The position numbers were made by a program, and so were the translations under genes. The notes below the pieces were generated by a model, which saw nothing but the letters and a program-made list of their open reading frames with translations, was not told the DNA's origin and ran no database searches. Below, piece by piece: positions 1 through 64,000 of a stretch of DNA of 64,000 nt (positions are counted from its first letter, which is position 1; every line of letters begins with the position of its first letter). The DNA comes from Deltaproteobacteria bacterium HGW-Deltaproteobacteria-19 (lineage in GTDB: Bacteria; Desulfobacterota; Syntrophia; Syntrophales; PHBD01): the NCBI GenBank assembly GCA_002841865.1, contig PHBD01000012.1, forward strand, positions 30,839 to 94,838. Reading direction: 5' to 3'.

Positions 1-1
1 C

Positions 2-82
2 GGGGCCGAGACGGCCTCCGTCGTCTCCCGCCTGCACCGGCGCGGGTGGAGGGGGCCGTTGTGGGAGCACCTGATCCCATGA
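2..82 (+). CDS. 3' end of an unidentified upstream gene (partial)
   Basis: An open frame enters from the left edge and stops with TGA at 80-82. The TGA overlaps the ATG at 79 of the next gene (ATGA), the usual sign of translational coupling, so the frame is probably real. Only 26 C-terminal residues are visible, basic and ending in HLIP. No family can be recognised. It is probably an upstream member of the lipid cluster that begins here. Confidence 0.5.
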   Translation, partial: GAETASVVSRLHRRGWRGPLWEHLIP

Positions 83-921
83 AGGCGGTTCGGTCCCCCT
101 GGTCGCCGGCCCACTGGACCGGCGTAGTGTCCCTGCTCTCTGCGGCCGTTGCGGGGTCCATGGAGCCCCTGTGGGCGGCCGGCCCTCTGGCTGTTTTCCT
201 TATGCTCTGCGGCACCCTCCCATTCTTTCACCGGTCGTCGTTCTTTCTGCCCGTCATAAGCAAAGGAAATCCAGGCAAAAACGCCGTTTCACTCACCTTC
301 GACGACGGGCCGGATCCCCAGGTTACGCCCCGCATTCTGGAACTTCTTGCCGCAGCGGGGGTCCCGGCGGCCTTTTTCGTGACGGGGGAACGGGCGGCCC
401 GCCACCCGGAGCTGATCCGGGCGATCCTCGCGGCGGGGCATGAGGTGGGCAACCATTCGTGGCATCACGATCCCCTGCTCATGCTCCGTCCGATGTCCGT
501 CCTGCGCCGGGAAGTCGAAGAGGCCCAGCGGATCTTCTCGGAGGCGGGAATCCGCCCGCGGGCGTTCCGTCCGCCCGTCGGGATCACCAATCCGCGTCTC
601 CCGATTGTGCTCCGCGAATCGGACATGATCTGCGTTACCTTCAGCCGCCGGGGCGCAGACTGGGGAAACCGCCGGGTGACGGGACTGGCGGGGCGGCTTT
701 TGCGAGGACTCCGCCCAGGCGACATCCTGCTTCTCCACGACGTCTCGCCCTCCGGGACCGGTGGGGTCGACCGCTGGCTGGCGGAAGTCGGCATCCTTCT
801 CCGGGGGCTCCGGGAGCGGTCGTTCGGAATTGTCCTTCTATCCGATCTGATTGGACAATCCGTCATGGAACGGACGTCCGGGTCGGGGAAAAAAGGTTTT
901 GATCCGGCAGGGCAAGAGTGA
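79..921 (+). CDS. NodB-type polysaccharide deacetylase, membrane-anchored
   Basis: The 280-residue protein starts with two hydrophobic N-terminal segments (about residues 15-50) followed by a NodB homology domain. All five NodB motifs are visible: TFDDGP (73-78), NHSWHH metal-binding histidines, RPFRPP-like FRPP, the ADW segment and the C-terminal LLHD. Members of this family remove N- or O-acetyl groups from polysaccharides or small acetylated substrates with a divalent metal. The ATG at 79 is chosen because it overlaps the upstream stop and has GGGAG ahead of it; the frame is open upstream and GTG codons at 46 and 61 are alternatives. In this cluster it may deacetylate a sugar or lipid head group, which is inference. 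Confidence 0.85.
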   Translation: MKAVRSPWSPAHWTGVVSLLSAAVAGSMEPLWAAGPLAVFLMLCGTLPFFHRSSFFLPVISKGNPGKNAVSLTFDDGPDPQVTPRILELLAAAGVPAAFFVTGERAARHPELIRAILAAGHEVGNHSWHHDPLLMLRPMSVLRREVEEAQRIFSEAGIRPRAFRPPVGITNPRLPIVLRESDMICVTFSRRGADWGNRRVTGLAGRLLRGLRPGDILLLHDVSPSGTGGVDRWLAEVGILLRGLRERSFGIVLLSDLIGQSVMERTSGSGKKGFDPAGQE

Positions 922-1022
922 TATAGAATCACGCTTTCATCGGCTTCCCTTGACAGGGTTCGGGCGGGAAACAATATCTCAGCTCCTCTTCAAGTTCCGG
1001 ACGTCCATTGCAGCGGGGGAAC

Positions 1023-1406
1023 ATGACCGAATACTGGCAGGACCTGAAGCTGGAAGGGAAAGAAACCTCCGGCAGACTTGTCGCGAAGGCGTTGTTCGCC
1101 CCGAAGTCGCTCTGGTTTTCCGGTCACTTCCCCGGATATCCCATTGTTCCGGGGGTGGCGTTGCTGTATCTGGTGGCGGAGGTTCTCCGTCGTGGCGAGG
1201 CTGAGGGAGATCGGATGACCGTGGAATCCATCCGGAGGGTCCGTTTCCGTCAGCCCGTTCGTCCGGGCGACAGCCTGACCGTTCTTGTCTCCACGGAAGA
1301 GGGGGGCAGGGATGGCGCGTATCTGTTCCGTCTTCTCTCTGGGGAAGAAACGGTCTGTACCGGATCCGTCCTGGCGCGCCTTGACCGGTCCGTGGATGCG
1401 CGTTGA
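1023..1406 (+). CDS. FabZ/ApeP-like hotdog-fold protein
   Basis: The 127-residue single hotdog protein carries the FabZ signature HFPGYPIVPG at residues 35-44. Enzymes of this family dehydrate 3-hydroxyacyl-ACP using this His together with a Glu 14 residues later. Here that position (49) is Tyr, so the canonical catalytic Glu is missing, although Glu53 lies nearby. The protein could be a modified dehydratase, as in aryl-polyene-type clusters, or a non-catalytic partner. The ATG at 1023 follows GGGGGA at an unusually short distance; a TTG at 1008 is the alternative. It lies 29 bp upstream of an ACP gene. Confidence 0.8.
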   Translation: MTEYWQDLKLEGKETSGRLVAKALFAPKSLWFSGHFPGYPIVPGVALLYLVAEVLRRGEAEGDRMTVESIRRVRFRQPVRPGDSLTVLVSTEEGGRDGAYLFRLLSGEETVCTGSVLARLDRSVDAR

Positions 1407-1435
1407 GAATACCGAAGTGTCGAGGAGGAAGATTG

Positions 1436-1711
1436 ATGTCTGAAGAAAAGGGCATTGAACAGCATATTCTTCGCATTGCCCAGATCGTCATCGATGAACT
1501 GAGGCTGGAGGATGTCACAAAGGAGACATTCGATCCCGACCTGGATCTCGTGGACGAGTTGGGGATCGACAGCATGGACCTGGCGACCGTAGCGCTCGTC
1601 CTTCAGGATGAATACGGTGTGAGCATCGACGAAGACGATTACCCCAAGCTGAAAACCCTCCGGCTGATCGCCGAATATATCCGGACCCGGCTTCAGGAAA
1701 AGGCTGCATGA
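1436..1711 (+). CDS. Acyl carrier protein (cluster ACP 1)
   Basis: This 91-residue acidic four-helix protein has the phosphopantetheine attachment motif LGIDSMDL with Ser46. It should carry growing acyl chains as thioesters for the ketosynthases downstream. A strong GAGGAGGAA ribosome site sits five bases before the ATG at 1436. The motif reads DSM rather than the DSL of housekeeping AcpP, as is common for specialised carrier proteins. It is one of three carriers in the neighbourhood. Confidence 0.93.
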   Translation: MSEEKGIEQHILRIAQIVIDELRLEDVTKETFDPDLDLVDELGIDSMDLATVALVLQDEYGVSIDEDDYPKLKTLRLIAEYIRTRLQEKAA

Positions 1712-1750
1712 TGCAGGAGATGGAAGACGATTCCGGCGAGGGAGGAGCCG

Positions 1751-2833
1751 TTGACGAATCGAACCGCCCCGGCGGACAAAACGGAAGGAAAATGGAAATT
1801 CGGCGATCTTCTTCGTGACGCCCGGGTGAAGGACCGGTGGGAGAAGGTTCGGAAATACTTCTTCCTGCGGGAATCTACCTATGACATGACCAACCGCTGC
1901 AACATCCGGTGCGACGGTTGTTACTATTACGAGGGAGAAAAGCAGTTTGCCCCGGAGAACCGGGATCCCGAGCCGTGGCAGGAGTTGATGCGGCAGGAGA
2001 AGGAACGGGGCATCACGTACGTGGTCCTGGCCGGCGCCGAGCCCTCCCTGGTTCCCGAGCTTCTCGATACCTGCTTCGAGATCATGCCCTTGGGGAGCAT
2101 CGCCACCAACGGATTCCGGCTGATCCCCCCCTCCATCGGCTACAAGATCCACATCTCCGTCTGGGGGAACGACGAAACGAGCCGGCGGGTCCGAAACGCC
2201 GCCAACCTCCTGGAGCGGCAACTCGACAACTACGACGGGGATCCCCGGGCGGTTTTCGTTTACACCTTCACCAGGCAGAACATCCATGAAGTCGGGGAAG
2301 TGGCCGAACGAATCGCCGCCCGCAACGGGAAGCTCACGTTCAATGTCTTTTCCGCCCCGGTCGGCTACGAGGGCCCCCTCCGGCACGACCGTTCTTCGCT
2401 GCTCCTGACCCGCCGGGCGATGCTGGAGACCATGGCTCGCCACCCTGAATCCGTGCTGTTTTCGAATTATAACGCGATGGCCCACACGTACGGGCAGGGG
2501 CTGCACGCCCTGTACGGCTGCTCCTATCCCCGCCGGAACGCCTCCACGGACATCGGTCTCGGGCGCTCCTTCCGGCAGTACCGGGCCGACCTGACCTGGG
2601 ACCGGAGCGTGGCCTGCTGCGTTCCCGACACGGATTGCGACGATTGCCGCCACTACGCCGCAGGCAGTGCCGTGGTGACGGCCCGCCTTTTCCGGCACGC
2701 CGCCGATCCCGACACCTTCCGCTCCTGGCTGGATTACGTGGACACGTACCTGGCGGTGTGGGTCATGGGTTACGAGAAGGGGGAGAATCTCTGTGACCGG
2801 CTGGTGGATCCGCCGGGATTCTCCATGGAATAA
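1751..2833 (+). CDS. Radical SAM enzyme 1 with a C-terminal cysteine cluster
   Basis: The 360-residue protein has the radical SAM motif CNIRCDGC (Cys50, 54, 57), which binds the [4Fe-4S] cluster that cleaves S-adenosylmethionine. A second cysteine group, Cys289, Cys290, Cys296 and Cys299, near the C terminus is suited to an auxiliary Fe-S cluster. The start is TTG at 1751, three bases after GGAGGAG; no in-frame ATG is better placed. It is a paralogue of the product at 3507-4505 (same N-terminal layout, shared 'TNRCN' and 'SxWG' segments and C-terminal cysteines). The substrate is unknown; context suggests an ACP-bound acyl chain or a lipid. Confidence 0.88.
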   Translation: MTNRTAPADKTEGKWKFGDLLRDARVKDRWEKVRKYFFLRESTYDMTNRCNIRCDGCYYYEGEKQFAPENRDPEPWQELMRQEKERGITYVVLAGAEPSLVPELLDTCFEIMPLGSIATNGFRLIPPSIGYKIHISVWGNDETSRRVRNAANLLERQLDNYDGDPRAVFVYTFTRQNIHEVGEVAERIAARNGKLTFNVFSAPVGYEGPLRHDRSSLLLTRRAMLETMARHPESVLFSNYNAMAHTYGQGLHALYGCSYPRRNASTDIGLGRSFRQYRADLTWDRSVACCVPDTDCDDCRHYAAGSAVVTARLFRHAADPDTFRSWLDYVDTYLAVWVMGYEKGENLCDRLVDPPGFSME

Positions 2834-2871
2834 CGCCCCGGGAGAACCGGGAATGACAGAAAGGATGGGCC

Positions 2872-3507
2872 ATGAAACCGAATTCCATAAAGTTCTGGAA
2901 AACCGGAGCCGCGCTGCTGATTGCGATGCTGTTTCTCGTGGGCTGCGGGGCTGCCGGGGGAGTCAAGGTGGCCGTCCAACAGGATAAGTACAGCCCCGGA
3001 TTCCGGGCCGCCGACGCAGGGCGGCTCAAGGGAAAACGGATCGTCCTTGCCTCCTTCATCAACCGGGCGGACAATACGAAGACGTGGAACTTCTACAGCC
3101 CGGACAAGAAGCTGGTTTATGAGACCTCGGCACCCTTGGAATCCTTCTTCTGGGAGTGCTACAGCAAGGCCTTCAAGCATGCCGGTGCCCGGATCGTAGA
3201 CTATCAGGGCACCGCCTACCGGGGCCCCGGACCCTGGTGGTGGGGGGGACCCGCTCCGACAGCCGCGACCGCCCCGAAGGGCGTTCCCGAGATCCAGCTT
3301 GTCCTGACCTCCGTTACGGACCAGGAAGTGCGTTTTCAGGTTTACGTTTTCAGGGACGGCGTCGAAAAATTCCGGAAGGACTACCAGGCGGCGATGCCTC
3401 CGGGCGCATCCCAGGACGTCAAGGACCTGGAGCAGCGGGCCTATGCCCTGGTCGACCTGACCTTCACGACCCTCGTCCGGGACCGGGATTTTCAGAAGGC
3501 TCTCTGA
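2872..3507 (+). CDS. Lipoprotein of unknown function in the lipid cluster
   Basis: The 211-residue protein begins with a lipoprotein signal: basic N terminus, hydrophobic core and lipobox LVGC (Cys about 25). A tryptophan/glycine/proline-rich patch (GPGPWWWGG) lies mid-protein. No catalytic family is recognised. Its stop overlaps the next start by one base (TGATG), so it is coupled to radical SAM enzyme 2 and flanked by both radical SAM paralogues. It may help deliver or anchor the product at the envelope, which is inference. Confidence 0.8.
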   Translation: MKPNSIKFWKTGAALLIAMLFLVGCGAAGGVKVAVQQDKYSPGFRAADAGRLKGKRIVLASFINRADNTKTWNFYSPDKKLVYETSAPLESFFWECYSKAFKHAGARIVDYQGTAYRGPGPWWWGGPAPTAATAPKGVPEIQLVLTSVTDQEVRFQVYVFRDGVEKFRKDYQAAMPPGASQDVKDLEQRAYALVDLTFTTLVRDRDFQKAL

Positions 3508-4505
3508 TGCAGACCGTCAGTTCCCTCCTCGACAGCGCCTGGCACGAGCGGTATCGGCGGATCTCGCGCCTGAACATCCGCAGTTCCATCTATGACGTGA
3601 CGAACCGGTGCAACCTGCGCTGCAAGGGCTGTTTTTTCTTCTCTTCGGGGGAGCACGAGGCCGCGGCGGACGAGGAAGACATCCGGCAGTGGGAGTCCTT
3701 CATCGACCGGGAGAAGGCCCGGGGCGTGAACATGGCCATCCTGATCGGCGGCGAGCCGACTCTCTTTCTGGACCGGGTGGAGGCATTCTACCGGCGGCTT
3801 CCGACCTACTGCGCCACCAACGGCCTGATCCGGGTTTCCCGGGACCGCTTCCCCGGCATGCTGGTGGGGATCTCCCTCTGGGGGGACGAGGATGACGAGA
3901 AGGCCCTCCGGGGACGGGACGTCTTCAGCGTTTCCCGGAAAAACTACGAGGGGGACGACCACACCTATTACCTGTATACCATCACCCCAAAGCAGATCGG
4001 ACGGACGGAGAAGATCATCCGGAAAATCGCCGACGCGGGGCTGAAGGTGCACATGCAACTCCTCACCAACGACGAGCAGGTGGAGGGTTTTCACTGGACG
4101 CCGGAGGCCCTCCGCGACGTCCGGGCGGAGATGGACGCGATGCTGGAGAGCTACCCCCGGACGGTCATCTCCTGCCGGTACTACCATGAGATCATCTGCA
4201 CCGGCATGATGATGGGCCGCCCCTTCGGCTGGAACGAATGCCCCTCCGTGACGGAGACCATGGATGACCGGGATCCGAGACCGAAGCGGCTCATCCGGTT
4301 CATCCGCTGGGCCGCCGACCTCAAGACGACGCACCGCTGCTGCACCTCCGCTACACGGGACTGTTCCATCTGCAAGGATGGGGCCGCCCACATGAGCTGG
4401 GTCATGGTGAACAAGCGCGAGCACATGCGTACGACCGGGGATCTCCAGAACTGGATCGAAGTGTACGAGATGTTCGCCAAGCTCTACGGCTTCATCCCCT
4501 GGTGA
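3507..4505 (+). CDS. Radical SAM enzyme 2 with a C-terminal cysteine cluster
   Basis: The 332-residue protein has CNLRCKGC (Cys35, 39, 42), the radical SAM cluster motif, then GGEP for SAM binding around residue 81. Near the C terminus Cys278, Cys279, Cys286 and Cys289 repeat the CC-x(5-6)-C-x2-C arrangement of the paralogue at 1751-2833. ATG at 3507 overlaps the preceding TGA. Longer frames reaching upstream would run across the lipoprotein gene and are rejected. The reaction is unknown; two tandem paralogues suggest sequential or heteromeric radical chemistry on one substrate. Confidence 0.88.
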   Translation: MQTVSSLLDSAWHERYRRISRLNIRSSIYDVTNRCNLRCKGCFFFSSGEHEAAADEEDIRQWESFIDREKARGVNMAILIGGEPTLFLDRVEAFYRRLPTYCATNGLIRVSRDRFPGMLVGISLWGDEDDEKALRGRDVFSVSRKNYEGDDHTYYLYTITPKQIGRTEKIIRKIADAGLKVHMQLLTNDEQVEGFHWTPEALRDVRAEMDAMLESYPRTVISCRYYHEIICTGMMMGRPFGWNECPSVTETMDDRDPRPKRLIRFIRWAADLKTTHRCCTSATRDCSICKDGAAHMSWVMVNKREHMRTTGDLQNWIEVYEMFAKLYGFIPW

Positions 4506-4542
4506 CAACCCGCCGAACCGCTTTACGAATCGACAGGATGGC

Positions 4543-5796
4543 ATGAGCCCCGACCAGAGACCGGTCATTCTCGGATACGACGCCGTTTCCCCGCTCGGGG
4601 TCGAGTGGGAGGACCAGTGGCGGCGGGCCGTCAAGGGCGAAAGCGGCATCGGGCCCCTGACACGCTTCCCCCTCCGGGAGGGGTTTCCCGTCCGGGTGGC
4701 CGGCCAGGTGGATGATTTCGACGAGACGCCCTATCCCTTTCTGAAGCCCCGGGAGATGGCCCACTGGACCTCTCCCATCTTCCGGCACGCCCTGCTGGTG
4801 GTTCATCGGGCGCTCCGGCGGGCCGGCCTCCCGATCACACCGGAAGAGGCGCCCCGGGTGGCGGTCACCTTCAGCACCGCCGTAGGCGGCCTCGACGCCG
4901 TCATCGCCGCCGACCGCCTCCTCGTGTCGGAGGGACGGTTGCCTCATCCCTTCACGAACGCCAATTCCTGCGTCAACATGGTGGGAGGAAAGGTGTCCAT
5001 CCTGACGGGAGCCACGGGACCCATCTGTTCCCCCATCACGGCCTGCGCCACCGGATCGTCCTCCCTGATCCTGGGGGCGATGTTCCTGCGGCAGGGAATG
5101 GCCGACGCCGCGATCTGCGGGGCCGTTGACTTTTCTCTCGTGGAGCCGATCGTCGCGGGCTTTGCCACGATGAACGGTGCCTACCGTCCCAAGGAGGGCC
5201 GGCCGGAGGAGGACCCCCGTGCCGTGAGCCGCCCCTTTTCCCGGAACCGGCGGGGATTTGTCATCTCCGAGGGTGCCGGGTGCTTCATCCTGGCCACGAA
5301 GGCCTTCGCCCGGGCTCACGGAATTCCCTGGCGGATTGAGGTGGCCGGCTGGGGGATGACCTCCGACGCCTACCACTTCGTGGCCCCCAAGCGGGAGACG
5401 ATCCGGCGCTGCATGGCCGAGGCGGTCGAGCACGCCGGCATCGCACCCGGCGACGTGGACGCGGTCAACGCGCATGCCGCCTCGACGAGGGTGGGCGACA
5501 GGGTGGAGGCGGAGGCCCTGGGGGATCTCTTCGGTGACAGGATTCCCCCCGTTTCGGCCAACAAGTCCCAGATCGGCCACGCCATGGGGGCCTCCAGCGC
5601 CATCGAGGCGCTTCTCGGCATCGAGGGGATGCTCCGGGACACCGTCCTGCCGACCATCAATTATGACCCGGATCCGGAGATCGTCCTGGACTGTGTGTCC
5701 GGAGAGGCCAGGCGCAGGGAACAGGAGTTCCTCCTGAAGAACGCCTTCGGCTTCGGCGGCTGCAACGCCTGCATCGTCTTTCGGAGGGTTGAATAG
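4543..5796 (+). CDS. Beta-ketoacyl-ACP synthase (cluster KS 1)
   Basis: This 417-residue FabF-type condensing enzyme retains the full triad: Cys168 in TACATGSSS, His311 in VNAHAAST and His346 in NKSQIGHAMGA. It should therefore catalyse decarboxylative Claisen condensation of an acyl thioester with malonyl-ACP rather than act as a chain-length factor. The HAAST motif replaces the usual HGTST but keeps the histidine. Its stop lies just before the ATG of KS 2, and the two look like a tandem pair. ATG at 4543 follows the 37-bp gap after radical SAM enzyme 2. Confidence 0.9.
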   Translation: MSPDQRPVILGYDAVSPLGVEWEDQWRRAVKGESGIGPLTRFPLREGFPVRVAGQVDDFDETPYPFLKPREMAHWTSPIFRHALLVVHRALRRAGLPITPEEAPRVAVTFSTAVGGLDAVIAADRLLVSEGRLPHPFTNANSCVNMVGGKVSILTGATGPICSPITACATGSSSLILGAMFLRQGMADAAICGAVDFSLVEPIVAGFATMNGAYRPKEGRPEEDPRAVSRPFSRNRRGFVISEGAGCFILATKAFARAHGIPWRIEVAGWGMTSDAYHFVAPKRETIRRCMAEAVEHAGIAPGDVDAVNAHAASTRVGDRVEAEALGDLFGDRIPPVSANKSQIGHAMGASSAIEALLGIEGMLRDTVLPTINYDPDPEIVLDCVSGEARRREQEFLLKNAFGFGGCNACIVFRRVE

Positions 5797-5797
5797 A

Positions 5798-7063
5798 ATG
5801 AGGCCCCCGCAGAACAGACGCGTCTTCGTCGTCGGATACGGTGCCGCCACGCCCCTGGGGGGGACCCTCGCCCGGACCTGGGAGCGGGCCGTTCGCGGCG
5901 AGGCGGGTTTCCGGACCATCACCCGCTGCCAGGTAGAAACGGCTTCGAATGTCGTCGGCGAGATTCCCGACTGGGACCCCCGGTCGTACCGCTTTGCCAG
6001 CGCCAAGGAGATCTACAACTGGAACGCCGCCTTCGTACTGCTCACCATGGCCCTCTGCAAGGAAGCCCTGGAAGACGCGGGCCTGGCCATGGATGCCGGG
6101 ACGGCGCCGCGAACGGCCTGCCTCGTCGGTTCGGCCCTCAACGGGACGGATGCGTTCCGCATTGCGGCGGAGCAGCTCCGGGAGCGGGGTCCCCTCCGGG
6201 TGAGCCCCTACCTGCTGCCCAATCTCTGCGCCAACCTGCCTTCCGGTAAGGCGGGGATTCTCCTGGGCTTCACCGGCCCCGTCTTTTCCCCCCAGGGGGC
6301 GTGCGCGTCAGGAAACCACGCGATCGGTCTCGGGGCCCGCATGATCCGGGACGGAGACTGCGATTTCGTCCTCGCCGGGGGCGTGGACATGCCGATCCTG
6401 CCGGAGCTGGTGCACGGTTTCGAGAACATGAACGCCACCATCAAAATCGGACCGAAGGACCGGGCCTGGAGCGATCCATCCCTCGCCTCCCGGCCTTTCA
6501 GCCGGGACCGGCGGGGCTTCGTCCTGTCGGAGGGCGGGGCCGTCCTCGTTCTGGCGGCGGAGGACCGGCTGAACTCGCAGGGGCTGGTACCCAGAGCGGA
6601 GGTCCTCGGGGTGGGCTGGACCTCCGATGCGTTCCACTTCACGAATCCGCGGCAGGAAACCATCGTTCGGGCGATCCGCGAGGCCATTTCCGACGGGGGG
6701 ATTTCCCCGGCAGACGTGCAGTATGTCAACGCCCACGGTACATCCACGCCGAAGGGAGACGCCGCGGAGGTCGCCTGCCTTCGGGAGGTCTTCGGCCGCC
6801 ACCTGAAAAGGATGGCCGTGTCCTCCAATAAGTCCCAGATCGGCCACACCCTGGGAGCAGCGGCGGCCATCGAGGCAGTCCTCACCATCGAGGGCATGAG
6901 GCGGGGAGTGATCCTGCCCACCATCAACCACCTTCCGGATCCTGCGCTGGAAGACGTAGACTTCGTGCCCAACGAAACAAGGAGACAGGCCGTGGAGATC
7001 GCCCTGTCGAACGCCTTCGGCTTCGGCGGCACCAACTGCTGCATTCTCTTCCGGGGAACATGA
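5798..7063 (+). CDS. Beta-ketoacyl-ACP synthase (cluster KS 2)
   Basis: The 421-residue FabF-type protein has Cys169 in QGACASGN, His313 in VNAHGTSTPKGD and His350 in NKSQIGHTLGA, so it is predicted to be active. The ATG at 5798 is chosen because GGAGGG ends about ten bases before it; the TTG at 5789 lies only one base from that site. KS 1 and KS 2 are tandem and similarly built, like type II KS pairs. Unlike classical KS/CLF pairs, neither partner has lost its cysteine, so they may perform different elongation steps. Confidence 0.9.
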   Translation: MRPPQNRRVFVVGYGAATPLGGTLARTWERAVRGEAGFRTITRCQVETASNVVGEIPDWDPRSYRFASAKEIYNWNAAFVLLTMALCKEALEDAGLAMDAGTAPRTACLVGSALNGTDAFRIAAEQLRERGPLRVSPYLLPNLCANLPSGKAGILLGFTGPVFSPQGACASGNHAIGLGARMIRDGDCDFVLAGGVDMPILPELVHGFENMNATIKIGPKDRAWSDPSLASRPFSRDRRGFVLSEGGAVLVLAAEDRLNSQGLVPRAEVLGVGWTSDAFHFTNPRQETIVRAIREAISDGGISPADVQYVNAHGTSTPKGDAAEVACLREVFGRHLKRMAVSSNKSQIGHTLGAAAAIEAVLTIEGMRRGVILPTINHLPDPALEDVDFVPNETRRQAVEIALSNAFGFGGTNCCILFRGT

Positions 7064-7147
7064 TGAAAAGGAGTACGCCACAGGGGCGAACCCGGCATGG
7101 CCGTCGGGAGACGACGCTGCGAATCATCGATCACGGGAGCATCTGAT

Positions 7148-7627
7148 ATGAAACCGAAACCCTTTCTTCCGGAGCCCCTGGCAGGGGATGCGCGTTTCGT
7201 CCGGGATCGCACCACGGGGCTGGTCTGGCACCGCTGCACCAACCGGACCCTGTACGCCGACACGGACCGGTCCTCCGTGGTCTACCATGCCAATTACCTC
7301 CGCTATTTCGAGATGGGGCGGGCGTCCCTGATGCGCGACGCTGCCTACCCGTACCGGGAGATCGAGGAGAGCGGGTTCGTTTACCCCATCATCGATCTCG
7401 GGCTCCAGTTCTTCCAGCCGCTGCGCTACGACGATCCCATGTGGATCCATACACGCCCGGGCGATCTGGAGCGGGTCCGCCTCCGGTTCGATTACGTCGT
7501 TACACATGCCGAAACAGGTGTCCTCGTCTGCAAGGGCCACACGCGTCACTGTGCGCTGAACCGGGCGGGAAGGCCCGTGGCCGTGGACCCCAAAACGGTT
7601 CACCTGTGGAAGAGTTTTCCGTCATGA
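7148..7627 (+). CDS. 4HBT/YbgC-type acyl thioesterase
   Basis: This 159-residue hotdog protein has the hallmark segment YADTDRSSVVYHANYLRYFE (about residues 37-56), where the family's conserved Asp and YHxxYL lie. Such enzymes hydrolyse acyl-CoA or acyl-ACP thioesters and could release or proofread chains made by the adjacent ketosynthases. ATG at 7148 is favoured over an upstream in-frame GTG/ATG at 7097 because homology to the family starts just after it. Its TGA overlaps the next ATG (ATGA at 7624). Confidence 0.87.
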   Translation: MKPKPFLPEPLAGDARFVRDRTTGLVWHRCTNRTLYADTDRSSVVYHANYLRYFEMGRASLMRDAAYPYREIEESGFVYPIIDLGLQFFQPLRYDDPMWIHTRPGDLERVRLRFDYVVTHAETGVLVCKGHTRHCALNRAGRPVAVDPKTVHLWKSFPS

Positions 7628-8514
7628 CGGCGAGGGAGAGCGACTGCCTGAGGATCGCCGTACCGGCTTATCTGCGGGACCATACCTTCGAGGGACGGGT
7701 GATCCTGCCCGCCGTGGAGATCCTGGAAATCCTCGCCGACTTCGTGCAGAGACGCTTTCCGGAAATACCCGTGTGGATCATGGAGGAGGCCTTTTTTCCC
7801 CGGTTTCTCGTCCTCGATCCCGCATGGACCACCCTGAACGCCCGGATCGAATGGCAGTTGCTCGATGCCGGACGCGTGAAGACGGTCCTCGGGACGGTGG
7901 TCCGTTCACGGTCGGGAGCCATCGGCCGGCTGGCGGTGCACGGGACGGCCGTCTTCGGGGGGGAGACGAAGACGGAGCCGATCCCGGGAATGGACCGGGA
8001 GGCGGATCGGTCGGATCGGTTCGCCGTTCCCGCCGAGCGGCTGTATCGGGATCTGGTTCCCTTCGGCCCGGCCTATCGGAACGCCCGGGATCCCATCCAT
8101 GTCTGGGAGGAAGGAGCGGAGGCCATTGTGGAGGCCCCGGCCGGGGGCGATCCCCGGCGTTTTCTCGGATCCCCCTTCCCGCTGGACGCGGCTCTGCATG
8201 TTGCCTGCGCCTGGTGCCAGCGTTACGGCGACACGGTGGCGCTCCCCGTCGGTTTCGGGAGCCGGCGGATCGTCCAGCCAATCGTACCCGGCGAATCCTG
8301 CCGGGCGCGGATCGCCGCGAAAGGTTTATCGGAGGGGGCGTTCCTCTTCGACATCCTGATCCTTGGTTCCGATGAACGCCTGCGGGAGGAGCTGTCGGGA
8401 GTCCGGATGCGGGACGTGAGCCAGGGACGCCTGCGGCCGCCCGACTGGATTCGGGTCGGGAAGCAGGGGGCCGTTGAAGACTCGTCGCCGGGAAATGGGA
8501 ACCCCCCCGCTTGA
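7624..8514 (+). CDS. PKS-type dehydratase, double hotdog
   Basis: The 296-residue protein resembles a stand-alone polyketide synthase dehydratase domain. The N-terminal hotdog has the exact HxxxGxxxxP motif (His20, HTFEGRVILP) and the C-terminal hotdog has DxxxH (Asp188, DAALH). These are the catalytic His and Asp that remove water from 3-hydroxyacyl-ACP. It is therefore the more convincing dehydratase of the cluster, in contrast to the FabZ-like protein at 1023 that lacks its Glu. Coupled to the thioesterase by a 4-bp overlap. Confidence 0.82.
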   Translation: MTARESDCLRIAVPAYLRDHTFEGRVILPAVEILEILADFVQRRFPEIPVWIMEEAFFPRFLVLDPAWTTLNARIEWQLLDAGRVKTVLGTVVRSRSGAIGRLAVHGTAVFGGETKTEPIPGMDREADRSDRFAVPAERLYRDLVPFGPAYRNARDPIHVWEEGAEAIVEAPAGGDPRRFLGSPFPLDAALHVACAWCQRYGDTVALPVGFGSRRIVQPIVPGESCRARIAAKGLSEGAFLFDILILGSDERLREELSGVRMRDVSQGRLRPPDWIRVGKQGAVEDSSPGNGNPPA

Positions 8515-8641
8515 CTTTTCAGGGATTGGAAAGATACAAGGAGACGGATGGTGTGAACGGAACGCCGGCGCTCCCTGCGGAACGGATCTTCACGGCGGTC
8601 CCGATGGATCCCGATTTCAGAAAGGTGCTTTGAACAGGAAC

Positions 8642-8941
8642 ATGACACGTGAGGCGATCGAAGCCGAAATCCGGCGGATTTTTCTTCAGGAGTTCGAGAT
8701 AGAAGACCCGGCCATGGACGTGGATCTCCGGGAGGCCTACCAGTTCGACAGCATCGACGCCATCGAACTGCTGGTGGAGATCGAGCGGTTCCTGGGTTCC
8801 GAGCTGACCATGGAGGAGAAGAAGCGGGCCATGGACATCCGAACGGTCCGCCAGATCTGTTCTTACGTGGAAGAACTCGTGCGGGCCCGCCGACCCGGCG
8901 AAAGCCTTCCCATCGGAGACTTATGCAAAGAAGGGTCGTAA
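8642..8941 (+). CDS. Acyl carrier protein (cluster ACP 2)
   Basis: This 99-residue carrier has the attachment motif FDSIDAIEL with Ser37. It overlaps the start of KS 3 by 19 bp in another frame, so the two are probably made together and work as a pair. ATG at 8642 is used; a TTG at 8630 has a better spaced AAAGGTG ahead of it and would add four residues. The sequence is clearly different from ACP 1, suggesting different partners. The 127 bp before it hold no other recognisable gene. Confidence 0.9.
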   Translation: MTREAIEAEIRRIFLQEFEIEDPAMDVDLREAYQFDSIDAIELLVEIERFLGSELTMEEKKRAMDIRTVRQICSYVEELVRARRPGESLPIGDLCKEGS

Positions 8942-10158
8942 TCACTGCAGCCTCCGCCATTACGCCCATCGGCCACGGCCGGGAGGATATCCTGCGGAGC
9001 CTCCGGGAAGGGGTCTCGGGCGTGAAGCCCCTCCGGCAGGACGATCTCCTGGCGCCCTTCATCCATTCCCAGGTCTTCGGCACCGTCGATTATCCCATTC
9101 CTTTCGACTTCAAACGGGTCAACCGGAAGACCATGGGGCCCGTCAGCTATTACGCATGCCAGGTGGCGAAGGAGGTTCTCGAGGCGTCCGGCCTGGAGCA
9201 GGAGTTCATCACCTCCGGCCGGCTGGGGGTGGCCTTCGGATCCACCCACGGCAGTCCCACGGTGCAGCGGGAAATCTACAAGGTCTTTCACAGCAGGGAC
9301 CGTGCGGGCGTTTCCTCCATCGGAGCGGTGGACTACCTGAAATCCATGGTCCATACAACGGCCGTGAACATCACCAAGATGTTCGGCATCACCGGCCGCG
9401 TCATCGCCTCGTCGACGGCCTGCACCACCAGCAGCCAGTCCATCGGGTTCGGGTACGAGGCCGTCCGGTACGGCATGCAGGATGCCATGCTTTGCGGAGG
9501 GGCCGACGAATACGACACCACCACGGTGGCCGTCTTCGACAACCTCCTCGCCTGCTCCACCGATTTCAACGATACACCACAACGGACGCCCCGTCCCTTC
9601 GACGTTCGCCGCGACGGCCTCGTCGTGGGGGAGGGAGCGGGAGCGGTCCTCCTGGAGGAATACGAGTCCGCCCGGAAACGGGGAGCGACCATCCTGGCGG
9701 AAGTTGCCGGATTCGCCTGCAACAACAACGGCGGGGACCTGATCCTGCCGAATCTGGTGGGAATCCGCGAGACTCTGCGACTGGCGCTCCGGGATGCCGA
9801 CATGGCGCCCGAGGAGATCGATCTCATCAGCGCCCACGCGACGGCCACCAGGATGGGGGACATCATTGAGGCCCAGGCCATTTCCGCCGTCTACGGAGAC
9901 CGTCCTCTCGTCACGGCCCTGAAGAGCTACATGGGGCACACCATGGCCTCCTGCGGGGTAATTGAGACGGTCCTGATCCTCTATATGATGCAGGAGGGGT
10001 TTGTCGCCCCGACCCTGAACCTGGAGGAGGTGGATGAGCGGTGTGCCATGATCCGTCACGCCACCTCTATCGTGAAGACTCCCGTTCGGGCTGCAGCCGT
10101 CCAGAACTTCGCCTTCGGAGGGGTCAATACGGGCCTTGTCCTCCGGAAGGAACCGTGA
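8923..10158 (+). CDS. Beta-ketoacyl-ACP synthase (cluster KS 3)
   Basis: This 411-residue condensing enzyme keeps Cys167 (SSTACTTSS), His305 (ISAHATAT) and His339 (SYMGHTMAS). It differs from KS 1 and KS 2 in the loops around these sites and in its unusual HATAT and LKSYMGH motifs, which resemble the FabB/ApeO-like branch. The start overlaps ACP 2. Three active ketosynthases in one locus imply either alternative starter and extender selectivity or separate rounds of chain elongation. Confidence 0.9.
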   Translation: MQRRVVITAASAITPIGHGREDILRSLREGVSGVKPLRQDDLLAPFIHSQVFGTVDYPIPFDFKRVNRKTMGPVSYYACQVAKEVLEASGLEQEFITSGRLGVAFGSTHGSPTVQREIYKVFHSRDRAGVSSIGAVDYLKSMVHTTAVNITKMFGITGRVIASSTACTTSSQSIGFGYEAVRYGMQDAMLCGGADEYDTTTVAVFDNLLACSTDFNDTPQRTPRPFDVRRDGLVVGEGAGAVLLEEYESARKRGATILAEVAGFACNNNGGDLILPNLVGIRETLRLALRDADMAPEEIDLISAHATATRMGDIIEAQAISAVYGDRPLVTALKSYMGHTMASCGVIETVLILYMMQEGFVAPTLNLEEVDERCAMIRHATSIVKTPVRAAAVQNFAFGGVNTGLVLRKEP

Positions 10159-10174
10159 TTTCCCCTCCCGGACG

Positions 10175-11038
10175 ATGCAGATGAATTCACCGCAACCCAT
10201 GAACCTCCGCCGCTCCGTTTTCAGGGCGCTGCTCGACCTCCTGGTGACGCTCCTGCTGTGGGTGTATTTTCTGGCGGGCACCCTGATTCTGCCTTTCTAC
10301 GGAATGGCGCACCTGTTCTCGAACGACCGGGAAGCTACGTTTCAGGGGATGAACAGCCGTTTCTACCGGGGTTTCTTCCGCCTGGTCCAGTGGCTGATCC
10401 CCGGGCTTTCCCTCAGGATCGGGGCAGACGTCCGCACGCTTCGCTCGACGGTCATCGTCTCGAACCACCTGTCCTATCTCGATCCGATCCTGTTCCTCTC
10501 CATCTTCGACCGGCAGAAGACAATCGTCCGAAGCGATTTTTTCCACTATCCGATTTTCGGCTGGGTCCTGAAGACGGCGGGCTACCTCCCCTCCTCGGCG
10601 AACGGGGATCTCTTCTCGACCCTCATGATCAAGCGGGTGGAGGACATGGACCGATACCTCTCCACGGGCGGGAATCTCTTCATCTTCCCCGAGGGGACGC
10701 GGAGCCGGGACGGCCGGCTCCACCCCTTCAGCCGGGGGGCCTTCCGGATCGCCGCCCGCTGCCGCGCGCCGCTCGGTGTAGTCAGGATCACGAATACCCA
10801 CCGGCTGTTCCCGCCGGACCGGTTTCTCTTTCACACGGGCATCCGGGAACCGGTGACCATCGAGTTGCTGGCACTTTTGCACCCCGAGTGGGATGCGCCG
10901 GACTTTTCGCTCAACGACCTGATCGCCCGGGTACAGGCCCTGTACGACGAGCGGGAGCGTCAGGAACGGGAGCGGGATTTTGCGGAAGCGGGCGGCCCCG
11001 ACGGGAAGCCGCCGGCGGAAGGGGCAGGGACGCCGTGA
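10175..11038 (+). CDS. PlsC-family lysophospholipid acyltransferase
   Basis: The 287-residue membrane-associated protein has one long N-terminal hydrophobic segment (about residues 15-45), the catalytic NHLSYLD (HX4D, His98-Asp103) and the acceptor-binding FPEGTRSRDG (171-180). Enzymes of this family move an acyl group from ACP or CoA to a lysophospholipid. No clear ribosome site separates ATG 10175 from ATG 10181. Its end overlaps the PlsY-like gene. Placed beside a dedicated elongation system, it probably esterifies the cluster's acyl product. Confidence 0.88.
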   Translation: MQMNSPQPMNLRRSVFRALLDLLVTLLLWVYFLAGTLILPFYGMAHLFSNDREATFQGMNSRFYRGFFRLVQWLIPGLSLRIGADVRTLRSTVIVSNHLSYLDPILFLSIFDRQKTIVRSDFFHYPIFGWVLKTAGYLPSSANGDLFSTLMIKRVEDMDRYLSTGGNLFIFPEGTRSRDGRLHPFSRGAFRIAARCRAPLGVVRITNTHRLFPPDRFLFHTGIREPVTIELLALLHPEWDAPDFSLNDLIARVQALYDERERQERERDFAEAGGPDGKPPAEGAGTP

Positions 11039-11661
11039 CGGACTGCCTGCTGTGGGTGGGGGCCGTCTATGCCGCCGCCTCGGTGAACTTCGCCATCCTT
11101 GTCCTTTCCATCCTGAAGAAGGGGGATCCCCGGAACCGCTTCAGCGGAAACGCCGGAACCACCAATGTCTACCGGATGGCCGGTCCTTTCTGGGCGGTGG
11201 CGGTTCTTCTCCTGGACGTGGGAAGGGCCGTGGCCGTGGCGGTTCTGGGAACGATGTTCCTGCCGATGGCCCAGGTTCCCTGGTTGGGGCTGGCGCTGGT
11301 AGCGGGGAACCGGTATCCCTGTTTCCACGGCTTCCGGGGCGGGAAGGGCGTGGCCGCCTACCTGGGATTCGCGGGAGCCTTGGCCCCGTGGGCTGCGGCT
11401 CTGGCAGCGGCGCTCTGGGTGGCTGTCTTTGCGCTGGTCCGGGTCCCCTTCGTGGCCTCCTTTTTCATGATCGCCGCCCTTGCAACGGGAGAAGGACTGG
11501 CTGCCGGAGGGTCTGCAGGTCCCGCCTTTGCAGTGACGGCGACGGTCATCCTGATCCTGGCGGGTCATTGGCGGAACATCCGGGACATTGGGAAGGGGCA
11601 TAAGGCGGAGGTCTCCACGATCGAGTCGGAGACGGGCAAAACCGGCCCGGAGGCGGGCTGA
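11035..11661 (+). CDS. PlsY-like acyl-phosphate:glycerol-3-phosphate acyltransferase
   Basis: This 208-residue multi-pass protein shows the PlsY signatures SGNAGTTN (37-44), GGKGVA (102-107) and a C-terminal GHWRNIRDIGKG. PlsY transfers acyl groups from acyl-phosphate to the sn-1 position of glycerol-3-phosphate. The start is GTG at 11035, overlapping the preceding stop. It is divergent from housekeeping PlsY (for example NFAILVLSILKKGDPR at the first motif), so this may be a paralogue specialised for the cluster's acyl chain. No PlsX, which makes acyl-phosphate, is visible. Confidence 0.83.
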   Translation: MTDCLLWVGAVYAAASVNFAILVLSILKKGDPRNRFSGNAGTTNVYRMAGPFWAVAVLLLDVGRAVAVAVLGTMFLPMAQVPWLGLALVAGNRYPCFHGFRGGKGVAAYLGFAGALAPWAAALAAALWVAVFALVRVPFVASFFMIAALATGEGLAAGGSAGPAFAVTATVILILAGHWRNIRDIGKGHKAEVSTIESETGKTGPEAG

Positions 11662-11674
11662 CGGGAGGAGCATC

Positions 11675-12193
11675 ATGAAGAAAGAGGAAGTGCCTCAAGA
11701 CAATATCCGCCATTTTCGGACCGCCCGCAAGGCCGCCTATGTCGTGGACGAGGAGGGGCATTACACGACCGTTCCGACCACCGGCTGGAATGTGGAGGAG
11801 GTGATCCTGTACCAGGCCATCGGGGAATTCGAGGAGCAGGCGGAAACGTGTCGGCAGCGCGTCGCCCGCGGGGAAGACTCGCCCATCGCCTACTTCATGT
11901 TCAAGCGCCGTATGGATCCGACAGTCCTGGCCCAGGCCATGGGCCTGCCGCGGTGGCGGGTCAGGCGGCACTTGAAGGGAAAGGTCTTCGCCCGGATGGG
12001 AGAGGGGCTCCTGAAGGAATACGCCAGGGTCCTGCGGGTCCCCCTGGACGCCCTCACGCCGTTCCGGCCCGACGTGCTGGAGCAGGAGACCTATGAGCTT
12101 CCACCCGGTCTCTCCACGGCGGACCGGCAGGCCGGACGAACCCCCGGCCCGGAATCGACAGCCGGGGAATCTTCCCGGAGGAGCACCCCTTGA
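11675..12193 (+). CDS. Helix-turn-helix protein of the lipid cluster
   Basis: The 172-residue protein has a Cro/C1-like helix-turn-helix around residues 80-125 (LAQAMGLPRWRVRRHL), preceded by a region that resembles no catalytic domain and followed by a Pro/Ser/Thr-rich tail. GGGAGGAG stands six bases before ATG 11675. Its stop overlaps the TTG start of the BtrH-like gene. It could regulate the cluster or act as a non-DNA-binding adaptor; neither is shown by the sequence. Confidence 0.75.
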   Translation: MKKEEVPQDNIRHFRTARKAAYVVDEEGHYTTVPTTGWNVEEVILYQAIGEFEEQAETCRQRVARGEDSPIAYFMFKRRMDPTVLAQAMGLPRWRVRRHLKGKVFARMGEGLLKEYARVLRVPLDALTPFRPDVLEQETYELPPGLSTADRQAGRTPGPESTAGESSRRSTP

Positions 12194-13188
12194 AGCACGT
12201 CATCGACTTCGAACACCGCCACTACGGGCACTGCGAGAGCGGCGTCGTCTCCGGCCTTCTCCGGCACAGCGGGCTCGACCTCTCGGAGGCCATGGTTTTC
12301 GGGCTTGCCAGCGCCATCATGTTCGCCTACGTTCCGTTCCTCCGGATGAACAACATGCCGACCATTTCCTACCGGATCCTGCCCCGGACCATCATCAGCG
12401 GCATCCAGAGCCGCCTCGGCATCCCCTTCCGGAAGCAGACCTATCGGGATCCGGGCCGGGCGATGGAGGAACTGGTCGATTTCATGCGGAGAGGTCAGAT
12501 CGTGGGGCTCCAGACCTCGGCGTACTGGCTCACGTACTTTCCCCCGGAGATGCGATTCCAGTTCAACGTTCACAACCTGATCGTGTTCGGGGTCGAAGAC
12601 GGAGAGTTCCTGGTGAGCGATCCCGTTTTCGAGCATCCCGTCCGCATCCCGGCGACGGACCTGGAGAATGCCCGTTTCGCCCGGGGCGTCATGGCCCCGA
12701 AGGGATTCGTCTACCACCCCGAAGGGGTCCCGTCGTCGGTCGACCTGCCGGTCCTGATCCGGAAAGCCATTGCCCGGACCCTCTTCATGATGCTCTCCTC
12801 GCCGCCGCCCTTCGGGATCCGCGGAATCTTCTACCTGGCCCGGAAAATCGAGCGGATGGAGCGGAGCAAAGACGGCCGCTATATTCGCCTGTTCCTCGGT
12901 CACATGGTGAGAATGCAGGAGGAGATCGGAACCGGCGGAGGAGGGTTTCGCTTCATGTACGCCGCATTTCTCCAGGAGGCGGCGGATATCCTGAACTCGG
13001 CCGCCCTTCTGGAGGCGTCCCGGAAAATGACCCTGGCGGGTGACCAGTGGCGGACCTTTGCCCTGGCCTGCGCCCGGATCATCCGGCAGCGCGACGGTGC
13101 TCCGGATCTGAAGGAAATCGCCGCCCTGCTCAGACGCTGCGGCGAGGTGGAGCGGGACGTGTATGTCCTGCTGAAAAAGGGAATCTGA
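12190..13188 (+). CDS. BtrH-like acyltransferase (BtrH N-terminal plus DUF4872-like region)
   Basis: The 332-residue protein begins with the segment HRHYGHCESGVVSGLL, the cysteine-containing opening of the BtrH N-terminal family (Cys15 as likely nucleophile), followed by a helical C-terminal region like that fused to BtrH domains. In butirosin biosynthesis BtrH moves an acyl group from a carrier protein to an amine of the aminoglycoside. Here it may take an acyl group from a cluster ACP and attach it to an amine or alcohol. The start is TTG at 12190, seven bases after GGAGGA and overlapping the upstream stop. Confidence 0.78.
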   Translation: MKHVIDFEHRHYGHCESGVVSGLLRHSGLDLSEAMVFGLASAIMFAYVPFLRMNNMPTISYRILPRTIISGIQSRLGIPFRKQTYRDPGRAMEELVDFMRRGQIVGLQTSAYWLTYFPPEMRFQFNVHNLIVFGVEDGEFLVSDPVFEHPVRIPATDLENARFARGVMAPKGFVYHPEGVPSSVDLPVLIRKAIARTLFMMLSSPPPFGIRGIFYLARKIERMERSKDGRYIRLFLGHMVRMQEEIGTGGGGFRFMYAAFLQEAADILNSAALLEASRKMTLAGDQWRTFALACARIIRQRDGAPDLKEIAALLRRCGEVERDVYVLLKKGI

Positions 13189-13209
13189 TCTCAGCGCGAG
13201 GGATTGCCG

Positions 13210-14649
13210 ATGCGCATCGCTCTGGTCCAGCCGGCGGGGTCCAACTGGGTCCGGGGCCGGCAGGACATGGCCGCCGTGGCCAACCGGATGGCCCCGCTGG
13301 GCCTCCTCTCCATTGCCGCCTGGCTCGAGCGGGAAGGACATGAGGTGTCCGTCCTGGACTGCCTGGGGCCCGGCGCCACGCCGGGCGGGGAGGCGATCGT
13401 CCGAAGCCTGCTCGGCTTCCGCCCCGACCTGGTGGGATTTTCCACCACTACCTCCAGCTTTCTCGACGGCCATGCGCTGGCGGTTCGGCTGAAAGAGGCC
13501 GATCCGGGGATCCGGACCGTCTTCGGCGGCGTTCACGTATCGGCCGTTGGCGGGGCGCTCCTGGAGCGATTCGCGGCCATCGATTATCTCTGTCCCGGCG
13601 AGGGGGAGGTCACCCTGGCGGCGCTGGCCGGCGGCGCGGATCCGAAGGAAATCGACGGCCTCATCCGACGCGACGGGGAAAGCGTCGTCACCAACCGGGA
13701 CCGCAAGCCGCTTCAGGACCTGGATCTGCTTCCTTTCCCGGCATATTACCTGCTCCGGGGGTTTCCGCGGGGCTATAACCTGCCTCTCTTCAGCTACATC
13801 CGGACGCCGGGGGCCACGCTGGTGACAAGCCGCGGCTGCCCCTACCGCTGCAGCTACTGCGACCGGTCCGTCTTCCGGCAGTCCTACCGCATGAACTCAC
13901 CCGAATATATCCACGAGCACCTGAGCCACCTGCGGCGGCATTTCGGGGTGCGCCATGTCAATATTTACGACGATCTGTTTACGGCCCACCGCCCGCGGAT
14001 CGCCGAGCTCTGCCGGCTTCTGTGCTCCCGGCCCCTGGGGATCCAGTTCAACTGTGCCGTCCGGGTGGGCCATACGGATCGGGAACTCCTCAAGATGCTG
14101 AAGGAGGCGGGGTGCCTGATGGTTTCCGTGGGGGTCGAGTCGGGGGAGCCGGAGCTCCTGGCCCGTCACAAGGCCGGGGTGACCCTGGAAGAGATCCGGG
14201 AGACCGTGGCCATGATCCGGGAAAGCGGGCTCCGGGCAAAGGGGCTCTTCATGATGGGACTCCCCGGCGAGACCGAGGAATCGATCCGGAAGACGAGCGA
14301 CTTCTGCCTGTCGCTGGGACTGGACGACATGAACATGGCAAAGTTCACGCCGTTCCCCGGGGCGCCCGTCTGGGGAACCATACGGGAGGAGGGGACCTTC
14401 GAAGAGGACTGGCCGCTGATGAACTGCCTGAACTTCGTCTTTGTGCCCGGGGGCATTGCTTCGCGTGAGCGCCTCGATGAACTGTACAACCGGCACGTGA
14501 AGCGGTTCTACACCGATCCGGACTGGCGGCGGCGCCTGATACGCCGGACCTGGCAGCACCGCTGGAGCCTCTGGTACCTTTTCATCCACCTGCCCCAGTT
14601 CTGGACGGCGAAGAACTCTTTCGAGCCACGGGGAGAATCGACCCCGTAA
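13210..14649 (+). CDS. B12-binding radical SAM enzyme
   Basis: The 479-residue class B-type protein has an N-terminal Rossmann-like cobalamin-binding region (residues 1-140, with the FGGVHVSA segment) and then CPYRCSYC (Cys210, 214, 217) for the SAM-cleaving cluster. Such enzymes methylate unactivated carbons, form rings or rearrange carbon skeletons. ATG 13210 is chosen because GAGGGA lies six bases upstream; TTG 13204 is rejected. It is the last plus-strand gene of the cluster and likely modifies the acyl chain or head group. Confidence 0.87.
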   Translation: MRIALVQPAGSNWVRGRQDMAAVANRMAPLGLLSIAAWLEREGHEVSVLDCLGPGATPGGEAIVRSLLGFRPDLVGFSTTTSSFLDGHALAVRLKEADPGIRTVFGGVHVSAVGGALLERFAAIDYLCPGEGEVTLAALAGGADPKEIDGLIRRDGESVVTNRDRKPLQDLDLLPFPAYYLLRGFPRGYNLPLFSYIRTPGATLVTSRGCPYRCSYCDRSVFRQSYRMNSPEYIHEHLSHLRRHFGVRHVNIYDDLFTAHRPRIAELCRLLCSRPLGIQFNCAVRVGHTDRELLKMLKEAGCLMVSVGVESGEPELLARHKAGVTLEEIRETVAMIRESGLRAKGLFMMGLPGETEESIRKTSDFCLSLGLDDMNMAKFTPFPGAPVWGTIREEGTFEEDWPLMNCLNFVFVPGGIASRERLDELYNRHVKRFYTDPDWRRRLIRRTWQHRWSLWYLFIHLPQFWTAKNSFEPRGESTP

Positions 14650-14663
14650 ACCGCCGCGAATCG

Positions 14664-14690
14664 GGGCACCCCGGCCGCGGATGCCCTATT
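14664..14690 (+). terminator. Weak candidate terminator
   Basis: GGGCA at 14664-14668 can pair with TGCCC at 14682-14686, followed by TATTTTG. The stem is only five pairs with a long GC-rich loop. It lies between convergent genes, where termination is expected. Confidence 0.25.
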
Positions 14691-14943
14691 TTGTCCGATT
14701 ATCGTGAATGTAGGCAGCCAGGGCATTGAGAGAGGCAAAGACCTTTACGCCCAGTTCCTTGTTGTCGATCTTGACCCCGTAATCCTTCTCGATCATCATC
14801 ACCAGTTCGAGCACGTCGATGGAGTCCAGACCGAGGTCTCCGCCGACAAGCGCCCCTCCCTCGTCGATATCCTCCGGTTCCACGTCGAGTAGGCCCAGCG
14901 TGGAAATAATCTTCTTTTTCAATTCCTGCTTCAGGTTGTCCAT
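14686..14943 (-). CDS. Acyl carrier protein (ACP 3, opposite strand)
   Basis: The 85-residue carrier has the attachment motif GLDSIDVLEL with Ser41. It is last in a minus-strand run behind the genes at 15412-17535 and 14994-15389 and converges on the radical SAM gene at 14649. Its DSID motif is like ACP 2, so it may serve the plus-strand cluster although transcribed separately. AAGGA precedes the ATG at 14943 with very short spacing. Confidence 0.92.
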   Translation of the reverse strand: MDNLKQELKKKIISTLGLLDVEPEDIDEGGALVGGDLGLDSIDVLELVMMIEKDYGVKIDNKELGVKVFASLNALAAYIHDNRTK

Positions 14944-14993
14944 TTCCTTCTTTCTTCTCCTTGCCTTGGATAATGTTGCACATTCATGAACCG

Positions 14994-15389
14994 TTACGCT
15001 CCTCCGTTCCGTCCGTCCCCGGCTTTCGGCGATGTGCGGGTGTTCCGGAAGAGAATTTTTTCAAACGCCCGTCTGGTGGCGTGCTTCATGAGCAGCCGGA
15101 CGTATTGCGCCCCCGCGAGCCATGCCCCGGTGAGGAACACAAGGTGGGACAGGCCGTACGTCAGAGGACCCCCGACGGCGACGATCAGGGGTTCCCGGAA
15201 CCAGGCGGCAAGCACCCCGAAGACGGCCACCGCGGGCCAGCCGATGATGTAGCTGAGACCGACGAGAAAGAGGCCCACCCATACCCGGGGGGAAGGTTTC
15301 CTGCGAATATCCCGCAGGTCCGGGGGGTGTTCTAGGGCGTCCCGAACGTAATCCGTCCGGGCCAGGCGCTCCGCGATCTTCCGGATCAT
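14994..15389 (-). CDS. Small membrane protein of unknown function
   Basis: The 131-residue protein has a basic N-terminal part, then hydrophobic stretches (about residues 48-70 and 78-100) that predict two or three membrane segments, and a basic C-terminal tail. ATG 15389 is preferred over upstream starts because those would overlap the preceding coding region. It lies 22 bp after the 707-residue gene and 50 bp before ACP 3. No family is recognised. Confidence 0.7.
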   Translation of the reverse strand: MIRKIAERLARTDYVRDALEHPPDLRDIRRKPSPRVWVGLFLVGLSYIIGWPAVAVFGVLAAWFREPLIVAVGGPLTYGLSHLVFLTGAWLAGAQYVRLLMKHATRRAFEKILFRNTRTSPKAGDGRNGGA

Positions 15390-15411
15390 GCCCAGACCTG
15401 TCTTCGGTGCG

Positions 15412-17535
15412 TCACCGGGAGACTCGGACGTTCTGAAAGGCGAAATCAAATTCCTGCCAGGACCAGAAAACCTTGCGGTAATAAACATAGGGATGGATCG
15501 TCAGCTTGCGGACGGATTTCATCCCGGGGACCTGCTTGAAGAACAGGAGGACGCTCTTGGTCGTCCGGCCGTCGAGGGGGACTCCCCGGCTTCCGGCGCT
15601 GTACATGGTCGTCTTCTCGTTTCCGCTCCAGAAGGTGACCTCCGACACATCATGTTCCTTCCCCACCGTGTCGGTGACGCGGGACTTGGTCCAGCGGTAC
15701 GCCTGGTCGTACAGAGCCACGTAACGCGTCGCATCCTCCGTCATGTTGGTGACATCCACCCGGACCAGGAGGTCCTTGCCGACGTTCTTTACGCTGATCA
15801 GCTCGAACAGGACGTCATTGCCTTCGTGGGCCCCCAGGGCGTGCGGGTTCCTCTTGACCGTCGGTTTCGCGGGTGGAACGTCCTTTTCTTTCTCTTCCCG
15901 TGTCGGCTCGGAAGGTGTCCAGATCCGGGCGAGGAAGCCATCGTCTTTCTCTTTCTTTTCGGGAGGCTGGACGGTGGGGGTTCGATCAACGGGCTTCCGA
16001 TCAACGGGTTTCCGATCAACGGGTTTCCGTTCCACGGGTCGCCTGTCTGCCTCCCGTTTCCCGTCGTCCGCACTTTCCTCCAGAACCGTCCGCACCCGGA
16101 ACGCCATCTTTACCCGGACACTGTCCCCCTCATTGATGAAGGAAATGAGACGGACGGATATGATCCGGGCCTCCGTTACGGCCTGGTGGGCGGATTCGCC
16201 CGAGACGGTGAAGTTTGTCACTTCCGTGGTGGATGTGGAGTGCTGCGTCTTGGCGTCGTTTCTCACTTCGGCAAGCTTGTCGATGATCGCCTCCGCCGAT
16301 GTCTCGGCCGGGGTCTGGGAGCCCCGGGCCGTCGCCAGCGCGGTCTTGAAGATAATGGATTCCCGGACCCGCTTGATGTCGTGGAGGGCCTGCTGGGCGT
16401 TCCGAAAGGACTGATCCGCCTCCTCTTTCTGGGATTGAACGGCGGTGGCTTCCCGGGCCGTCCTGTCGAGCTGTTCCTCCCGGCGTTTCAGGAGGGCCGT
16501 CTGACTTCCCTTATCCGATTGGGCTTCCCGGATTTTCTTCTGGAGCGAGGCGATGCGGTCCTGGTATGACTTGACCTGTTCCTGCAGCCCTTCCTCGGCG
16601 GTGGCATTCATCTGTGTGGTCTCGCGGATCATCCGGTAGGCCCGCTCGAGATCGTGTCCGGTGGGGGTATAGCGGTTCTCGATGAGGAAATTATCCAGAT
16701 CCTTCTTGCTGGTCACGACGACCGCCCGGATGTTCCGGGAGGCGGGGGGAGGCTTGACTCGGCCCCCTTTCGGTGCCTGGAAGGGATAGAGCTCGTAGCG
16801 CTTCAGCCTCAGGTACGTCGTTCCCTTGGCGCCCTTTTCCATTTCGAAGCGCAGGGGCTCCTCGTTGTTCCACTTGGCCGTTCCCTCCTCGATGGCGCGG
16901 ATGAAGTCCACTGACAGCACCGTGTTGATGACCTTCGTGAAGGACTGGATGTAGGTGCCCATGTACTGGGCCATCAGAGGGGCCGAAGCCTGGTCGGCCA
17001 TGGCCTCCAGCGTGTGGGCCTTGTCCTTGAAACCCCGGGTGAACAGGACTGCCACGGCGGCTTCCCCCTGCTTCTCCGTCTGGAGCCATTTCTTGAGGGA
17101 TACCTGCTGGGCCTGGATGTCCTGGTTGTAACGGGCGACTTGGCTGTCCAGGTTATCGATGCCGGCCCGGGTGGTCCGGACGTTTTTCTGCTGCTCTTCC
17201 CTTTCCGAAAAAACGGCCTGATATCGACTCGTCAGGTCATCCCGTTTCTTTTTTGCCCGGACGAACTCACGGTTCGCGTTGGCAATTCCCTTCTTGTAGG
17301 CGGAGTCATCCCGCTCCTTTTCATCCTCTGCGGAATTCAGATTCGCCTTCTCCTCCTGCGACGTGGAAAATCCTTCCCGCTTGTCCACCTCCGAGCGAAT
17401 GATCTCCCTGACCGCGCTGCTCTTGTCGGAGCGAAGCGTCACCCAGCGACTCAGGGTTACAGTTGCGGCGATAGCCGGCACCGCCAGGAGCAGGACGAGC
17501 AGAACCAGAACCCATTTTCGGATTGCAGCAGGCAT
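15412..17535 (-). CDS. Large coiled-coil membrane-anchored or exported protein
   Basis: This 707-residue protein has a single N-terminal hydrophobic segment (about 8-28), long charged heptad-rich regions (about 50-150 and 320-400) predicting coiled coils, a low-complexity KPVDR repeat around residues 500-520, and a C-terminal beta-rich part rich in Thr and Val. The layout suggests a periplasmic or surface protein on a membrane anchor. No enzyme family is recognised. It leads a minus-strand operon with the small membrane protein and ACP 3. The KPVDR repeat comes from a tandem DNA repeat at 15983-16042. Confidence 0.8.
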   Translation of the reverse strand: MPAAIRKWVLVLLVLLLAVPAIAATVTLSRWVTLRSDKSSAVREIIRSEVDKREGFSTSQEEKANLNSAEDEKERDDSAYKKGIANANREFVRAKKKRDDLTSRYQAVFSEREEQQKNVRTTRAGIDNLDSQVARYNQDIQAQQVSLKKWLQTEKQGEAAVAVLFTRGFKDKAHTLEAMADQASAPLMAQYMGTYIQSFTKVINTVLSVDFIRAIEEGTAKWNNEEPLRFEMEKGAKGTTYLRLKRYELYPFQAPKGGRVKPPPASRNIRAVVVTSKKDLDNFLIENRYTPTGHDLERAYRMIRETTQMNATAEEGLQEQVKSYQDRIASLQKKIREAQSDKGSQTALLKRREEQLDRTAREATAVQSQKEEADQSFRNAQQALHDIKRVRESIIFKTALATARGSQTPAETSAEAIIDKLAEVRNDAKTQHSTSTTEVTNFTVSGESAHQAVTEARIISVRLISFINEGDSVRVKMAFRVRTVLEESADDGKREADRRPVERKPVDRKPVDRKPVDRTPTVQPPEKKEKDDGFLARIWTPSEPTREEKEKDVPPAKPTVKRNPHALGAHEGNDVLFELISVKNVGKDLLVRVDVTNMTEDATRYVALYDQAYRWTKSRVTDTVGKEHDVSEVTFWSGNEKTTMYSAGSRGVPLDGRTTKSVLLFFKQVPGMKSVRKLTIHPYVYYRKVFWSWQEFDFAFQNVRVSR
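15983..16042. repeat. 15-bp tandem repeat, four units
   Basis: Four consecutive 15-bp units start at 15983, 15998, 16013 and 16028. The middle two are identical (cgatcaacgggtttc), the first differs at one base and the last is degenerate. Read on the minus strand they encode repeated KPVDR, so copy number can change without breaking the frame. Confidence 0.93.
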
Positions 17536-17708
17536 CGATAATGGTCCTTTCCTGTCTTGTACCCGGTAATAGGTTGGAAAAGCGAAGTACCAGAGGCACC
17601 CGGAACCCTCGTTCGAGGGCCCGATCCCTCCCTCCGGGCAGGGCGTAATCTAATGGATCGATTGCCTGATGTCAAATCATTTTCAGCGATTACGAGGGAA
17701 CAATCCTG

Positions 17709-17737
17709 TTGACAGTGGTTATGGTGCATGTTAGGAA
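17709..17737 (+). promoter_or_regulatory. Candidate promoter for glyQ
   Basis: A perfect TTGACA at 17709-17714 is followed after 17 bases by TAGGAA at 17732-17737, a weak -10 match (3/6). Its position about 140 bases before glyQ in a divergent region supports it. Confidence 0.4.
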
Positions 17738-17837
17738 TGACGACCTTGCGGAAAGCAGGCAACAGCGCGGTTTTGAGCCTCTGTCCCGGGCCGGAGAAGC
17801 CGGCGGGGGCAGCAGGCTGCCGATGTGTTATCGGAGA

Positions 17838-17860
17838 CCCTGCGGCGATCCCTCGCAGGG
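17838..17860 (+). promoter_or_regulatory. Hairpin in the glyQ leader
   Basis: CCCTGCG (17838-17844) pairs perfectly with CGCAGGG (17854-17860) around a 9-base loop. It ends about seven bases before the AGGAGG ribosome site of glyQ, so it could affect ribosome access. There is no T run, so it is not a terminator. Confidence 0.45.
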
Positions 17861-17876
17861 ACATCAGGAGGCGTGA

Positions 17877-18761
17877 ATGACCTTTCAAGAGCTTGTCCTG
17901 GCCCTGGACCACTACTGGGCCGGCCAGGGTTGTGTCATCCAGCAGCCCTATGACCTGGAGGTCGGTGCCGGTACCTTCAATCCGGCCACATTCCTGCGAT
18001 CTCTGGGGCCGGAGCCATGGAACGTGGCCTACGTGGAGCCATCCCGGAGACCCACCGACGGGCGTTACGGGGAAAACCCCAACCGCCTTCAGCATTATTA
18101 CCAATATCAGGTGATCATGAAGCCCTCGCCCCTGGAAGTCCAGGAGCTTTACCTGGATTCACTCCGCAGTTTCGGTATCGATCCCCTGGATCACGACATC
18201 CGCTTCGTGGAAGATGACTGGGAATCGCCCACTGTCGGGGCCTGGGGGCTTGGCTGGGAGGTCTGGCTGGACGGCATGGAGATCACACAGTTCACCTATT
18301 TCCAGCAGGTGGGAGGCTTTGACCTCAAACCTGTCTGCTCCGAGATTACCTACGGCATCGAACGGATCGCCATGTACATCCAGGGAGTGGACAACGTCTA
18401 CGACCTGCAGTGGAATGATTCCGTCTCTTATGGGGATGTGCATCACCAGGGGGAGGTCGAATGGTCCGTCTATAACTTTGAGAAGGCCGATACGGCCATG
18501 CTGCGGATGCTGTTCGACATGTACGAGGCGGAGGGAATCCGGGCGGCCGGGCTGGATCTCGTGCTGCCGACGTACGACTGCTGCCTCAAGTGTTCCCACA
18601 CCTTCAACATGCTCAATGCCCGGGGAGCCATCAGTACCGCCGAGCGGACGAGCTACATCGGTCGGGTGCGCAACCTCGCCCGGCTCAGCGCCGAGGGATA
18701 CCTGAAACAGAGAGAGAAAATGGGGTACCCTCTGCTGAACCGGAAGTGGAAAGCTTCCTGA
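17877..18761 (+). CDS. glyQ: Glycine--tRNA ligase alpha subunit
   Basis: The 294-residue protein is the catalytic alpha subunit of bacterial alpha2beta2 glycyl-tRNA synthetase. The conserved [13 protein letters not shown] segment near residues 22-34, [17 protein letters not shown] and FTYFQQVGG are all present, and the length is normal. It activates glycine with ATP and charges tRNA-Gly. AGGAGG precedes the ATG at 17877. The beta subunit gene follows after about 200 bases, and the two presumably share a transcript. Confidence 0.98.
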
Positions 18762-18965
18762 GCGTGCAGTTTCTGATCATGTCGTTGAACCAGGCTGAAA
18801 AAATATGCCCGAAAGCCGAATCCCCTTGGTCCTGAGCCGCGAGGCGTACCTTCCGGTGTGTCGAAGGACGCGAAGGATGAAGGACGAGGGGAATGTGGCA
18901 GGCGGGCATTTTTCGGCAGCCTGTGAGAATCGGTCACGCGGATACACTGGATACGGGAGATGAGT

Positions 18966-21038
18966 ATGGGCAAGGAATTGCTGCTGGAAATCGGAACGGA
19001 GGAAATCCCCGCGGGTTTCCTGCCGAAGGCGATCGCTGACATGGATGAGATAATCCGGAAGGCCCTTGCCGGAGAGAGGATTTCTCATGGACCGGTACGG
19101 GTGCTCGCCACGCCCCGTCGCCTCTGCCTGACCGTGGCGGACGTGGCGGAACGGCAGGAGGACCAGTTGGTGGAGAAGATGGGGCCGGCCCGGAAGGTCG
19201 CCTTTGACGAAGCCGGAAACCCCACGAAGGCCCTCCTCGGGTTCGCCCGGGGACAGGGGCTGGACGTCTCGGAACTGGAAGCCGTTTCCACGGAGAAGGG
19301 TGAGTATTTCTGCGCCCGCAAGCGAATCGCCGGGGTGGAGACGTCGTCGATTCTTCCGGCCATCCTGACGAAGTTCCTGGTGTCCATCCCGTTCAGGAAG
19401 ACCATGCGCTGGTCCTCCTTCGACCTTCGCTTCCCGCGGCCCATCCACTGGATCCTGGCCCTGTTCGGCGGCGAGGTGGTGCCGTTGACCGTCGAGAACA
19501 TCGTAAGCGGCCGGGAAACCCGGGGCCATCGCTTCATGAGTCCCGATCGGGCCCCCGTAAAGGGATTCGAGGATTACCTGGACGTCCTGCGCAAAAAATT
19601 CGTGATCGTCGATCCGGAGGAACGCAAGCGCATCATCCGGGAGGAGAGCCGCAAGGCGGCCGAGGCCGTCGGCGGGCGCCCCCTGGAAAGCGAGGAGTTG
19701 CTGGAGACGGTGACGTTCCTCGTGGAATACCCGACCGTGGTTTGCGGCGGTTTCGACCCGGCCTACCTCGCAATTCCAAGGGAGGTGCTGGTAACCTCCA
19801 TGATGTCCCACCAGAAGTACTTTCCCGTTGTGGATGAGGGGGGAAAACTGCTCGCCCATTTCCTGACGGTGAACAACACCCTGGCGCGGGATCCCGCCGT
19901 GGTCACCCGGGGCAACGAGAAGGTGATCCGGGCCCGGCTCTCCGACGCCCGTTTCTTTTTCGAGGCAGATCAGAAGATACCCCTCGACCGGCGCGTGGAG
20001 GATCTCCGCAAGGTCGTGTATCACAGCCTGCTGGGGACGTCCTTCGACAAGGTGGAGCGCTTCCGGGCGCTGGCGGCGGTCATCGCCGGTCGGGTCTGTC
20101 CCGGGAAGAAAGACACCGTTGACCGGACGGCCTGGCTCGCCAAGGCGGACCTGGATACGCAAATGGTCGGGGAGTTCCCGGAACTGCAGGGCGTCATGGG
20201 ACGGGAGTACAGCCTCCTGACGGGCGAGAATCCCGCCGTGGCACGAGGGATCTACGAACACTACCTTCCGGTGGTTGCCGGTGGTGACCTGCCGCAGACG
20301 GACGAAGGGGCCGTCGTCAGTATTGCCGACAAGCTGGACACGATCGTCGGTTTCTTCGGCGTTAACGTGGTCCCAACGGGAACGGCAGACCCCTATGCCC
20401 TGCGCCGGCAGGCCCTGGGCATCCTGAACATCATCCTGGAAAGGGGCTATGTCCTCGATCTGGGCGATCTCGTGGAAGAAAGCCTGTCCATCCTGGGACC
20501 GCTGGTGAAAAAACCTCCGGCGGAAGTGAAGGCCGACGTCCTGACCTTCTTCCAGGCCCGCTTCCAGAACCAGCTCATGACCCAGGGCTATGCCTATGAC
20601 GTGGTCGACTCCGTCCTGGCCGCCGGGGCGACCGACGCCGTGCAGGTCCTCCAGCGGGTCAAGGCCATGGACGTTTTCAAGTCCCACGAGGCCTACCGAC
20701 CCCTGGCGACGGCCTTCAAGCGGGCGGGAAACATCATCCGCGACTTCCAGGGCGGGAGCGTGGACCCTTCCCTCTTCGAGGGCGAAGAGGAAAAGACGCT
20801 GTATGAGGCTTTCCTCGACATGAAGGAAAAGGCCCAGTCAGGCATCTCCCGGCAGGACTATCTGGAGGCCCTCATGGAAATGGCCCGGATCCGCGAACCG
20901 GTGGATGCTTTCTTCGAGAAGGTCCTGGTCATGGCGAAGGACGACCGAATCCGTTTCAACCGCCTGTCGCTGCTCAGCGAGATCTCCTCCTTTTTCCGGC
21001 AGGTGGCCGATTTCTCGAAGATTGTTACGGAGTCGTGA
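18966..21038 (+). CDS. glyS: Glycine--tRNA ligase beta subunit
   Basis: The 690-residue protein matches GlyS from its opening MGKELLLEIGTEEIPAGF through the HD-like middle region to the C-terminal DALR-type anticodon/tRNA-binding domain. The second ATG (18966) is taken as the start because GGGAGA lies at the right distance; ATG 18960 overlaps that site. It binds tRNA-Gly for the GlyQ catalytic subunit. The 204-bp gap after glyQ holds no clear gene. Confidence 0.97.
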   Translation: MGKELLLEIGTEEIPAGFLPKAIADMDEIIRKALAGERISHGPVRVLATPRRLCLTVADVAERQEDQLVEKMGPARKVAFDEAGNPTKALLGFARGQGLDVSELEAVSTEKGEYFCARKRIAGVETSSILPAILTKFLVSIPFRKTMRWSSFDLRFPRPIHWILALFGGEVVPLTVENIVSGRETRGHRFMSPDRAPVKGFEDYLDVLRKKFVIVDPEERKRIIREESRKAAEAVGGRPLESEELLETVTFLVEYPTVVCGGFDPAYLAIPREVLVTSMMSHQKYFPVVDEGGKLLAHFLTVNNTLARDPAVVTRGNEKVIRARLSDARFFFEADQKIPLDRRVEDLRKVVYHSLLGTSFDKVERFRALAAVIAGRVCPGKKDTVDRTAWLAKADLDTQMVGEFPELQGVMGREYSLLTGENPAVARGIYEHYLPVVAGGDLPQTDEGAVVSIADKLDTIVGFFGVNVVPTGTADPYALRRQALGILNIILERGYVLDLGDLVEESLSILGPLVKKPPAEVKADVLTFFQARFQNQLMTQGYAYDVVDSVLAAGATDAVQVLQRVKAMDVFKSHEAYRPLATAFKRAGNIIRDFQGGSVDPSLFEGEEEKTLYEAFLDMKEKAQSGISRQDYLEALMEMARIREPVDAFFEKVLVMAKDDRIRFNRLSLLSEISSFFRQVADFSKIVTES

Positions 21039-21224
21039 AACGGGGGAAAGGGCCGGGCACGGGCGGCGGACTCATGCTTGCCGCGACCCCGTTCCAAAAG
21101 AGGAGCAACAATGGCGGTGCCGGCGGGTTTGACTGGAGGCGACGCTGGCTTTGACAGAGAAAGGATCAGCCGGTCCGCAGGCGTCCGATCGGGGGTGCGT
21201 GCGAGCCGGAGGGAGTGATTAAAT

Positions 21225-23522
21225 ATGGCGTCGGATCCCGTCAGCAGCAAAAAAATCTCCGAGCTCGAAGAGAAGCTCATTCTCCGCAAGCAGCTTCAGG
21301 ACATCACCAACCGCATCCATGCGGCGCAGAACCTGAAGCAGATCCTGGTAGACCTGAAAGACGGCATCCTCACGCTCTTCGACGCCCATTCCGTTACGAT
21401 CTACGTGGTCGACAAAATCCGCAACGAAATTTACTCCATGTTTCTCATCGGGACGGAACTCAGGGACATCCGCGTCCCCATCAGCAACAAGAGCATCGCC
21501 GGCTTCGTGGCCAGCACGGCCAAGACGGTGAACATTGCCGACGCCTACGACGCGGAGGAACTCAGGAAGATCGACAAAGGGCTGAACTTCGACCCGAGCT
21601 GGGACAAGAAAACGGGGTTCCGGACCCGCCAGATCCTTGCCATGCCGGTACTGTACAACAACACCCTGATGGGGGTGATCCAGGTCATCAACCGCAAGGG
21701 CAGCGCGGCCAGATTCTCCGAGGACGAAGAGAATTTCCTCAAGGAGATCGCCCAGGTTCTCGGAGTATCCTTCTTCAACCAGGAACGGTTCGCCAGGCGC
21801 CGGAAGACCAAGTTCGACTATCTGGTCGTCCGGGGACTCCTGAAGGATGATGAACTGGACGGCTCCTGGGACGAGGCCCGGGAGCAGAAGGAGACCATGG
21901 AAAACTTCCTCATGAAGAAATTCAAGGTCTCCAGGGAAGACATCGGGAAATCCTATGAAGAATTTTACCGCTGCCGTTTCATTCAGTTCAACGAAAAGCT
22001 CCCCATTCCGGGAGAACTCCTGAAGAACCTCAAGCCCGAATACCTGCGCCGGGAGCTGTGGGTGCCCATCGAGAAGATCGACGGACAGATCCATGTCATC
22101 GTCGACGATCCGAACAATATCCTCAAGCGGGACACGATCGAGAGCCTTCTGAAGACGAAAGCCGTCAAGTACGACGTCTCCCTGCCGGAGGACATCATCA
22201 AGTACATCGCCCAGTTCTTCCATTCCGCGGCGGACGATACGTCCATCTCCGAGATCCTGGGCAGGATGGACAGCCCGGAGGAGGAAACGTACGAGGACGG
22301 CGAGGAGGTTGTCACCGAGTCGGACAGCGCCATCATGCAGCTGGTGAACAAGATCATCAACGATGCTTACAACCGTCGGACTTCGGACATTCACATCGAG
22401 CCGAATGTGACCAAGAAGAATGTGGAGATCCGCCTCCGCGTCGACGGCGATTGCGGTCTCTACCAGACGGTTCCCTTCAGTTATCGGAACGCCCTCGTTT
22501 CAAGAATCAAGATCATGTCCAACCTGGACATCACCGTGAAGCGGATTCCCCAGGACGGCAAGATCAAGTTCCGCCGCTCCGCGGGAGACGAGATCGAGCT
22601 CCGCGTGGCCACCATCCCGACCCAGGGCGGAGTGGAAGACGTGGTCATGCGCATCCTCGCCAAGGGGGAGACCCTTCCCCTCGAGGCTATGGGCATGCTG
22701 CCCCGGAATTACAAGGAACTCATCACCTCCTGCGAGAAACCGTACGGGATGATCCTCGTGGTGGGACCGACCGGGTCGGGGAAGACGACGACCCTCCATG
22801 CTGCGCTGAAGCACATCAACACCCCGGATCGCAAGATCTGGACGGCCGAGGACCCGGTGGAAATCACCCAGTACGGTCTCCGACAGGTTCAGGTCCAGCC
22901 CAAGATCGGCTTCGACTTCGCCGCTGCCATGCGGGCCTTTCTCCGGGCCGATCCGGATGTGATCATGGTCGGGGAAATGCGCGATTTCGAGACGGCCAAG
23001 ACGGGCGTCGAGGCCTCTCTGACGGGGCATCTCGTCTTCAGCACCCTCCATACGAACAGCGCGCCGGAGACGATCACCCGCCTCCTGGACATGGGCATCG
23101 ATCCGTTGAACTTCGCAGACGCCCTTTTGGCCATCCTGGCCCAGCGGCTGGTGCGCACCCTCTGCAAGAGCTGCAAGGAGGCATACCATCCGACCCAGGC
23201 GGAGTTTGAGGAGATCGTCATGAGTTACGGACAGGAGGATTTCGAGAAACTCAACGTGCCCTACAGTGACGGCCTGACCCTCTATCGGCCGAAGGGTTGT
23301 GGTGCCTGCGACAATACGGGATACAAGGGCCGGATGGGGATCCACGAGCTTCTGCTGGGGACGGACGAGATGAAGCGGCTCGTTCAGAAACATGCCACCA
23401 TCGAGGAAATGCGGGCCCTGGCCATGGACCAGGGGATGACCACGCTGCTCCAGGACGGCATCCAGAAAGCCATCCAGGGAGTGACCGATTTCAAGCAGGT
23501 CAGGAGAGTTTGCATCAAGTAG
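21225..23522 (+). CDS. GspE/PilB-family secretion ATPase with N-terminal GAF domain
   Basis: The 765-residue protein has a GAF sensor domain (about 30-190), an MshE/GspE N-terminal region (about 220-340) and the hexameric secretion ATPase core. Visible motifs are Walker A GPTGSGKTTT (about 513-522), Walker B IMVGEMRD, His box GHLVFSTLHTNSA and paired CxxC zinc motifs (CKSC, CGAC). Such ATPases power type II secretion or type IV pilus assembly. A fused GAF domain suggests ligand control. No gsp or pil structural genes are in the window; the neighbours are a Ser/Thr phospho-signalling set. Confidence 0.92.
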   Translation: MASDPVSSKKISELEEKLILRKQLQDITNRIHAAQNLKQILVDLKDGILTLFDAHSVTIYVVDKIRNEIYSMFLIGTELRDIRVPISNKSIAGFVASTAKTVNIADAYDAEELRKIDKGLNFDPSWDKKTGFRTRQILAMPVLYNNTLMGVIQVINRKGSAARFSEDEENFLKEIAQVLGVSFFNQERFARRRKTKFDYLVVRGLLKDDELDGSWDEAREQKETMENFLMKKFKVSREDIGKSYEEFYRCRFIQFNEKLPIPGELLKNLKPEYLRRELWVPIEKIDGQIHVIVDDPNNILKRDTIESLLKTKAVKYDVSLPEDIIKYIAQFFHSAADDTSISEILGRMDSPEEETYEDGEEVVTESDSAIMQLVNKIINDAYNRRTSDIHIEPNVTKKNVEIRLRVDGDCGLYQTVPFSYRNALVSRIKIMSNLDITVKRIPQDGKIKFRRSAGDEIELRVATIPTQGGVEDVVMRILAKGETLPLEAMGMLPRNYKELITSCEKPYGMILVVGPTGSGKTTTLHAALKHINTPDRKIWTAEDPVEITQYGLRQVQVQPKIGFDFAAAMRAFLRADPDVIMVGEMRDFETAKTGVEASLTGHLVFSTLHTNSAPETITRLLDMGIDPLNFADALLAILAQRLVRTLCKSCKEAYHPTQAEFEEIVMSYGQEDFEKLNVPYSDGLTLYRPKGCGACDNTGYKGRMGIHELLLGTDEMKRLVQKHATIEEMRALAMDQGMTTLLQDGIQKAIQGVTDFKQVRRVCIK

Positions 23523-23551
23523 CCTGCCAAGGGCTTGAAATGATAAAAAGA

Positions 23552-23580
23552 TTGTAAGTATCGGCCTTTTTCTGTATAGC
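23552..23580 (+). promoter_or_regulatory. Candidate promoter for the kinase-phosphatase-FHA operon
   Basis: TTGTAA (23552-23557), 17 bases, then TATAGC (23575-23580): four of six matches at each element. The stretch 23540-23600 is clearly AT-rich compared with its surroundings and lies about 75 bases before the kinase gene. Confidence 0.45.
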
Positions 23581-23655
23581 ATTGTAAAGTTTTTGTAATG
23601 ATTCCGCAGGCGGCCGGTTTGGGGGAGGCGTCATGCAAGGGAGCAGGGGAGTGCA

Positions 23656-26133
23656 ATGAGCAAGTGGAAGGGTTCGTTCGTGGCCGATGCCGTGATCGGC
23701 CTGGTTCTGACCGTCCTGACACTTCTGGCTCTCTATTTTCAATGGGGTCCCCTGGAAAGAGTCGATTACGGAGCCTATGACCTGGGGCTCTCCCTGCGAC
23801 AGAATCCCTCCGCCCGAACGGCCCCGTCCCCCGTTGTCGTCGTGGCCATCGACGATGCCAGTATCGCCGGAATCGGCCGGTGGCCCTGGCCCCGTCACTA
23901 CATCGCCCAGATGATCTGGTTCCTCCGGCAGGCCGATGCGAAGGTCGTGGGAGCGAACATCATCTACTCCGAACCGGACCAGAATCAGGGTCTCGTCGAG
24001 ATCCGGAACATCCTCAAGGAATTCGAGAGTGGCGCCGCCCGGTCCGGCCAGCTCTTCACCATGCTGAAGGAGGCGGAGAACCGGCTCGACAATGATGCCC
24101 GGCTTGTGGCGAGCCTGGATGAGAGCAAGCGGGTAGTCCTTCCCCTGTATTTTCAGCTCGGAAATGCCTTTGGCGGCGAACGGAAAGACATGCCCGAGGT
24201 GCTGAAGCGGAATTCGGTGTCCCTTTCGGGCCACTCCAGCGGTCTGACGGCCATCGAGATCACCCCTCCCATTCCGGAGTTTGCCGAGAAAGCCGCGGGC
24301 CTCGGCCATCTGAATCTCGTTATGGATCCGGACGGCGCCGTACGGAGCGCGCCCCTCCTGATCAATTATGAGAACCGTTTTTTCCCGTCCCTGCCGCTCC
24401 AGCTGACCCTGAAGTACCTGAACTACGACATCAACGACCTCACCGCCCGGGGGAGCGAACTCCGCATCGGCCGCCTCGTCATCCCCGTCCAGCCGGACAA
24501 TAGCATGTTCGTGAGCTATTCCCGGTTCCCCACGGTCTATTCGTTCGTGGACGTGGTCGGCAACAAGGTGCCGCCGGAGGCGTTCAAGGACAAGATCGTC
24601 CTGATTGCCCTCAACGCGGTAGGCCTGGGGACGCTCCAGGTGACGCCACTCGGGCCGAACGTTCCGTCGTTCGTCGGGTTCTCGAATGTGATCACCGACA
24701 TCATCAACAACCGGGATTTCGTGGTTCGTCCCGACTGGACCTTCTGGGTCGAGATCGCTGTGACGGTTCTCTTCGGTCTCTTCCTGGCCCTCGCCATTCC
24801 CCATATGAAGGCCTGGCTGAGCGCCCTGGTTTCCCTGATTCTGCTCCTGGCATGGTGTGGTGCGTCCATGTTTCTCCTGGTCTCACAGGGCTGGTGGATC
24901 AAGATGGTTTATCCCGCCTCACTTCTTCTGGTGGGGTACATCGTGATTGTGTCGAAGCGGTTCCTGTGGACGGAGAAGACCAAGGAACACATGGAGGCCG
25001 ACGGCATCGAAACGAACAAGATGCTCGGACTTTCCTTCCAGGGCCAGGGCATGCTGGACATGGCCTTCGACAAGTTCCGGAAGTGCCCCGTGGAAGACGA
25101 GTCGGTGAAGGAACTCGTTTACAGCCTGGGGCTCGATTTCGAGCGGAAGCGGATGTTCAACAAGGCTGTGGCGGCCTATGAGCATATCCGTGCGGCCGGA
25201 CCCTTCAAGGATATCGACGACCGGATCAAGAAGCTCAAGGTGGCCGGCGAGACGATGATCTTCGGCCTCAGCGGAGCCAAAAAGGATGGGACCGTCCTGA
25301 TCGACAGCGCCGAGACGAAACCCACGCTGGGTCGGTACGAGGTCGTAAAGGAACTGGGACGCGGCGCCATGGGCACCGTGTATCTCGGGAAAGATCCCAA
25401 GATCAACCGTGAGGTGGCCATCAAGACCCTCCGGTACGAGGATATCGACGAAGAGCAACTGGCGGAGGTGAAGAAGCGCTTCTTCCGCGAGGCCGAGGCG
25501 GCAGGCCGCCTGTCCCACCCGAATATCGTCACGATTTATGACGTCGGTGAGGACTACGAGATCGCCTACATGGCCATGGAGCTTCTCTCCGGCTCGGATC
25601 TGACGAAATACTGCCAGAAGGAAAACCTCCTGCCCCTCCACGAGGTGGTGCGGATTGTTACAGCCACGGCGAATGCCCTGGATTATGCCCACGAGCACGA
25701 GGTCGTTCACCGGGACATCAAGCCGGCGAACATCATGGTGCTGAAGAACGGCGAGGTCCGGGTCGCCGACTTCGGCATCGCCCGGGTGGTCACTTCCTCG
25801 AAGACCCAGACGGGAGTGATCCTGGGCACGCCGAGCTATATGTCGCCCGAGCAGATTGCCGGCCAGAAGGTGGACGGCCGGTCCGACCTGTTCTCCCTGG
25901 GGGTGGTGCTCTTCGAGCTGCTTACGGGTGCAAAGCCCTTCCAGGGCGACAGCATTGCCACGCTGATGTTCAACATCACAACGGGGGCGCCGCCCCGGGT
26001 GGTTGAACTGGTTCCGGACGTTCCACCCGCCCTGCAGGCCATCCTGGACAAGGCATTGGCCAAGGACCGCGAACAGCGGTACCAGAAGGGCTCGGAGATG
26101 GCCGGGGACCTTGCCCAGGCGCTCAAATCATAA
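23656..26133 (+). CDS. CHASE2-domain transmembrane Ser/Thr protein kinase
   Basis: The 825-residue protein has an N-terminal membrane helix, a periplasmic CHASE2 sensor (about 40-350), a group of three membrane helices (about 355-440), a linker with tetratricopeptide-like helices, and a C-terminal Hanks-type kinase (about 555-825). GRGAMG, the catalytic loop HRDIKPANIM, DFG and the SPEQ activation segment are intact, so it should be active. CHASE2 senses unknown extracellular cues. PP2C, FHA and OmpA-like genes follow closely, giving a full phosphorylation circuit. Confidence 0.94.
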   Translation: MSKWKGSFVADAVIGLVLTVLTLLALYFQWGPLERVDYGAYDLGLSLRQNPSARTAPSPVVVVAIDDASIAGIGRWPWPRHYIAQMIWFLRQADAKVVGANIIYSEPDQNQGLVEIRNILKEFESGAARSGQLFTMLKEAENRLDNDARLVASLDESKRVVLPLYFQLGNAFGGERKDMPEVLKRNSVSLSGHSSGLTAIEITPPIPEFAEKAAGLGHLNLVMDPDGAVRSAPLLINYENRFFPSLPLQLTLKYLNYDINDLTARGSELRIGRLVIPVQPDNSMFVSYSRFPTVYSFVDVVGNKVPPEAFKDKIVLIALNAVGLGTLQVTPLGPNVPSFVGFSNVITDIINNRDFVVRPDWTFWVEIAVTVLFGLFLALAIPHMKAWLSALVSLILLLAWCGASMFLLVSQGWWIKMVYPASLLLVGYIVIVSKRFLWTEKTKEHMEADGIETNKMLGLSFQGQGMLDMAFDKFRKCPVEDESVKELVYSLGLDFERKRMFNKAVAAYEHIRAAGPFKDIDDRIKKLKVAGETMIFGLSGAKKDGTVLIDSAETKPTLGRYEVVKELGRGAMGTVYLGKDPKINREVAIKTLRYEDIDEEQLAEVKKRFFREAEAAGRLSHPNIVTIYDVGEDYEIAYMAMELLSGSDLTKYCQKENLLPLHEVVRIVTATANALDYAHEHEVVHRDIKPANIMVLKNGEVRVADFGIARVVTSSKTQTGVILGTPSYMSPEQIAGQKVDGRSDLFSLGVVLFELLTGAKPFQGDSIATLMFNITTGAPPRVVELVPDVPPALQAILDKALAKDREQRYQKGSEMAGDLAQALKS

Positions 26134-26148
26134 GGAGGAGTCTCCCGA

Positions 26149-26955
26149 ATGCTCCGGATTGCCGCACGGACGGACCAGGGGCGAATCAGGGCCAATAACG
26201 AGGACAGCTTCTATGTCCGCGAGGACAAGGGCCTTCTCGTCGTGGCCGACGGCATGGGAGGGCATGCCTCCGGGGAGGTCGCGAGCCGGATGGCGGTGGA
26301 CATCATCCGGGACTATTTCGACGATGCAGCGGGTGAAAAGGCCTTCGTCGGCGATTTCGATCCGGGCTGCCTGGAGGGAACGAACCGGCTGGGAGCGGCC
26401 ATCCGGCTGGCCAACATGGCCATTTTCGAGGCAGCAGGCAGCCAGGCGAAATATGCCGGCATGGGAACGACCATCGCAGCGGTGCTTATCCAGAATAACC
26501 GCATGGGGATCGCCCATGTGGGAGACAGTCGCGTCTACCTGTCCCGGGCCGGGGACCTGGCCCAGCTGACGGACGATCACTCCCTGGTGGCGGAGCAGCT
26601 CAAGCGGGAGATGATCACCCCGGAGGCGGCCAGGGAGGCGGAGAACAGGAACATCCTGACCCGGGCGTTGGGCATTGCGCCGGAGGTCAAGGTGGATCTC
26701 GATGAGATGACCCTCGCTGACGGAGACAGGATCGTCCTGTGCTCCGACGGCTTGAGTACCATGGTTTCCGATGAGGACATCCTGGCTGTCGTCCGGACGG
26801 CAGAGGATATCGATGCTGCTTGTGATGAGCTGATCGGGATGGCCAACGACCGGGGTGGCCGGGACAACATCACCGTGGTCCTGGCGGAAATCAGAAAGAA
26901 GAAGGGTCTGGTCGCGTCCATTTGGCACGTTTTGACATCATGGTTCAGGAGGTGA
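26149..26955 (+). CDS. PP2C-family Ser/Thr phosphatase
   Basis: The 268-residue PPM/PP2C enzyme shows the standard motifs: RANNEDSF near residue 17, VADGMGGH (metal-binding Asp), GMGTT, HVGDSRVY, CSDGL and RDNITVV. All metal-binding aspartates expected are present. It removes phosphate from Ser/Thr, most likely reversing the CHASE2 kinase encoded 15 bp upstream. The C terminus ends in a hydrophobic, basic segment (VASIWHVLTSWFRR) that could touch the membrane. Confidence 0.95.
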   Translation: MLRIAARTDQGRIRANNEDSFYVREDKGLLVVADGMGGHASGEVASRMAVDIIRDYFDDAAGEKAFVGDFDPGCLEGTNRLGAAIRLANMAIFEAAGSQAKYAGMGTTIAAVLIQNNRMGIAHVGDSRVYLSRAGDLAQLTDDHSLVAEQLKREMITPEAAREAENRNILTRALGIAPEVKVDLDEMTLADGDRIVLCSDGLSTMVSDEDILAVVRTAEDIDAACDELIGMANDRGGRDNITVVLAEIRKKKGLVASIWHVLTSWFRR

Positions 26956-26958
26956 GGT

Positions 26959-27657
26959 ATGGCAAGGGTTCTGCTGAAGTTCAAGGATGCCTTGATCAAA
27001 GAGATCCCGCTTGACAAGCCTGTCATCACCATCGGCAGGAAGGCGGAAAACGATATCGTCATCGACAACCAGGCCGTCTCGGGCTTTCACGCCAAAATCC
27101 TGGCCGAAGGCGAAGCGTTCGCCATCGAGGATCTCGGGAGCCTCAACGGCACCTTCGTGAACGGGCAGCGTGTGACGAAGATCGACCTGGACAATGGCGA
27201 TATCGTTCTGATCGGGATCCACAGCCTGGAGGTGGACTGCCCGTCCCGCAAGGAAGCGGACAAGATGGCGCAGGCCGTGAGGGGACGATCCATGGACGAG
27301 ACGATGGTGATCGATCCGGCGTCCCAAAAACGGATGCTGGAGGCCACGACCAAAGCCGAGGACGTCCTCGGAGGCTTCGTCGTCGTCGAGGGTTCCGCGG
27401 AGAAGCGGGAGTACGAGCTCAAGGACCGGGTCGTGACGATCGGGAAGGACGAAAGCGCCGCCATCCGCCTGAAAGGTTTTTTTGCCCCTGCCGTGGCCGC
27501 ACTGGTGAACCGCCGCAAGGAAGGATACTTCATGACGCCCGCCAGCGGCAAATCCTTCAAGGTCAACGGCCAGGATGTGAAAACCAAGTATGACCTGAAA
27601 GACGGTGACCTGGTGGAGGTAGGCAATTTGAAAATGCAATTCTTTATCAAGGAGTGA
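26959..27657 (+). CDS. FHA-domain phospho-Thr reader protein
   Basis: The 232-residue protein has an N-terminal FHA domain (about 1-95) with the phosphopeptide-binding pattern GRK...S..H...NG. A second FHA-like fold (about 135-230) has lost several of these residues. Between them lies RSMDETMVIDP, similar to Thr-containing motifs phosphorylated by cognate kinases in GarA-type regulators. The start is three bases after the PP2C stop. It probably reads the signal of the adjacent kinase; the output is unknown. Confidence 0.92.
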   Translation: MARVLLKFKDALIKEIPLDKPVITIGRKAENDIVIDNQAVSGFHAKILAEGEAFAIEDLGSLNGTFVNGQRVTKIDLDNGDIVLIGIHSLEVDCPSRKEADKMAQAVRGRSMDETMVIDPASQKRMLEATTKAEDVLGGFVVVEGSAEKREYELKDRVVTIGKDESAAIRLKGFFAPAVAALVNRRKEGYFMTPASGKSFKVNGQDVKTKYDLKDGDLVEVGNLKMQFFIKE

Positions 27658-27661
27658 ATCA

Positions 27662-28396
27662 ATGAGAAAAGGCATATTCAATAAGTTGATGGTGATTGTG
27701 GTGGGGCTGATCGTTCTTCCGGCCCTGTCGGGGTGCATGGTCAAGGAGAGCACGTACCTGAAGAAAGTTGCGGAGCAGGAAGCGCTTCAGCAGAAGTATA
27801 ACCAGCTGGACAAGGATAAGGCCGATCTCCTCCAGAAGAAGCTGGAATGCGACCGCGACCTGCAACAGAGCATGGCCGCGCTTCAGGAGAAGAATGTCGA
27901 TCTGAAGTCGCTGCAGAAGAAAAAGGAGGAGATCCAGACGGAGAGCCAGGCCTACAAGGACCTGCTCCGGGAAATGAAAGGCGAGATGGCCAGGGGGCAG
28001 GTGACCATCGAGGAGCTGAAGGGAAAGCTGACACTCGGACTGGCGGACCAGATCCTCTTCGATTCGGGTCAGTCGGAGGTGAAGAAGGACGGCCTGGCGA
28101 TTCTCAAGCGGATTGTGGACATCCTCGGCAAGGTGAACGACAAGGCCATCCGTGTCGAAGGGCACACGGACAATGTCAAAATCGCGGGACGGCTGGCCCG
28201 TCGTTTCCCGACCAACTGGGAGCTCTCAGCTGCCCGGGCCATCAATGTCGCCCGCTTCCTGCAGGATAACGGCATCGAACCCACCATCCTGTCGGCGGTT
28301 GCCTACGGCGAGTACAAGCCCATCGCGGACAACAGCACGCCGGAAGGCCGCCAGAAAAACCGGAGGATTGCCATCATTCTTTTGCCGAAAGACTGA
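27662..28396 (+). CDS. OmpA-like peptidoglycan-binding lipoprotein with coiled coil
   Basis: The 244-residue protein has a lipoprotein signal ending in LSGC (Cys about 25), a long coiled coil (about 30-115) and a C-terminal OmpA domain (about 125-244) with the typical VEGHTDN and ARAINVARFL segments, which binds peptidoglycan. It starts four bases after the FHA gene and should be the envelope end of the signalling operon. Its length and layout match Pal/MotB-like wall anchors. Confidence 0.92.
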   Translation: MRKGIFNKLMVIVVGLIVLPALSGCMVKESTYLKKVAEQEALQQKYNQLDKDKADLLQKKLECDRDLQQSMAALQEKNVDLKSLQKKKEEIQTESQAYKDLLREMKGEMARGQVTIEELKGKLTLGLADQILFDSGQSEVKKDGLAILKRIVDILGKVNDKAIRVEGHTDNVKIAGRLARRFPTNWELSAARAINVARFLQDNGIEPTILSAVAYGEYKPIADNSTPEGRQKNRRIAIILLPKD

Positions 28397-28507
28397 GGCG
28401 GGAGGCGGACGAAGATCATCACGAAGGGGTTGGAGGTGAGGGGAAAAGCCGGGCCCCCCGCCTCTGACCCCTTCTTGTTTCACATCAGGGAGCATCGGAA
28501 ACAAACC

Positions 28508-30448
28508 ATGCCGGGGAAAACCATTACCGAGAAGATCATCACCGACCATCTGGTCAAGGGGAAATTCGGGCCCGACGAGGAGATCGCCCTCCGCATCGAC
28601 CAGACCCTGACCCAGGACGCCACAGGAACCATGGCCTATCTCCAGTTCGAGTCCATGGGCATTCCCCGTGTCCGGACGGAGCTGTCCGTCAGCTACATCG
28701 ACCACAACACCGTGCAGATCGGTTTCGAAAACGCCGACGACCACCGCTATCTCCAGACGGTGGCCCAACGCTACGGCATCCACCTTTCCCGGGCGGGAAA
28801 CGGGATCTGCCACCAGGTGCACCTGGAGCGGTTCGGCCGCCCCGGGAAGACCCTCATCGGTTCCGACAGCCACACCCCGACCGGCGGCGGGCTGGGCATG
28901 CTGGCCATCGGCGTGGGCGGGCTGGACGTGGCGCTGGCCATGGCCGGGGAGGCCTTCTGGCTGACCTGCCCCCGGGTCGTCGGGATCCGGTTGTCCGGGA
29001 AACTCAGGCCCTGGGTATCCGCCAAGGACATCATCCTGAAAGTGCTGGAGATCTTCTCCGCCAAGGGAAACGTGGGTACGGTCTTCGAGTACGGCGGGGA
29101 AGGCCTGGCTGGTCTCGCCGTCCCGGAGCGGGCGACCATCGCCAACATGGGTGCCGAGTGCGGGGTCACGACCTCCGTCTTCCCCAGCGACGAGCAGACC
29201 CGGCGCTTTCTCATAGCCCAGGGTCGCGAATCCGCCTGGATCCCCCTCGCCGCGGATCCCGACGCCTCCTACGATCGCATCGTGGAGATCGACCTGTCCG
29301 CACTGGAGCCGCTTGCAGCGATGCCCCACAGCCCGGACAATGTCAGCCTGGTCCGGAAAATTGCCGGGATCGGGGTGAACCAGGTCTGCCTCGGCAGCTG
29401 CACGAACTCCTCCTACCGGGACCTGGCGACGGTGGCCCGCATCCTGAAGGGCCGCTCCGTCCATCCCGACGTCAGCTTCGTCATCGCGCCTGGTTCCCGG
29501 CAGGTCCTGGAAAACCTGCTCCGGGACGGCTACCTGGAAGACCTGCTCGCCTCCGGCGCCCGGCTCATGGAAAACGCCTGCGGCTTCTGCATCGGCAGCG
29601 GCCAGAGTCCCCGGTCGGATGCGGTCTCCCTGCGGACCTCGAACCGGAACTTCTTCGGGCGGTCCGGGACGAAGGACGCCCGCGTCTATCTGGTAAGCCC
29701 CGAGACAGCGGCAGCCGCCGTGCTGTCCGGGCGCATCACGGATCCCCGGGAGCTGTCCCTGCCGTACCCGGAAATCGCACTGCCGGAGCGGTTCCACATC
29801 GACGACGCACTGATCCTGGCCCCTCCCGACGCCGATACCGCCGGGACGGTGGAGGTCTACCGCGGTCCCAACATCGGGGAGCCACCCGCAAACACGCCGC
29901 TTCCGGAGGATCTCCGGATGGAGGCGACCATCAAGGTGGGCGACGCCATCACGACGGATCACATCATCCCGGCGGGAGACCGGATGAAGTACCGGTCGAA
30001 CATCCCCAAATATTCGGAGTACGTCTTCGAGATCGTGGACGGCGAGTTCTACCGGCGGGCGCGGAAGATCCAGGCCGAAGGACGGCAGAACGCCATCGTC
30101 GCCGGCGTTTCCTACGGCCAGGGCTCGTCCCGGGAGCACGCCGCGATCTGTCCCATGTACCTGGGGGTGCGGGCCGTCATCGCTCGCTCCTTCGAGCGGA
30201 TTCACGCAGCGAACCTGGTCAATTTCGGGATCCTGCCGCTTGTCTTCGCCGACGGGCGGGATTACGACGGTGTCGATCAGGGGGATAGCCTGGAGATCCC
30301 GGGCATCCGGAAATCCCTGGCGGAAAATGGATCCTTCGTCGTGGAAAACCGGACGAAGGGAACCTCCTTCCGGGTGACCTGCGACCTGACGGACCGCCAG
30401 AAGCGGATGGTCCTGGCCGGCGGGGCCCTGAACCTGCGGAACGGCTGA
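28508..30448 (+). CDS. Aconitate hydratase
   Basis: This 646-residue aconitase interconverts citrate and isocitrate. Fe-S cluster cysteines are seen in CTNSSYRD and the pair in CGFCIGSG, and the C-terminal swivel domain has the substrate-binding SYGQGSSREHAA. The length fits the shorter aconitase type rather than the ~890-residue AcnA. ATG 28508 is preferred; an in-frame TTG at 28430 lacks family similarity before residue 27. It is paired with isocitrate dehydrogenase downstream. Confidence 0.95.
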   Translation: MPGKTITEKIITDHLVKGKFGPDEEIALRIDQTLTQDATGTMAYLQFESMGIPRVRTELSVSYIDHNTVQIGFENADDHRYLQTVAQRYGIHLSRAGNGICHQVHLERFGRPGKTLIGSDSHTPTGGGLGMLAIGVGGLDVALAMAGEAFWLTCPRVVGIRLSGKLRPWVSAKDIILKVLEIFSAKGNVGTVFEYGGEGLAGLAVPERATIANMGAECGVTTSVFPSDEQTRRFLIAQGRESAWIPLAADPDASYDRIVEIDLSALEPLAAMPHSPDNVSLVRKIAGIGVNQVCLGSCTNSSYRDLATVARILKGRSVHPDVSFVIAPGSRQVLENLLRDGYLEDLLASGARLMENACGFCIGSGQSPRSDAVSLRTSNRNFFGRSGTKDARVYLVSPETAAAAVLSGRITDPRELSLPYPEIALPERFHIDDALILAPPDADTAGTVEVYRGPNIGEPPANTPLPEDLRMEATIKVGDAITTDHIIPAGDRMKYRSNIPKYSEYVFEIVDGEFYRRARKIQAEGRQNAIVAGVSYGQGSSREHAAICPMYLGVRAVIARSFERIHAANLVNFGILPLVFADGRDYDGVDQGDSLEIPGIRKSLAENGSFVVENRTKGTSFRVTCDLTDRQKRMVLAGGALNLRNG

Positions 30449-30524
30449 CGAGGAGCGGGATATTCACGAGGGAGCACAGCCCCCCAAATCAAGCGAATCA
30501 AAAAACGAAGTGGAGTTGTTATTC

Positions 30525-31748
30525 ATGGCCAAGGCAGGAAAAATCGTCGTAAAAACACCCCTTGTCGAGATGGACGGGGACGAGATGACCCGCGTCATGT
30601 GGGCGATGGTGAAGGAGAAACTGCTGTTTCCCTTTCTGGAGATGCCCCTCGAATCCTACGACTTGCACCTGAAGCACCGGGATGAGACGGACGACCGGGT
30701 GACGGTGGAGGCCGCCCGAGCCGTGACGAGGCTGGGCGTGGGCGTCAAGTGCGCCACCATCGCCGCCAACGAGGACCGCGTCCGGGAATATTCACTGAAG
30801 AAGGCCTGGAAGAGCCCCAACGCCACCATTCGGGCCTTCCTGGACGGGACGGTGTTCCGGACGCCCATCCTCGTGAAAAATATCCGGCCTTCCGTGAGCT
30901 CCTGGAAACGCCCCATCATCATCGGCCGCCATGCCTACGGCGACGTCTACAGCGGGGTCGAGATCCGCGTTCCCGGCGAAGGAACGACGGAGCTGGTGTT
31001 CACCCCTTCCGACGGCGGGGAGCCCCTGCGGAAGACGATCCATGCCTTCACAGGCCCCGGCATCATCCAGGGGATCCACAACACCGACTCCTCCATCGAG
31101 AGCTTCGCCCGGGCCTGTTTCACCTATGCCCTGGACCGGAACGTGGACGTCTGGTTCAGCACCAAGGACACCATTTCCCAGACCTACGACGCCCGGTTCC
31201 GGGAGATCTTCCAGCGCGAGTTCGACGCAAACTGGAAGCAGGCCTTCGAGAAGGAGGGACTGGAGTACTTCTTCACCCTCATCGACGACGCGGTGGCCCG
31301 GGTCATGAAATCCGAGGGGGGAATGCTCTGGGCCTTGAAAAATTATGACGGCGACGTCCTGTCCGACATGGTCGCCTCCGCCTGCGGCAGCCTCGCCATG
31401 ATGACCTCCGTCCTGGTCTCCCCCCGCGGCCAGTACGAGTTCGAGGCGGCCCACGGGACAGTGCAGAAGCACTATTACAAGCACCTCAAGGGGGAGGTGA
31501 CGTCCACCAACTCGATGGCCCTCATCTTCGCCTGGACGGGAGCACTCCGGAAACGGGGGGAGATGGACGGGACGCCGGATGTTGTTGCCTTTGCCGACGC
31601 CGTGGAGACGGCCGCCCTCGGGACCATCGAGGACGGCACCATGACGGGAGACCTGCTGGCCCTGGCCGATCCGGGCCCGCACAACCGCAGGGTGACGACG
31701 GAGGGATTCATCGACGCCGTGGCGGAGCGGCTGGCGAGGGAACTGTAG
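30525..31748 (+). CDS. icd: NADP-type isocitrate dehydrogenase
   Basis: The 407-residue protein resembles the eukaryotic-type (homodimeric) NADP isocitrate dehydrogenase group, beginning KIVVKTPLVEMDGDEMTR and containing FSTKDTISQTYDARF and EAAHGTVQKHYY. It decarboxylates isocitrate to 2-oxoglutarate. ATG 30525 has GGAG nine bases upstream. The gap to aconitase is 76 bp, so the two probably form a TCA operon. NADP preference is inferred from family resemblance. Confidence 0.95.
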   Translation: MAKAGKIVVKTPLVEMDGDEMTRVMWAMVKEKLLFPFLEMPLESYDLHLKHRDETDDRVTVEAARAVTRLGVGVKCATIAANEDRVREYSLKKAWKSPNATIRAFLDGTVFRTPILVKNIRPSVSSWKRPIIIGRHAYGDVYSGVEIRVPGEGTTELVFTPSDGGEPLRKTIHAFTGPGIIQGIHNTDSSIESFARACFTYALDRNVDVWFSTKDTISQTYDARFREIFQREFDANWKQAFEKEGLEYFFTLIDDAVARVMKSEGGMLWALKNYDGDVLSDMVASACGSLAMMTSVLVSPRGQYEFEAAHGTVQKHYYKHLKGEVTSTNSMALIFAWTGALRKRGEMDGTPDVVAFADAVETAALGTIEDGTMTGDLLALADPGPHNRRVTTEGFIDAVAERLAREL

Positions 31749-31782
31749 TCGATTGTCCGAGGCCTTCACCGCAGGGAGTTCC

Positions 31783-32850
31783 ATGGAAAAACCGAACCTC
31801 CGGGACATGACGCTGGACGAGCTCGAGACCTTCATCGCCGGGATGGGGAAGGAGCGCTACCGGGCCCGTCAGATCATGAAATGGATGTACAACACGCCGG
31901 CGGCGTCCTTCGGGGAGATGACCACCCTGTCGCGTCCGTTCCGGGAGCAGATGGAGGTCCAGGCCTCCCTGGACCAGCCGGAGATTGCCGGCGAGCAGGT
32001 CTCCCGGGACGGGACGAAAAAAATCCTCTTCCGGCTGCGGGACGGGCGGTTCATCGAGAGCGTCCTGATCCCGGGAAAGAACCACTGGACCGCCTGCGTG
32101 TCCACCCAGGCGGGTTGCGCCATGGGCTGCCGGTTCTGCCTGACGGGGAAGACGGGGCTCGGACGCGATCTCCGGCCGTCGGAGATCACGGGGCAGGTGA
32201 CGCGCCTGAAGTTTTTCACCCCCGAGGGGCCGGACGTGAAAAACATCGTCCTCATGGGAATGGGAGAGCCTCTCGCCAACTACGGGAACACGATCAAGGC
32301 CCTGAAAAACCTGACCTCCGATCACGGGCTGGGATTCTCAACCCGGAAAATCACCGTGTCCACCTGCGGCCTGGCGCCCCGGATCATCCGGCTTGGGGAA
32401 GACCTCTGCGTGAACCTCGCCGTTTCGCTGAACGCGCCGGACGACCGGCGCCGCAACGAGCTGATGCCGGTGAACCGGAAGTACCCCCTGGAGGTGCTCC
32501 TCAATGCGTGCCGCGACTATCCCATGCCGGGGCGGCGGATGCTGACCTTCGAGTACATCCTCATCGGCGGCGTCAACGATGCGCCGGCCGACGCAGAGAT
32601 GGTCGCCCGGGTTCTCCGGGGGCTCCGCTGCAAGATCAACCTGATTGCTTTCAACGAGTTTCCCGGGTCCCCCTACCGCAGCCCCTCGGAAGAGGCTGTG
32701 CAGGCCTTTCGGGACATTCTCATCCGCCGGCATTACACGGCGATCCTCCGGGCCAGCAAGGGGAGCGACATCCTCGCCGCCTGCGGCCAGCTGAGCGGCC
32801 GGGCGGCGGACGAGGCCGGGCCTCCGCCGTCTCAATCCTCCAGCGCGTAA
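31783..32850 (+). CDS. rlmN: 23S rRNA (adenine-C2) methyltransferase / dual-specificity RlmN
   Basis: The 355-residue radical SAM methylase has CAMGCRFC for the Fe-S cluster, GMGEPL for SAM binding and the C-terminal catalytic Cys in AACGQLSG. It methylates A2503 in 23S rRNA and A37 of some tRNAs. ATG 31783 follows GGGAG by six bases; a TTG at 31753 is less likely. Its last 19 bases overlap the end of the oppositely oriented PEP carboxykinase gene. Confidence 0.96.
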   Translation: MEKPNLRDMTLDELETFIAGMGKERYRARQIMKWMYNTPAASFGEMTTLSRPFREQMEVQASLDQPEIAGEQVSRDGTKKILFRLRDGRFIESVLIPGKNHWTACVSTQAGCAMGCRFCLTGKTGLGRDLRPSEITGQVTRLKFFTPEGPDVKNIVLMGMGEPLANYGNTIKALKNLTSDHGLGFSTRKITVSTCGLAPRIIRLGEDLCVNLAVSLNAPDDRRRNELMPVNRKYPLEVLLNACRDYPMPGRRMLTFEYILIGGVNDAPADAEMVARVLRGLRCKINLIAFNEFPGSPYRSPSEEAVQAFRDILIRRHYTAILRASKGSDILAACGQLSGRAADEAGPPPSQSSSA

Positions 32851-34457
32851 GGCAGCGATTCCCGGATACTTTCCGGGATCCGGCCGTAGGTTCCCTCGAA
32901 CTCCTCCAGGAAGGCCTGCCGTCCCCGGAAGAAATCCTGAACCTTCTTTCTCAATACCGCCGGATCTTCGTGCAGCCTGGAGGCGACCATCATGTCCAGG
33001 TTCGCCCGGTCGCACTGGATGGGGTAGGAATATCCCAGAACGTCCGCATCGGAACTGAAGCGAATCTGGCGGCGCACCAAGTCGTTGTAGGACGCCAGGG
33101 ACTGGCGGAGGGTGACCTTCCGCTCGAAGGCGCCGATGGTTCCCGTGTTGGCCAGGTAACACCGGACAGGGTTCTTCATCAGGATTTCGTAGAAGAGCAT
33201 GGCATGTTCCAGCCGGTTTCCCGTCAGGAAGGGGTCGAGAAAGATCTCCCGCTTGAACTTGCCCGCTTCCTCGGGATTGCCGCCGCTCGATTCGATCGAC
33301 TCGCCGTAGAGAAACTGCATGACCGCCTGCTCGGGGGTGAGGCGGGAGAGGGCGTTGGCGAGGGGATTCCGGGTCAGGATGATGATGTTGTGGATCCGGT
33401 CCGCCCGGAGACCGGGACTGGCGATCTCAAGGTTGGCCCGGGTGACAATGGCCCGGCCGTTGCCTGTCTTGGAGGTGTCCCGGAAATCGGGGGTGTAGGG
33501 ATATTTCGTGATCGCCACGTTTTCCAGGAAGGCGTCCCGGGACTCGGCGGCCCGGAGGATCTCCGGCTGGCTTTCGTCGAGTCCTTCCGTCTTCACGTAG
33601 AGCCCGCCCATCTCGAAGGCCTCGTAACCGCCGTCATAGCCAAAGGTCCCTCCATCGTCGCCGATCATCTCCGAGGACTCCCGGGGCAGCCGGGCGAAGG
33701 ACCGGCAGAGGGTGGTGGTCTTTCCCGTGGCGGTGAGGCCGGAAACGGCGGTGACGACCTCCGTCATATCCGGACGGTCCGTCTCGGGGCAGAAGACCCA
33801 CAGCATGTCACGGCGAGCCCCGGCGTGCAGGAAGACACCCGTCCGATCGATGGCCTTGACCCGCCAGTTCTCGAAATGGAACACACCCTTCTTCCCCTCT
33901 CCCAGGTACATGGTGTTGCGGCAGATCTTGACCTGTTCCCCCCGACGGCTGCCCATCATCAGGCGGACCGTCAGGTCTTTGTCGAGGAGCTTCCGGCAGC
34001 GGTTGAGCCGGAAGGCCTCGTCGGTGAAAAAGAGGATCGTGTAGGTCGGATCCTCCACCTGCCGCGGCGCCGGAGAGTCGTCGAAGAGGAGCTTCAGGCC
34101 GTAGGCGATCTGGGCGAAGGGTTCCGGGATCAGGAAACGGCAGGACACCCTGTCCCGGCCGTCGCCGACGAAGACGTCGAGGGAGACGATCCGCTCGTGA
34201 CCGAGGCAGGAGACGGCCTGTTCCGCCAGGGCGTCCTCTTCCGCTCCGAAGGCGTCGTCGACGCTGTTTTTCGTGTGCGGGGCCGACCGGTTCATGGGTT
34301 CCGAATCGGAGGCCAGGGAGCCGTAGGACGTGCGGATGACGCCCTCCTGGCGCGTGGCGATATCCTTGATCTCGGAGAGGGAGCGGCCCTCCATGAGCCG
34401 TCCGTCCCTCCGGGCTTCCTCGAGAATCTGCTGCGCCGCCTTCTTGAATGTATTCAT
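32832..34457 (-). CDS. Divergent ATP-type phosphoenolpyruvate carboxykinase
   Basis: The 541-residue protein follows the ATP-dependent PEP carboxykinase layout: nucleotide-binding P-loop GLTATGKTTTL (240-250) in place of the usual GLSGTGKTTL, then MIGDD as in the kinase-2 region, LENVAITKYP, and a C-terminal PVRCYLANTGTIGA region. It would convert oxaloacetate and ATP to PEP and CO2. The altered P-loop and a longer segment between landmarks show clear divergence, so substrate or nucleotide preference could differ. The convergent stop overlaps rlmN. Confidence 0.8.
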   Translation of the reverse strand: MNTFKKAAQQILEEARRDGRLMEGRSLSEIKDIATRQEGVIRTSYGSLASDSEPMNRSAPHTKNSVDDAFGAEEDALAEQAVSCLGHERIVSLDVFVGDGRDRVSCRFLIPEPFAQIAYGLKLLFDDSPAPRQVEDPTYTILFFTDEAFRLNRCRKLLDKDLTVRLMMGSRRGEQVKICRNTMYLGEGKKGVFHFENWRVKAIDRTGVFLHAGARRDMLWVFCPETDRPDMTEVVTAVSGLTATGKTTTLCRSFARLPRESSEMIGDDGGTFGYDGGYEAFEMGGLYVKTEGLDESQPEILRAAESRDAFLENVAITKYPYTPDFRDTSKTGNGRAIVTRANLEIASPGLRADRIHNIIILTRNPLANALSRLTPEQAVMQFLYGESIESSGGNPEEAGKFKREIFLDPFLTGNRLEHAMLFYEILMKNPVRCYLANTGTIGAFERKVTLRQSLASYNDLVRRQIRFSSDADVLGYSYPIQCDRANLDMMVASRLHEDPAVLRKKVQDFFRGRQAFLEEFEGTYGRIPESIRESLPYALED

Positions 34458-34510
34458 TGGATGCCTCCCAGGTTGACAAGAACCGGCAAACTGTCATACC
34501 GGAACGGTCG

Positions 34511-35461
34511 ATGAAACCACTTCTTTCTTTCCTTTCCAGGCTCCCGATGATGCCGTCCACCCGGGCCTTTCTTCGGGAAGCGGCAACGGTACCGGGGTTC
34601 GGGTTCCTGGACTTCGTTCACGGCTATGTATACGGCCGGTGGCCTTCCCTGTATGTCGGCATCGCGACGGGGTGCCATCCCCTGTCCCGGACCCTCGGGC
34701 CACCCGCCCGGTGGCTCCTCGATCAGTACGAGCGGGCTGCCCGACACCTGGGCGACGACTCCCTGGTCGGCGGCAGTCCGGCAGGGAAAACAGGTTTTGC
34801 CGATGTGTACCACGGCAAGGTGATGCCGCTGGAAAGCGCGTCCCGCCTCGTGTCCGTCCGGCAGGAGGTTCTCCTTACGGGTCTGGAATCGGTCGTTCCC
34901 TATCCCGTGGCCCGGGATCTGATCCTCCGGGAGCCCGACCGGATCGTCGCCCTCGAGTGTCCCTGCCGGGCCTATCGTGCCAACCCGTGCAAACCCCTGG
35001 ACGTCTGCCTCGTCATCGGGGAGCCTTTTGCCTCCTTCGCCCGGGAGCACAACCCACGGAAGAGCCGCTGGATCAATCAGGAGGAAGCGGCATCGATCCT
35101 GAAGGCGGAGCACGAGCGGGGGCACGTTCACCACGCCTTCTTCAAGGACGCCATGCTGGACCGCTTCTATGCCATCTGCAACTGCTGCTCCTGCTGCTGT
35201 GGTGCCATGGGGGCCTATCGGGACGGGAGTCCCATGCTGGCTTCCTCCGGGTATGTCTGCAGGATTGATGCGGATCTGTGTGCCGGCTGTGGGACCTGCG
35301 TCGGAACTTGTCCCTTCCGGGCGGTGATCCTGAACGGCGATGCCGCCGTCATCGATCAGCAATCCTGCATGGGCTGCGGAGTCTGCGCCTCTGTCTGCCC
35401 CACCGGAGCCCTGACCCTGGTGCGGGATTTTTCCCGGAGCGATCCCCTGGAAATCCCTTGA
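34511..35461 (+). CDS. Cysteine-rich 2[4Fe-4S] ferredoxin-domain protein
   Basis: The 316-residue protein ends in two ferredoxin motifs, CAGCGTCVGTCP (about 257-268) and CMGCGVCASVCP (286-297). Ahead of them are two unusual cysteine groups: ECPCRAYRANPC...C (Cys150, 152, 160, 166) and CNCCSCCC (223-230). These could hold further Fe-S or zinc sites. No catalytic domain is recognised; an electron-transfer role is inferred. It is divergent from the PEP carboxykinase gene and precedes the thiol-redox genes. The start is ATG 34511 with a weak ribosome site. Confidence 0.85.
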   Translation: MKPLLSFLSRLPMMPSTRAFLREAATVPGFGFLDFVHGYVYGRWPSLYVGIATGCHPLSRTLGPPARWLLDQYERAARHLGDDSLVGGSPAGKTGFADVYHGKVMPLESASRLVSVRQEVLLTGLESVVPYPVARDLILREPDRIVALECPCRAYRANPCKPLDVCLVIGEPFASFAREHNPRKSRWINQEEAASILKAEHERGHVHHAFFKDAMLDRFYAICNCCSCCCGAMGAYRDGSPMLASSGYVCRIDADLCAGCGTCVGTCPFRAVILNGDAAVIDQQSCMGCGVCASVCPTGALTLVRDFSRSDPLEIP

Positions 35462-35609
35462 GGCAGGAAATTCCATCGCTATTCTCGTCTGCTTCCCACA
35501 TTCGGCTGCTCCGGTCAAGGGAGACGGGGTCGGGGCGCATGATTCAGGGCTTCTTTGGTTTTCATGGATGTGATAAGATTCGCCATCTTCATCGGGAAGG
35601 GGGGGAATT

Positions 35610-35789
35610 ATGGCCGAGAACGCAAAACTGCCGGATACATGGTGGAAGTGCAGCAACTGCGGCAACACGATCCAGGTTGAAACGCCGCCGGGGGAATGCC
35701 CGGCGTGCCGCCAGAAGTGCGAATTCCTGAATGTGACCTGCTATCAGCCCGACTGCGGCTTCACCGGGACCGACCCGCGGCTGAAATGA
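35610..35789 (+). CDS. Small four-CxxC zinc-ribbon/rubredoxin-like protein
   Basis: The 59-residue protein follows a GGGGGG ribosome site. CSNC and CPAC form one metal-binding knuckle pair, followed by further cysteines in TCYQPDCGF. This resembles the rubredoxin-like zinc ribbon seen in short redox partners. It precedes the glutaredoxin-like and ferredoxin:thioredoxin reductase genes, so a part in the same electron chain is likely but unproven. Confidence 0.8.
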   Translation: MAENAKLPDTWWKCSNCGNTIQVETPPGECPACRQKCEFLNVTCYQPDCGFTGTDPRLK

Positions 35790-35851
35790 TCCCGCCGAAG
35801 GATGGTCAGGTGAGGCGAAACTACGATCACTGCGTGAAATGAGGTGAACCG

Positions 35852-36133
35852 ATGACTGTTCAGCACGTGGAAGGGGAAGACCGGGGCAGCATCATGCTGT
35901 ATGCCCTGAGCACCTGCGGGTGGTGCAAGAAGACCAAGGTGCTCCTGGGCGAGTTGAAGGTGGCCTACGATTACGTTGATGTGGACCTTCTGGACAAGGA
36001 AGGGAAGCGGAATGCCATGGAGGAAGTAAAGAAATGGAATCCCGCCTGTTCGTTCCCGTCCATGGTGATCAACGGGAGCCAGTGCATCGTCGGCTTCAAT
36101 GAGTCCAAAGTCAGGGAAACCTTGAAGAAATGA
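35852..36133 (+). CDS. Glutaredoxin/NrdH-like thiol-disulfide protein
   Basis: The 93-residue thioredoxin-fold protein has the redox motif [10 protein letters not shown] near residue 20 and the later FPSMVING cis-Pro segment. It is the likely protein substrate of the reductase encoded next, as its stop overlaps that gene's start by four bases. The CGWC motif is unlike the CPYC of typical GSH-dependent glutaredoxins, so reduction by ferredoxin-linked reductase rather than glutathione is plausible. Confidence 0.92.
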
Positions 36134-36633
36134 ATCCTTCGACCATCGAACAGACCTGTGACCGCCTGAAACGAGAGGCCGAAGCCGCCGGATATCATCT
36201 GAATTCCGATGAGGCCTTTGTCCGGGACCTCGTGGAGGGGCTTCTCACGAATGAGGAGCGCTATGGCTATTGGGCCTGTCCGTGCCGTCTTGCCTCCGGG
36301 GTCAAGGAGGAGGATCTCGACATCATCTGCCCCTGCGACTACCGGGATCCGGACCTGAACGACTTCGGCGCCTGTTACTGTGCCCTTTACGTGTCAGGCG
36401 AGGTCCTTGACGGGACTCGCGAACCGGAATCGATCCCGGACCGCCGTCCGCCGGGAGGACCGGGAACCTTAGCTCCTGATCCGAAGCCGACTGCCGGTCC
36501 GTCCGGGAGAGGCCTGGCCTATCCTGTCTGGCGATGCCGGGTCTGTGGATACCTGTGCGCCCGCGAGGAGCCTCCGGGCGTTTGTCCGATCTGCAAAGCC
36601 AAAAAGGAACGCTTCGAGAAGTTCATGGAATAA
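36130..36633 (+). CDS. Ferredoxin:thioredoxin reductase catalytic subunit fused to rubredoxin
   Basis: The 167-residue protein begins with an FTR beta-like domain: CPCR, CPCDYRD and CYCALYV supply the [4Fe-4S] and redox-disulfide cysteines, with spacing CPC-x14-CPC-x12-CYC. A proline/glycine-rich linker (about 100-130) leads to a C-terminal rubredoxin-like ribbon (CRVC...CPIC). FTR reduces thioredoxin-like proteins with electrons from ferredoxin; the fused rubredoxin may carry electrons in. It is coupled to the glutaredoxin-like gene. Confidence 0.9.
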
Positions 36634-36726
36634 GCGGTTTTACCCAGGACCGGCGGTGATGGAGAAATCCCGTTTACGGAGCCGGACAGTGGGTTGACAG
36701 AACCGTGACCTGAGAATATCCAAAAA

Positions 36727-36760
36727 AAAGGAGGGGCGATCCCGGGACCGCCCCTCCTTT
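36727..36760. terminator. Bidirectional rho-independent terminator
   Basis: AAAGGAGGGGCG (36727-36738) pairs perfectly with CGCCCCTCCTTT (36749-36760) around a 10-base loop. An A run precedes it on the plus strand and T-rich bases follow, so it can work in both directions. It lies between the convergent FTR and NlpC/P60 genes. Confidence 0.93.
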
Positions 36761-36782
36761 TATTGTTCGCAAAAGAATGCTT

Positions 36783-37814
36783 TTAAACGCTCCCGTTTCC
36801 CGTCTTTGCCTGCACTTTTTCCTTGCCCTTCAGTCGGACGGCCTTCACGAAGCGTTTGCTGTAATAAGGCTCGTCCAGGTTGCTGATGCTGACCTCGCGT
36901 TTCTTTCCCGCTGCCGCATGGATGAACTGATTGTTGCCGATGTAGATACCAACGTGGCCAAAGGCGCGGCGCGTATTGAAGAAAACGAGGTCCCCCACAT
37001 CCAGGCTGTCCTTATCCACGTTCATTCCAACCCGGGACTGCTCGCGGGCCGTGCGGGGCAGGTTGATGTCGAAGAACTGGTAGATCTTAGCCACGAAGCC
37101 GGAGCAGTCGATGCCGCGAACGGTTGAACCGCCGAATCGGTAAGGAGCGCCCATGAAACCTTTGACGACCTTGACGAACAACCTCTGCTCCTCGGGATCT
37201 TTCCAGTTTCCAAGGAGCTCGGCGCTGGAAATCAGGTCCTCCTCGACCGCGGCGACATCTTCCTGGGAGGCCGCCGACATGCCGTCTTCATCGTCCAGTT
37301 CTTCCTCGTCGCTGATGGCAGCCGTCCGCAGGCGCGACTCACTTCGTTCGGAATGCTGTGCTCCCGACACAGCCCGTGCCAGAACGATCTTGTTCCCGGG
37401 TTTCAGCCTGTTTGCGCGGAGATGGTTGATTTTCTTGAGTTGTGCTAAGGGGATGCCGGTCTTCTTGGAGATGCTGGAGAGGGTGTCGCCCGACCTGACC
37501 GTGTAGGTCTTGGTCCTGGCCGTTGCCGTCTTGCCGGTGGAGGCGGTCTTCGCACTCTTCACCGAGGCCTTGGACGCGCTTTTCGAGCCTTTCGACGGGA
37601 TGGTCAGGACCTGACCGGGCTTGAGCCGGTCAGACGAAAGGTTGTTGGCCTTCTTGATGGCGTCGACGGAAACCCCATGCTTTTTCGCAATGGTATACAG
37701 ATTTGCGCCGGATTTGATCCGATAAGTTGAGTCGGCAAGACACTCCGTATGGATTGCCAAAACGGAGAGCAGGACGATCAGTCCCAATGAAACACAAAGC
37801 TGCCGTCTCATCAT
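36783..37814 (-). CDS. LysM-containing NlpC/P60 peptidoglycan endopeptidase
   Basis: The 343-residue exported protein has a signal peptide (about 1-27), two LysM wall-binding domains (about 28-75 and 100-150), a charged linker and an NlpC/P60 peptidase (about 225-335). The catalytic cysteine is in GIDCSGFV and the histidine in FGHVGIYIG. It would cleave peptidoglycan stem peptides. ATG 37814 is used because AGGAGG lies seven bases upstream; the longer frame to 37979 is rejected. A matching promoter lies at 37918-37946. Confidence 0.94.
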   Translation of the reverse strand: MMRRQLCVSLGLIVLLSVLAIHTECLADSTYRIKSGANLYTIAKKHGVSVDAIKKANNLSSDRLKPGQVLTIPSKGSKSASKASVKSAKTASTGKTATARTKTYTVRSGDTLSSISKKTGIPLAQLKKINHLRANRLKPGNKIVLARAVSGAQHSERSESRLRTAAISDEEELDDEDGMSAASQEDVAAVEEDLISSAELLGNWKDPEEQRLFVKVVKGFMGAPYRFGGSTVRGIDCSGFVAKIYQFFDINLPRTAREQSRVGMNVDKDSLDVGDLVFFNTRRAFGHVGIYIGNNQFIHAAAGKKREVSISNLDEPYYSKRFVKAVRLKGKEKVQAKTGNGSV

Positions 37815-37917
37815 GGAAGTACCTCCTTCTTGGAAGTCGGGGGATGCCCCACTAAGAGGCGGTGCACAGCTTTCGGCAGTGAATGAACTGTACACTCGAT
37901 GTTGATGTTTGGGCACC

Positions 37918-37946
37918 TTTCTATCCGAATACCCCCCCCAAGTCAA
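37918..37946 (-). promoter_or_regulatory. Promoter of the NlpC/P60 gene
   Basis: On the minus strand TTGACT (37946-37941), 17 bases, then TAGAAA (37923-37918) gives five of six and four of six matches to sigma70 elements. It lies about 105 bases before the ATG at 37814. Confidence 0.55.
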
Positions 37947-38097
37947 TTTATTTTTGCTCCAGGCCCCCTGAAAGGGCAAAAAGCTCTGCGATTTCGAAGA
38001 ATCCTGCTTTCCAAAGGGGCCGTCTTGATGTATGGAAGGACCCCCGACGCCGCCACCAGGCGGGCCGGGTTAATCGTTTCAGGCGGATCAGTGGATC

Positions 38098-39054
38098 ATG
38101 AAGAAAAAGATGAAGAGAAAGATGAAAAAAAAGTGGATCTGGATTCTCGTTGCGATCCCCGTGGTTTGGCTGACCGGCATCATCGGCCTCTCCTTTGTCT
38201 GGCCCGATGTTTCAAAGTACCAGAAGATAAACCCCGTAAAGACATCCTTCATGGAATACCGGGAAGACGAGTGGCGGAGCGAAGGGAAGAACATCCGGAT
38301 CAGCCAGCGCTGGGTGCCTCTGGGAAGGATTTCCCCGTATGTAATGAAGGCGGTGCTCATTGCCGAGGATGACAAGTTCTGGCGCCACGAGGGGTTTGAC
38401 TACGTTGCGATCCAGAAAGCCGTCGAGAAGGACCTGAAACAGCGAAAGTTCAAGGTCGGCGGCAGCACCATCAGCCAGCAGCTGGCGAAGAACCTTTTTC
38501 TAACCCCGTCCAGGAACCCCGTCCGGAAGATCCGGGAAGCCATTTACACCTGGCGCATGGAGGAGAACCTCTCGAAAAAGCGGATCCTTGAAATATACCT
38601 CAATGTTGCCGAATGGGGGCAGGGGATCTTCGGAATCGAGATGGCCGCCCGACACTATTTCGGAAAGTCCGCGGCGGCTCTGTCGGCCATGGAGGCGGCC
38701 CGTCTTGCCGCCGTCCTTCCCAATCCACGACTCTACAGTCCCACGGGGAACTCGCGGTATGTGAACTATCGATCCGAAAAGATTTACGGCATCATGGTGC
38801 GGCGAGGCATCGTCATCGAAGAATACGAGGAGGTCCTGCAGGATCCCCGGGAGACGGGCGCCGACCCGTCGGGTGGAATCACCGTGACGACCGGGTCGGA
38901 TGAAAAGACGACGGCTGCCTCACCGACGACTCCCATTCCGGGGGACTCCGGGAATCAGCAGGTTCCCACGGTGGAATCCCTGCCGCAGGGGCAGAAACCA
39001 TCGCCGGCAACCCTTCCCGGGGAAGCACAATCTCCCCGTAATCCGGGACCGTGA
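38098..39054 (+). CDS. mtgA: Monofunctional peptidoglycan transglycosylase
   Basis: The 318-residue protein has a lysine-rich cytoplasmic start, one membrane helix (about 12-34) and a GT51 transglycosylase domain with EDDKFWRHEGFD, GGSTISQQLAKNLFL and the RKIREAI motif. It polymerises lipid II into glycan chains at the outer face of the inner membrane. The C-terminal Thr/Pro-rich tail (about 245-318) is longer than usual. It is divergent from the peptidoglycan hydrolase gene. Confidence 0.95.
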   Translation: MKKKMKRKMKKKWIWILVAIPVVWLTGIIGLSFVWPDVSKYQKINPVKTSFMEYREDEWRSEGKNIRISQRWVPLGRISPYVMKAVLIAEDDKFWRHEGFDYVAIQKAVEKDLKQRKFKVGGSTISQQLAKNLFLTPSRNPVRKIREAIYTWRMEENLSKKRILEIYLNVAEWGQGIFGIEMAARHYFGKSAAALSAMEAARLAAVLPNPRLYSPTGNSRYVNYRSEKIYGIMVRRGIVIEEYEEVLQDPRETGADPSGGITVTTGSDEKTTAASPTTPIPGDSGNQQVPTVESLPQGQKPSPATLPGEAQSPRNPGP

Positions 39055-39151
39055 TTTCTCCTGCCTGAAGTTGTTTCACGGCAGCCGGTCCCGTCGCCGA
39101 GGGCCCCGGATGGGTTTCCGGCCCCTGCTCAGGCCTTGAGTTGCTAACAAG

Positions 39152-39175
39152 CTGATAATGAAAGAGAATTATCAG
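39152..39175. promoter_or_regulatory. Perfect inverted repeat upstream of rpmH
   Basis: CTGATAAT (39152-39159) and ATTATCAG (39168-39175) form a perfect 8-bp inverted repeat with an 8-base spacer. No T run follows, so an operator or a structured leader is more likely than a terminator. Confidence 0.5.
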
Positions 39176-39217
39176 AACACAAGGTGGGGTTTCCGGGGCG
39201 CACCGGTTGAATAAACC

Positions 39218-39246
39218 TTGACAAGGGGGGGTGATTATGGTTTATC
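39218..39246 (+). promoter_or_regulatory. Candidate promoter of the rpmH-rnpA operon
   Basis: TTGACA at 39218-39223 is a perfect -35, followed by a G-rich 17-base spacer and TTTATC as a weak -10 (39241-39246). It lies about 35 bases before rpmH. Confidence 0.5.
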
Positions 39247-39280
39247 ACACGACCTATTTCTATTTTCGGGAACTGACACG

Positions 39281-39418
39281 ATGAAAAAAACGCTAAAGAA
39301 TACAACGAATTTGAAGCGGAAGAGGACCCACGGTTTCCTGGTGAGAATGTCCACCCGGGGGGGCCGGCAGGTCCTGAGCAGGAGAAGAGCCAAGGGCAGG
39401 AAGCGCTTGGCGGTGTGA
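39281..39418 (+). CDS. rpmH: 50S ribosomal protein L34
   Basis: This 45-residue basic protein contains the conserved [18 protein letters not shown] core and ends [12 protein letters not shown], typical of L34. The N terminus (MKKTLKNT) differs from the common MKRTYQPS. ATG 39281 is used and upstream in-frame ATG/GTG codons rejected. It heads the conserved rpmH-rnpA-yidD-yidC-jag-mnmE order. Confidence 0.97.
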
Positions 39419-39481
39419 CACCGGTTTACGGACAGGGAGAGCGGGGTGGCGGAGCCCGGCGGGTGAAATCATCCGCAGAGC

Positions 39482-39829
39482 ATGATCAGACAAACCTTTC
39501 GCCGAAACGAGCGGATCCGCAGGAAAAAAGAGTACGATGCCATCTACCGCCGGGGGATTCGCCGCCACTCGACTCACTTTACCGTTATAACGACCAGCTG
39601 TCCCTCCGGTGTCAGCAGGCTGGGACTCACCGTCAGCAGGAAAGTTGGGAACGCGGTTAAACGAAACCGCATCAAACGGCTCTTGAGAGAATTTTTCAGG
39701 CTCAACCGATCCAGATTTCCCGTTCCCTTGGACATTGTTATCATTCCGAAGCGGAACCTGCCGCCGCTGACGTTCGCCGATGTGGCAAGGGAACTGGAAA
39801 GTCTGCTGATTTCGAGAACTGATGTCTGA
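39482..39829 (+). CDS. rnpA: Ribonuclease P protein component
   Basis: The 115-residue basic protein has the RNR motif region [17 protein letters not shown] (about residues 57-73). It assists RNase P RNA in trimming tRNA 5' ends. It overlaps the yidD start by eight bases and is 63 bp from rpmH. Confidence 0.96.
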
Positions 39830-40058
39830 CCGTCCAATCAGGGACTTGCTGGCAAAGGCTTTTATCCTGGCCATCCGGTTCTACCAGACTGCCATTTCAC
39901 CCTTCCTGGCCCCCTCTTGCCGTTTCCATCCGAGCTGTTCCGAGTACGCCCTTACGGCCATCGAGCGGTATGGGCCGTTTCGCGGAGTATGGCTCGGCCT
40001 GAAGAGGCTGGCCCGTTGCCATCCATTTCACCCCGGCGGGTTCGATCCCGTTCGGTAA
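39822..40058 (+). CDS. yidD: Membrane protein insertion efficiency factor YidD
   Basis: The 78-residue protein holds the family core [23 protein letters not shown] and ends with [12 protein letters not shown]. YidD helps YidC-dependent membrane insertion. It overlaps rnpA by eight bases, as in many bacteria. Confidence 0.96.
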
Positions 40059-40079
40059 CAGCCCATCGAGAGGCCGATC

Positions 40080-41711
40080 ATGGACAAGAAAACCATCCTT
40101 GCTATTGTCTTATCCGTTCTGGTTGTTCTGCTCTACCAGATTTTTTTCATGAAACCGCCGGCCAAAACCCCCCCGGCGGCTCAGACGGCGACAAAACAGG
40201 AAACACCGGCGGCGAGCCAAACGACAGGAGCCGCCCCCGCTGCCGTCACCGCGCCGTCGCAGACTGCGGCGTCTCCGGCAGTGGCTTCCCTGCAGCCGAC
40301 CACCGTACCGGAAAAAGACGTACGGATCGAGACCCCACTCTATACCGCCATCTTCTCGACCCGGGGGGCAACTCTCAAATCTTTAAAATTGAAGGGATAT
40401 CGCCAGGCAATCAACCAGGATTCGGAGCTCATTGATCTGGTGGATGTGAAGACGGGGATGCCGCGTCCCCTGACGATGACGTTTCCCGAGTCGGATCTCA
40501 ACGTGCCGGCGGAAAGTTCGTTCGAGGTGAACGCCGCGTCCCTGGACCTCACGACCGGCCAGGAAAGCCGTTCCCTGACCTTCAGCGTTACCTATCCGGG
40601 GGAGATCCGCATCGATAAGACCTTCACGTTTCATCCGTCGAAGTATGTCATCGACCTGGAGGTGAAGGCGACCAATCTGTCGGGGCGGCCCCTGAACCAG
40701 AATGGATCCCTCAACTGGAACCAGTACGTGGATCCCAAGGCGGAAACGGACAGCTATACGCATGTGGGCCCCATCACGATGGTGGGAAAGGACGTGGAGC
40801 TGCAGGAAATCAAGAAGCTTGAGACAAACAAGCTCCTCGGGCCCAATGTTGCATGGACGGGTTTCGAAAACAAATATTTCATCTCCGCCCTGGTTCCCCA
40901 GAACCCGTCCCTGTCCTCCGTATCGCTCGCCAAGGACGGACGGGACATGACGACGGTAAGCCTCAAGGGGCCCAAGAACCTCATTCCCCCGGGACAGGCG
41001 GGATATTTCCTCTATTCCATGTTTCTGGGACCCAAGGATCATGGGCTGCTGAAGGCCCAGGGGGTGGGGCTCGAGGATTCGGTGGATTTCGGCTCCTGGC
41101 TCAAATGGCTGGCCATGCCGATGCTCTGGGTCCTGAACTACATCTACAAGTACCTTCCCAATTACGGGATCGCCATCATCGTGCTGACTCTTATCATTAA
41201 GATTATTTTCTGGCCGTTGGGAAACATCAGCTACCGGTCCATGAAGGAGATGCAGAAGCTGCAGCCCCGGATGAAGGAAATCCAGGAGAAGTTCAAAAGC
41301 GACCGGCAGCGCCTCAGCCAGGAAACCATGGCCCTCTACAAGGCCCACAAGATCAACCCCATGAGCGGCTGCCTCCCCATGCTCATCCAGATCCCCGTCT
41401 TTTTCGGGCTCTACAAGGCGCTGATGTATGCCATCGAACTCAGGCACTCGCCGCTTATCTGGTGGATTCAGGATCTCTCGGCAAAGGATCCATACTACAT
41501 CACCCCGGTCATCATGGGGGCGACCATGTGGCTTCAGCAGAAGATGACCCCCTCCACGGGCGACGCCATGCAGCAGAAAATCATGCTGTGGATGCCCGTG
41601 ATCTTCACGTTCCTGTTCCTGAATTTCCCGTCTGGTCTGGTCATCTACTGGCTCTTCAACAACATCTTCAGCATCGGCCAGCAATACTACATCAACAAGA
41701 AGGTCGCGTAA
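40080..41711 (+). CDS. yidC: Membrane protein insertase YidC
   Basis: The 543-residue protein has the Gram-negative form: an N-terminal helix (MDKKTILAIVLSVLVVLLYQ), an Ala/Pro/Thr-rich segment, a periplasmic P1 domain (about 80-350) and the C-terminal insertase helices (about 350-540). YidC inserts inner-membrane proteins alone or with SecYEG. The length is normal for the family. Confidence 0.97.
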   Translation: MDKKTILAIVLSVLVVLLYQIFFMKPPAKTPPAAQTATKQETPAASQTTGAAPAAVTAPSQTAASPAVASLQPTTVPEKDVRIETPLYTAIFSTRGATLKSLKLKGYRQAINQDSELIDLVDVKTGMPRPLTMTFPESDLNVPAESSFEVNAASLDLTTGQESRSLTFSVTYPGEIRIDKTFTFHPSKYVIDLEVKATNLSGRPLNQNGSLNWNQYVDPKAETDSYTHVGPITMVGKDVELQEIKKLETNKLLGPNVAWTGFENKYFISALVPQNPSLSSVSLAKDGRDMTTVSLKGPKNLIPPGQAGYFLYSMFLGPKDHGLLKAQGVGLEDSVDFGSWLKWLAMPMLWVLNYIYKYLPNYGIAIIVLTLIIKIIFWPLGNISYRSMKEMQKLQPRMKEIQEKFKSDRQRLSQETMALYKAHKINPMSGCLPMLIQIPVFFGLYKALMYAIELRHSPLIWWIQDLSAKDPYYITPVIMGATMWLQQKMTPSTGDAMQQKIMLWMPVIFTFLFLNFPSGLVIYWLFNNIFSIGQQYYINKKVA

Positions 41712-41725
41712 CGTGAGGTGTTCAT

Positions 41726-42625
41726 ATGGTAACACTTGAAATTGAAGCAAAAACCATCGACGAAGCGATCGAGAAGGCCTGCCGGGAATTCGACGTTCCC
41801 CGGGAAAAACTGAACATCGAGATCATCTCCGAGGGGGTGTCTGGATTTCTCGGATTCGGACAGAAAAAAGCGAAAATCAGGGCGGGCCTCCTGTCCATCG
41901 GCGAAGCCCTGGAAGAGGCTCTTCTGGACGAGCGACCGGTACCGGCCCACAGGGAAAAGCCGCGGGAAAAAATGCGCGTCCGGGAGCAGGAGACCACTGT
42001 CCCGCCGGTACGGACGGCGGAGGAGGAGAAACCGGCAACCCGGCCAATGCAGCCGCCTCCCGTGGAGAAACCGGCAACCCGGCCTGTGCTGCCGCCTCCC
42101 GCGGAAAACCGGGAAGCGCAGCCGGTGAGGACCCCCGCTGTTTATGATGCGGAATTCGCACAGAAAGCCAGGGAACTCCTCGTGGGAATCCTCATCCGGA
42201 TGGACCTGGAATATCCAGTGACCATCGAAGAAACGGAGGACGCGGTCCGGCTCAACATCCAGGGCGAGTGCAGCGGCCTCCTCATCGGCAAGCATGGCCA
42301 GAACCTGGACGCAATCCAGTACATCGTCAACAAGGCCCTCCACAAGGGAAGCAACGGGGGCAAGCCGGTCGTCATCGACATCGAGGCCTACCGGAAACGG
42401 CGGGAAGAGTCCCTCGTCACCCTGGCCGCCAAACTGGGCGAGAAGGTCAAAAAAACCAGGAAGGCCGTCACGGTCAGCAACATGAACGCCCATGACCGGC
42501 GGATCATTCACCTCGCCCTGCAGAACGATTCGGCCCTGGTAACGAAGAGCCGGGGCGAGGGAGAATACCGCAAGATCGTCATTATGCCGTCCCGGAAGGG
42601 CCGTCCCCTCCGGAGCGAGGGCTGA
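41726..42625 (+). CDS. RNA-binding protein Jag/KhpB
   Basis: The 299-residue protein has a Jag_N domain (about 1-52, with EGVSGFLGFGQKKAKIR), a proline-rich linker with a 13-residue repeat, a KH domain (about 145-220) and an R3H domain (about 225-290) with MNAHDRRIIHLAL. KhpB-type proteins bind RNA, usually with KhpA. It lies between yidC and mnmE, the usual place. Confidence 0.93.
   Translation: MVTLEIEAKTIDEAIEKACREFDVPREKLNIEIISEGVSGFLGFGQKKAKIRAGLLSIGEALEEALLDERPVPAHREKPREKMRVREQETTVPPVRTAEEEKPATRPMQPPPVEKPATRPVLPPPAENREAQPVRTPAVYDAEFAQKARELLVGILIRMDLEYPVTIEETEDAVRLNIQGECSGLLIGKHGQNLDAIQYIVNKALHKGSNGGKPVVIDIEAYRKRREESLVTLAAKLGEKVKKTRKAVTVSNMNAHDRRIIHLALQNDSALVTKSRGEGEYRKIVIMPSRKGRPLRSEG
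42026..42103. repeat. 39-bp duplication in the jag linker
   Basis: Two adjacent 39-bp units start at 42026 and 42065. Both open with gagaaaccggcaacccggcc and encode the 13-residue repeat EKPATRPxxPPPx. The unit is a multiple of three, so the frame is kept. Confidence 0.9.
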
Positions 42626-42643
42626 CGCCCGTACGGGGCCGCC

Positions 42644-44030
42644 GTGTCTGCAACCGACACCATCGTCGCCATCGCCACGCCACCCGGCGCAGGGGCCATC
42701 GGTATTGTACGGATCTCCGGCCCTGAGAGCCTGCCTATTGCCAGGGGCTTCTTCCAACCGTCGAATGCCCGTGGGGATTGGGCAAGCCACCGTCTGGTGC
42801 ACGGCCGCGTGCTCTCCGGAACGGGCGATTTCCTCGACGAGGTGCTGTTCTGCTGGATGCGCGGCCCCGGCTCCTCTACCGGCGAAGATGTGGTGGAAAT
42901 TCACTGTCATGGCGGCCCTGTTATTCTCCGGTCCGTCCTGGCGGAGGCGATACGCGCCGGAGCCCGCCCTGCCGAGCCCGGCGAGTTCACGAAAAGGGCC
43001 TTTCTGAACGGCCGCATCGATCTGGCCCAGGCGGAGGCCGTGGCGGACATGATCACCGCCCGGACCGACGAGGCCATGAAGGTCGCCGCCTCCCAGTTGA
43101 AGGGTGAGTTGTCCCGCCGGATTGAATCCATCCGGGATGGATTGACGGAGGTGCTCGTCCACCTGGAGGCGGAAATCGATTTCAGCGACGAAGATCTGAC
43201 GCCGGTCCAGCCGGAGGCGCTGGCCGAACGGGTCATGGCCCTCCGGGATGAGGTCGGGGACCTGCTGGGCACCTGGAACGAGGGCCGGCTGTACCGGAAC
43301 GGGGCCTCCGTGGTCATCGCCGGGCGGTCCAACGTCGGCAAGTCCAGCCTTCTCAACCGGCTCCTGGGGGAGGAGCGGGCCATCGTGACGCCCGCGCCGG
43401 GTACAACCCGGGACTTCATCGAGGAATGGATTTCCCTGGAAGGGATTCCCGTGAAGCTGGCCGATACGGCGGGAGTCCGGGACACGGAAGACACGGCCGA
43501 GCTGGAGGGTATCCGGCGGTATCCGGCGGGTATGGGAAAAGATCTCCTCCGCCGATCAGGTGATCGTGCTTCTGGACGGAAGCGAGACCCTGACCGGGGA
43601 GGACCGGCGGATTGCCGGGGAGGTGGGAAGCAGGAAGGGCTTCCCGGTGATCAACAAGGCGGACCTGGCACCCGCCATCGAAACGGAAGAGGTGCGGGCG
43701 CTTTTTGACGGCCAGTCCCCCCTGTGGATATCGGCAAAACGGGGCGACGGCATCCCGGAACTCCTGAAAACCCTTCACCGTTCCCTCTTGCAGGGCGGAG
43801 ACTCGGGGGGATTCGAAGGACTTCTCTCAAATGCCCGTCACAAGGCCGCCCTGGAGGGTGCCCAGTATTTTCTCTCCCAGGCTGCGTCGGGTCTTGCGGC
43901 CGGGTGCTCGCCCGAGGTTGCCGCCTGTGATGTTCAGGATGCCCTGGACCGGCTCGGGGATGTAGTGGGAAAGACGACGGTGGAGCAGGTCTTGGAGCGG
44001 ATTTTTTCCACGTTCTGCATCGGGAAGTAG
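42644..44030 (+). pseudogene. mnmE: tRNA modification GTPase MnmE, frameshifted by a 10-bp duplication
   Basis: Reading from GTG 42644 gives the N-terminal TrmE domain and a G domain with Walker [10 protein letters not shown] (about residue 226) and TPAPGTTRD, but the frame is lost after LEGIRR near 43519. The rest of MnmE, including [18 protein letters not shown] and the C-terminal FCIGK (the CxGK motif), continues in another frame to 44030. The break is an exact tandem duplication of 10 bp (43508-43527); removing one copy restores [16 protein letters not shown]. MnmE makes wobble-U34 modifications with MnmG. It may be a true mutation or a sequence error. Confidence 0.93.
43508..43527. repeat. 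10-bp tandem duplication breaking mnmE
   Basis: The unit ggtatccggc occurs at 43508-43517 and again at 43518-43527. Ten is not a multiple of three, so the extra copy shifts the frame. Deleting either copy makes the two MnmE halves continuous. Confidence 0.95.
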
Positions 44031-44136
44031 GAACGCCCGGGAAGAGGATGCGGAACCGGGCCGCAAGGCGGATCGTCCGCCTGCAGCCACAGGCGACGGA
44101 TGGGCAGGGCGAAATCGATTGCAAGGGGATCCGGAA

Positions 44137-44493
44137 ATGACAACAGAGCAGGTGCAGGATCGGGAAGAGGACCACGTTCATCTGGAGTTGGATCAGGTAT
44201 TTGAATTCATCAGTGGCTCCTACTCGCTGGTGGAGGAAGGCCGGTTGCCGTATAAGGGTCGCGAGGTTCTATACGCGGTCGGGGTTGCTTCGCTTGACCG
44301 TTCATGCTGCGGGAGCGGAGGATGCCGCTTCCTGCGCGTACCCGGTTATCTTCTCCGCTGGCAGTACCGGACGGGCGAGGCCGGCCGGCCGGTGAGCCGA
44401 GTCGAACCGATCCTGGACGAGAGCGAGCGGACGGAGATCCGGAGGCTCCTGGAACGGGCCTTTCCCCATTCGCAGGTGAATTTCCTTCCCTGA
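44137..44493 (+). CDS. Conserved-looking hypothetical protein
   Basis: The 118-residue soluble protein has an acidic start, a cysteine group SCCGSGGC near the middle (about residues 55-62) and no signal or membrane segment. No family is recognised. ATG 44137 is used with a GGGGAT site upstream; TTG 44119 is the alternative. The cysteines might bind metal. It lies 106 bp after mnmE. Confidence 0.6.
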   Translation: MTTEQVQDREEDHVHLELDQVFEFISGSYSLVEEGRLPYKGREVLYAVGVASLDRSCCGSGGCRFLRVPGYLLRWQYRTGEAGRPVSRVEPILDESERTEIRRLLERAFPHSQVNFLP

Positions 44494-44693
44494 GGACCGA
44501 AGCGTTTCAAAGCGTTACGTTCCATAATGAACATGCAGGCGTGCGAGGCAAGGGCAGAGATTTCCGGAAACCGTCATGATCGCGTCAGGATTCCGGAAAA
44601 AGCGGCCCGGGTATTCCGGCCGGGCGGATTCGGTTTCCCGGCAGTCGTCCGGACGGGCGCCTTGAAATAAACGGCGGGGGTGTGTTAGGGTCC

Positions 44694-45536
44694 ATGACCA
44701 CGATCACAGAGGAAAAAAGATTGGAGTCCCTTCAAGACACGGCGCGAAACCTGCGCATCAGAATCCTGCGTATGCTCCATGAGTCGAAATCGGGGCACAC
44801 GGGTGGTTCCCTTTCCGCGGCGGACATCATCGCCGCCCTGTATTTCCAGGTTATGAGGCACCGTCCGGAAGACCCGCATTGGGAAGGACGGGACCGCTTC
44901 GTTCTTTCCAAGGGCCACGCCGCGCCGGCGCTCTATGCCGCCCTCGCCCTGTCGGGCTACTTCGAGGAAGGCCTTCTTGGCACTCTCCGCAAGGTTCACA
45001 GCTGCCTCCAGGGACATCCGAACGCCCGCTGCACACCCGGCGTGGACGCTACCTCCGGCTCCCTGGGGCAGGGGTTGTCGGTGGCCAACGGAATCGCCCT
45101 GGGGCTGCGCCTGGACGGGAATGAGGCCTCTGTGTACGCACTCCTGGGGGATGGCGAGGTGCAGGAGGGACAGGTCTGGGAGGCTGCCATGACGGCGGCG
45201 CACCGCCGGCTCGGGAAGGTGCTGGCAATCATCGACAACAACGGGCTGCAGATCGACGGGTTTGTCAAGGACGTGAAGGGGATCGAGCCTCTGGCCGACA
45301 AATGGCGGTCCTTTGGATGGGATGTCCGGATCGTGGACGGCCACGATTTCAGCTCCCTGCTCCCGGCCCTTGAATCGGTGAAGGGAAAAGACCTCGTGGA
45401 CGCTCCGACCATGGTGATTGCTCGGACCGTGAAGGGCAAGGGAGTCTCCATCTTCGAGAATCAGGCAAAATATCACGGCGTGGCGCCCTCCGACGACGAG
45501 CTGGCGCGGGCGCTTCAGGAACTGGGGGCGGAATGA
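44694..45536 (+). CDS. Transketolase, N-terminal subunit
   Basis: This 280-residue protein is the thiamine pyrophosphate-binding half of a split transketolase. GDGEVQEGQVWEAAM and the downstream IDNNG form the TPP/metal motif, and SKGHAAPALYA and HPN are in place. With its partner it moves two-carbon units between sugar phosphates. Its end overlaps the next start by four bases, so the halves are made together. Confidence 0.95.
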   Translation: MTTITEEKRLESLQDTARNLRIRILRMLHESKSGHTGGSLSAADIIAALYFQVMRHRPEDPHWEGRDRFVLSKGHAAPALYAALALSGYFEEGLLGTLRKVHSCLQGHPNARCTPGVDATSGSLGQGLSVANGIALGLRLDGNEASVYALLGDGEVQEGQVWEAAMTAAHRRLGKVLAIIDNNGLQIDGFVKDVKGIEPLADKWRSFGWDVRIVDGHDFSSLLPALESVKGKDLVDAPTMVIARTVKGKGVSIFENQAKYHGVAPSDDELARALQELGAE

Positions 45537-46474
45537 CGGAAACCCTGGGTATACGGGAGGCATACGGCGAGGCCCTGGTGGAACTGGGGCGTGAGAACCG
45601 GGACATCGTCGTCCTTGATGCGGATCTTTCCGGATCCACCATGACGAAGCTTTTCGCCCGGGAGTACCCGGAGCGTTTCTTCGACATGGGGGTGGCCGAG
45701 CAGGACATGATGGGTACCGCCGCGGGGCTTGCCCTGGCGGGGAAGACCGCCTTTGCCAGCACCTTCGCCGTCTTCGCCACCGGCCGCGCCTGGGAGCAGA
45801 TCCGCCAGGCCGTTGCGTATCCGCAGCTCAGCGTCAAGATCGTGGCGAGCCATGGCGGCGTCTCCGTCGGGGAGGACGGGGCGAGCCACCAGATGACGGA
45901 AGACCTGGCCCTCATGCGGGCCATGCCGAACATGCGGGTGATCGTGCCCGCCGACGCTCATGAGACCAGAGCGATCATCCGGGTCGTTGCCGAAACCCCG
46001 GGACCGTTCTACGTGCGTACCTCCCGGATGAAGTTTCCCGTGATCTACAAGCCCGACGTATCCTTCCGGCTCGGCCGGGGGGATGTGCTCCGTCCCGGGT
46101 CGGACGTGTCGATCATCGCCTGCGGATACATGGTGCATCAAGCCCTCAAAGCGGCGGAGACGCTCCAGGCCAGGGGGAGATCCGCGCGGGTCGTGAACAT
46201 GCCGACCCTCAAGCCCATCGATGAAGAGCTGATCCTGGCCTGTGCCCGGGAGACAAAGGGCATCGTCACCGCCGAGGAGCATTCCATCATCGGTGGCCTG
46301 GGCAGCGCCGTCTGCGAGGTCCTCTCCGAAAACCGGCCCTCGCCCGTCCGGCGGGTCGGGGTGCGGGACCGGTTCTGCTCGTCCGGCACGGCGGCAGAGC
46401 TGTTCAAGGAGTATGGGCTGACGGCCGAGGATATTGTCCGGACCGCGGAAGAAATGCTCCGGACCTCGCCCTGA
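45533..46474 (+). CDS. Transketolase, C-terminal subunit
   Basis: The 313-residue protein is the pyrimidine-binding and C-terminal half of the split transketolase. The catalytic Glu lies in MGVAEQDMMGTAAGLA near residue 55, with STFAVFATGRAWEQIRQ following. It resembles DXS and transketolase beta families; the coupled partner lacking these parts argues for transketolase. No other pentose phosphate genes are near. Confidence 0.95.
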   Translation: MTETLGIREAYGEALVELGRENRDIVVLDADLSGSTMTKLFAREYPERFFDMGVAEQDMMGTAAGLALAGKTAFASTFAVFATGRAWEQIRQAVAYPQLSVKIVASHGGVSVGEDGASHQMTEDLALMRAMPNMRVIVPADAHETRAIIRVVAETPGPFYVRTSRMKFPVIYKPDVSFRLGRGDVLRPGSDVSIIACGYMVHQALKAAETLQARGRSARVVNMPTLKPIDEELILACARETKGIVTAEEHSIIGGLGSAVCEVLSENRPSPVRRVGVRDRFCSSGTAAELFKEYGLTAEDIVRTAEEMLRTSP

Positions 46475-46582
46475 TTTCAGAGTCCCTCCATCTGCCCGGA
46501 GGCCGGCCTGCAGCCGGCAAGAATCCCCTTGATTCTCCCCTTCCGTTGTGGGAAATTCCCGTCTAGTTCAAGGGGGTCCATC

Positions 46583-47671
46583 ATGATCAGCACCAGTACG
46601 TTCCCGTCGGTCCATCATCGCATTTCCAGAATCATTCTCGCGGCTGTCCCGGTGTTTTTCCTCTGCCTTGCCCTGTCGGGATGCGCCACCAAGGTCCGGG
46701 TCAATATGCTGCAGCCCGCGGCCTACCATCAGGCGTCGCTGACCAAAGCGGTGGCCGTTCTTCCGTTCAGCGGGCCCGGCGGCACCGACTTCGCCGCCGA
46801 GATCGAGGGAGTCCTCGGCAGCATCAACATTGACGACCGGCCCTATTTCTCCCTGGTGGACCGCCAGTCCCTCGACCGGATCATCAGCGAGCAGAAATTT
46901 TCCCAGAGCGGGCTCGTGGATCCGAACACCGCCGCCAAACTGGGCCGCATGGTGGGAGCCCAGGGAATCTACACCGGGACGGTGACGGCGTCGGAAGTGA
47001 AGGAGCGCCGGTATCGGGAGCAGCGCAAGGAGTGCATCGAGCGAGAAGCGAAAAAGAAGGATGCGGGCTTCTTCGATGTGCCAAAATGCCTGAGGTACCG
47101 CAACTACACCGTCAACTGCCTGAAACGGGACGTGACGTTCGCCGTCACACCCAAGCTGATCGACGTATCGACAGGCCGTGTCCTCTATTCCCGGAACCTG
47201 GGCGATTCGGCCAACTCTTCCGGCTGTTCCGACGGGACGCAGCCTAAGGGTGGGGACGAGCTTCTGGAGCAGGTGAAAGGGACGGCAAAAGCCCAGTTCC
47301 GCAAAGACGTGGCCCCCTTCTATGTGACCGTGGAGATCGGGCTCCTGGACACGACCGACGGAATCCCCGCTGCGGAGCCCAAGGATACCTTGAAGAGGGG
47401 GATCGAGTACGCCGACCGGGGTCGACTGGATGCGGCATGTGAGCTGTGGGGTTCGGCGCGGATCCAGGCTCCCGCCTCACCGGCCCTGCTGTTCAACCTG
47501 GGCGTATGTGCGGAGAGCCGAGGTGACGCCGATGCCGCCCTGTCCCTGTACCGCCAGGCCGACAAGCTCCTGGGGAAACCCGATGATGAGATCACGTCAG
47601 CCCTGAACCGGGTGTCCACAGTGATCAAGAACCGGAAGAAACTGGAACAGCAGCTCCGCCCGCAGGGTTGA
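46583..47671 (+). CDS. CsgG-like envelope lipoprotein with C-terminal repeats
   Basis: The 362-residue protein has a lipoprotein signal (LSGC, Cys about 34), a CsgG/ABC-type fold region (about 45-200) with VAVLPFSG and RPYFSLVDRQSLDRIISEQKFSQSGL, and a C-terminal tetratricopeptide-like helical part. CsgG-type proteins form outer-membrane pores or stabilise envelope assemblies. ATG 46583 follows AAGGGGG by six bases. It heads an operon with a FlgT-like protein and a second CsgG-like lipoprotein. Confidence 0.85.
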   Translation: MISTSTFPSVHHRISRIILAAVPVFFLCLALSGCATKVRVNMLQPAAYHQASLTKAVAVLPFSGPGGTDFAAEIEGVLGSINIDDRPYFSLVDRQSLDRIISEQKFSQSGLVDPNTAAKLGRMVGAQGIYTGTVTASEVKERRYREQRKECIEREAKKKDAGFFDVPKCLRYRNYTVNCLKRDVTFAVTPKLIDVSTGRVLYSRNLGDSANSSGCSDGTQPKGGDELLEQVKGTAKAQFRKDVAPFYVTVEIGLLDTTDGIPAAEPKDTLKRGIEYADRGRLDAACELWGSARIQAPASPALLFNLGVCAESRGDADAALSLYRQADKLLGKPDDEITSALNRVSTVIKNRKKLEQQLRPQG

Positions 47672-47703
47672 GCCAGCCCGTTTGAGAGAGGAAGGAGGCA
47701 CGT

Positions 47704-48849
47704 ATGCGCAGCGTTCGTTGGTGGATGATCGGTTTCTGGATCGTTTTGGCGGGATTGGGAGTGAACACCGAGGCTACCGCCCAGCAGAAATGCGTCAATG
47801 CCGTCGGGGAAGCGGCCATCTTGAACAACGACCAGCCCTCTGCCCGGCTGGAGGCCATCGCTCGCGCCAAGTGGGCCGCCATTGAAAAAACCGTGGCCAT
47901 CGACGTCAAGGCATCGAGCTTCGTGTCCAATTTCACCCTGGTGGAAGACGTCATGAAGACGAAGGTCGGCGGTTCCGTCAAGAGCTTCAAGGTCCTGGGG
48001 CAGAGTCGTCAGGGGGAGGTCATGTCGGTCACGATCAATGCCTGTATCGAGCCGGCCAAGGCCCAGGAGGCCATTTCCTCCGAACTGGCCCTGAACAACG
48101 GCATTGCCCTGTTCATCCCGGCCCGGAAGCCCTCCGCCAGGGGAGGGGATGAGTTCGAGGAGACCAATATCCTGTCGGAGAAGCTCATCGGCAAACTGAC
48201 GGACCAGAACTTCAAGGTCATCGATGCGGCGCCCTCCAACCCCTCGGACGCCGTGGCCATTGAGCGGATGGCGAGAAGCGGCAGCACCATGGCCGTCCGG
48301 AGCATGCTTTACAAGTATCTCTCCAATGTCGTCATCGTCGGCAAGATCGATTATACGATTTCGACGAAAAAGGGAGAGGACATCGGCTACGGCCTGTCCA
48401 TGCCTTTCAACAACGTGACGGTGCGCCTCACGTATCGAATGCTGGCGAGAAACAACCGGACAGGGAACATGGAGATCCTGACGGCCGACGCCGTCTCCGG
48501 GAGAGGCTTGGCGAACAACGTTGAGGATGCCGCCGCCCGCGGCATGGAGGACTTGGTGGAGAAACTCTCTCCGAAAGTGCTCGACAAGGCGCACAAGTTC
48601 ATCCAGGGAAATGTCAAGAAGGTGCGGGTAAAGGTGAACGGCGTCAAGGATATGGACACGAACATCGAAGTGAAGGGAGCCCTTCAGAAGACCGTTTGGG
48701 TAACCGACGTCGAGGAAAATGAAATGGGCGAGTTCACCGTAAGCTACCCGGAGAATTCCCTCTACCTCGCCAACAGCCTCCGTCAGCAGGGAGCCTTCAC
48801 CCTCGTGAATTTTACTCCCTATTCTCTTACCTTCAACTACCGTCCCTGA
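47704..48849 (+). CDS. Exported FlgT/LPP20-like protein
   Basis: The 381-residue protein has a signal peptide (about 1-26, ATAQ cleavage region) and an N-terminal domain (about 30-110) whose AILNNDQPSARLEAIARAKWAAIEK resembles FlgT/LPP20-type domains. The rest holds two alpha/beta regions. FlgT-like proteins make outer-membrane ring parts around flagella. No flagellar genes are nearby, so the role is probably another envelope structure. It lies between two CsgG-like lipoproteins. Confidence 0.75.
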   Translation: MRSVRWWMIGFWIVLAGLGVNTEATAQQKCVNAVGEAAILNNDQPSARLEAIARAKWAAIEKTVAIDVKASSFVSNFTLVEDVMKTKVGGSVKSFKVLGQSRQGEVMSVTINACIEPAKAQEAISSELALNNGIALFIPARKPSARGGDEFEETNILSEKLIGKLTDQNFKVIDAAPSNPSDAVAIERMARSGSTMAVRSMLYKYLSNVVIVGKIDYTISTKKGEDIGYGLSMPFNNVTVRLTYRMLARNNRTGNMEILTADAVSGRGLANNVEDAAARGMEDLVEKLSPKVLDKAHKFIQGNVKKVRVKVNGVKDMDTNIEVKGALQKTVWVTDVEENEMGEFTVSYPENSLYLANSLRQQGAFTLVNFTPYSLTFNYRP

Positions 48850-48860
48850 AGGAGAGCCTG

Positions 48861-50072
48861 ATGTTCGGGAAAGCGTGGAAAATCCTGCTCCTGGTCATTC
48901 TCCTGGCCGGCTGCGTCGCCGGAGGTACGGCGGTGCAGATCGATTCGGCCGCGTTCCTTCCAGATCGGGGATCCAAGGAGATTGTACCGAACGCCTGCCA
49001 GCCTCTTTATGACACCGCCGCCACCCGGGTGGCCATCGCCCCCTTCTCGAACAACACGCCCTTCGATTATGCGAAAGAGGTTCAGGTCCACGTGACGGGA
49101 GCCTCGGAGCGACAGGCGCGGGGCGCCGCCGCCGGAAGGGCGACCCGGGGCGGGGCCGGCGTCGTCTGGGGGACCGACGAGCGTCGGCGGTTCCAGCAGG
49201 ACACCCGGATGACCCAGCAGGAGATGAACTCGAAACTGAGCGAGTCCCTGGAAGACGCCGTTCTGGACCAGATCAGGGGAATCCCGGGAATCCGCGTCTA
49301 TGCCCGGAAGGAACTGAGCAAGGTTTTCGACGAGATGAAACTCCAGCAGTCGGGAATGGTGGACCAGGCCACGGCGGTCCAACTCGGGAAACTAGTCGGG
49401 GCCAAGTTCATCGTCACCGGGTCCTTCAACAACATCGCCCTCTCTTATCGGAGCACCGAGTCTATCCAGAGGGGTGGCCGCGACATCGGCCGGCGGGCCG
49501 CGGACCAGCGCACGGGAGACAACGCGCTCTGGGCGGCCCTGGCGGGTCATGCCGTTGCGGCCGCCGCCGAGGCTGTTGAAGGCTGGAGCGTGGAGGCGGA
49601 GGTCCTCGTTCGGGTCCTCGACGTGGAGACCGGGGAAGTGACTTTTTCGAAGAGCTTCAAGGGCAATGAAAGCCTGGGCAGGATCCCGTACCCGGGTTTT
49701 GCCGAGGTCGTCGGTGGCGTCAAGAAAGCGGGCACGAAGAACCTGGAGGACCTGCGACCGGCCCTCTCCAGGAATTTTTCCGCCCGTGGCTACATCATTC
49801 AGACGAAAACAAGCCCCGACGGGAGGCAGCGCATCGCCCTCGTCAACCTGGGCAGTAAGGCGGGCGTGACGGAGAACGCGCAGCTCTCCGGATACACCTT
49901 CTCGGAAGTGGAAGACCCCATCAGCGGCCAGAAGACCTGCGACCAGTCCCGGCTGCCGGTGATCCTCCGGGTGACCGACCAGATCCAGCAGGACAAGGCC
50001 TGGGTCATGATCGAAGGGGAACCGGACTGCGTGAAACGGGTGAAGGCGGGGCAGCTCGTGGAGACGCGGTAA
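48861..50072 (+). CDS. CsgG-like lipoprotein 2
   Basis: The 403-residue protein has a lipobox LLAGC (Cys about 18), a CsgG-like region (about 55-280) with VAIAPFSNNTPF and RVYARKELSKVFDEMKLQQSGM, and a C-terminal beta-rich part (about 290-403) with GSKAGVTENAQL resembling the FlgT C-terminal domain. Eleven bases separate it from the preceding gene. It probably partners the two upstream products. Confidence 0.83.
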   Translation: MFGKAWKILLLVILLAGCVAGGTAVQIDSAAFLPDRGSKEIVPNACQPLYDTAATRVAIAPFSNNTPFDYAKEVQVHVTGASERQARGAAAGRATRGGAGVVWGTDERRRFQQDTRMTQQEMNSKLSESLEDAVLDQIRGIPGIRVYARKELSKVFDEMKLQQSGMVDQATAVQLGKLVGAKFIVTGSFNNIALSYRSTESIQRGGRDIGRRAADQRTGDNALWAALAGHAVAAAAEAVEGWSVEAEVLVRVLDVETGEVTFSKSFKGNESLGRIPYPGFAEVVGGVKKAGTKNLEDLRPALSRNFSARGYIIQTKTSPDGRQRIALVNLGSKAGVTENAQLSGYTFSEVEDPISGQKTCDQSRLPVILRVTDQIQQDKAWVMIEGEPDCVKRVKAGQLVETR

Positions 50073-50090
50073 TCCCGGCGAACCCGCTCG

Positions 50091-50462
50091 TTAAACCTCC
50101 CGGATGAAATGGGGTATGTTTTCCGGGAGAGGCAGGACCAGCTCGAAAAAACCGGCGTACACACCATCGCGATACCAGGGGGACTGGAAGATCAATCTTC
50201 GAGCCCCCTTTTTTTCAATCGTGTAGACGTTCCGTTCCCGCTTCTCCATGATTGTTCGCAGCCTTGTCCTTGCCGGCTCGGGGTGGCAGTCCAGGATGTC
50301 CGAACCCACCAGCGCCTTCCCTCCCTGGGTTGCAAAAGAAGTGCCCGCCCGGTCGTTCATGTAGAGGATCGTTCCCGCATCGTTACAGACCGTCAGGGAA
50401 AAGGGCAACCCCTGAAGCCACGGCTCCAGGTTCCTCAGGAATTCTTCCTGCACGGCACGCAA
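50091..50462 (-). CDS. Small stand-alone PAS-domain protein
   Basis: The 123-residue protein is essentially one PAS domain (LEPWLQGLPFSLTVCNDAGTILYMND to the end) without an output domain. Such proteins sense small ligands or redox state and act through partners. It converges on the CsgG-like operon with a 19-bp gap; no partner kinase is adjacent. Confidence 0.82.
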   Translation of the reverse strand: MRAVQEEFLRNLEPWLQGLPFSLTVCNDAGTILYMNDRAGTSFATQGGKALVGSDILDCHPEPARTRLRTIMEKRERNVYTIEKKGARRLIFQSPWYRDGVYAGFFELVLPLPENIPHFIREV

Positions 50463-50611
50463 GCCTTTCCATATGTGATTTTACGAGCGACGGATTCTCC
50501 CGGCCGTTCATGTGCCGGCGGGAACCGGGCTGCCCGGCATTGGAGATTCGTCAGACGTTTTGCCGCTGGCAGCCACGCACGGGCCCAGCCTTCGCCCGGA
50601 TGGCCGGATTT

Positions 50612-51049
50612 TCACAGTTCCGATGTGCAGTGAGGGCAGCGGACCGCCTTGATCGGGATCTCCGTGAAACACTTCGGGCACTCCTTGGTCGTCACTTCCG
50701 CCGGGGCCTCCCTTTTCATCCGGTTCATGCCCCGGATGAGCAGGAATACCGAGAAGGCGACGATGACGAAACTGAGGATGGAATTGATGAAGAGGCCGTA
50801 GTTGACGGTCACCGCCCCCGCCTTTTTCGCCTCCGCCAGCGCCGCGTAGGGGCCCGCCGCCGCCCCGTCCTTCAGGACCACGTACAGGTTCGAGAAGTCC
50901 ACGTTTCCCAGGAGCATCCCGATGGGGGGCATGATGACATCATCCACCAGGGATTTCACGATTGCCCCGAAGGCCGCCCCGATGATGATGCCCACTGCCA
51001 TGTCCACCACGTTGCCACGCATGGCGAACTCTTTGAATTCCTTCAGCAT
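50612..51049 (-). CDS. mscL: Large-conductance mechanosensitive channel with zinc-ribbon tail
   Basis: The 145-residue channel has the N-terminal amphipathic helix and first membrane helix (about 17-45), a periplasmic loop and a second membrane helix (about 82-107). MscL opens under membrane tension to release solutes. The C terminus carries CPKC...CPHC (Cys124, 127, 138, 141), a zinc ribbon in place of the usual helical bundle. That tail is probably cytoplasmic and may bind zinc. Confidence 0.94.
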
Positions 51050-51098
51050 AGTCTCCTCCTCGATGTTGAATGCGTGCCGGCAGTCCGAGCGGCCGGGA

Positions 51099-51674
51099 TT
51101 ATTCCTTCCGTCGTTTCAGCAGCTCCGCCCCGGCACCCCAGGCCCTTCCTGCCTCCGGGCCGACAGTCCAGTAGCGGTTGTCCGGCATGGTCAGAAGCAG
51201 GGGGTTCATCTTGCGGATATCCGGTTTCCCTTCCGTCAGGCAGGCATCCTCGATCCAGGCGGAGACGATTTCGCCGATGAACCAGTCGTTCGTCGGCAGA
51301 TCCATGCTCTGAACAAGCCTGCATTCCAGGCAGAGAGGACAGGCAGAGATCAGGGGGGCGGTCTTCAGGGTTCCGTAGAAGCACTCGAAGAGGCCGGATT
51401 TGTCGGCCTTGCTTCCCGACACGAGGCCGCAGTAATCCGTTTCCTCTATCATGTCGGCCGACGGGAAATTCACGCTGAAGGTGCCGTTTTCATGAATCCC
51501 CTTTGTCGAGTGATGTCCCCGGTTGACGCCGATGCCGATCCAGGGAGGATCCGCGTTCACCCGGGACACCCAGCCGAGAGGCATGAAATTGATTTTTCCC
51601 TCCACCATCGTCCCCAGCAGGGTGACGGGGTTCGGGTACACGAAGACGTTGGTTCCGATGGATACCTTTCCCAT
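51099..51674 (-). CDS. Flavin reductase-like FMN-binding protein
   Basis: The 191-residue protein matches the split-barrel flavin reductase family ([23 protein letters not shown], then [20 protein letters not shown]). Members bind FMN and often work as flavoredoxins in anaerobes. ATG 51674 follows AAGGAGGG; an ATG at 51734 is rejected. No obvious partner is next to it. Confidence 0.86.
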
Positions 51675-51782
51675 GACATGGCCCTCCTTGGGATTTCGAT
51701 GCTGCGAACGCCGGATTGACCGGTTATGTTGCAATTATCCGTGAAATAAGCTAGAAGTCAAGAAATACCATGCTCTTACAGG

Positions 51783-52712
51783 ATGATTCCTCCCGGTGGT
51801 GATGCCTTGTCCGATATGGTTCTTCGTACCGTCAACCTGACCAAGCGCTATGGGACCCGCCTGGCCGTAAACGGCCTGAACCTCGAGGTCCGCCGCGGCG
51901 ACGTCTTCGGGTTCCTGGGGCCCAACGGGGCCGGCAAGAGCACGGCCATCCGGATGATCCTCCGCCTTGTCTTTCCCACCGATGGCGACGTGGAGCTTTT
52001 CGGCCGGTCTCTCCACCGGGAGGGCCACCGGGTCCTCGACCGGGTGGGCGCCATCGTCGAGAAGCCCGCTTTCTACGGCCACCTGTCGGCCTACCGGAAC
52101 CTGGAGATCCTGGGAGGCCTGCGGCGTCGTGTGCCGCGGCCACGCATCCTGGAGGGGCTGGAGCGGGTGGGCCTGCTGGACCGGGCGGACGACCGGGTGA
52201 AGACCTTCTCCCACGGCATGAACCAGCGCCTCGGACTGGCCCTGGCCCTGCTTTCGGAGCCCGAACTGATCATCCTCGACGAGCCCACGACGGGCCTTGA
52301 CCCACAGGGCGTGAAGGATGTCCGCGACCTGATCCGGGAACTGGCTCGGGAGCGGGGCATGACGGTCTTCCTGTCGTCCCACCTTCTTCATGAGGTGGAA
52401 ATGACAGCGACGCGAATGGCCGTGATCCACCAGGGGCTCCTCCGGGTCGAGGGCGCCGTTCGGGAACTGCTGGGGGGCGGTGAAGCGGTCGTGACGGTCC
52501 GTATCGACCGGCCGGAGGAGGCCGCCCGCCATATCGAGGACAGGGGAGGTTATCCCTCGCCGGAGCGCCGGGACGACGGATTCACCCTGAAGATGGACCT
52601 CCGCCGGGTCCCGGATCTGAATCGCGACCTGGTCCAGGCGGGGTTCCAGGTCGAGGCCCTGATTCCGGAGCGCTCCCTGGAGACATACTTTCTAAACCTG
52701 GTGGGGGACTGA
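51783..52712 (+). CDS. ABC transporter ATPase subunit
   Basis: The 309-residue ATPase has Walker A GPNGAGKS (about residue 46), the variant signature SHGMNQRLGLALAL, Walker B LIILDEP and the H-loop SSH. It resembles ABC-2 type exporter ATPases. The start is uncertain: ATG 51783, TTG 51807 or ATG 51816. It is followed by its permease two bases later. Confidence 0.93.
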   Translation: MIPPGGDALSDMVLRTVNLTKRYGTRLAVNGLNLEVRRGDVFGFLGPNGAGKSTAIRMILRLVFPTDGDVELFGRSLHREGHRVLDRVGAIVEKPAFYGHLSAYRNLEILGGLRRRVPRPRILEGLERVGLLDRADDRVKTFSHGMNQRLGLALALLSEPELIILDEPTTGLDPQGVKDVRDLIRELARERGMTVFLSSHLLHEVEMTATRMAVIHQGLLRVEGAVRELLGGGEAVVTVRIDRPEEAARHIEDRGGYPSPERRDDGFTLKMDLRRVPDLNRDLVQAGFQVEALIPERSLETYFLNLVGD

Positions 52713-52714
52713 AT

Positions 52715-53554
52715 ATGGGACGACTGGTCTGGTTCGAAGCGATCAAGACGTTTACGAAGCTCAGAACCTATATCGGTTTCCTGGCCTTCGGCGTTCTCGT
52801 TCCCCTGGTCGTGGCGGGCCTCCGGATGGGCGGCCAGAGGGCCTTCGAGCGCAACCTTCTGGCTCCTCTGGAGCAGGATTTCATCATTGGCGGGAACGTC
52901 CTCAACGGCTGGTTCTTCGGATTCTTCTTCCTGGGCGCCCTGTGGGTCCATGTGCCCATTGTCCTGACCCTCGTGGCGGGGGACCAGATCGCCGGGGAGG
53001 GGAATGCCGGCACCTTCCGGTTCCTTCTGACCCGGGCGGTGTCGCGGAACCGGATTATCACCGCAAAGTTCCTCGTCACCCTCCTGTACACGGCGCTGAT
53101 GGTCCTGTTTATCGGTATCCTTACCCTGGGGCTCTCCCTTGCTGTCTTCGGCGGAGGGGACCTCCTGGTGGTGAAACGGGGCATCGTGGTCCTTCCTGAG
53201 GCGGCCCTGCCGGTCCATTTCCTGATGGCCTGGGGCCTCGCCATCCTGAGCATGTTCGTCGTCTCCGCCCTGTGTTTCCTTTTTTCGGCCTTCACGGACA
53301 ACTCCATTGGCCCCATCGTGGCCACCATGGCCGTCATCATCATCAGCCTCATCATCATCACGCTGCCCTTCGAGCTTTTCCAGGCCATCCGGCCCTGGCT
53401 CTTCGTGAACTACTTCGACACCTGGCAAAAGGTCTTCGCCGACCCCGTCCCCTGGGACGAGATCGCAAGAAACGTCTGGATCCTGCTGGGCTTCACGGCC
53501 CTCTTCTTCTCTGTGACCCTCGCCTGGTTCAACCGCAAGGACATCCTGTCATGA
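52715..53554 (+). CDS. ABC-2 type transporter permease
   Basis: The 279-residue membrane protein has about six hydrophobic segments and the RFLLTRAVSRNRI loop typical of ABC-2 family permeases. It starts two bases after the ATPase gene and overlaps the LolA-like gene by four bases. Together they suggest export or extraction of a lipid or envelope component. The substrate is unknown. Confidence 0.9.
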   Translation: MGRLVWFEAIKTFTKLRTYIGFLAFGVLVPLVVAGLRMGGQRAFERNLLAPLEQDFIIGGNVLNGWFFGFFFLGALWVHVPIVLTLVAGDQIAGEGNAGTFRFLLTRAVSRNRIITAKFLVTLLYTALMVLFIGILTLGLSLAVFGGGDLLVVKRGIVVLPEAALPVHFLMAWGLAILSMFVVSALCFLFSAFTDNSIGPIVATMAVIIISLIIITLPFELFQAIRPWLFVNYFDTWQKVFADPVPWDEIARNVWILLGFTALFFSVTLAWFNRKDILS

Positions 53555-54309
53555 AAAACCGTCCATACGATGTTTGCCTCCTCGTCGTAATCATCCTGCT
53601 GGCTGCCCTCCTTGGCGCGGGAACGGCGACGCCGTTGCCTGCCGGGGCTGCAGGTCCGGATCCGGCCAGGACTTTCGCCGAGGTCCTCCGTCCCTACGAG
53701 GGCATTCAGGACTACACGGTGCGGATCCAGGCCAAGGTCAGTATTCCCGATTTCCGGGTCCCCGACTTTGCCGGCACGGTCTATTTCAAGCAGCCCGACC
53801 GCTTCCACCTGGAGACGAAGAGTTTCGCCCCCCTGCCACGGGGGGCGGCGCTTTTTGATCCGGCCCGCTTCCGGCCGGAGAAGAACCGCATCGCTTGGCT
53901 GGCTGCCGAGGCCGTAGATGGCGTTCCGGCGGACGTGTTCCGCGTGGAGCCCCTGGAAGAGAAGGGGAAGGTCCGGTCCTACCGGGTCTGGGTTGGCGGG
54001 AATCCGAAGCGGATCCTCCAGGTGGAAAGCATTTCGGTCCAGGGGGGGAAGGCCCGGGCCCGGATCCGCTATGCCCTGGTCCGGCAGGGGAGTGAAGGAC
54101 TCTGGCTGCCGGAGCGGGTGGATGTGCAGCTGACCTTCCCGGAGCGGGGCGTCCGCACGCCGGACAGCCCCTTTCACAGTCAGGACAGCCCCGTCTCCCG
54201 GGGCATGGCCCGCCTGGAAAACATGCCTGCCGAGGGATCCGTCTCGATCACCTATTCCGGCTGGACCTGGAACACGGGCCTGGACGACGCGCTGTTCAAA
54301 AAAAAGTGA
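53551..54309 (+). CDS. LolA-fold outer-membrane lipoprotein-sorting-like protein
   Basis: The 252-residue exported protein has a signal peptide (about 1-33) and a beta-rich domain (FRVPDFAGTVYFKQPDRFHLETKSF) typical of LolA/LolB-like lipid-carrier folds. ATG 53551 overlaps the permease stop; longer frames run across the permease gene. Its linkage suggests it receives or offers a hydrophobic ligand for the transporter. It is distinct from housekeeping LolA. Confidence 0.78.
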   Translation: MKNRPYDVCLLVVIILLAALLGAGTATPLPAGAAGPDPARTFAEVLRPYEGIQDYTVRIQAKVSIPDFRVPDFAGTVYFKQPDRFHLETKSFAPLPRGAALFDPARFRPEKNRIAWLAAEAVDGVPADVFRVEPLEEKGKVRSYRVWVGGNPKRILQVESISVQGGKARARIRYALVRQGSEGLWLPERVDVQLTFPERGVRTPDSPFHSQDSPVSRGMARLENMPAEGSVSITYSGWTWNTGLDDALFKKK

Positions 54310-54333
54310 CCGCGCCCGGGTGGCCGCATTGCA

Positions 54334-54355
54334 CCGGAGGACGCGCGCCCTCCGG
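54334..54355 (+). other. Stem-loop between transporter operon and next gene
   Basis: CCGGAGG (54334-54340) pairs with CCTCCGG (54349-54355) around an 8-base loop. No T run follows, so termination is uncertain; it could be an mRNA end-stabilising hairpin. Confidence 0.4.
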
Positions 54356-54410
54356 ACCCGTTGGAGTGGGTCGGTTTGGCATTCATTCAAGGGATGAAAA
54401 GGAGGAACGG

Positions 54411-54902
54411 ATGAAGAAAGAGTGGCTGGTGATTTCTTTGTTACTGGTTTTCTGGGCGGGGACGGTTCTGGCGGGGGACCAGATGGTCATCACGTTTCAG
54501 GACGGGAGGACACAGAGTTTCGATACGAGCACCATCCTCCGGATCGAGTTCCAGACAGCCGGTGCGTCGTCCGGTTCGATGCCTGCGCTGACGGGTTGCT
54601 GGACGGGTCGCTTCCGGGGGACCGACACCAGCGGCTACGCCATGGACATCAACCTGAGGGAAACAGACGGCCGGGTCGAAGGGGGATACGCTTACTACCA
54701 CCGGGGACAGCAGAGGCAAGTGACCGCGGTCATTGCGGATGCCACGATTACGGGTCGAGTCCTCCGGGGGACCTGGCGGCAGGTGTCGGGCATCCCCGCA
54801 GAAGGACGATTCGAATGGACATGGCTGCCGGGATCCGAGTGCCAGGCCTTCGAGGGGAGCTTCGACGGGACCCGGTTCTGGCGGCGGATGACGCGGCAGT
54901 AG
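54411..54902 (+). CDS. Small exported hypothetical protein
   Basis: The 163-residue protein has a signal peptide (about 1-21, LAGD) and then the short segment MVITFQDGRTQSFDTSTILRIEF, a recurring motif in exported deltaproteobacterial proteins in my judgement. The rest is beta-rich with a GCWTGRF start. GGAGGAA stands four bases before ATG 54411. No function is recognised. Confidence 0.75.
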   Translation: MKKEWLVISLLLVFWAGTVLAGDQMVITFQDGRTQSFDTSTILRIEFQTAGASSGSMPALTGCWTGRFRGTDTSGYAMDINLRETDGRVEGGYAYYHRGQQRQVTAVIADATITGRVLRGTWRQVSGIPAEGRFEWTWLPGSECQAFEGSFDGTRFWRRMTRQ

Positions 54903-55255
54903 GCGGGTCGCGGGAATTTCCGTTTCCGAACAGGCAGGACATTGTCTTCAAAGAGCCGAGCAACAAGCAGGCATGGAGAAGACTTGTCAAAACGCATTTC
55001 CATTCGCCGTATGCCTGCTCTGCCAGGCCTATGGCGACTCCTTGGGTGTGGATGGTCAAACGTTCGCGGACATTGGGGTCTCACCAACGATATTCAGGTT
55101 GAAATTGAAGCCATGGTTCTGGACCTTCGGAAAATATCAAGCCAATGAACGCGCAGGAGATCTCTAAAAAAGTTGATGTTAATGAAATTAAGCGTTGCTA
55201 TTTGCACATAATCTGCAATAAGCCTCTCTAAAATATATATGCAGGGGATAAAGCC
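54903..55255 (+). other. Non-coding leader with AT-rich end before the rloA-like gene
   Basis: These 353 bases hold only short frames without recognisable similarity (the longest, 54942-55148, has no ribosome site). The last ~110 bases (55150-55255) are markedly AT-rich compared with the surroundings and contain TAAAATATATAT near 55229-55240, a possible promoter area. The base shift supports separate acquisition of the following pair. Confidence 0.6.
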
Positions 55256-56530
55256 ATGCTTCTCGAATTCAACGTCACCAACTACCGGTCCATCCGCGAG
55301 ACCCAGATCCTTCGCATGACCGCCAGCGGATACTACAAGGGACTGGAGGAGACGAACTGTTTCGATACGCAGGTGTCAGGGTTGCCAAAGCTGCTCCGGA
55401 CAGTGGTTCTCTATGGCCCGAATGCAGCGGGCAAAAGCAACCTGTTGCGAGCCCTGCATTTCATGCAGATGTTTGTCCTGCGGTCGCACGCTCATCAGGA
55501 AGGCCAGGGCATCAATGCCGCGCCCTTTGCGTTGAATGGCCGGACGCAGGCTGAGCCGAGCGAATTCGAGGTCTTCTTTGTTCAGGACCGTGTCCGCTAT
55601 CAGTACGGCTTTGCCGTGAGCCGGATGCGGGTGACCCGGGAATGGCTGCTGGCCTTTCCGGAGGGGAAGGTGCAGCGCTGGTTCGAACGAAATTATGACG
55701 CGGGAGCGGACAGAGAGCAGTGGTATTTCGGCAGCAGGTTCACCGGCCGCAGGCGTCTCTGGCAGGAGGCCACCAGGAAGAACGCACTGTTCCTGTCCAC
55801 AGCCATTCAACTCAACAACGAGCAGCTCAAACCCGTTTTTGCATGGTTTCAGAAACTGGAGGCGATTCTGCCCGGCGCCCAGATCAATCTCCAGTTTTCG
55901 ATGGATCAGTGCGCATCCGACGAGGGCAAGGAGCGCATCATGAAATTCATGAATCTGGCCGATATCGGGATTGCCGGAATTGAAGTCCGGAAAGTGCCGA
56001 TCCCGCCCTTGAATCCGGAAAAGTTTTCTCCTGATATTCCGGAGCCCCTCAAGGAACTGGTCATGCGAAACCTGCAGGGAAAAGAAATTCCGGATATTCG
56101 GTTCCTGCACAAGAGCAACGCCGGTGAGACCGTTCTCTTTCCGCTTTCCGACGAATCCGACGGGACGAGAAAACTTTTCTCCTATGCCGGTCCTTGGCTG
56201 GATATGCTGGCCAGGGGGAAAATCCTTCTCTTTGACGAAATCGATACGAGCCTGCACCCGCTCCTGGTGCGTTACTTGATCGGTCTTGTTCAGAACCCGG
56301 TAATCAATCGGAACCATGCCCAGTTGATCGTCACCACTCACGACACCTCGATTCTCGACACCGATCTCTTCCGGCGCGACCAGATCTGGTTCATGGAGAA
56401 GGATAGGGAGCAGGCAAGCCGGCTCTATCCCCTTAGTGACTTCAAACCCAGAAAGGGGGAGGCATTGGAGAAGGGTTACCTGAACGGCCGTTACGGTGCA
56501 TTGCCGTTCATCGGGGAACTGAGGTTCTGA
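55256..56530 (+). CDS. RloA-like AAA15/ABC-type ATPase of a putative defence pair
   Basis: The 424-residue protein is an SMC/ABC-like AAA15 ATPase: Walker A GPNAAGKS (54-61), signature-like LSDESDGTRKLF, Walker B ILLFDEID and switch His in VTTHDTS. RloA proteins were first noted next to restriction genes. In systems such as PARIS a related ATPase holds a Toprim nuclease inactive until infection. The TGA overlaps the next ATG by one base (TGATG). A broader role in DNA repair is possible. Confidence 0.88.
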   Translation: MLLEFNVTNYRSIRETQILRMTASGYYKGLEETNCFDTQVSGLPKLLRTVVLYGPNAAGKSNLLRALHFMQMFVLRSHAHQEGQGINAAPFALNGRTQAEPSEFEVFFVQDRVRYQYGFAVSRMRVTREWLLAFPEGKVQRWFERNYDAGADREQWYFGSRFTGRRRLWQEATRKNALFLSTAIQLNNEQLKPVFAWFQKLEAILPGAQINLQFSMDQCASDEGKERIMKFMNLADIGIAGIEVRKVPIPPLNPEKFSPDIPEPLKELVMRNLQGKEIPDIRFLHKSNAGETVLFPLSDESDGTRKLFSYAGPWLDMLARGKILLFDEIDTSLHPLLVRYLIGLVQNPVINRNHAQLIVTTHDTSILDTDLFRRDQIWFMEKDREQASRLYPLSDFKPRKGEALEKGYLNGRYGALPFIGELRF

Positions 56531-57204
56531 TGGGGAGCGACGATCTGTTCCACAGAAGGAAGGCCAGGCTTGCCCGATCCCACCGGCGGGAGATGGCAAA
56601 ACGGGCTCCCTATGAGCGGGTCCTTATCGTCTGTGAGGGAACGAAAACGGAGCCCGATTATTTCCGGGAGTTTCGCAACGATCTGGGGCTGAATCCGGCA
56701 AACGTGGTCATTGAGGACAGAAAGAGCGGACTCGATCCCAATCGTCTCGTGGATTTCGCCTTGCAGACCTTTAATAAGGGGCGGGATTTTGATGATATAT
56801 TTTGTGTTTTCGATAAAGACAAGCACGCTTCCTACGCAGCCGCATTGGCCAAGATCAGGACGAGCCGGCAGAGAGGCGCCCGTCTGCACGCCGTCACGTC
56901 CGTGCCCTGCTTCGAGATATGGCTCCTGCTGCACTTCGCATATACCACCCGCTCATTCGTCGCCGCGGGAGGCAATTCCAATTGTGATCTTGTCGTCCGC
57001 GAACTGAGACGGAAAGGTTATCTGCTGGATTATGAGAAGGGTAAGCCCGGTCTTTTCCCGATGCTCCGGGACAGGCTTGACACAGCCATCACCAATGCCA
57101 TACGGCTTGAAGTGTTCCATAAGACCAGCGGAACGGACAATCCCTCGACGGAAGTTCATAAGCTCATATCGCATCTGAAAGGTCTTGAGAGAAGCAAAGG
57201 ATAA
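56530..57204 (+). CDS. RloB-like Toprim-fold protein
   Basis: The 224-residue protein matches RloB. VLIVCEGTKTEPDYF (Glu36) and FCVFDKDKHA (Asp95, Asp97) have the Glu plus DxD pattern of Toprim nucleases, so it may cut DNA or RNA as effector of the upstream ATPase. Around 56780-56830 the sequence is AT-rich compared with neighbours. Nuclease activity is inferred from the motif only. The next gene starts right after its stop. Confidence 0.87.
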   Translation: MGSDDLFHRRKARLARSHRREMAKRAPYERVLIVCEGTKTEPDYFREFRNDLGLNPANVVIEDRKSGLDPNRLVDFALQTFNKGRDFDDIFCVFDKDKHASYAAALAKIRTSRQRGARLHAVTSVPCFEIWLLLHFAYTTRSFVAAGGNSNCDLVVRELRRKGYLLDYEKGKPGLFPMLRDRLDTAITNAIRLEVFHKTSGTDNPSTEVHKLISHLKGLERSKG

Positions 57205-58200
57205 ATGGCAACCGGACCTTCGCACGCCCATTCCCACTTCGGAGATCTGTCCTCCCGGACGTCCTCCCGCCTGTTTCTCTCCCTGGGCATCACGCTGGCG
57301 TTCGTGGCCGTCGAGGCGCTCGCGGGGCTCTGGGCGAACAGCCTGGCGCTTCTGTCCGACGCCGGGCACAACCTGACCGACGCCGTCGCCCTCGGCCTGA
57401 GCTGGTACGCCGTCCAGCTGAGCGCCCGGCCGGCCCATGCGGGGAAGACCTTCGGCTATCATCGGGCGGGCATCCTCGTTGCGCTGTTCAATTCCACGAC
57501 CCTGGCCGTGATCGCCCTGGGCATTTTCTATGAGGCTTATCACCGTTTCCTGTCGCCTCCGCCCGTACAGGCAGGTGTTCTGATCGCCGTCGGCACGGTA
57601 GCTTTCCTGGTCAATGCCGGGACGGCGTGGCTGGTCCGGGAGGGCAGCGAGCACGACCTGAACCTGCGCAGTGCTTTTCTTCACCTGATGGGCGACGTTT
57701 TTTCGACGATCGGTGCGGTGCTGGCGGGCGTCATTATCGCCTTCACGGACATGAACTGGCTGGATCCCCTGGCAAGCTTGCTGATCGGCATGTTGATCCT
57801 GTGGAACGCCTGGGTGATTCTCCGCGACGTGCTGGACATCCTGCTGGAGGCCACTCCCCGGGACGTCGACATGGACGGCGTGATCGCCGACCTGCTGAAC
57901 GTTTCCGGCGTGCGCGGCGTTCATGACCTGCATGTGTGGAGCATTACACAGAGCATGCGGGCCCTCTCGGCGCATATCCTGACGGACAACATCTCCATCA
58001 GCGGCGGAGCGGCCATTCAGCGGGCGATTCAGGAAAGGATCGGCCGAAGGTACGGCATCGCCCACGTGACGCTCCAACTGGAGTGCACCGGCTGTGAACC
58101 CGACCGGCTCTATTGCGACCTGAACGGGATGAATCACGCGTGCGAAGAGGGGGATGGAGGAGTGGAGAAGCCCCCCGGGGCCGGGCCTGGATGCGCATAA
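57205..58200 (+). CDS. Cation diffusion facilitator (metal exporter)
   Basis: The 331-residue CDF protein has six predicted membrane segments and the two metal-binding HxxxD sites, SDAGHNLTDA (second helix) and HLMGDVFST (fifth helix). A histidine-rich start (HAHSH) and a C-terminal cytoplasmic domain are present. Such carriers export zinc, cobalt or cadmium with proton exchange. It starts immediately after the RloB-like stop. Confidence 0.94.
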   Translation: MATGPSHAHSHFGDLSSRTSSRLFLSLGITLAFVAVEALAGLWANSLALLSDAGHNLTDAVALGLSWYAVQLSARPAHAGKTFGYHRAGILVALFNSTTLAVIALGIFYEAYHRFLSPPPVQAGVLIAVGTVAFLVNAGTAWLVREGSEHDLNLRSAFLHLMGDVFSTIGAVLAGVIIAFTDMNWLDPLASLLIGMLILWNAWVILRDVLDILLEATPRDVDMDGVIADLLNVSGVRGVHDLHVWSITQSMRALSAHILTDNISISGGAAIQRAIQERIGRRYGIAHVTLQLECTGCEPDRLYCDLNGMNHACEEGDGGVEKPPGAGPGCA

Positions 58201-58224
58201 GGGCGGAGTCGCCGCCGGGCGGAT

Positions 58225-58703
58225 TCAGCAGATTCGAACGGGATGAGGGACGGTTGATCGTTGCTGACCGGGTCCGGAGAGATAGCGATCAAAGATGGAG
58301 CGAATGACGTCTTCCCCCAGGGACTTCAATTCGTTGGCGTGGAAGCCCACGGGATTTCGCTTCCGGTAGTCCATAGCGGGATGGTCTTCCAGGACCCTCC
58401 GGCGGTTCAGAACCAGGATTTCCCTTTTCCCCTGCCGAAGTTTGTGGAGAGATAGCGCCCGCTGAGGAAATCGTTCTTGGCCATGATCAGGAAGTTCGGT
58501 TTGGGATGCAGGGCGTAGTAGACCCGCGAGAGGGACGGGATCTCGTAGTAGCTGTCGTGGGTGACGGTGATCAGGGCGGTAGTGGGGATTTCCCGGAGGT
58601 TTTCTTTTCCTTCCAGGTGCGGCCTCTGGCGCATGATCCTGGAGGCCAGGAAGAAGGCGAAAATCACAAAGTTGTAGAAGAAGCCCCTGTGTTTCCCGGA
58701 CAT
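58225..58703 (-). pseudogene. Degenerate lysophospholipid acyltransferase
   Basis: From ATG 58703 the frame gives 98 residues similar in style to the N-terminal part of acyltransferases (FYNFVIFAFFLASRIMRQ, THDSYYEIPSLS, MAKNDFLSGRYLSTNFGRGK) and then stops at 58407 just after GKSWF. A different frame continues REILVLNRRRVLEDHP and later MDYRKRNPVGFHANELKSLGED to 58225, which looks like real protein. The FPEGT region is absent, so an internal part is lost in addition to a frameshift in the GGGGAAAAGGG run. An alternative is two unrelated short genes. Confidence 0.5.
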
Positions 58704-58762
58704 GATCTCTCTTCCGAAAGACCCGCAATCGGTTTCTGATATCGGATGGTGCCGGTCCGGCG

Positions 58763-59509
58763 TCAGCCCTCTTCCATCCCCTCGATGAAGGCCAGGACGT
58801 TCTGCCCCAGCACGCTGTGGTTATAGCCGCCCTCGAGGATCCCGAAGCATCCTCCCCCGTGCTCCCGGGCCGCCCGGCGGACCATCTTCCCCATCTTCCG
58901 GTAGTCTTCCGTGGCCAGCAGTCCGCCCCAGTCCTCCAGGTGGTTGTCGAACCCGGCGGAGACCCCGATGAGGTCCACTTTTTCGGCGAAGAGCTTCTGC
59001 TCCACTTCCCGGAGGTACATCGTCCGCTCCGCCGCGGAGGGATTGTGGATCGTCACGTATCCCCGGCCGCCCAGGATGTTCACCGTTCCATCACCGAAGT
59101 GGAGGTCGAAGTCCAGGATGTGGGCCTTGTCGATGAGCCCCTCGTGCTTGAGCTTCTCCAGGGCGATGGCCATGTTGTTGAAGTAGCAGAACCCCCATGC
59201 GCTCCCGGCGGAGGCGTGGTGCCCCGGGGGCCGGATGAGGGCGAAGCAGGGCTCCGTCAGCCCCGTCAGGGCTGCCTGGATGGCGCCTCCGGCGGCCAGG
59301 GCGGCGATGTCGTAAAGGCGCTCACGGCGCACTTCCTCGATGTGGGACGGGGTGTGGACGGCGGCAATGTCCTCCCTGTCCGCCGGGACGGCCTCGACGA
59401 GCTCCGCCTTCCGGCGGATGGCCTTCAGGACGGCCTCCACCCGGCCTGTGGCGGCTGCCGGATCCGCAACGTAGGAATGGTGGAAATCCTTGTGAAAGAT
59501 AACCTTCAT
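58763..59509 (-). CDS. Histone-deacetylase-family amidohydrolase
   Basis: The 248-residue protein has the zinc-dependent arginase-like fold motifs of bacterial HDAC relatives: RPPGHHAS, DFDLHFGDG, SAGFDNH and EGGYN. Bacterial members deacetylate acetylpolyamines, acetylated proteins or other amides. The fragment is shorter than the usual ~310-340 residues yet keeps all catalytic segments. It lies 40 bp downstream of mazG on the same strand. Confidence 0.9.
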   Translation of the reverse strand: MKVIFHKDFHHSYVADPAAATGRVEAVLKAIRRKAELVEAVPADREDIAAVHTPSHIEEVRRERLYDIAALAAGGAIQAALTGLTEPCFALIRPPGHHASAGSAWGFCYFNNMAIALEKLKHEGLIDKAHILDFDLHFGDGTVNILGGRGYVTIHNPSAAERTMYLREVEQKLFAEKVDLIGVSAGFDNHLEDWGGLLATEDYRKMGKMVRRAAREHGGGCFGILEGGYNHSVLGQNVLAFIEGMEEG

Positions 59510-59549
59510 GACGATGCCTCCCCGGGGTCAGGCACAGGAGAAACGCCTC

Positions 59550-60422
59550 CTACGCCGCGCTGTCGCCGCCGGTCCCTTCTTTCGACCGGCCCGGCGGGGT
59601 TGAATGACGTTTGGCCTCTTCCCACAGACGGTCCATTTCTTCCAGGGTCGCCGATGCAAGGGGCCTTCCCCGGTGCTCCAGTTCCCGCTCGATGTATCGG
59701 AAGCGATTCCTGAACTTTCCGACGGTGCCCTCCAGGGACGCCTCGGCGTCGATCGAGGCGTGGCGGGCCAGGTTCACCACCGAGAACAGGAGATCGCCGA
59801 TCTCTTCACTCATCCGTGCCGGGGTGCCGCCGGCGATGGCCTGCTCCAGCTCCAGGGTCTCTTCGCGGATCTTGGCCAGCACGGCGCCCGCCTCGGTCCA
59901 GTCGAAACCGACCCGGGCAGCCCGCCTTCCCGTCTCCTGGGCCTTCCGCAGGGCCGGCATGGAGCGGGGGATTCCGTCGAGGAGTCCTCCCGGTTCACCC
60001 GTTCCGGCCTTTTCGCCCTTCTTGATTTCGTCCCAGTTGGTCTTCACCTCGTCGGCGTCCCGGACGGTGACGTCTCCGAAAACATGGGGGTGGCGTCGGA
60101 TCATTTTGGCGGAGACACCTGCCGTTACATCGGCAAGTCCGAAGGATCCCTCCTCCTCCGCCAGGACAACCAGGAACAGGATCTGGAACAGCAGGTCTCC
60201 CAGTTCTTCCCGAAGCGCCTCCGGCTTTTCCTCAGCCAGGGCGTCCAGGATCTCATAGGCCTCGTTCAGGAGATAGCGGCCGAGATCGTTCTTTCCCTGG
60301 ACCTGATCCCATGGGCATCCGTCCGGGGAACGCAGGGTCCTGATCAGGGAAAGGAGGGCCTCGACGCCGTTCCGGTCCGGGTATGGAAATGTGCCGCCCC
60401 GCCCTTCGTCTGTCTCGTTCAT
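59550..60422 (-). CDS. mazG: Nucleoside triphosphate pyrophosphohydrolase MazG
   Basis: The 290-residue protein has two MazG repeats; the first begins CPWDQVQGKNDLGRYLLNEAYE with EELGDLL metal-binding residues and the second has EEIGDLLFSVVNLAR. MazG hydrolyses NTPs to NMP and pyrophosphate and affects house-cleaning and stringent responses. It starts the minus-strand pair with the HDAC-family gene. Confidence 0.95.
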   Translation of the reverse strand: MNETDEGRGGTFPYPDRNGVEALLSLIRTLRSPDGCPWDQVQGKNDLGRYLLNEAYEILDALAEEKPEALREELGDLLFQILFLVVLAEEEGSFGLADVTAGVSAKMIRRHPHVFGDVTVRDADEVKTNWDEIKKGEKAGTGEPGGLLDGIPRSMPALRKAQETGRRAARVGFDWTEAGAVLAKIREETLELEQAIAGGTPARMSEEIGDLLFSVVNLARHASIDAEASLEGTVGKFRNRFRYIERELEHRGRPLASATLEEMDRLWEEAKRHSTPPGRSKEGTGGDSAA

Positions 60423-60769
60423 GAATGGATGTCTCCCGCAACGGCCAAATCGATCTGCATCCCTGCGATCTCCCTAACCCTGGAGAACCCTAGCATATCC
60501 GCCCCCCACTGACAACGGGTCGTTTCCGGCCGCAGGATTCCGGGGGCGTGCCGGCGAAGCGCCGGTGAAAGGCTCCGGAAGCGGACGGACTCAAGGGATG
60601 CAAGGACCGCGGGCAGTTTTCCTTGACAGTCCCCGGATCTGTCTGTTAACCATTTCATCCATCGGGGCGACGGATGGCCCGGTGCCATCCTTCCCATGCT
60701 CGTCCCCTTCCGGAATTGGAACCTGACCCATAAACCTGTGCGCCAGCGGCCCTTCCCGGAGGCTCTTCG
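60423..60769. other. Divergent intergenic region between mazG and livM
   Basis: These 347 bases hold no recognisable gene. They contain a strong 6-bp hairpin CCGGCG-aag-CGCCGG at 60551-60565 and a candidate promoter at 60623-60651. The region should carry promoters for both directions; a minus-strand promoter could not be picked out. Confidence 0.55.
60623..60651 (+). promoter_or_regulatory. Candidate promoter of the liv-type operon
   Basis: A perfect TTGACA (60623-60628) is followed by 17 bases and TTAACC (60646-60651), a weak -10. It is about 120 bases before the livM-like start. Confidence 0.4.
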
Positions 60770-61840
60770 ATGGATATGAAACGGGACTACTACGAGGACA
60801 TCCGGCTCTTCCGGAGCGGCGTGATCCTCTTCTGGTCCCTCCTTCTCCTGGCCTTCCTCTACACTCTGCCCCTGTACCTGCCGAGCTACCGCTTCTACCT
60901 CCTGAATCTGATCCTGGTCCATGTGATCCTTGCCGTGGGCCTGAATATCCTGGTGGGCTACACCGGGCAGATCTCGCTCGGGCATGCGGGCTTCTTCGCC
61001 ATCGGCGCCTACGTGACGGCTCTTCTCATGGGCGGGCTGGCGGTGCCTTTTTTCCCTGCCCTCCTGGCGGCGGCCTTGAGTGCCGCCGCCTTCGGCTTCC
61101 TTGTGGGGCTGCCCGCCCTGCGCCTGGAAGGCCCCTATCTGTCCATCGCCACCCTCGGTTTCGGCCTCACCATCATACACATCATCGGACACCTCGATAT
61201 CTTCGGCGGACGGACGGGAATTCAGGCACCACCCCTGGACCTGGGAGTTCCGGGGCTCGGGTGGAGCTTTGTTCTGGAGACGGACCAGGGCAAGTATTAC
61301 CTTATCCTGACGATCACTGTGCTGATGGTGATCGGTGCCGTCAACCTCATGAAGACCAGGGTAGGCCGGTCCTTCGTGGCCATCCGGGACAGCGACATCG
61401 CCGCCGAGGTCATGGGGGTCAACCTGATGGCCTACAAGACCCTGTCCTTTGCCGTGAGCGCTTTCTATGCAGGCGTCGCCGGAGGCCTCTTCGGGTTCAT
61501 CCTGGGCTTTTTCAATCCCGAGCCGTTCAACCTGATCCTGTCGATCGTTTTCCTCGTGATGGTCGTCGTCGGCGGCCTGGGATCGACCTTCGGGTCCATC
61601 GTGGGGGCGGCGCTCATTACCTGGCTGCAGTACGACCTGTTGAAGAACATCCCGGAGACGCCGCTGGTTGGCCCCTTCCTTCTGTCCGTTTCGGATCGCT
61701 GGTTCACCGTTGTCGGCCTGGAAAACTTCAACAGCATCATCCTCGGGCTCGTCATGATCGCTATCGTCCTTTTCGAGCCCCTGGGGATGTTCGGGGTATG
61801 GATTCGCGTCAAGAAGTACTGGAGAACATGGCCATTCTGA
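60770..61840 (+). CDS. Branched-chain amino-acid-type ABC permease (LivM-like)
   Basis: The 356-residue permease has about eight to ten membrane segments and the family core LNILVGYTGQISLGHAGFFAIGAY near residue 60. It should form the channel with the LivH-like product encoded next. GGAGG lies eight bases before ATG 60770. In this family substrates range from branched-chain amino acids to urea and aromatic acids, so the substrate stays open. Confidence 0.94.
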   Translation: MDMKRDYYEDIRLFRSGVILFWSLLLLAFLYTLPLYLPSYRFYLLNLILVHVILAVGLNILVGYTGQISLGHAGFFAIGAYVTALLMGGLAVPFFPALLAAALSAAAFGFLVGLPALRLEGPYLSIATLGFGLTIIHIIGHLDIFGGRTGIQAPPLDLGVPGLGWSFVLETDQGKYYLILTITVLMVIGAVNLMKTRVGRSFVAIRDSDIAAEVMGVNLMAYKTLSFAVSAFYAGVAGGLFGFILGFFNPEPFNLILSIVFLVMVVVGGLGSTFGSIVGAALITWLQYDLLKNIPETPLVGPFLLSVSDRWFTVVGLENFNSIILGLVMIAIVLFEPLGMFGVWIRVKKYWRTWPF

Positions 61841-61844
61841 GGAC

Positions 61845-62720
61845 ATGATGATCGGACAGCTCATTGTCGAGGGACTTGCCATCGGCGCCTGTTACGGCCT
61901 CTTCGCAGTCGCCGTGGTGATCATTTACAAGACTTCGGAGGTGGTCAACTTCGGCCAGGGCGAGATGGCCATGTTCGCCACGTTCGTGGCCTACCACATC
62001 CTCACCTACTATGGCGTCCCGTTCTGGGCGGCCTTTCTGATGACCCTCGGGTTCGCCGCGTTACTGGGTGCGATCGTGGAATTCCTGTTCCTCCGGCCGG
62101 CAAAGAATCCCAGCATCCTGGGGCTCATTGTCATCACCCTCGGCGCGGAGATGCTGCTCATGGGACTGGCGAGCTGGAAGTGGGGGGCGGAGCAGAAGGC
62201 TTTCTCCCTGCCATGGTCCTACAGTTCGATCCACGAGCCCCTGCCGGGCGTCATTGTCAGCGACTGGGCCATCGCCGTTTTCCTGACCTCCGGCGTGATC
62301 GTGACCCTCCTGTACGTCTTTTTCCGGTACACGCGGCTCGGGATTGCCATGCGGGCCACCCAGCAGAACCAGAACGCCGCCAAGATCATGGGCATCCGCA
62401 CCGAGCGGGTGTTTACCTTTGCCTGGGGCCTCAGTTCCCTCATCGGGACGGTGGCGGCCATGTTCTTTGCCGCCCGTGCCACCCTGGACCCTTCCTTCAT
62501 GATGGAGCCTTTCCTCCGGGCCTTCGCGGCGGCGGTCCTGGGAGGGCTGACGAGCATCCCCGGCGTCCTGGTGGGCGGCGAGATCCTGGGGCTGATCGAG
62601 AACCTCTTCGGATACATGTGGCCCGAGTGGAAACCCATCGTCGCCTTTGTCATCATCGTGCTCGTCCTGTGCTTCCGCCCCAGCGGACTTTTTGCCCGGC
62701 ATTTCGTGAAGAAGGTCTAG
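61845..62720 (+). CDS. Branched-chain amino-acid-type ABC permease (LivH-like)
   Basis: The 291-residue permease has the LivH hallmarks EGLAIGACYGLFAVAVVIIYKTSEVVNFGQGEMAMF and the mid-protein TRLGIAMRATQQN loop that contacts the ATPase. It starts four bases after the LivM-like gene. The ATPase genes are not in this window and may lie to the right. Confidence 0.95.
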   Translation: MMIGQLIVEGLAIGACYGLFAVAVVIIYKTSEVVNFGQGEMAMFATFVAYHILTYYGVPFWAAFLMTLGFAALLGAIVEFLFLRPAKNPSILGLIVITLGAEMLLMGLASWKWGAEQKAFSLPWSYSSIHEPLPGVIVSDWAIAVFLTSGVIVTLLYVFFRYTRLGIAMRATQQNQNAAKIMGIRTERVFTFAWGLSSLIGTVAAMFFAARATLDPSFMMEPFLRAFAAAVLGGLTSIPGVLVGGEILGLIENLFGYMWPEWKPIVAFVIIVLVLCFRPSGLFARHFVKKV

Positions 62721-62721
62721 G

Positions 62722-63207
62722 ATGAAGACGAATCGCACAGTGACGCGGCATCGGGCCGGAAGGTCGTGCGGGGGAGTGCTGCTCGGTGTCCTGCTGGCTA
62801 TGGGAGTGCTTTGGGGGACAGTCGCCGACGCCGCGCCGGAGGGGCCGCCGGCCGATGAGGGCAGGGTCGTGGAGCGGGCCGCCCGGGCGTATCTGGAGGC
62901 GGAAGTCCGGCGCGACTTCGAGGCCGTCTGGGCGATCCTGGCGCCCTCCTCGGTGTATTGCGAGACCCATGATTTTCAGGCGTACCGGGCGGAAGCGGAC
63001 CGTTCCCCGGTCCGTATCGAGCGGTTCAAGATCCTCCGGGTGGCGGACATCCGGCAGAATCACGACCCGAGGCGGTTCCCGAAGGTGGAGCGGTTCGCCG
63101 ACGTGGAGGTGGACCTGGTGCTTCTTGACACCGATACCGGAACCCGGACGGAGATAAACTACCGCTTCACGTTCATCCGTGAGGGGGGGAGGTGGTACAA
63201 GGGGTAG
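62722..63207 (+). CDS. Exported NTF2-like hypothetical protein
   Basis: The 161-residue protein has a signal peptide (about 1-38, ending in ADA-A) and then RAARAYLEAEVRRDFEAVWAILAP, which resembles the start of NTF2/SnoaL-like folds. It is inserted between the permease and binding-protein genes, one base after the LivH-like stop. A periplasmic accessory function for the transporter is possible, but no catalytic residues are recognised. Confidence 0.7.
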   Translation: MKTNRTVTRHRAGRSCGGVLLGVLLAMGVLWGTVADAAPEGPPADEGRVVERAARAYLEAEVRRDFEAVWAILAPSSVYCETHDFQAYRAEADRSPVRIERFKILRVADIRQNHDPRRFPKVERFADVEVDLVLLDTDTGTRTEINYRFTFIREGGRWYKG

Positions 63208-63253
63208 TCGTTCGTGACGGCCCTCGCGCCGTCCTTGTGTTCAGGCGTGGAAG

Positions 63254-63268
63254 TGCCCCGCAGGGGCA
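63254..63268 (+). other. Short hairpin before the binding-protein gene
   Basis: TGCCCC (63254-63259) and GGGGCA (63263-63268) pair across a 3-base loop, about 38 bases before ATG 63306. It may shape relative expression of the binding-protein gene; it has no T run. Confidence 0.35.
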
Positions 63269-63305
63269 ACATGTATTCGAACTCTTCAGAAAAAAGGAGG
63301 GTGCC

Positions 63306-64000
63306 ATGGGTTCGAAACGGTTCTGGATGGTTCTGGGAATGGTGGCCTGTGCGATGCTTATCCTGTCTCCGTCGGCCCTGGCAGCGAAGCCGGGCTTCGA
63401 CGACAGGGAGATCCGCATCGCCCAGTGGGGCCCGCAGACGGGTCCGGCGGCCCCTTGGGGGAACGTGGCCAGGGGAAGCCGGCTCCTGTTTAACCTGGTC
63501 AACGAGGAGGGGGGAATCCACGGCCGGAAGATCAAGTATTTCATCCGTGACGACCAGTACAACCCGGCCCAGACAGTCGCCGTGGTCAAGGACGTCGTGG
63601 AGCGTGAGGGGATCTTCGCTTTCGTGGGCGGAACCTCCGGGGCAAGCGGCCTGGCTGTCAAGAACTACCTGGCGGCCAACAAGGTAATCTGGGTCTCGCC
63701 TGCGACGAGCATCAAGGAATACGTCATGCCGGTGAACCCCTACATCTTCGCCACGATGCCTCTTTATGACGACGAGGCGAGCATTCTTACCAAGTATGTA
63801 GTGGAGAAGATGAAGCTGAAAAAGATCGGTATCCTCTACCAGAACGACCCCTATGGAAAGAACGGCCTGGAAGGGGTCAGGCAGCGCCTTGCTCATCTGA
63901 AAATGAAACCCGTTGCAGAGGTGTCAGTCGAGGCCGGGGAGAAGGACCTGACGTCCCAGATCATGAAGTTCAAAAATTCCGGAGCCGAGGTGGTCTATCT
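63306..64000 (+). CDS. ABC transporter substrate-binding protein, Liv-type (partial)
   Basis: The frame begins at ATG 63306 after GGAGGG and stays open to the right edge, giving about 231 residues. A signal peptide (about 1-27, SALAA) is followed by REIRIAQWGPQTGPAAPWGN, RGSRLLFNLVNEEGGIHGRKI and later GILYQNDPYGKNGLEGV, typical of the periplasmic-binding fold type I family (LivJ/LivK-like). It supplies ligand to the permeases upstream. Confidence 0.95.
   Translation, partial: MGSKRFWMVLGMVACAMLILSPSALAAKPGFDDREIRIAQWGPQTGPAAPWGNVARGSRLLFNLVNEEGGIHGRKIKYFIRDDQYNPAQTVAVVKDVVEREGIFAFVGGTSGASGLAVKNYLAANKVIWVSPATSIKEYVMPVNPYIFATMPLYDDEASILTKYVVEKMKLKKIGILYQNDPYGKNGLEGVRQRLAHLKMKPVAEVSVEAGEKDLTSQIMKFKNSGAEVVY

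Follow-up and report, generated by a model that had tools for sequence, protein, structure and literature searches.

From its sequence, the cluster at the left end of the window (the whole 64,000-nucleotide stretch of DNA analyzed), which also reaches some 30 kb further upstream, is, in our judgment, fairly likely to combine a type II polyketide cluster of the aryl-polyene class (APE/flexirubin-like) with a conserved radical SAM module. Its probable product is a pigment-like aromatic lipid, made for the outer membrane and then altered by the radical enzymes. Gene content, intact catalytic motifs, synteny and co-occurrence were observed, and from them we infer every chemical step and the product. 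The cluster is ancient and common to several hundred mostly anaerobic bacteria. Aryl polyenes, one of the most widespread kinds of bacterial natural product, are known as pigments of the outer membrane, chiefly in bacteria exposed to oxygen; here, five radical SAM enzymes accompany the APE machinery, and the lineages are mostly anaerobic.

Gene content and layout of the cluster

Since the cluster extends about 30 kb beyond the window edge, positions 2 to 14,943 hold its right-hand half only. Genes A to Q follow one another on the plus strand, and the acyl carrier protein (ACP) gene R on the minus strand closes the region (Table 1). The intergenic spacing, from −19 to +127 bp, indicates an operon-like arrangement. 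The upstream part, which brings the DNA read for the locus to 46 kb, encodes an aromatic ammonia-lyase, a ligase, a ketoreductase, a dehydratase, a ketosynthase, LolA, an MMPL exporter and a glycosyltransferase, together with two further B12-type radical SAM enzymes (one TIGR04072-type, the other u08), which makes five radical SAM enzymes in the whole cluster. No enoyl reductase is present in the cluster.

Table 1. Genes at the left end of the window, with the matches and motifs supporting each assignment
Gene	Product	Position	Strand	Evidence and remarks
A	Polysaccharide deacetylase, NodB-type	79..921	+	PF01522, 105 bits
B	FabZ/ApeI-like 3-hydroxyacyl-ACP dehydratase	1023..1406	+	PF07977; HFPGYPIVPG motif; ApeI 29 bits
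C	Acyl carrier protein	1436..1711	+	PF00550
D	Radical SAM, C-terminal Cys-rich (auxiliary-cluster-like) region	1751..2833	+	PF04055; TTG start uncertain
E	Lipoprotein-like gene, no family	2872..3507	+	Outside conserved core
F	Radical SAM, very strongly conserved	3507..4505	+	PF04055
G	FabF-like ketosynthase	4543..5796	+	PF00109/PF02801; complete triad C168/H311/H346
H	FabF-like ketosynthase	5798..7063	+	PF00109/PF02801; complete triad C169/H313/H350
I	YbgC/4HBT-type acyl thioesterase, ApeK-like	7148..7627	+	TIGR00051 77.9 bits, over cut-off; ApeK 64 bits
J	Polyketide-type dehydratase	7624..8514	+	PF14765; HTFEGRVILP and DAALH motifs
K	Acyl carrier protein, ApeF-like	8642..8941	+	PF00550; ApeF 28 bits
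L	Ketosynthase, ApeR counterpart	8923..10158	+	ApeR 300 bits; triad C167/H305/H339
M	PlsC-type acyltransferase, ApeD-like	10175..11038	+	PF01553; ApeD 57 bits
N	PlsY-type acyltransferase	11035..11661	+	PF02660, 108.6 bits
O	DarG-family protein (dialkylresorcinol/flexirubin loci)	11675..12193	+	NF053536 148.6 bits, cut-off 70
P	DarH, BtrH-type acyltransferase	12190..13188	+	NF053550 436.5 bits, cut-off 300
Q	B12-binding radical SAM, HpnJ/BchE-like	13210..14649	+	PF02310 and PF04055
R	Acyl carrier protein, ApeE-like	14686..14943	−	PRK09184 75.3 bits, cut-off 70; ApeE 51 bits
S	Small membrane protein, no family	14994..15488	−	Recurs beside R or exporter in relatives

Every enzyme class named in the initial annotation was recovered at 2 to 14,943. 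DarG was not named there, and the half with the ammonia-lyase, ligase and exporter lies outside the window. The three ketosynthases with complete Cys-His-His triads that it described were borne out, the triads being invariant in all relatives examined (69 for G, 62 for H and 9 for L). Equally invariant were the phosphopantetheine Ser46 of C (63 relatives) and the catalytic-motif residues His20 and Asp188 of J (50 relatives). L scored 397.9 bits against PRK09116, below the cut-off of 470, and the best NCBIfam model for Q was HpnJ at 186.6 bits, far under its cut-off of 577.6. The start of A is uncertain, as its reading frame is open to the window edge. E, with no match in Pfam or NCBIfam, was found in the source genus, and most relatives have D and F adjacent without it.

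A conserved radical SAM core

Both D and F carry the CxxxCxxC motif and a radical SAM fold. In D, this motif and C257, C289, C290, C296 and C299 are kept in the relatives aligned, while in F all eight cysteines are invariant (80 relatives) and mean column identity reaches 86% (48 sequences), a conservation strong enough to suggest one specific, important product. The AlphaFold model of D (pLDDT 82) lay closest to the solved folds of BlsE, viperin and SkfB (Z 15–16), and that of F had a mean pLDDT of 75.5 and was weak around its clusters. As the fold comparison of D and F returned general radical SAM relatives only (BlsE, viperin, SkfB, anSME, tetraether synthase), their reaction cannot be read from the fold. 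By sequence, F had no match in the PDB at 0.01; all NCBIfam scores of D and F were at most 31 bits, far below subfamily cut-offs, and a B12-binding domain was detected in neither.

The core operon, comprising a dehydratase, an ACP, the two radical SAM enzymes, two ketosynthases, the thioesterase and the polyketide-type dehydratase, is kept in 47–49 of 48–50 complete neighborhoods (48 upstream of F, 50 downstream), chiefly from Desulfobacterota and Spirochaetota. Retention was 48/48 for B and C, 49/50 for G, 48/50 for H, 47/50 for I and J, and 28/50 for N; an R-type ACP lies upstream of F in 38 of 48 relatives. The core synteny also crosses phyla ("Myxococcota" labels in the tree were disregarded, being derived from "Deltaproteobacteria" naming), and a gene set syntenic in about 50 other genomes is far from a chance assembly. 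F is encoded at 302 places in the genome contigs searched and in 68 of 194 Desulfobulbales; cultured carriers of the core operon include Desulfogranum japonicum DSM 18378 and Desulfosarcina widdelii PP31. When Planctomycetota were searched for F, the true operon turned up in a single genome (G119); four other homologs were set aside as distant (32–35%) and lying in unrelated neighborhoods.

Genes outside the core co-occur with F as well, in figures that are inflated by the kinship of the genomes: among 119 relatives, a close ammonia-lyase (at least 60% identity) occurs in 44, all of them F carriers, u08 in 47, again all carriers, and DarH in 41, of which 40 carry F. Within 10 kb downstream of F, DarG/DarH were present in only 3 of 50 relatives and the K-L-M set in only 6 of 50, which counts against our reading, although DarH usually lies elsewhere in the genome. 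Upstream, about half of the neighborhoods have the APE-type genes u09–u12 and u17 next to the core operon. This neighborhood check, with its core synteny and lyase counts, showed that the genes treated as one cluster in the initial annotation are not independently distributed.

One could instead suppose two adjoining pathways, an aryl polyene route and a separate fatty-acid/phospholipid route (core operon plus PlsY) making a specialized glycerolipid for anaerobic membranes. The core does have its own ACP, two ketosynthases, dehydratases and thioesterase, and N is the sole PlsY-family gene found in the assembly (a single genomic match). Nevertheless, we hold this to be unlikely, given that, among the 119 relatives, neither the starter ammonia-lyase nor u08 occurs without the core radical SAM enzyme, that APE-type genes and an R-type ACP so often adjoin the core, and that there are separate housekeeping fab sets.

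Proposed route

In the preferred reading, that of an aryl-polyene cluster with a radical SAM module, the upstream ammonia-lyase would supply a cinnamate-type starter. The enzyme belongs to the MIO family (ASGDL kept, FHGCGTG invariant in seven carriers), its best solved matches are tyrosine aminomutases, and it scored 291 bits against the model of the FlxA tyrosine ammonia-lyase (cut-off 700), which is of the same superfamily. At the position where histidine lyases have QED, it carries NQDKVSM. Given the aminomutase matches, the NQDKVSM motif and the lack of any copy at 60% identity or more outside carriers among the relatives, we regard an ordinary histidine ammonia-lyase as improbable. The Desulfobacterales and Desulfobulbales carriers tested lack a close ammonia-lyase, having only 33–43% homologs or none. 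A single starter therefore cannot hold for all carriers, which is a point against our reading.

The ApeH-like ligase would load the starter onto an ACP. Extension may then involve the ApeO-like ketosynthase u17 with u18, as well as G, H and the ApeR-like L, the FlxB/ApeQ-type ketoreductase and the dehydratases (ApeP-like, B and J); there being no enoyl reductase, a polyene would result. D, F and the B12-type radical SAM enzymes (TIGR04072-type, u08 and Q) might modify the ACP-bound chain by methylation, cyclization or coupling. Thioesterase I, PlsC-type M, PlsY-type N and DarH could transfer it to glycerol, a sugar or another acceptor, and the glycosyltransferase (GT2), deacetylase, LolA and MMPL exporter would bring the product into the outer membrane. 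An acyl chain built on ACP, altered by radical chemistry and passed to an acceptor, as first proposed, is the natural reading of the gene content. PlsY and PlsC could also serve ordinary phospholipids, which, with N the only PlsY found, counts against our reading.

Comparison with known clusters

The comparison with anammox ladderane clusters in the initial annotation was apt, because the gene just upstream of the window is a member of the "ladderane" B12-radical-SAM family TIGR04072 (384.7 bits, cut-off 360; four anammox copies score 412–440 bits). In anammox genomes, recognized by hydrazine synthase, the TIGR04072 locus comprises a deacetylase, several ketosynthases, radical SAM, ACP, FabZ, MMPL, a phytoene-desaturase-like oxidoreductase, GT2 and PlsC. 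Shared with the anammox FASII/ladderane and syntenic deltaproteobacterial clusters are TIGR04072, several fabF paralogs, ACP, FabZ, a deacetylase (of A's type also in anammox locus L174), an MMPL-type membrane protein and a glycosyltransferase (Rattray et al. 2009, PMC2649909). A ladderane-type pathway, in which radical SAM enzymes cyclize an ACP-bound polyene to fused carbocycles (for anammox itself a proposal only), has in its favor this likeness and the phytoene-desaturase-like and PaaK-like genes in some relatives. We nonetheless consider it very unlikely. Identities to the anammox locus are only 22–36% for the ketosynthases, B12-radical SAM, FabZ, GT2 and PlsC (an ACP reaches 42%, as does the reductase in one case). 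The desaturase-like oxidoreductase, present in L174, is absent from loci L003 and L002 and from window positions 1 to 15,488; PaaK-like genes are likewise missing here, whereas APE genes are present. Moreover, Rattray et al. detected no ladderanes in D. psychrophila despite its clusters syntenic with anammox ones (PMC2649909). Since the sampled anammox genomes held no F homolog at 1e-15, the cluster is a cousin of the anammox one, not the same. Clusters annotated "ladderane" in Cariaco Basin Desulfobacterota metagenome-assembled genomes, and reported as expressed (PMC9902471), may represent such a locus within the phylum.

A distinctly unlikely extension of our reading is that the D/F pair and the TIGR04072 enzyme act on an aryl polyene held on ACP to give a lipid with carbocycles or cross-links, an aromatic ladderane analog in sulfate reducers, syntrophs and spirochaetes. 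If so, culturable members would for the first time make ladderane-type chemistry experimentally tractable. The cluster links two problems: the product of non-anammox "ladderane-like" clusters and the action of radical SAM enzymes on ACP-bound chains.

With the flexirubin clusters of Chitinophaga pinensis and Flavobacterium johnsoniae, the locus shares an ammonia-lyase and ligase start, a FlxB-type reductase (297.6 bits, below the cut-off of 340), a LolA2-type carrier (LolA2_flexi, 86.3 bits, below 125), a polysaccharide deacetylase, an exporter and DarG/DarH, both over curated cut-offs (PMC3992019). Published flexirubin (flxP) and arcuflavin clusters likewise list such a deacetylase (PMC3992019, PMC3949708). 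These genes and the HAL/TAL-family lyase would fit an ester resembling flexirubin, in which DarH joins an aryl polyene to a dialkylresorcinol or similar phenol and the radical SAM enzymes serve purely as C-methyltransferases; C. pinensis flexirubin does gain a methionine-derived methyl group (PMC3992019). However, DarA/DarB of resorcinol synthesis had no match among the locus proteins in the 46 kb read, and no B12-binding domain was seen in D or F, which makes such an ester highly improbable. Flexirubin clusters also differ in that the radical SAM module is present here.

No publication came up in literature searches that paired aryl polyene and radical SAM for Deltaproteobacteria, or arylpolyene and ladderane for Desulfobacterota. 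The earlier view that the gene set resembles no nameable pathway did not hold once the upstream half was included, most genes then matching the APE cluster of E. coli CFT073 and the flexirubin/dialkylresorcinol genes DarG, DarH, FlxB and LolA2. Using phmmer, 12 of the 17 CFT073 proteins had counterparts (ApeR, Q, P, O, M, K, J, I, H, F, E and D), with 190 bits for the ApeQ ketoreductase, 39 for ApeP, 109 for the ApeH ligase and 132 for u17 against ApeO; its neighbor u18 is only weakly ketosynthase-like with no match to ApeC, and LolA, DUF3261 and the chain-length factor were matched solely by family or position. Common to both are ketosynthases (ApeO, ApeR), ketoreductase, dehydratases, ligase, two ACP types, thioesterase, LPLAT, GT2 and MMPL exporter. 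A separate ApeB methyltransferase is missing, though the exporter carries a fused methyltransferase domain, and the cluster described here additionally holds five radical SAM enzymes, ketosynthases G and H, a PKS-type dehydratase, PlsY, the ammonia-lyase, DarG/DarH and an ABC transporter.

Observed gene content, motifs and linkage of the cluster

The initial annotation had described a lipid/polyketide-type cluster of ketosynthases, ACPs, radical SAM enzymes and acyltransferases, and all enzyme classes that it named were confirmed in the window (G000:C34:30839-94838, from a 3.98-Mb assembly), where the cluster genes (A to R) show operon-like spacing. The cluster also extends through the 30 kb preceding the window (u01 to u20). 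Catalytic motifs are unbroken and conserved, namely the ketosynthase triads, His20 and Asp188 of the dehydratase J, and Ser46 of the ACP C, while the radical SAM enzymes D and F contain eight conserved cysteines each. Genes for ClpA/ClpS and a leucyl-tRNA transferase (named from sequence) are scattered among the upstream cluster genes, and an arsenite methyltransferase gene lies inside the cluster both here and in genome G001. In many relatives, S adjoins an R-type ACP or the exporter, and it is probably a cluster gene; homologs of T (about 60% identity) are found near the cluster at loci L045 and L089. The same contig carries a separate FabD/KASIII/FabA/FabG/FabZ/FabB/ACP-like gene set (L234; G000:C34:153-160 kb), and in 8 relatives a FabA like that of this set lies close to the radical SAM module.

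Genes of the cluster and its surroundings, with matched aryl-polyene (Ape) proteins of E. coli CFT073 (bits)
Gene	Product	Position (strand)	Ape match
u01	LpxL-type acyltransferase		ApeJ, 41
u02	MMPL exporter with C-terminal methyltransferase domain	L003:6060-9149 (-)	ApeM, 45
u04	GT2		ApeJ, 113
u06	thioesterase		ApeK, 66
u07	aromatic ammonia-lyase		
u08	radical SAM with B12-binding domain		
u09	DUF3261-like lipoprotein		
u10	LolA2		
u11	FlxB-type reductase		ApeQ, 190
u12	hotdog dehydratase		ApeP, 39
u13	4-coumarate-CoA-ligase-like enzyme		ApeH, 109
u14, u15	ABC transporter		
u16	ACP		
u17	ketosynthase		ApeO, 132
u18	KS-like		
u20	B12-radical SAM, above TIGR04072 cut-off	abuts window start	
	arsenite methyltransferase	L002:17128-17964 (-)	
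A	deacetylase		
B	FabZ/ApeI-like dehydratase		ApeI, 29
C	ACP		
D, F	radical SAM		
E	lipoprotein-like		
G, H	ketosynthases		
I	thioesterase		ApeK, 64
J	PKS-type dehydratase		
K	ACP		ApeF, 28
L	ketosynthase		ApeR, 300
M	PlsC		ApeD, 57
N	PlsY	window 11035-11661	
O, P	DarG, DarH		
Q	B12-radical SAM		
R	ACP		ApeE, 51
S	small membrane protein without family	window 14994-15488 (-)	
T	large coiled-coil protein without family	window 15412-17535 (-)	

Conservation and co-occurrence of the radical SAM core

Of the 119 relatives (Syntrophales; the F search repeatedly hit contigs from genomes of this order, labeled Syntrophaceae, Smithella or Syntrophales), 51 carry F, which is also present in 68/194 Desulfobulbales. 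F is encoded at 302 places (genome_contigs), the best 80 of which belong to Desulfobacterota, Spirochaetota and one Planctomycetota record, and the radical SAM core is widespread in anaerobic lineages. When only loci extending 9 kb or more in the direction concerned were counted, each of B, C and D lay upstream of F in 48/48, the TIGR04072-type u20 in 42/48 and an R-type ACP in 38/48, while G (49/50), H (48/50), I and J (47/50 each) and N (28/50) followed downstream; FlxB (25/48), LolA2 (23/48) and u08 (20/48) were counted solely when within the 10-kb flank. Mean column identity was 86% for F (48 sequences) and 74% for D. A D+F+G+H tree, in which Desulfobulbales and Desulfobacterales stand broadly apart from Syntrophales and Spirochaetota adjoin the latter, points to an old operon that was probably transferred to Spirochaetota.

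A close ammonia-lyase (at least 60% identity) was found in 44/119 relatives and u08 in 47/119, all of which carry F, as do 40 of the 41 relatives (of 119) with DarH (Fisher p = 1e-20 to 1e-28, inflated by kinship of the genomes). This nesting, which extends to genes located on different contigs, speaks for a single pathway. Outside Syntrophales, the close lyase occurred in 3/5 Spirochaetota tested and in none of the F carriers examined among Desulfobacterales and Desulfobulbales, so the starter step differs among lineages while the core is constant.

Proposed pathway

In the best-supported reading, a polyene with an aryl primer would be assembled on ACP, tailored by the radical SAM enzymes, handed over to an acceptor and exported to the outer membrane; we infer which starter is used, how long the chain becomes, what the radical SAM enzymes catalyze and which acceptor receives the chain. 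The conserved C-terminal cysteines of D and F would suit an auxiliary cluster, though the reaction cannot be read from comparison of their folds. Since N was the sole PlsY gene (PF02660) found in the assembly, either glycerol as acceptor or a role shared with phospholipid synthesis is favored, and N may thus also serve ordinary phospholipid synthesis. No report on the product of such clusters was found in the literature searched.

Relation to ladderane candidates and aryl-polyene loci

TIGR04072, the "ladderane" B12-radical SAM family, scored above cut-off in 21/392 Planctomycetota genomes. In anammox bacteria (five sampled genomes, assigned by a hydrazine synthase alpha of typical size), its locus (L174, L175; several genes named from sequence) comprises a deacetylase, tandem ketosynthases, PaaK-like ligase, radical SAM, ACP, FabZ, methyltransferase, MMPL, desaturase-like oxidoreductase, GT2 and PlsC, in agreement with Rattray et al. 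2009 (PMC2649909). These genomes gave no F match at 1e-15. Thus, the resemblance to ladderane clusters noted in the initial annotation holds for a common gene pool, but the present cluster differs by its radical SAM core and an added aryl-polyene set. Heterologous expression of Kuenenia genes yielded no ladderanes (PMC4790861), so the anammox pathway is likewise unproven; in Desulfobacterota MAGs, "ladderane" clusters of unknown function were reported to be expressed (PMC9902471). In two other Planctomycetota loci (L177 in G330, L178 in G157), u08 at 56-59% and B12-radical SAM genes are accompanied by genes for KS, LolA2 and LPLAT; D and F were not found in the stretch read.

Comparison with the E. 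coli CFT073 proteins, whose Ape names are those of published usage, gave the matches listed in the Table. The methyltransferase domain of u02 possibly stands in for ApeB, the LolA and DUF3261 counterparts are family matches only, and the chain-length factor counterpart was recognized only by position and weak ketosynthase similarity. The locus is best filed under the aryl-polyene kind, as a variant with a radical SAM core.
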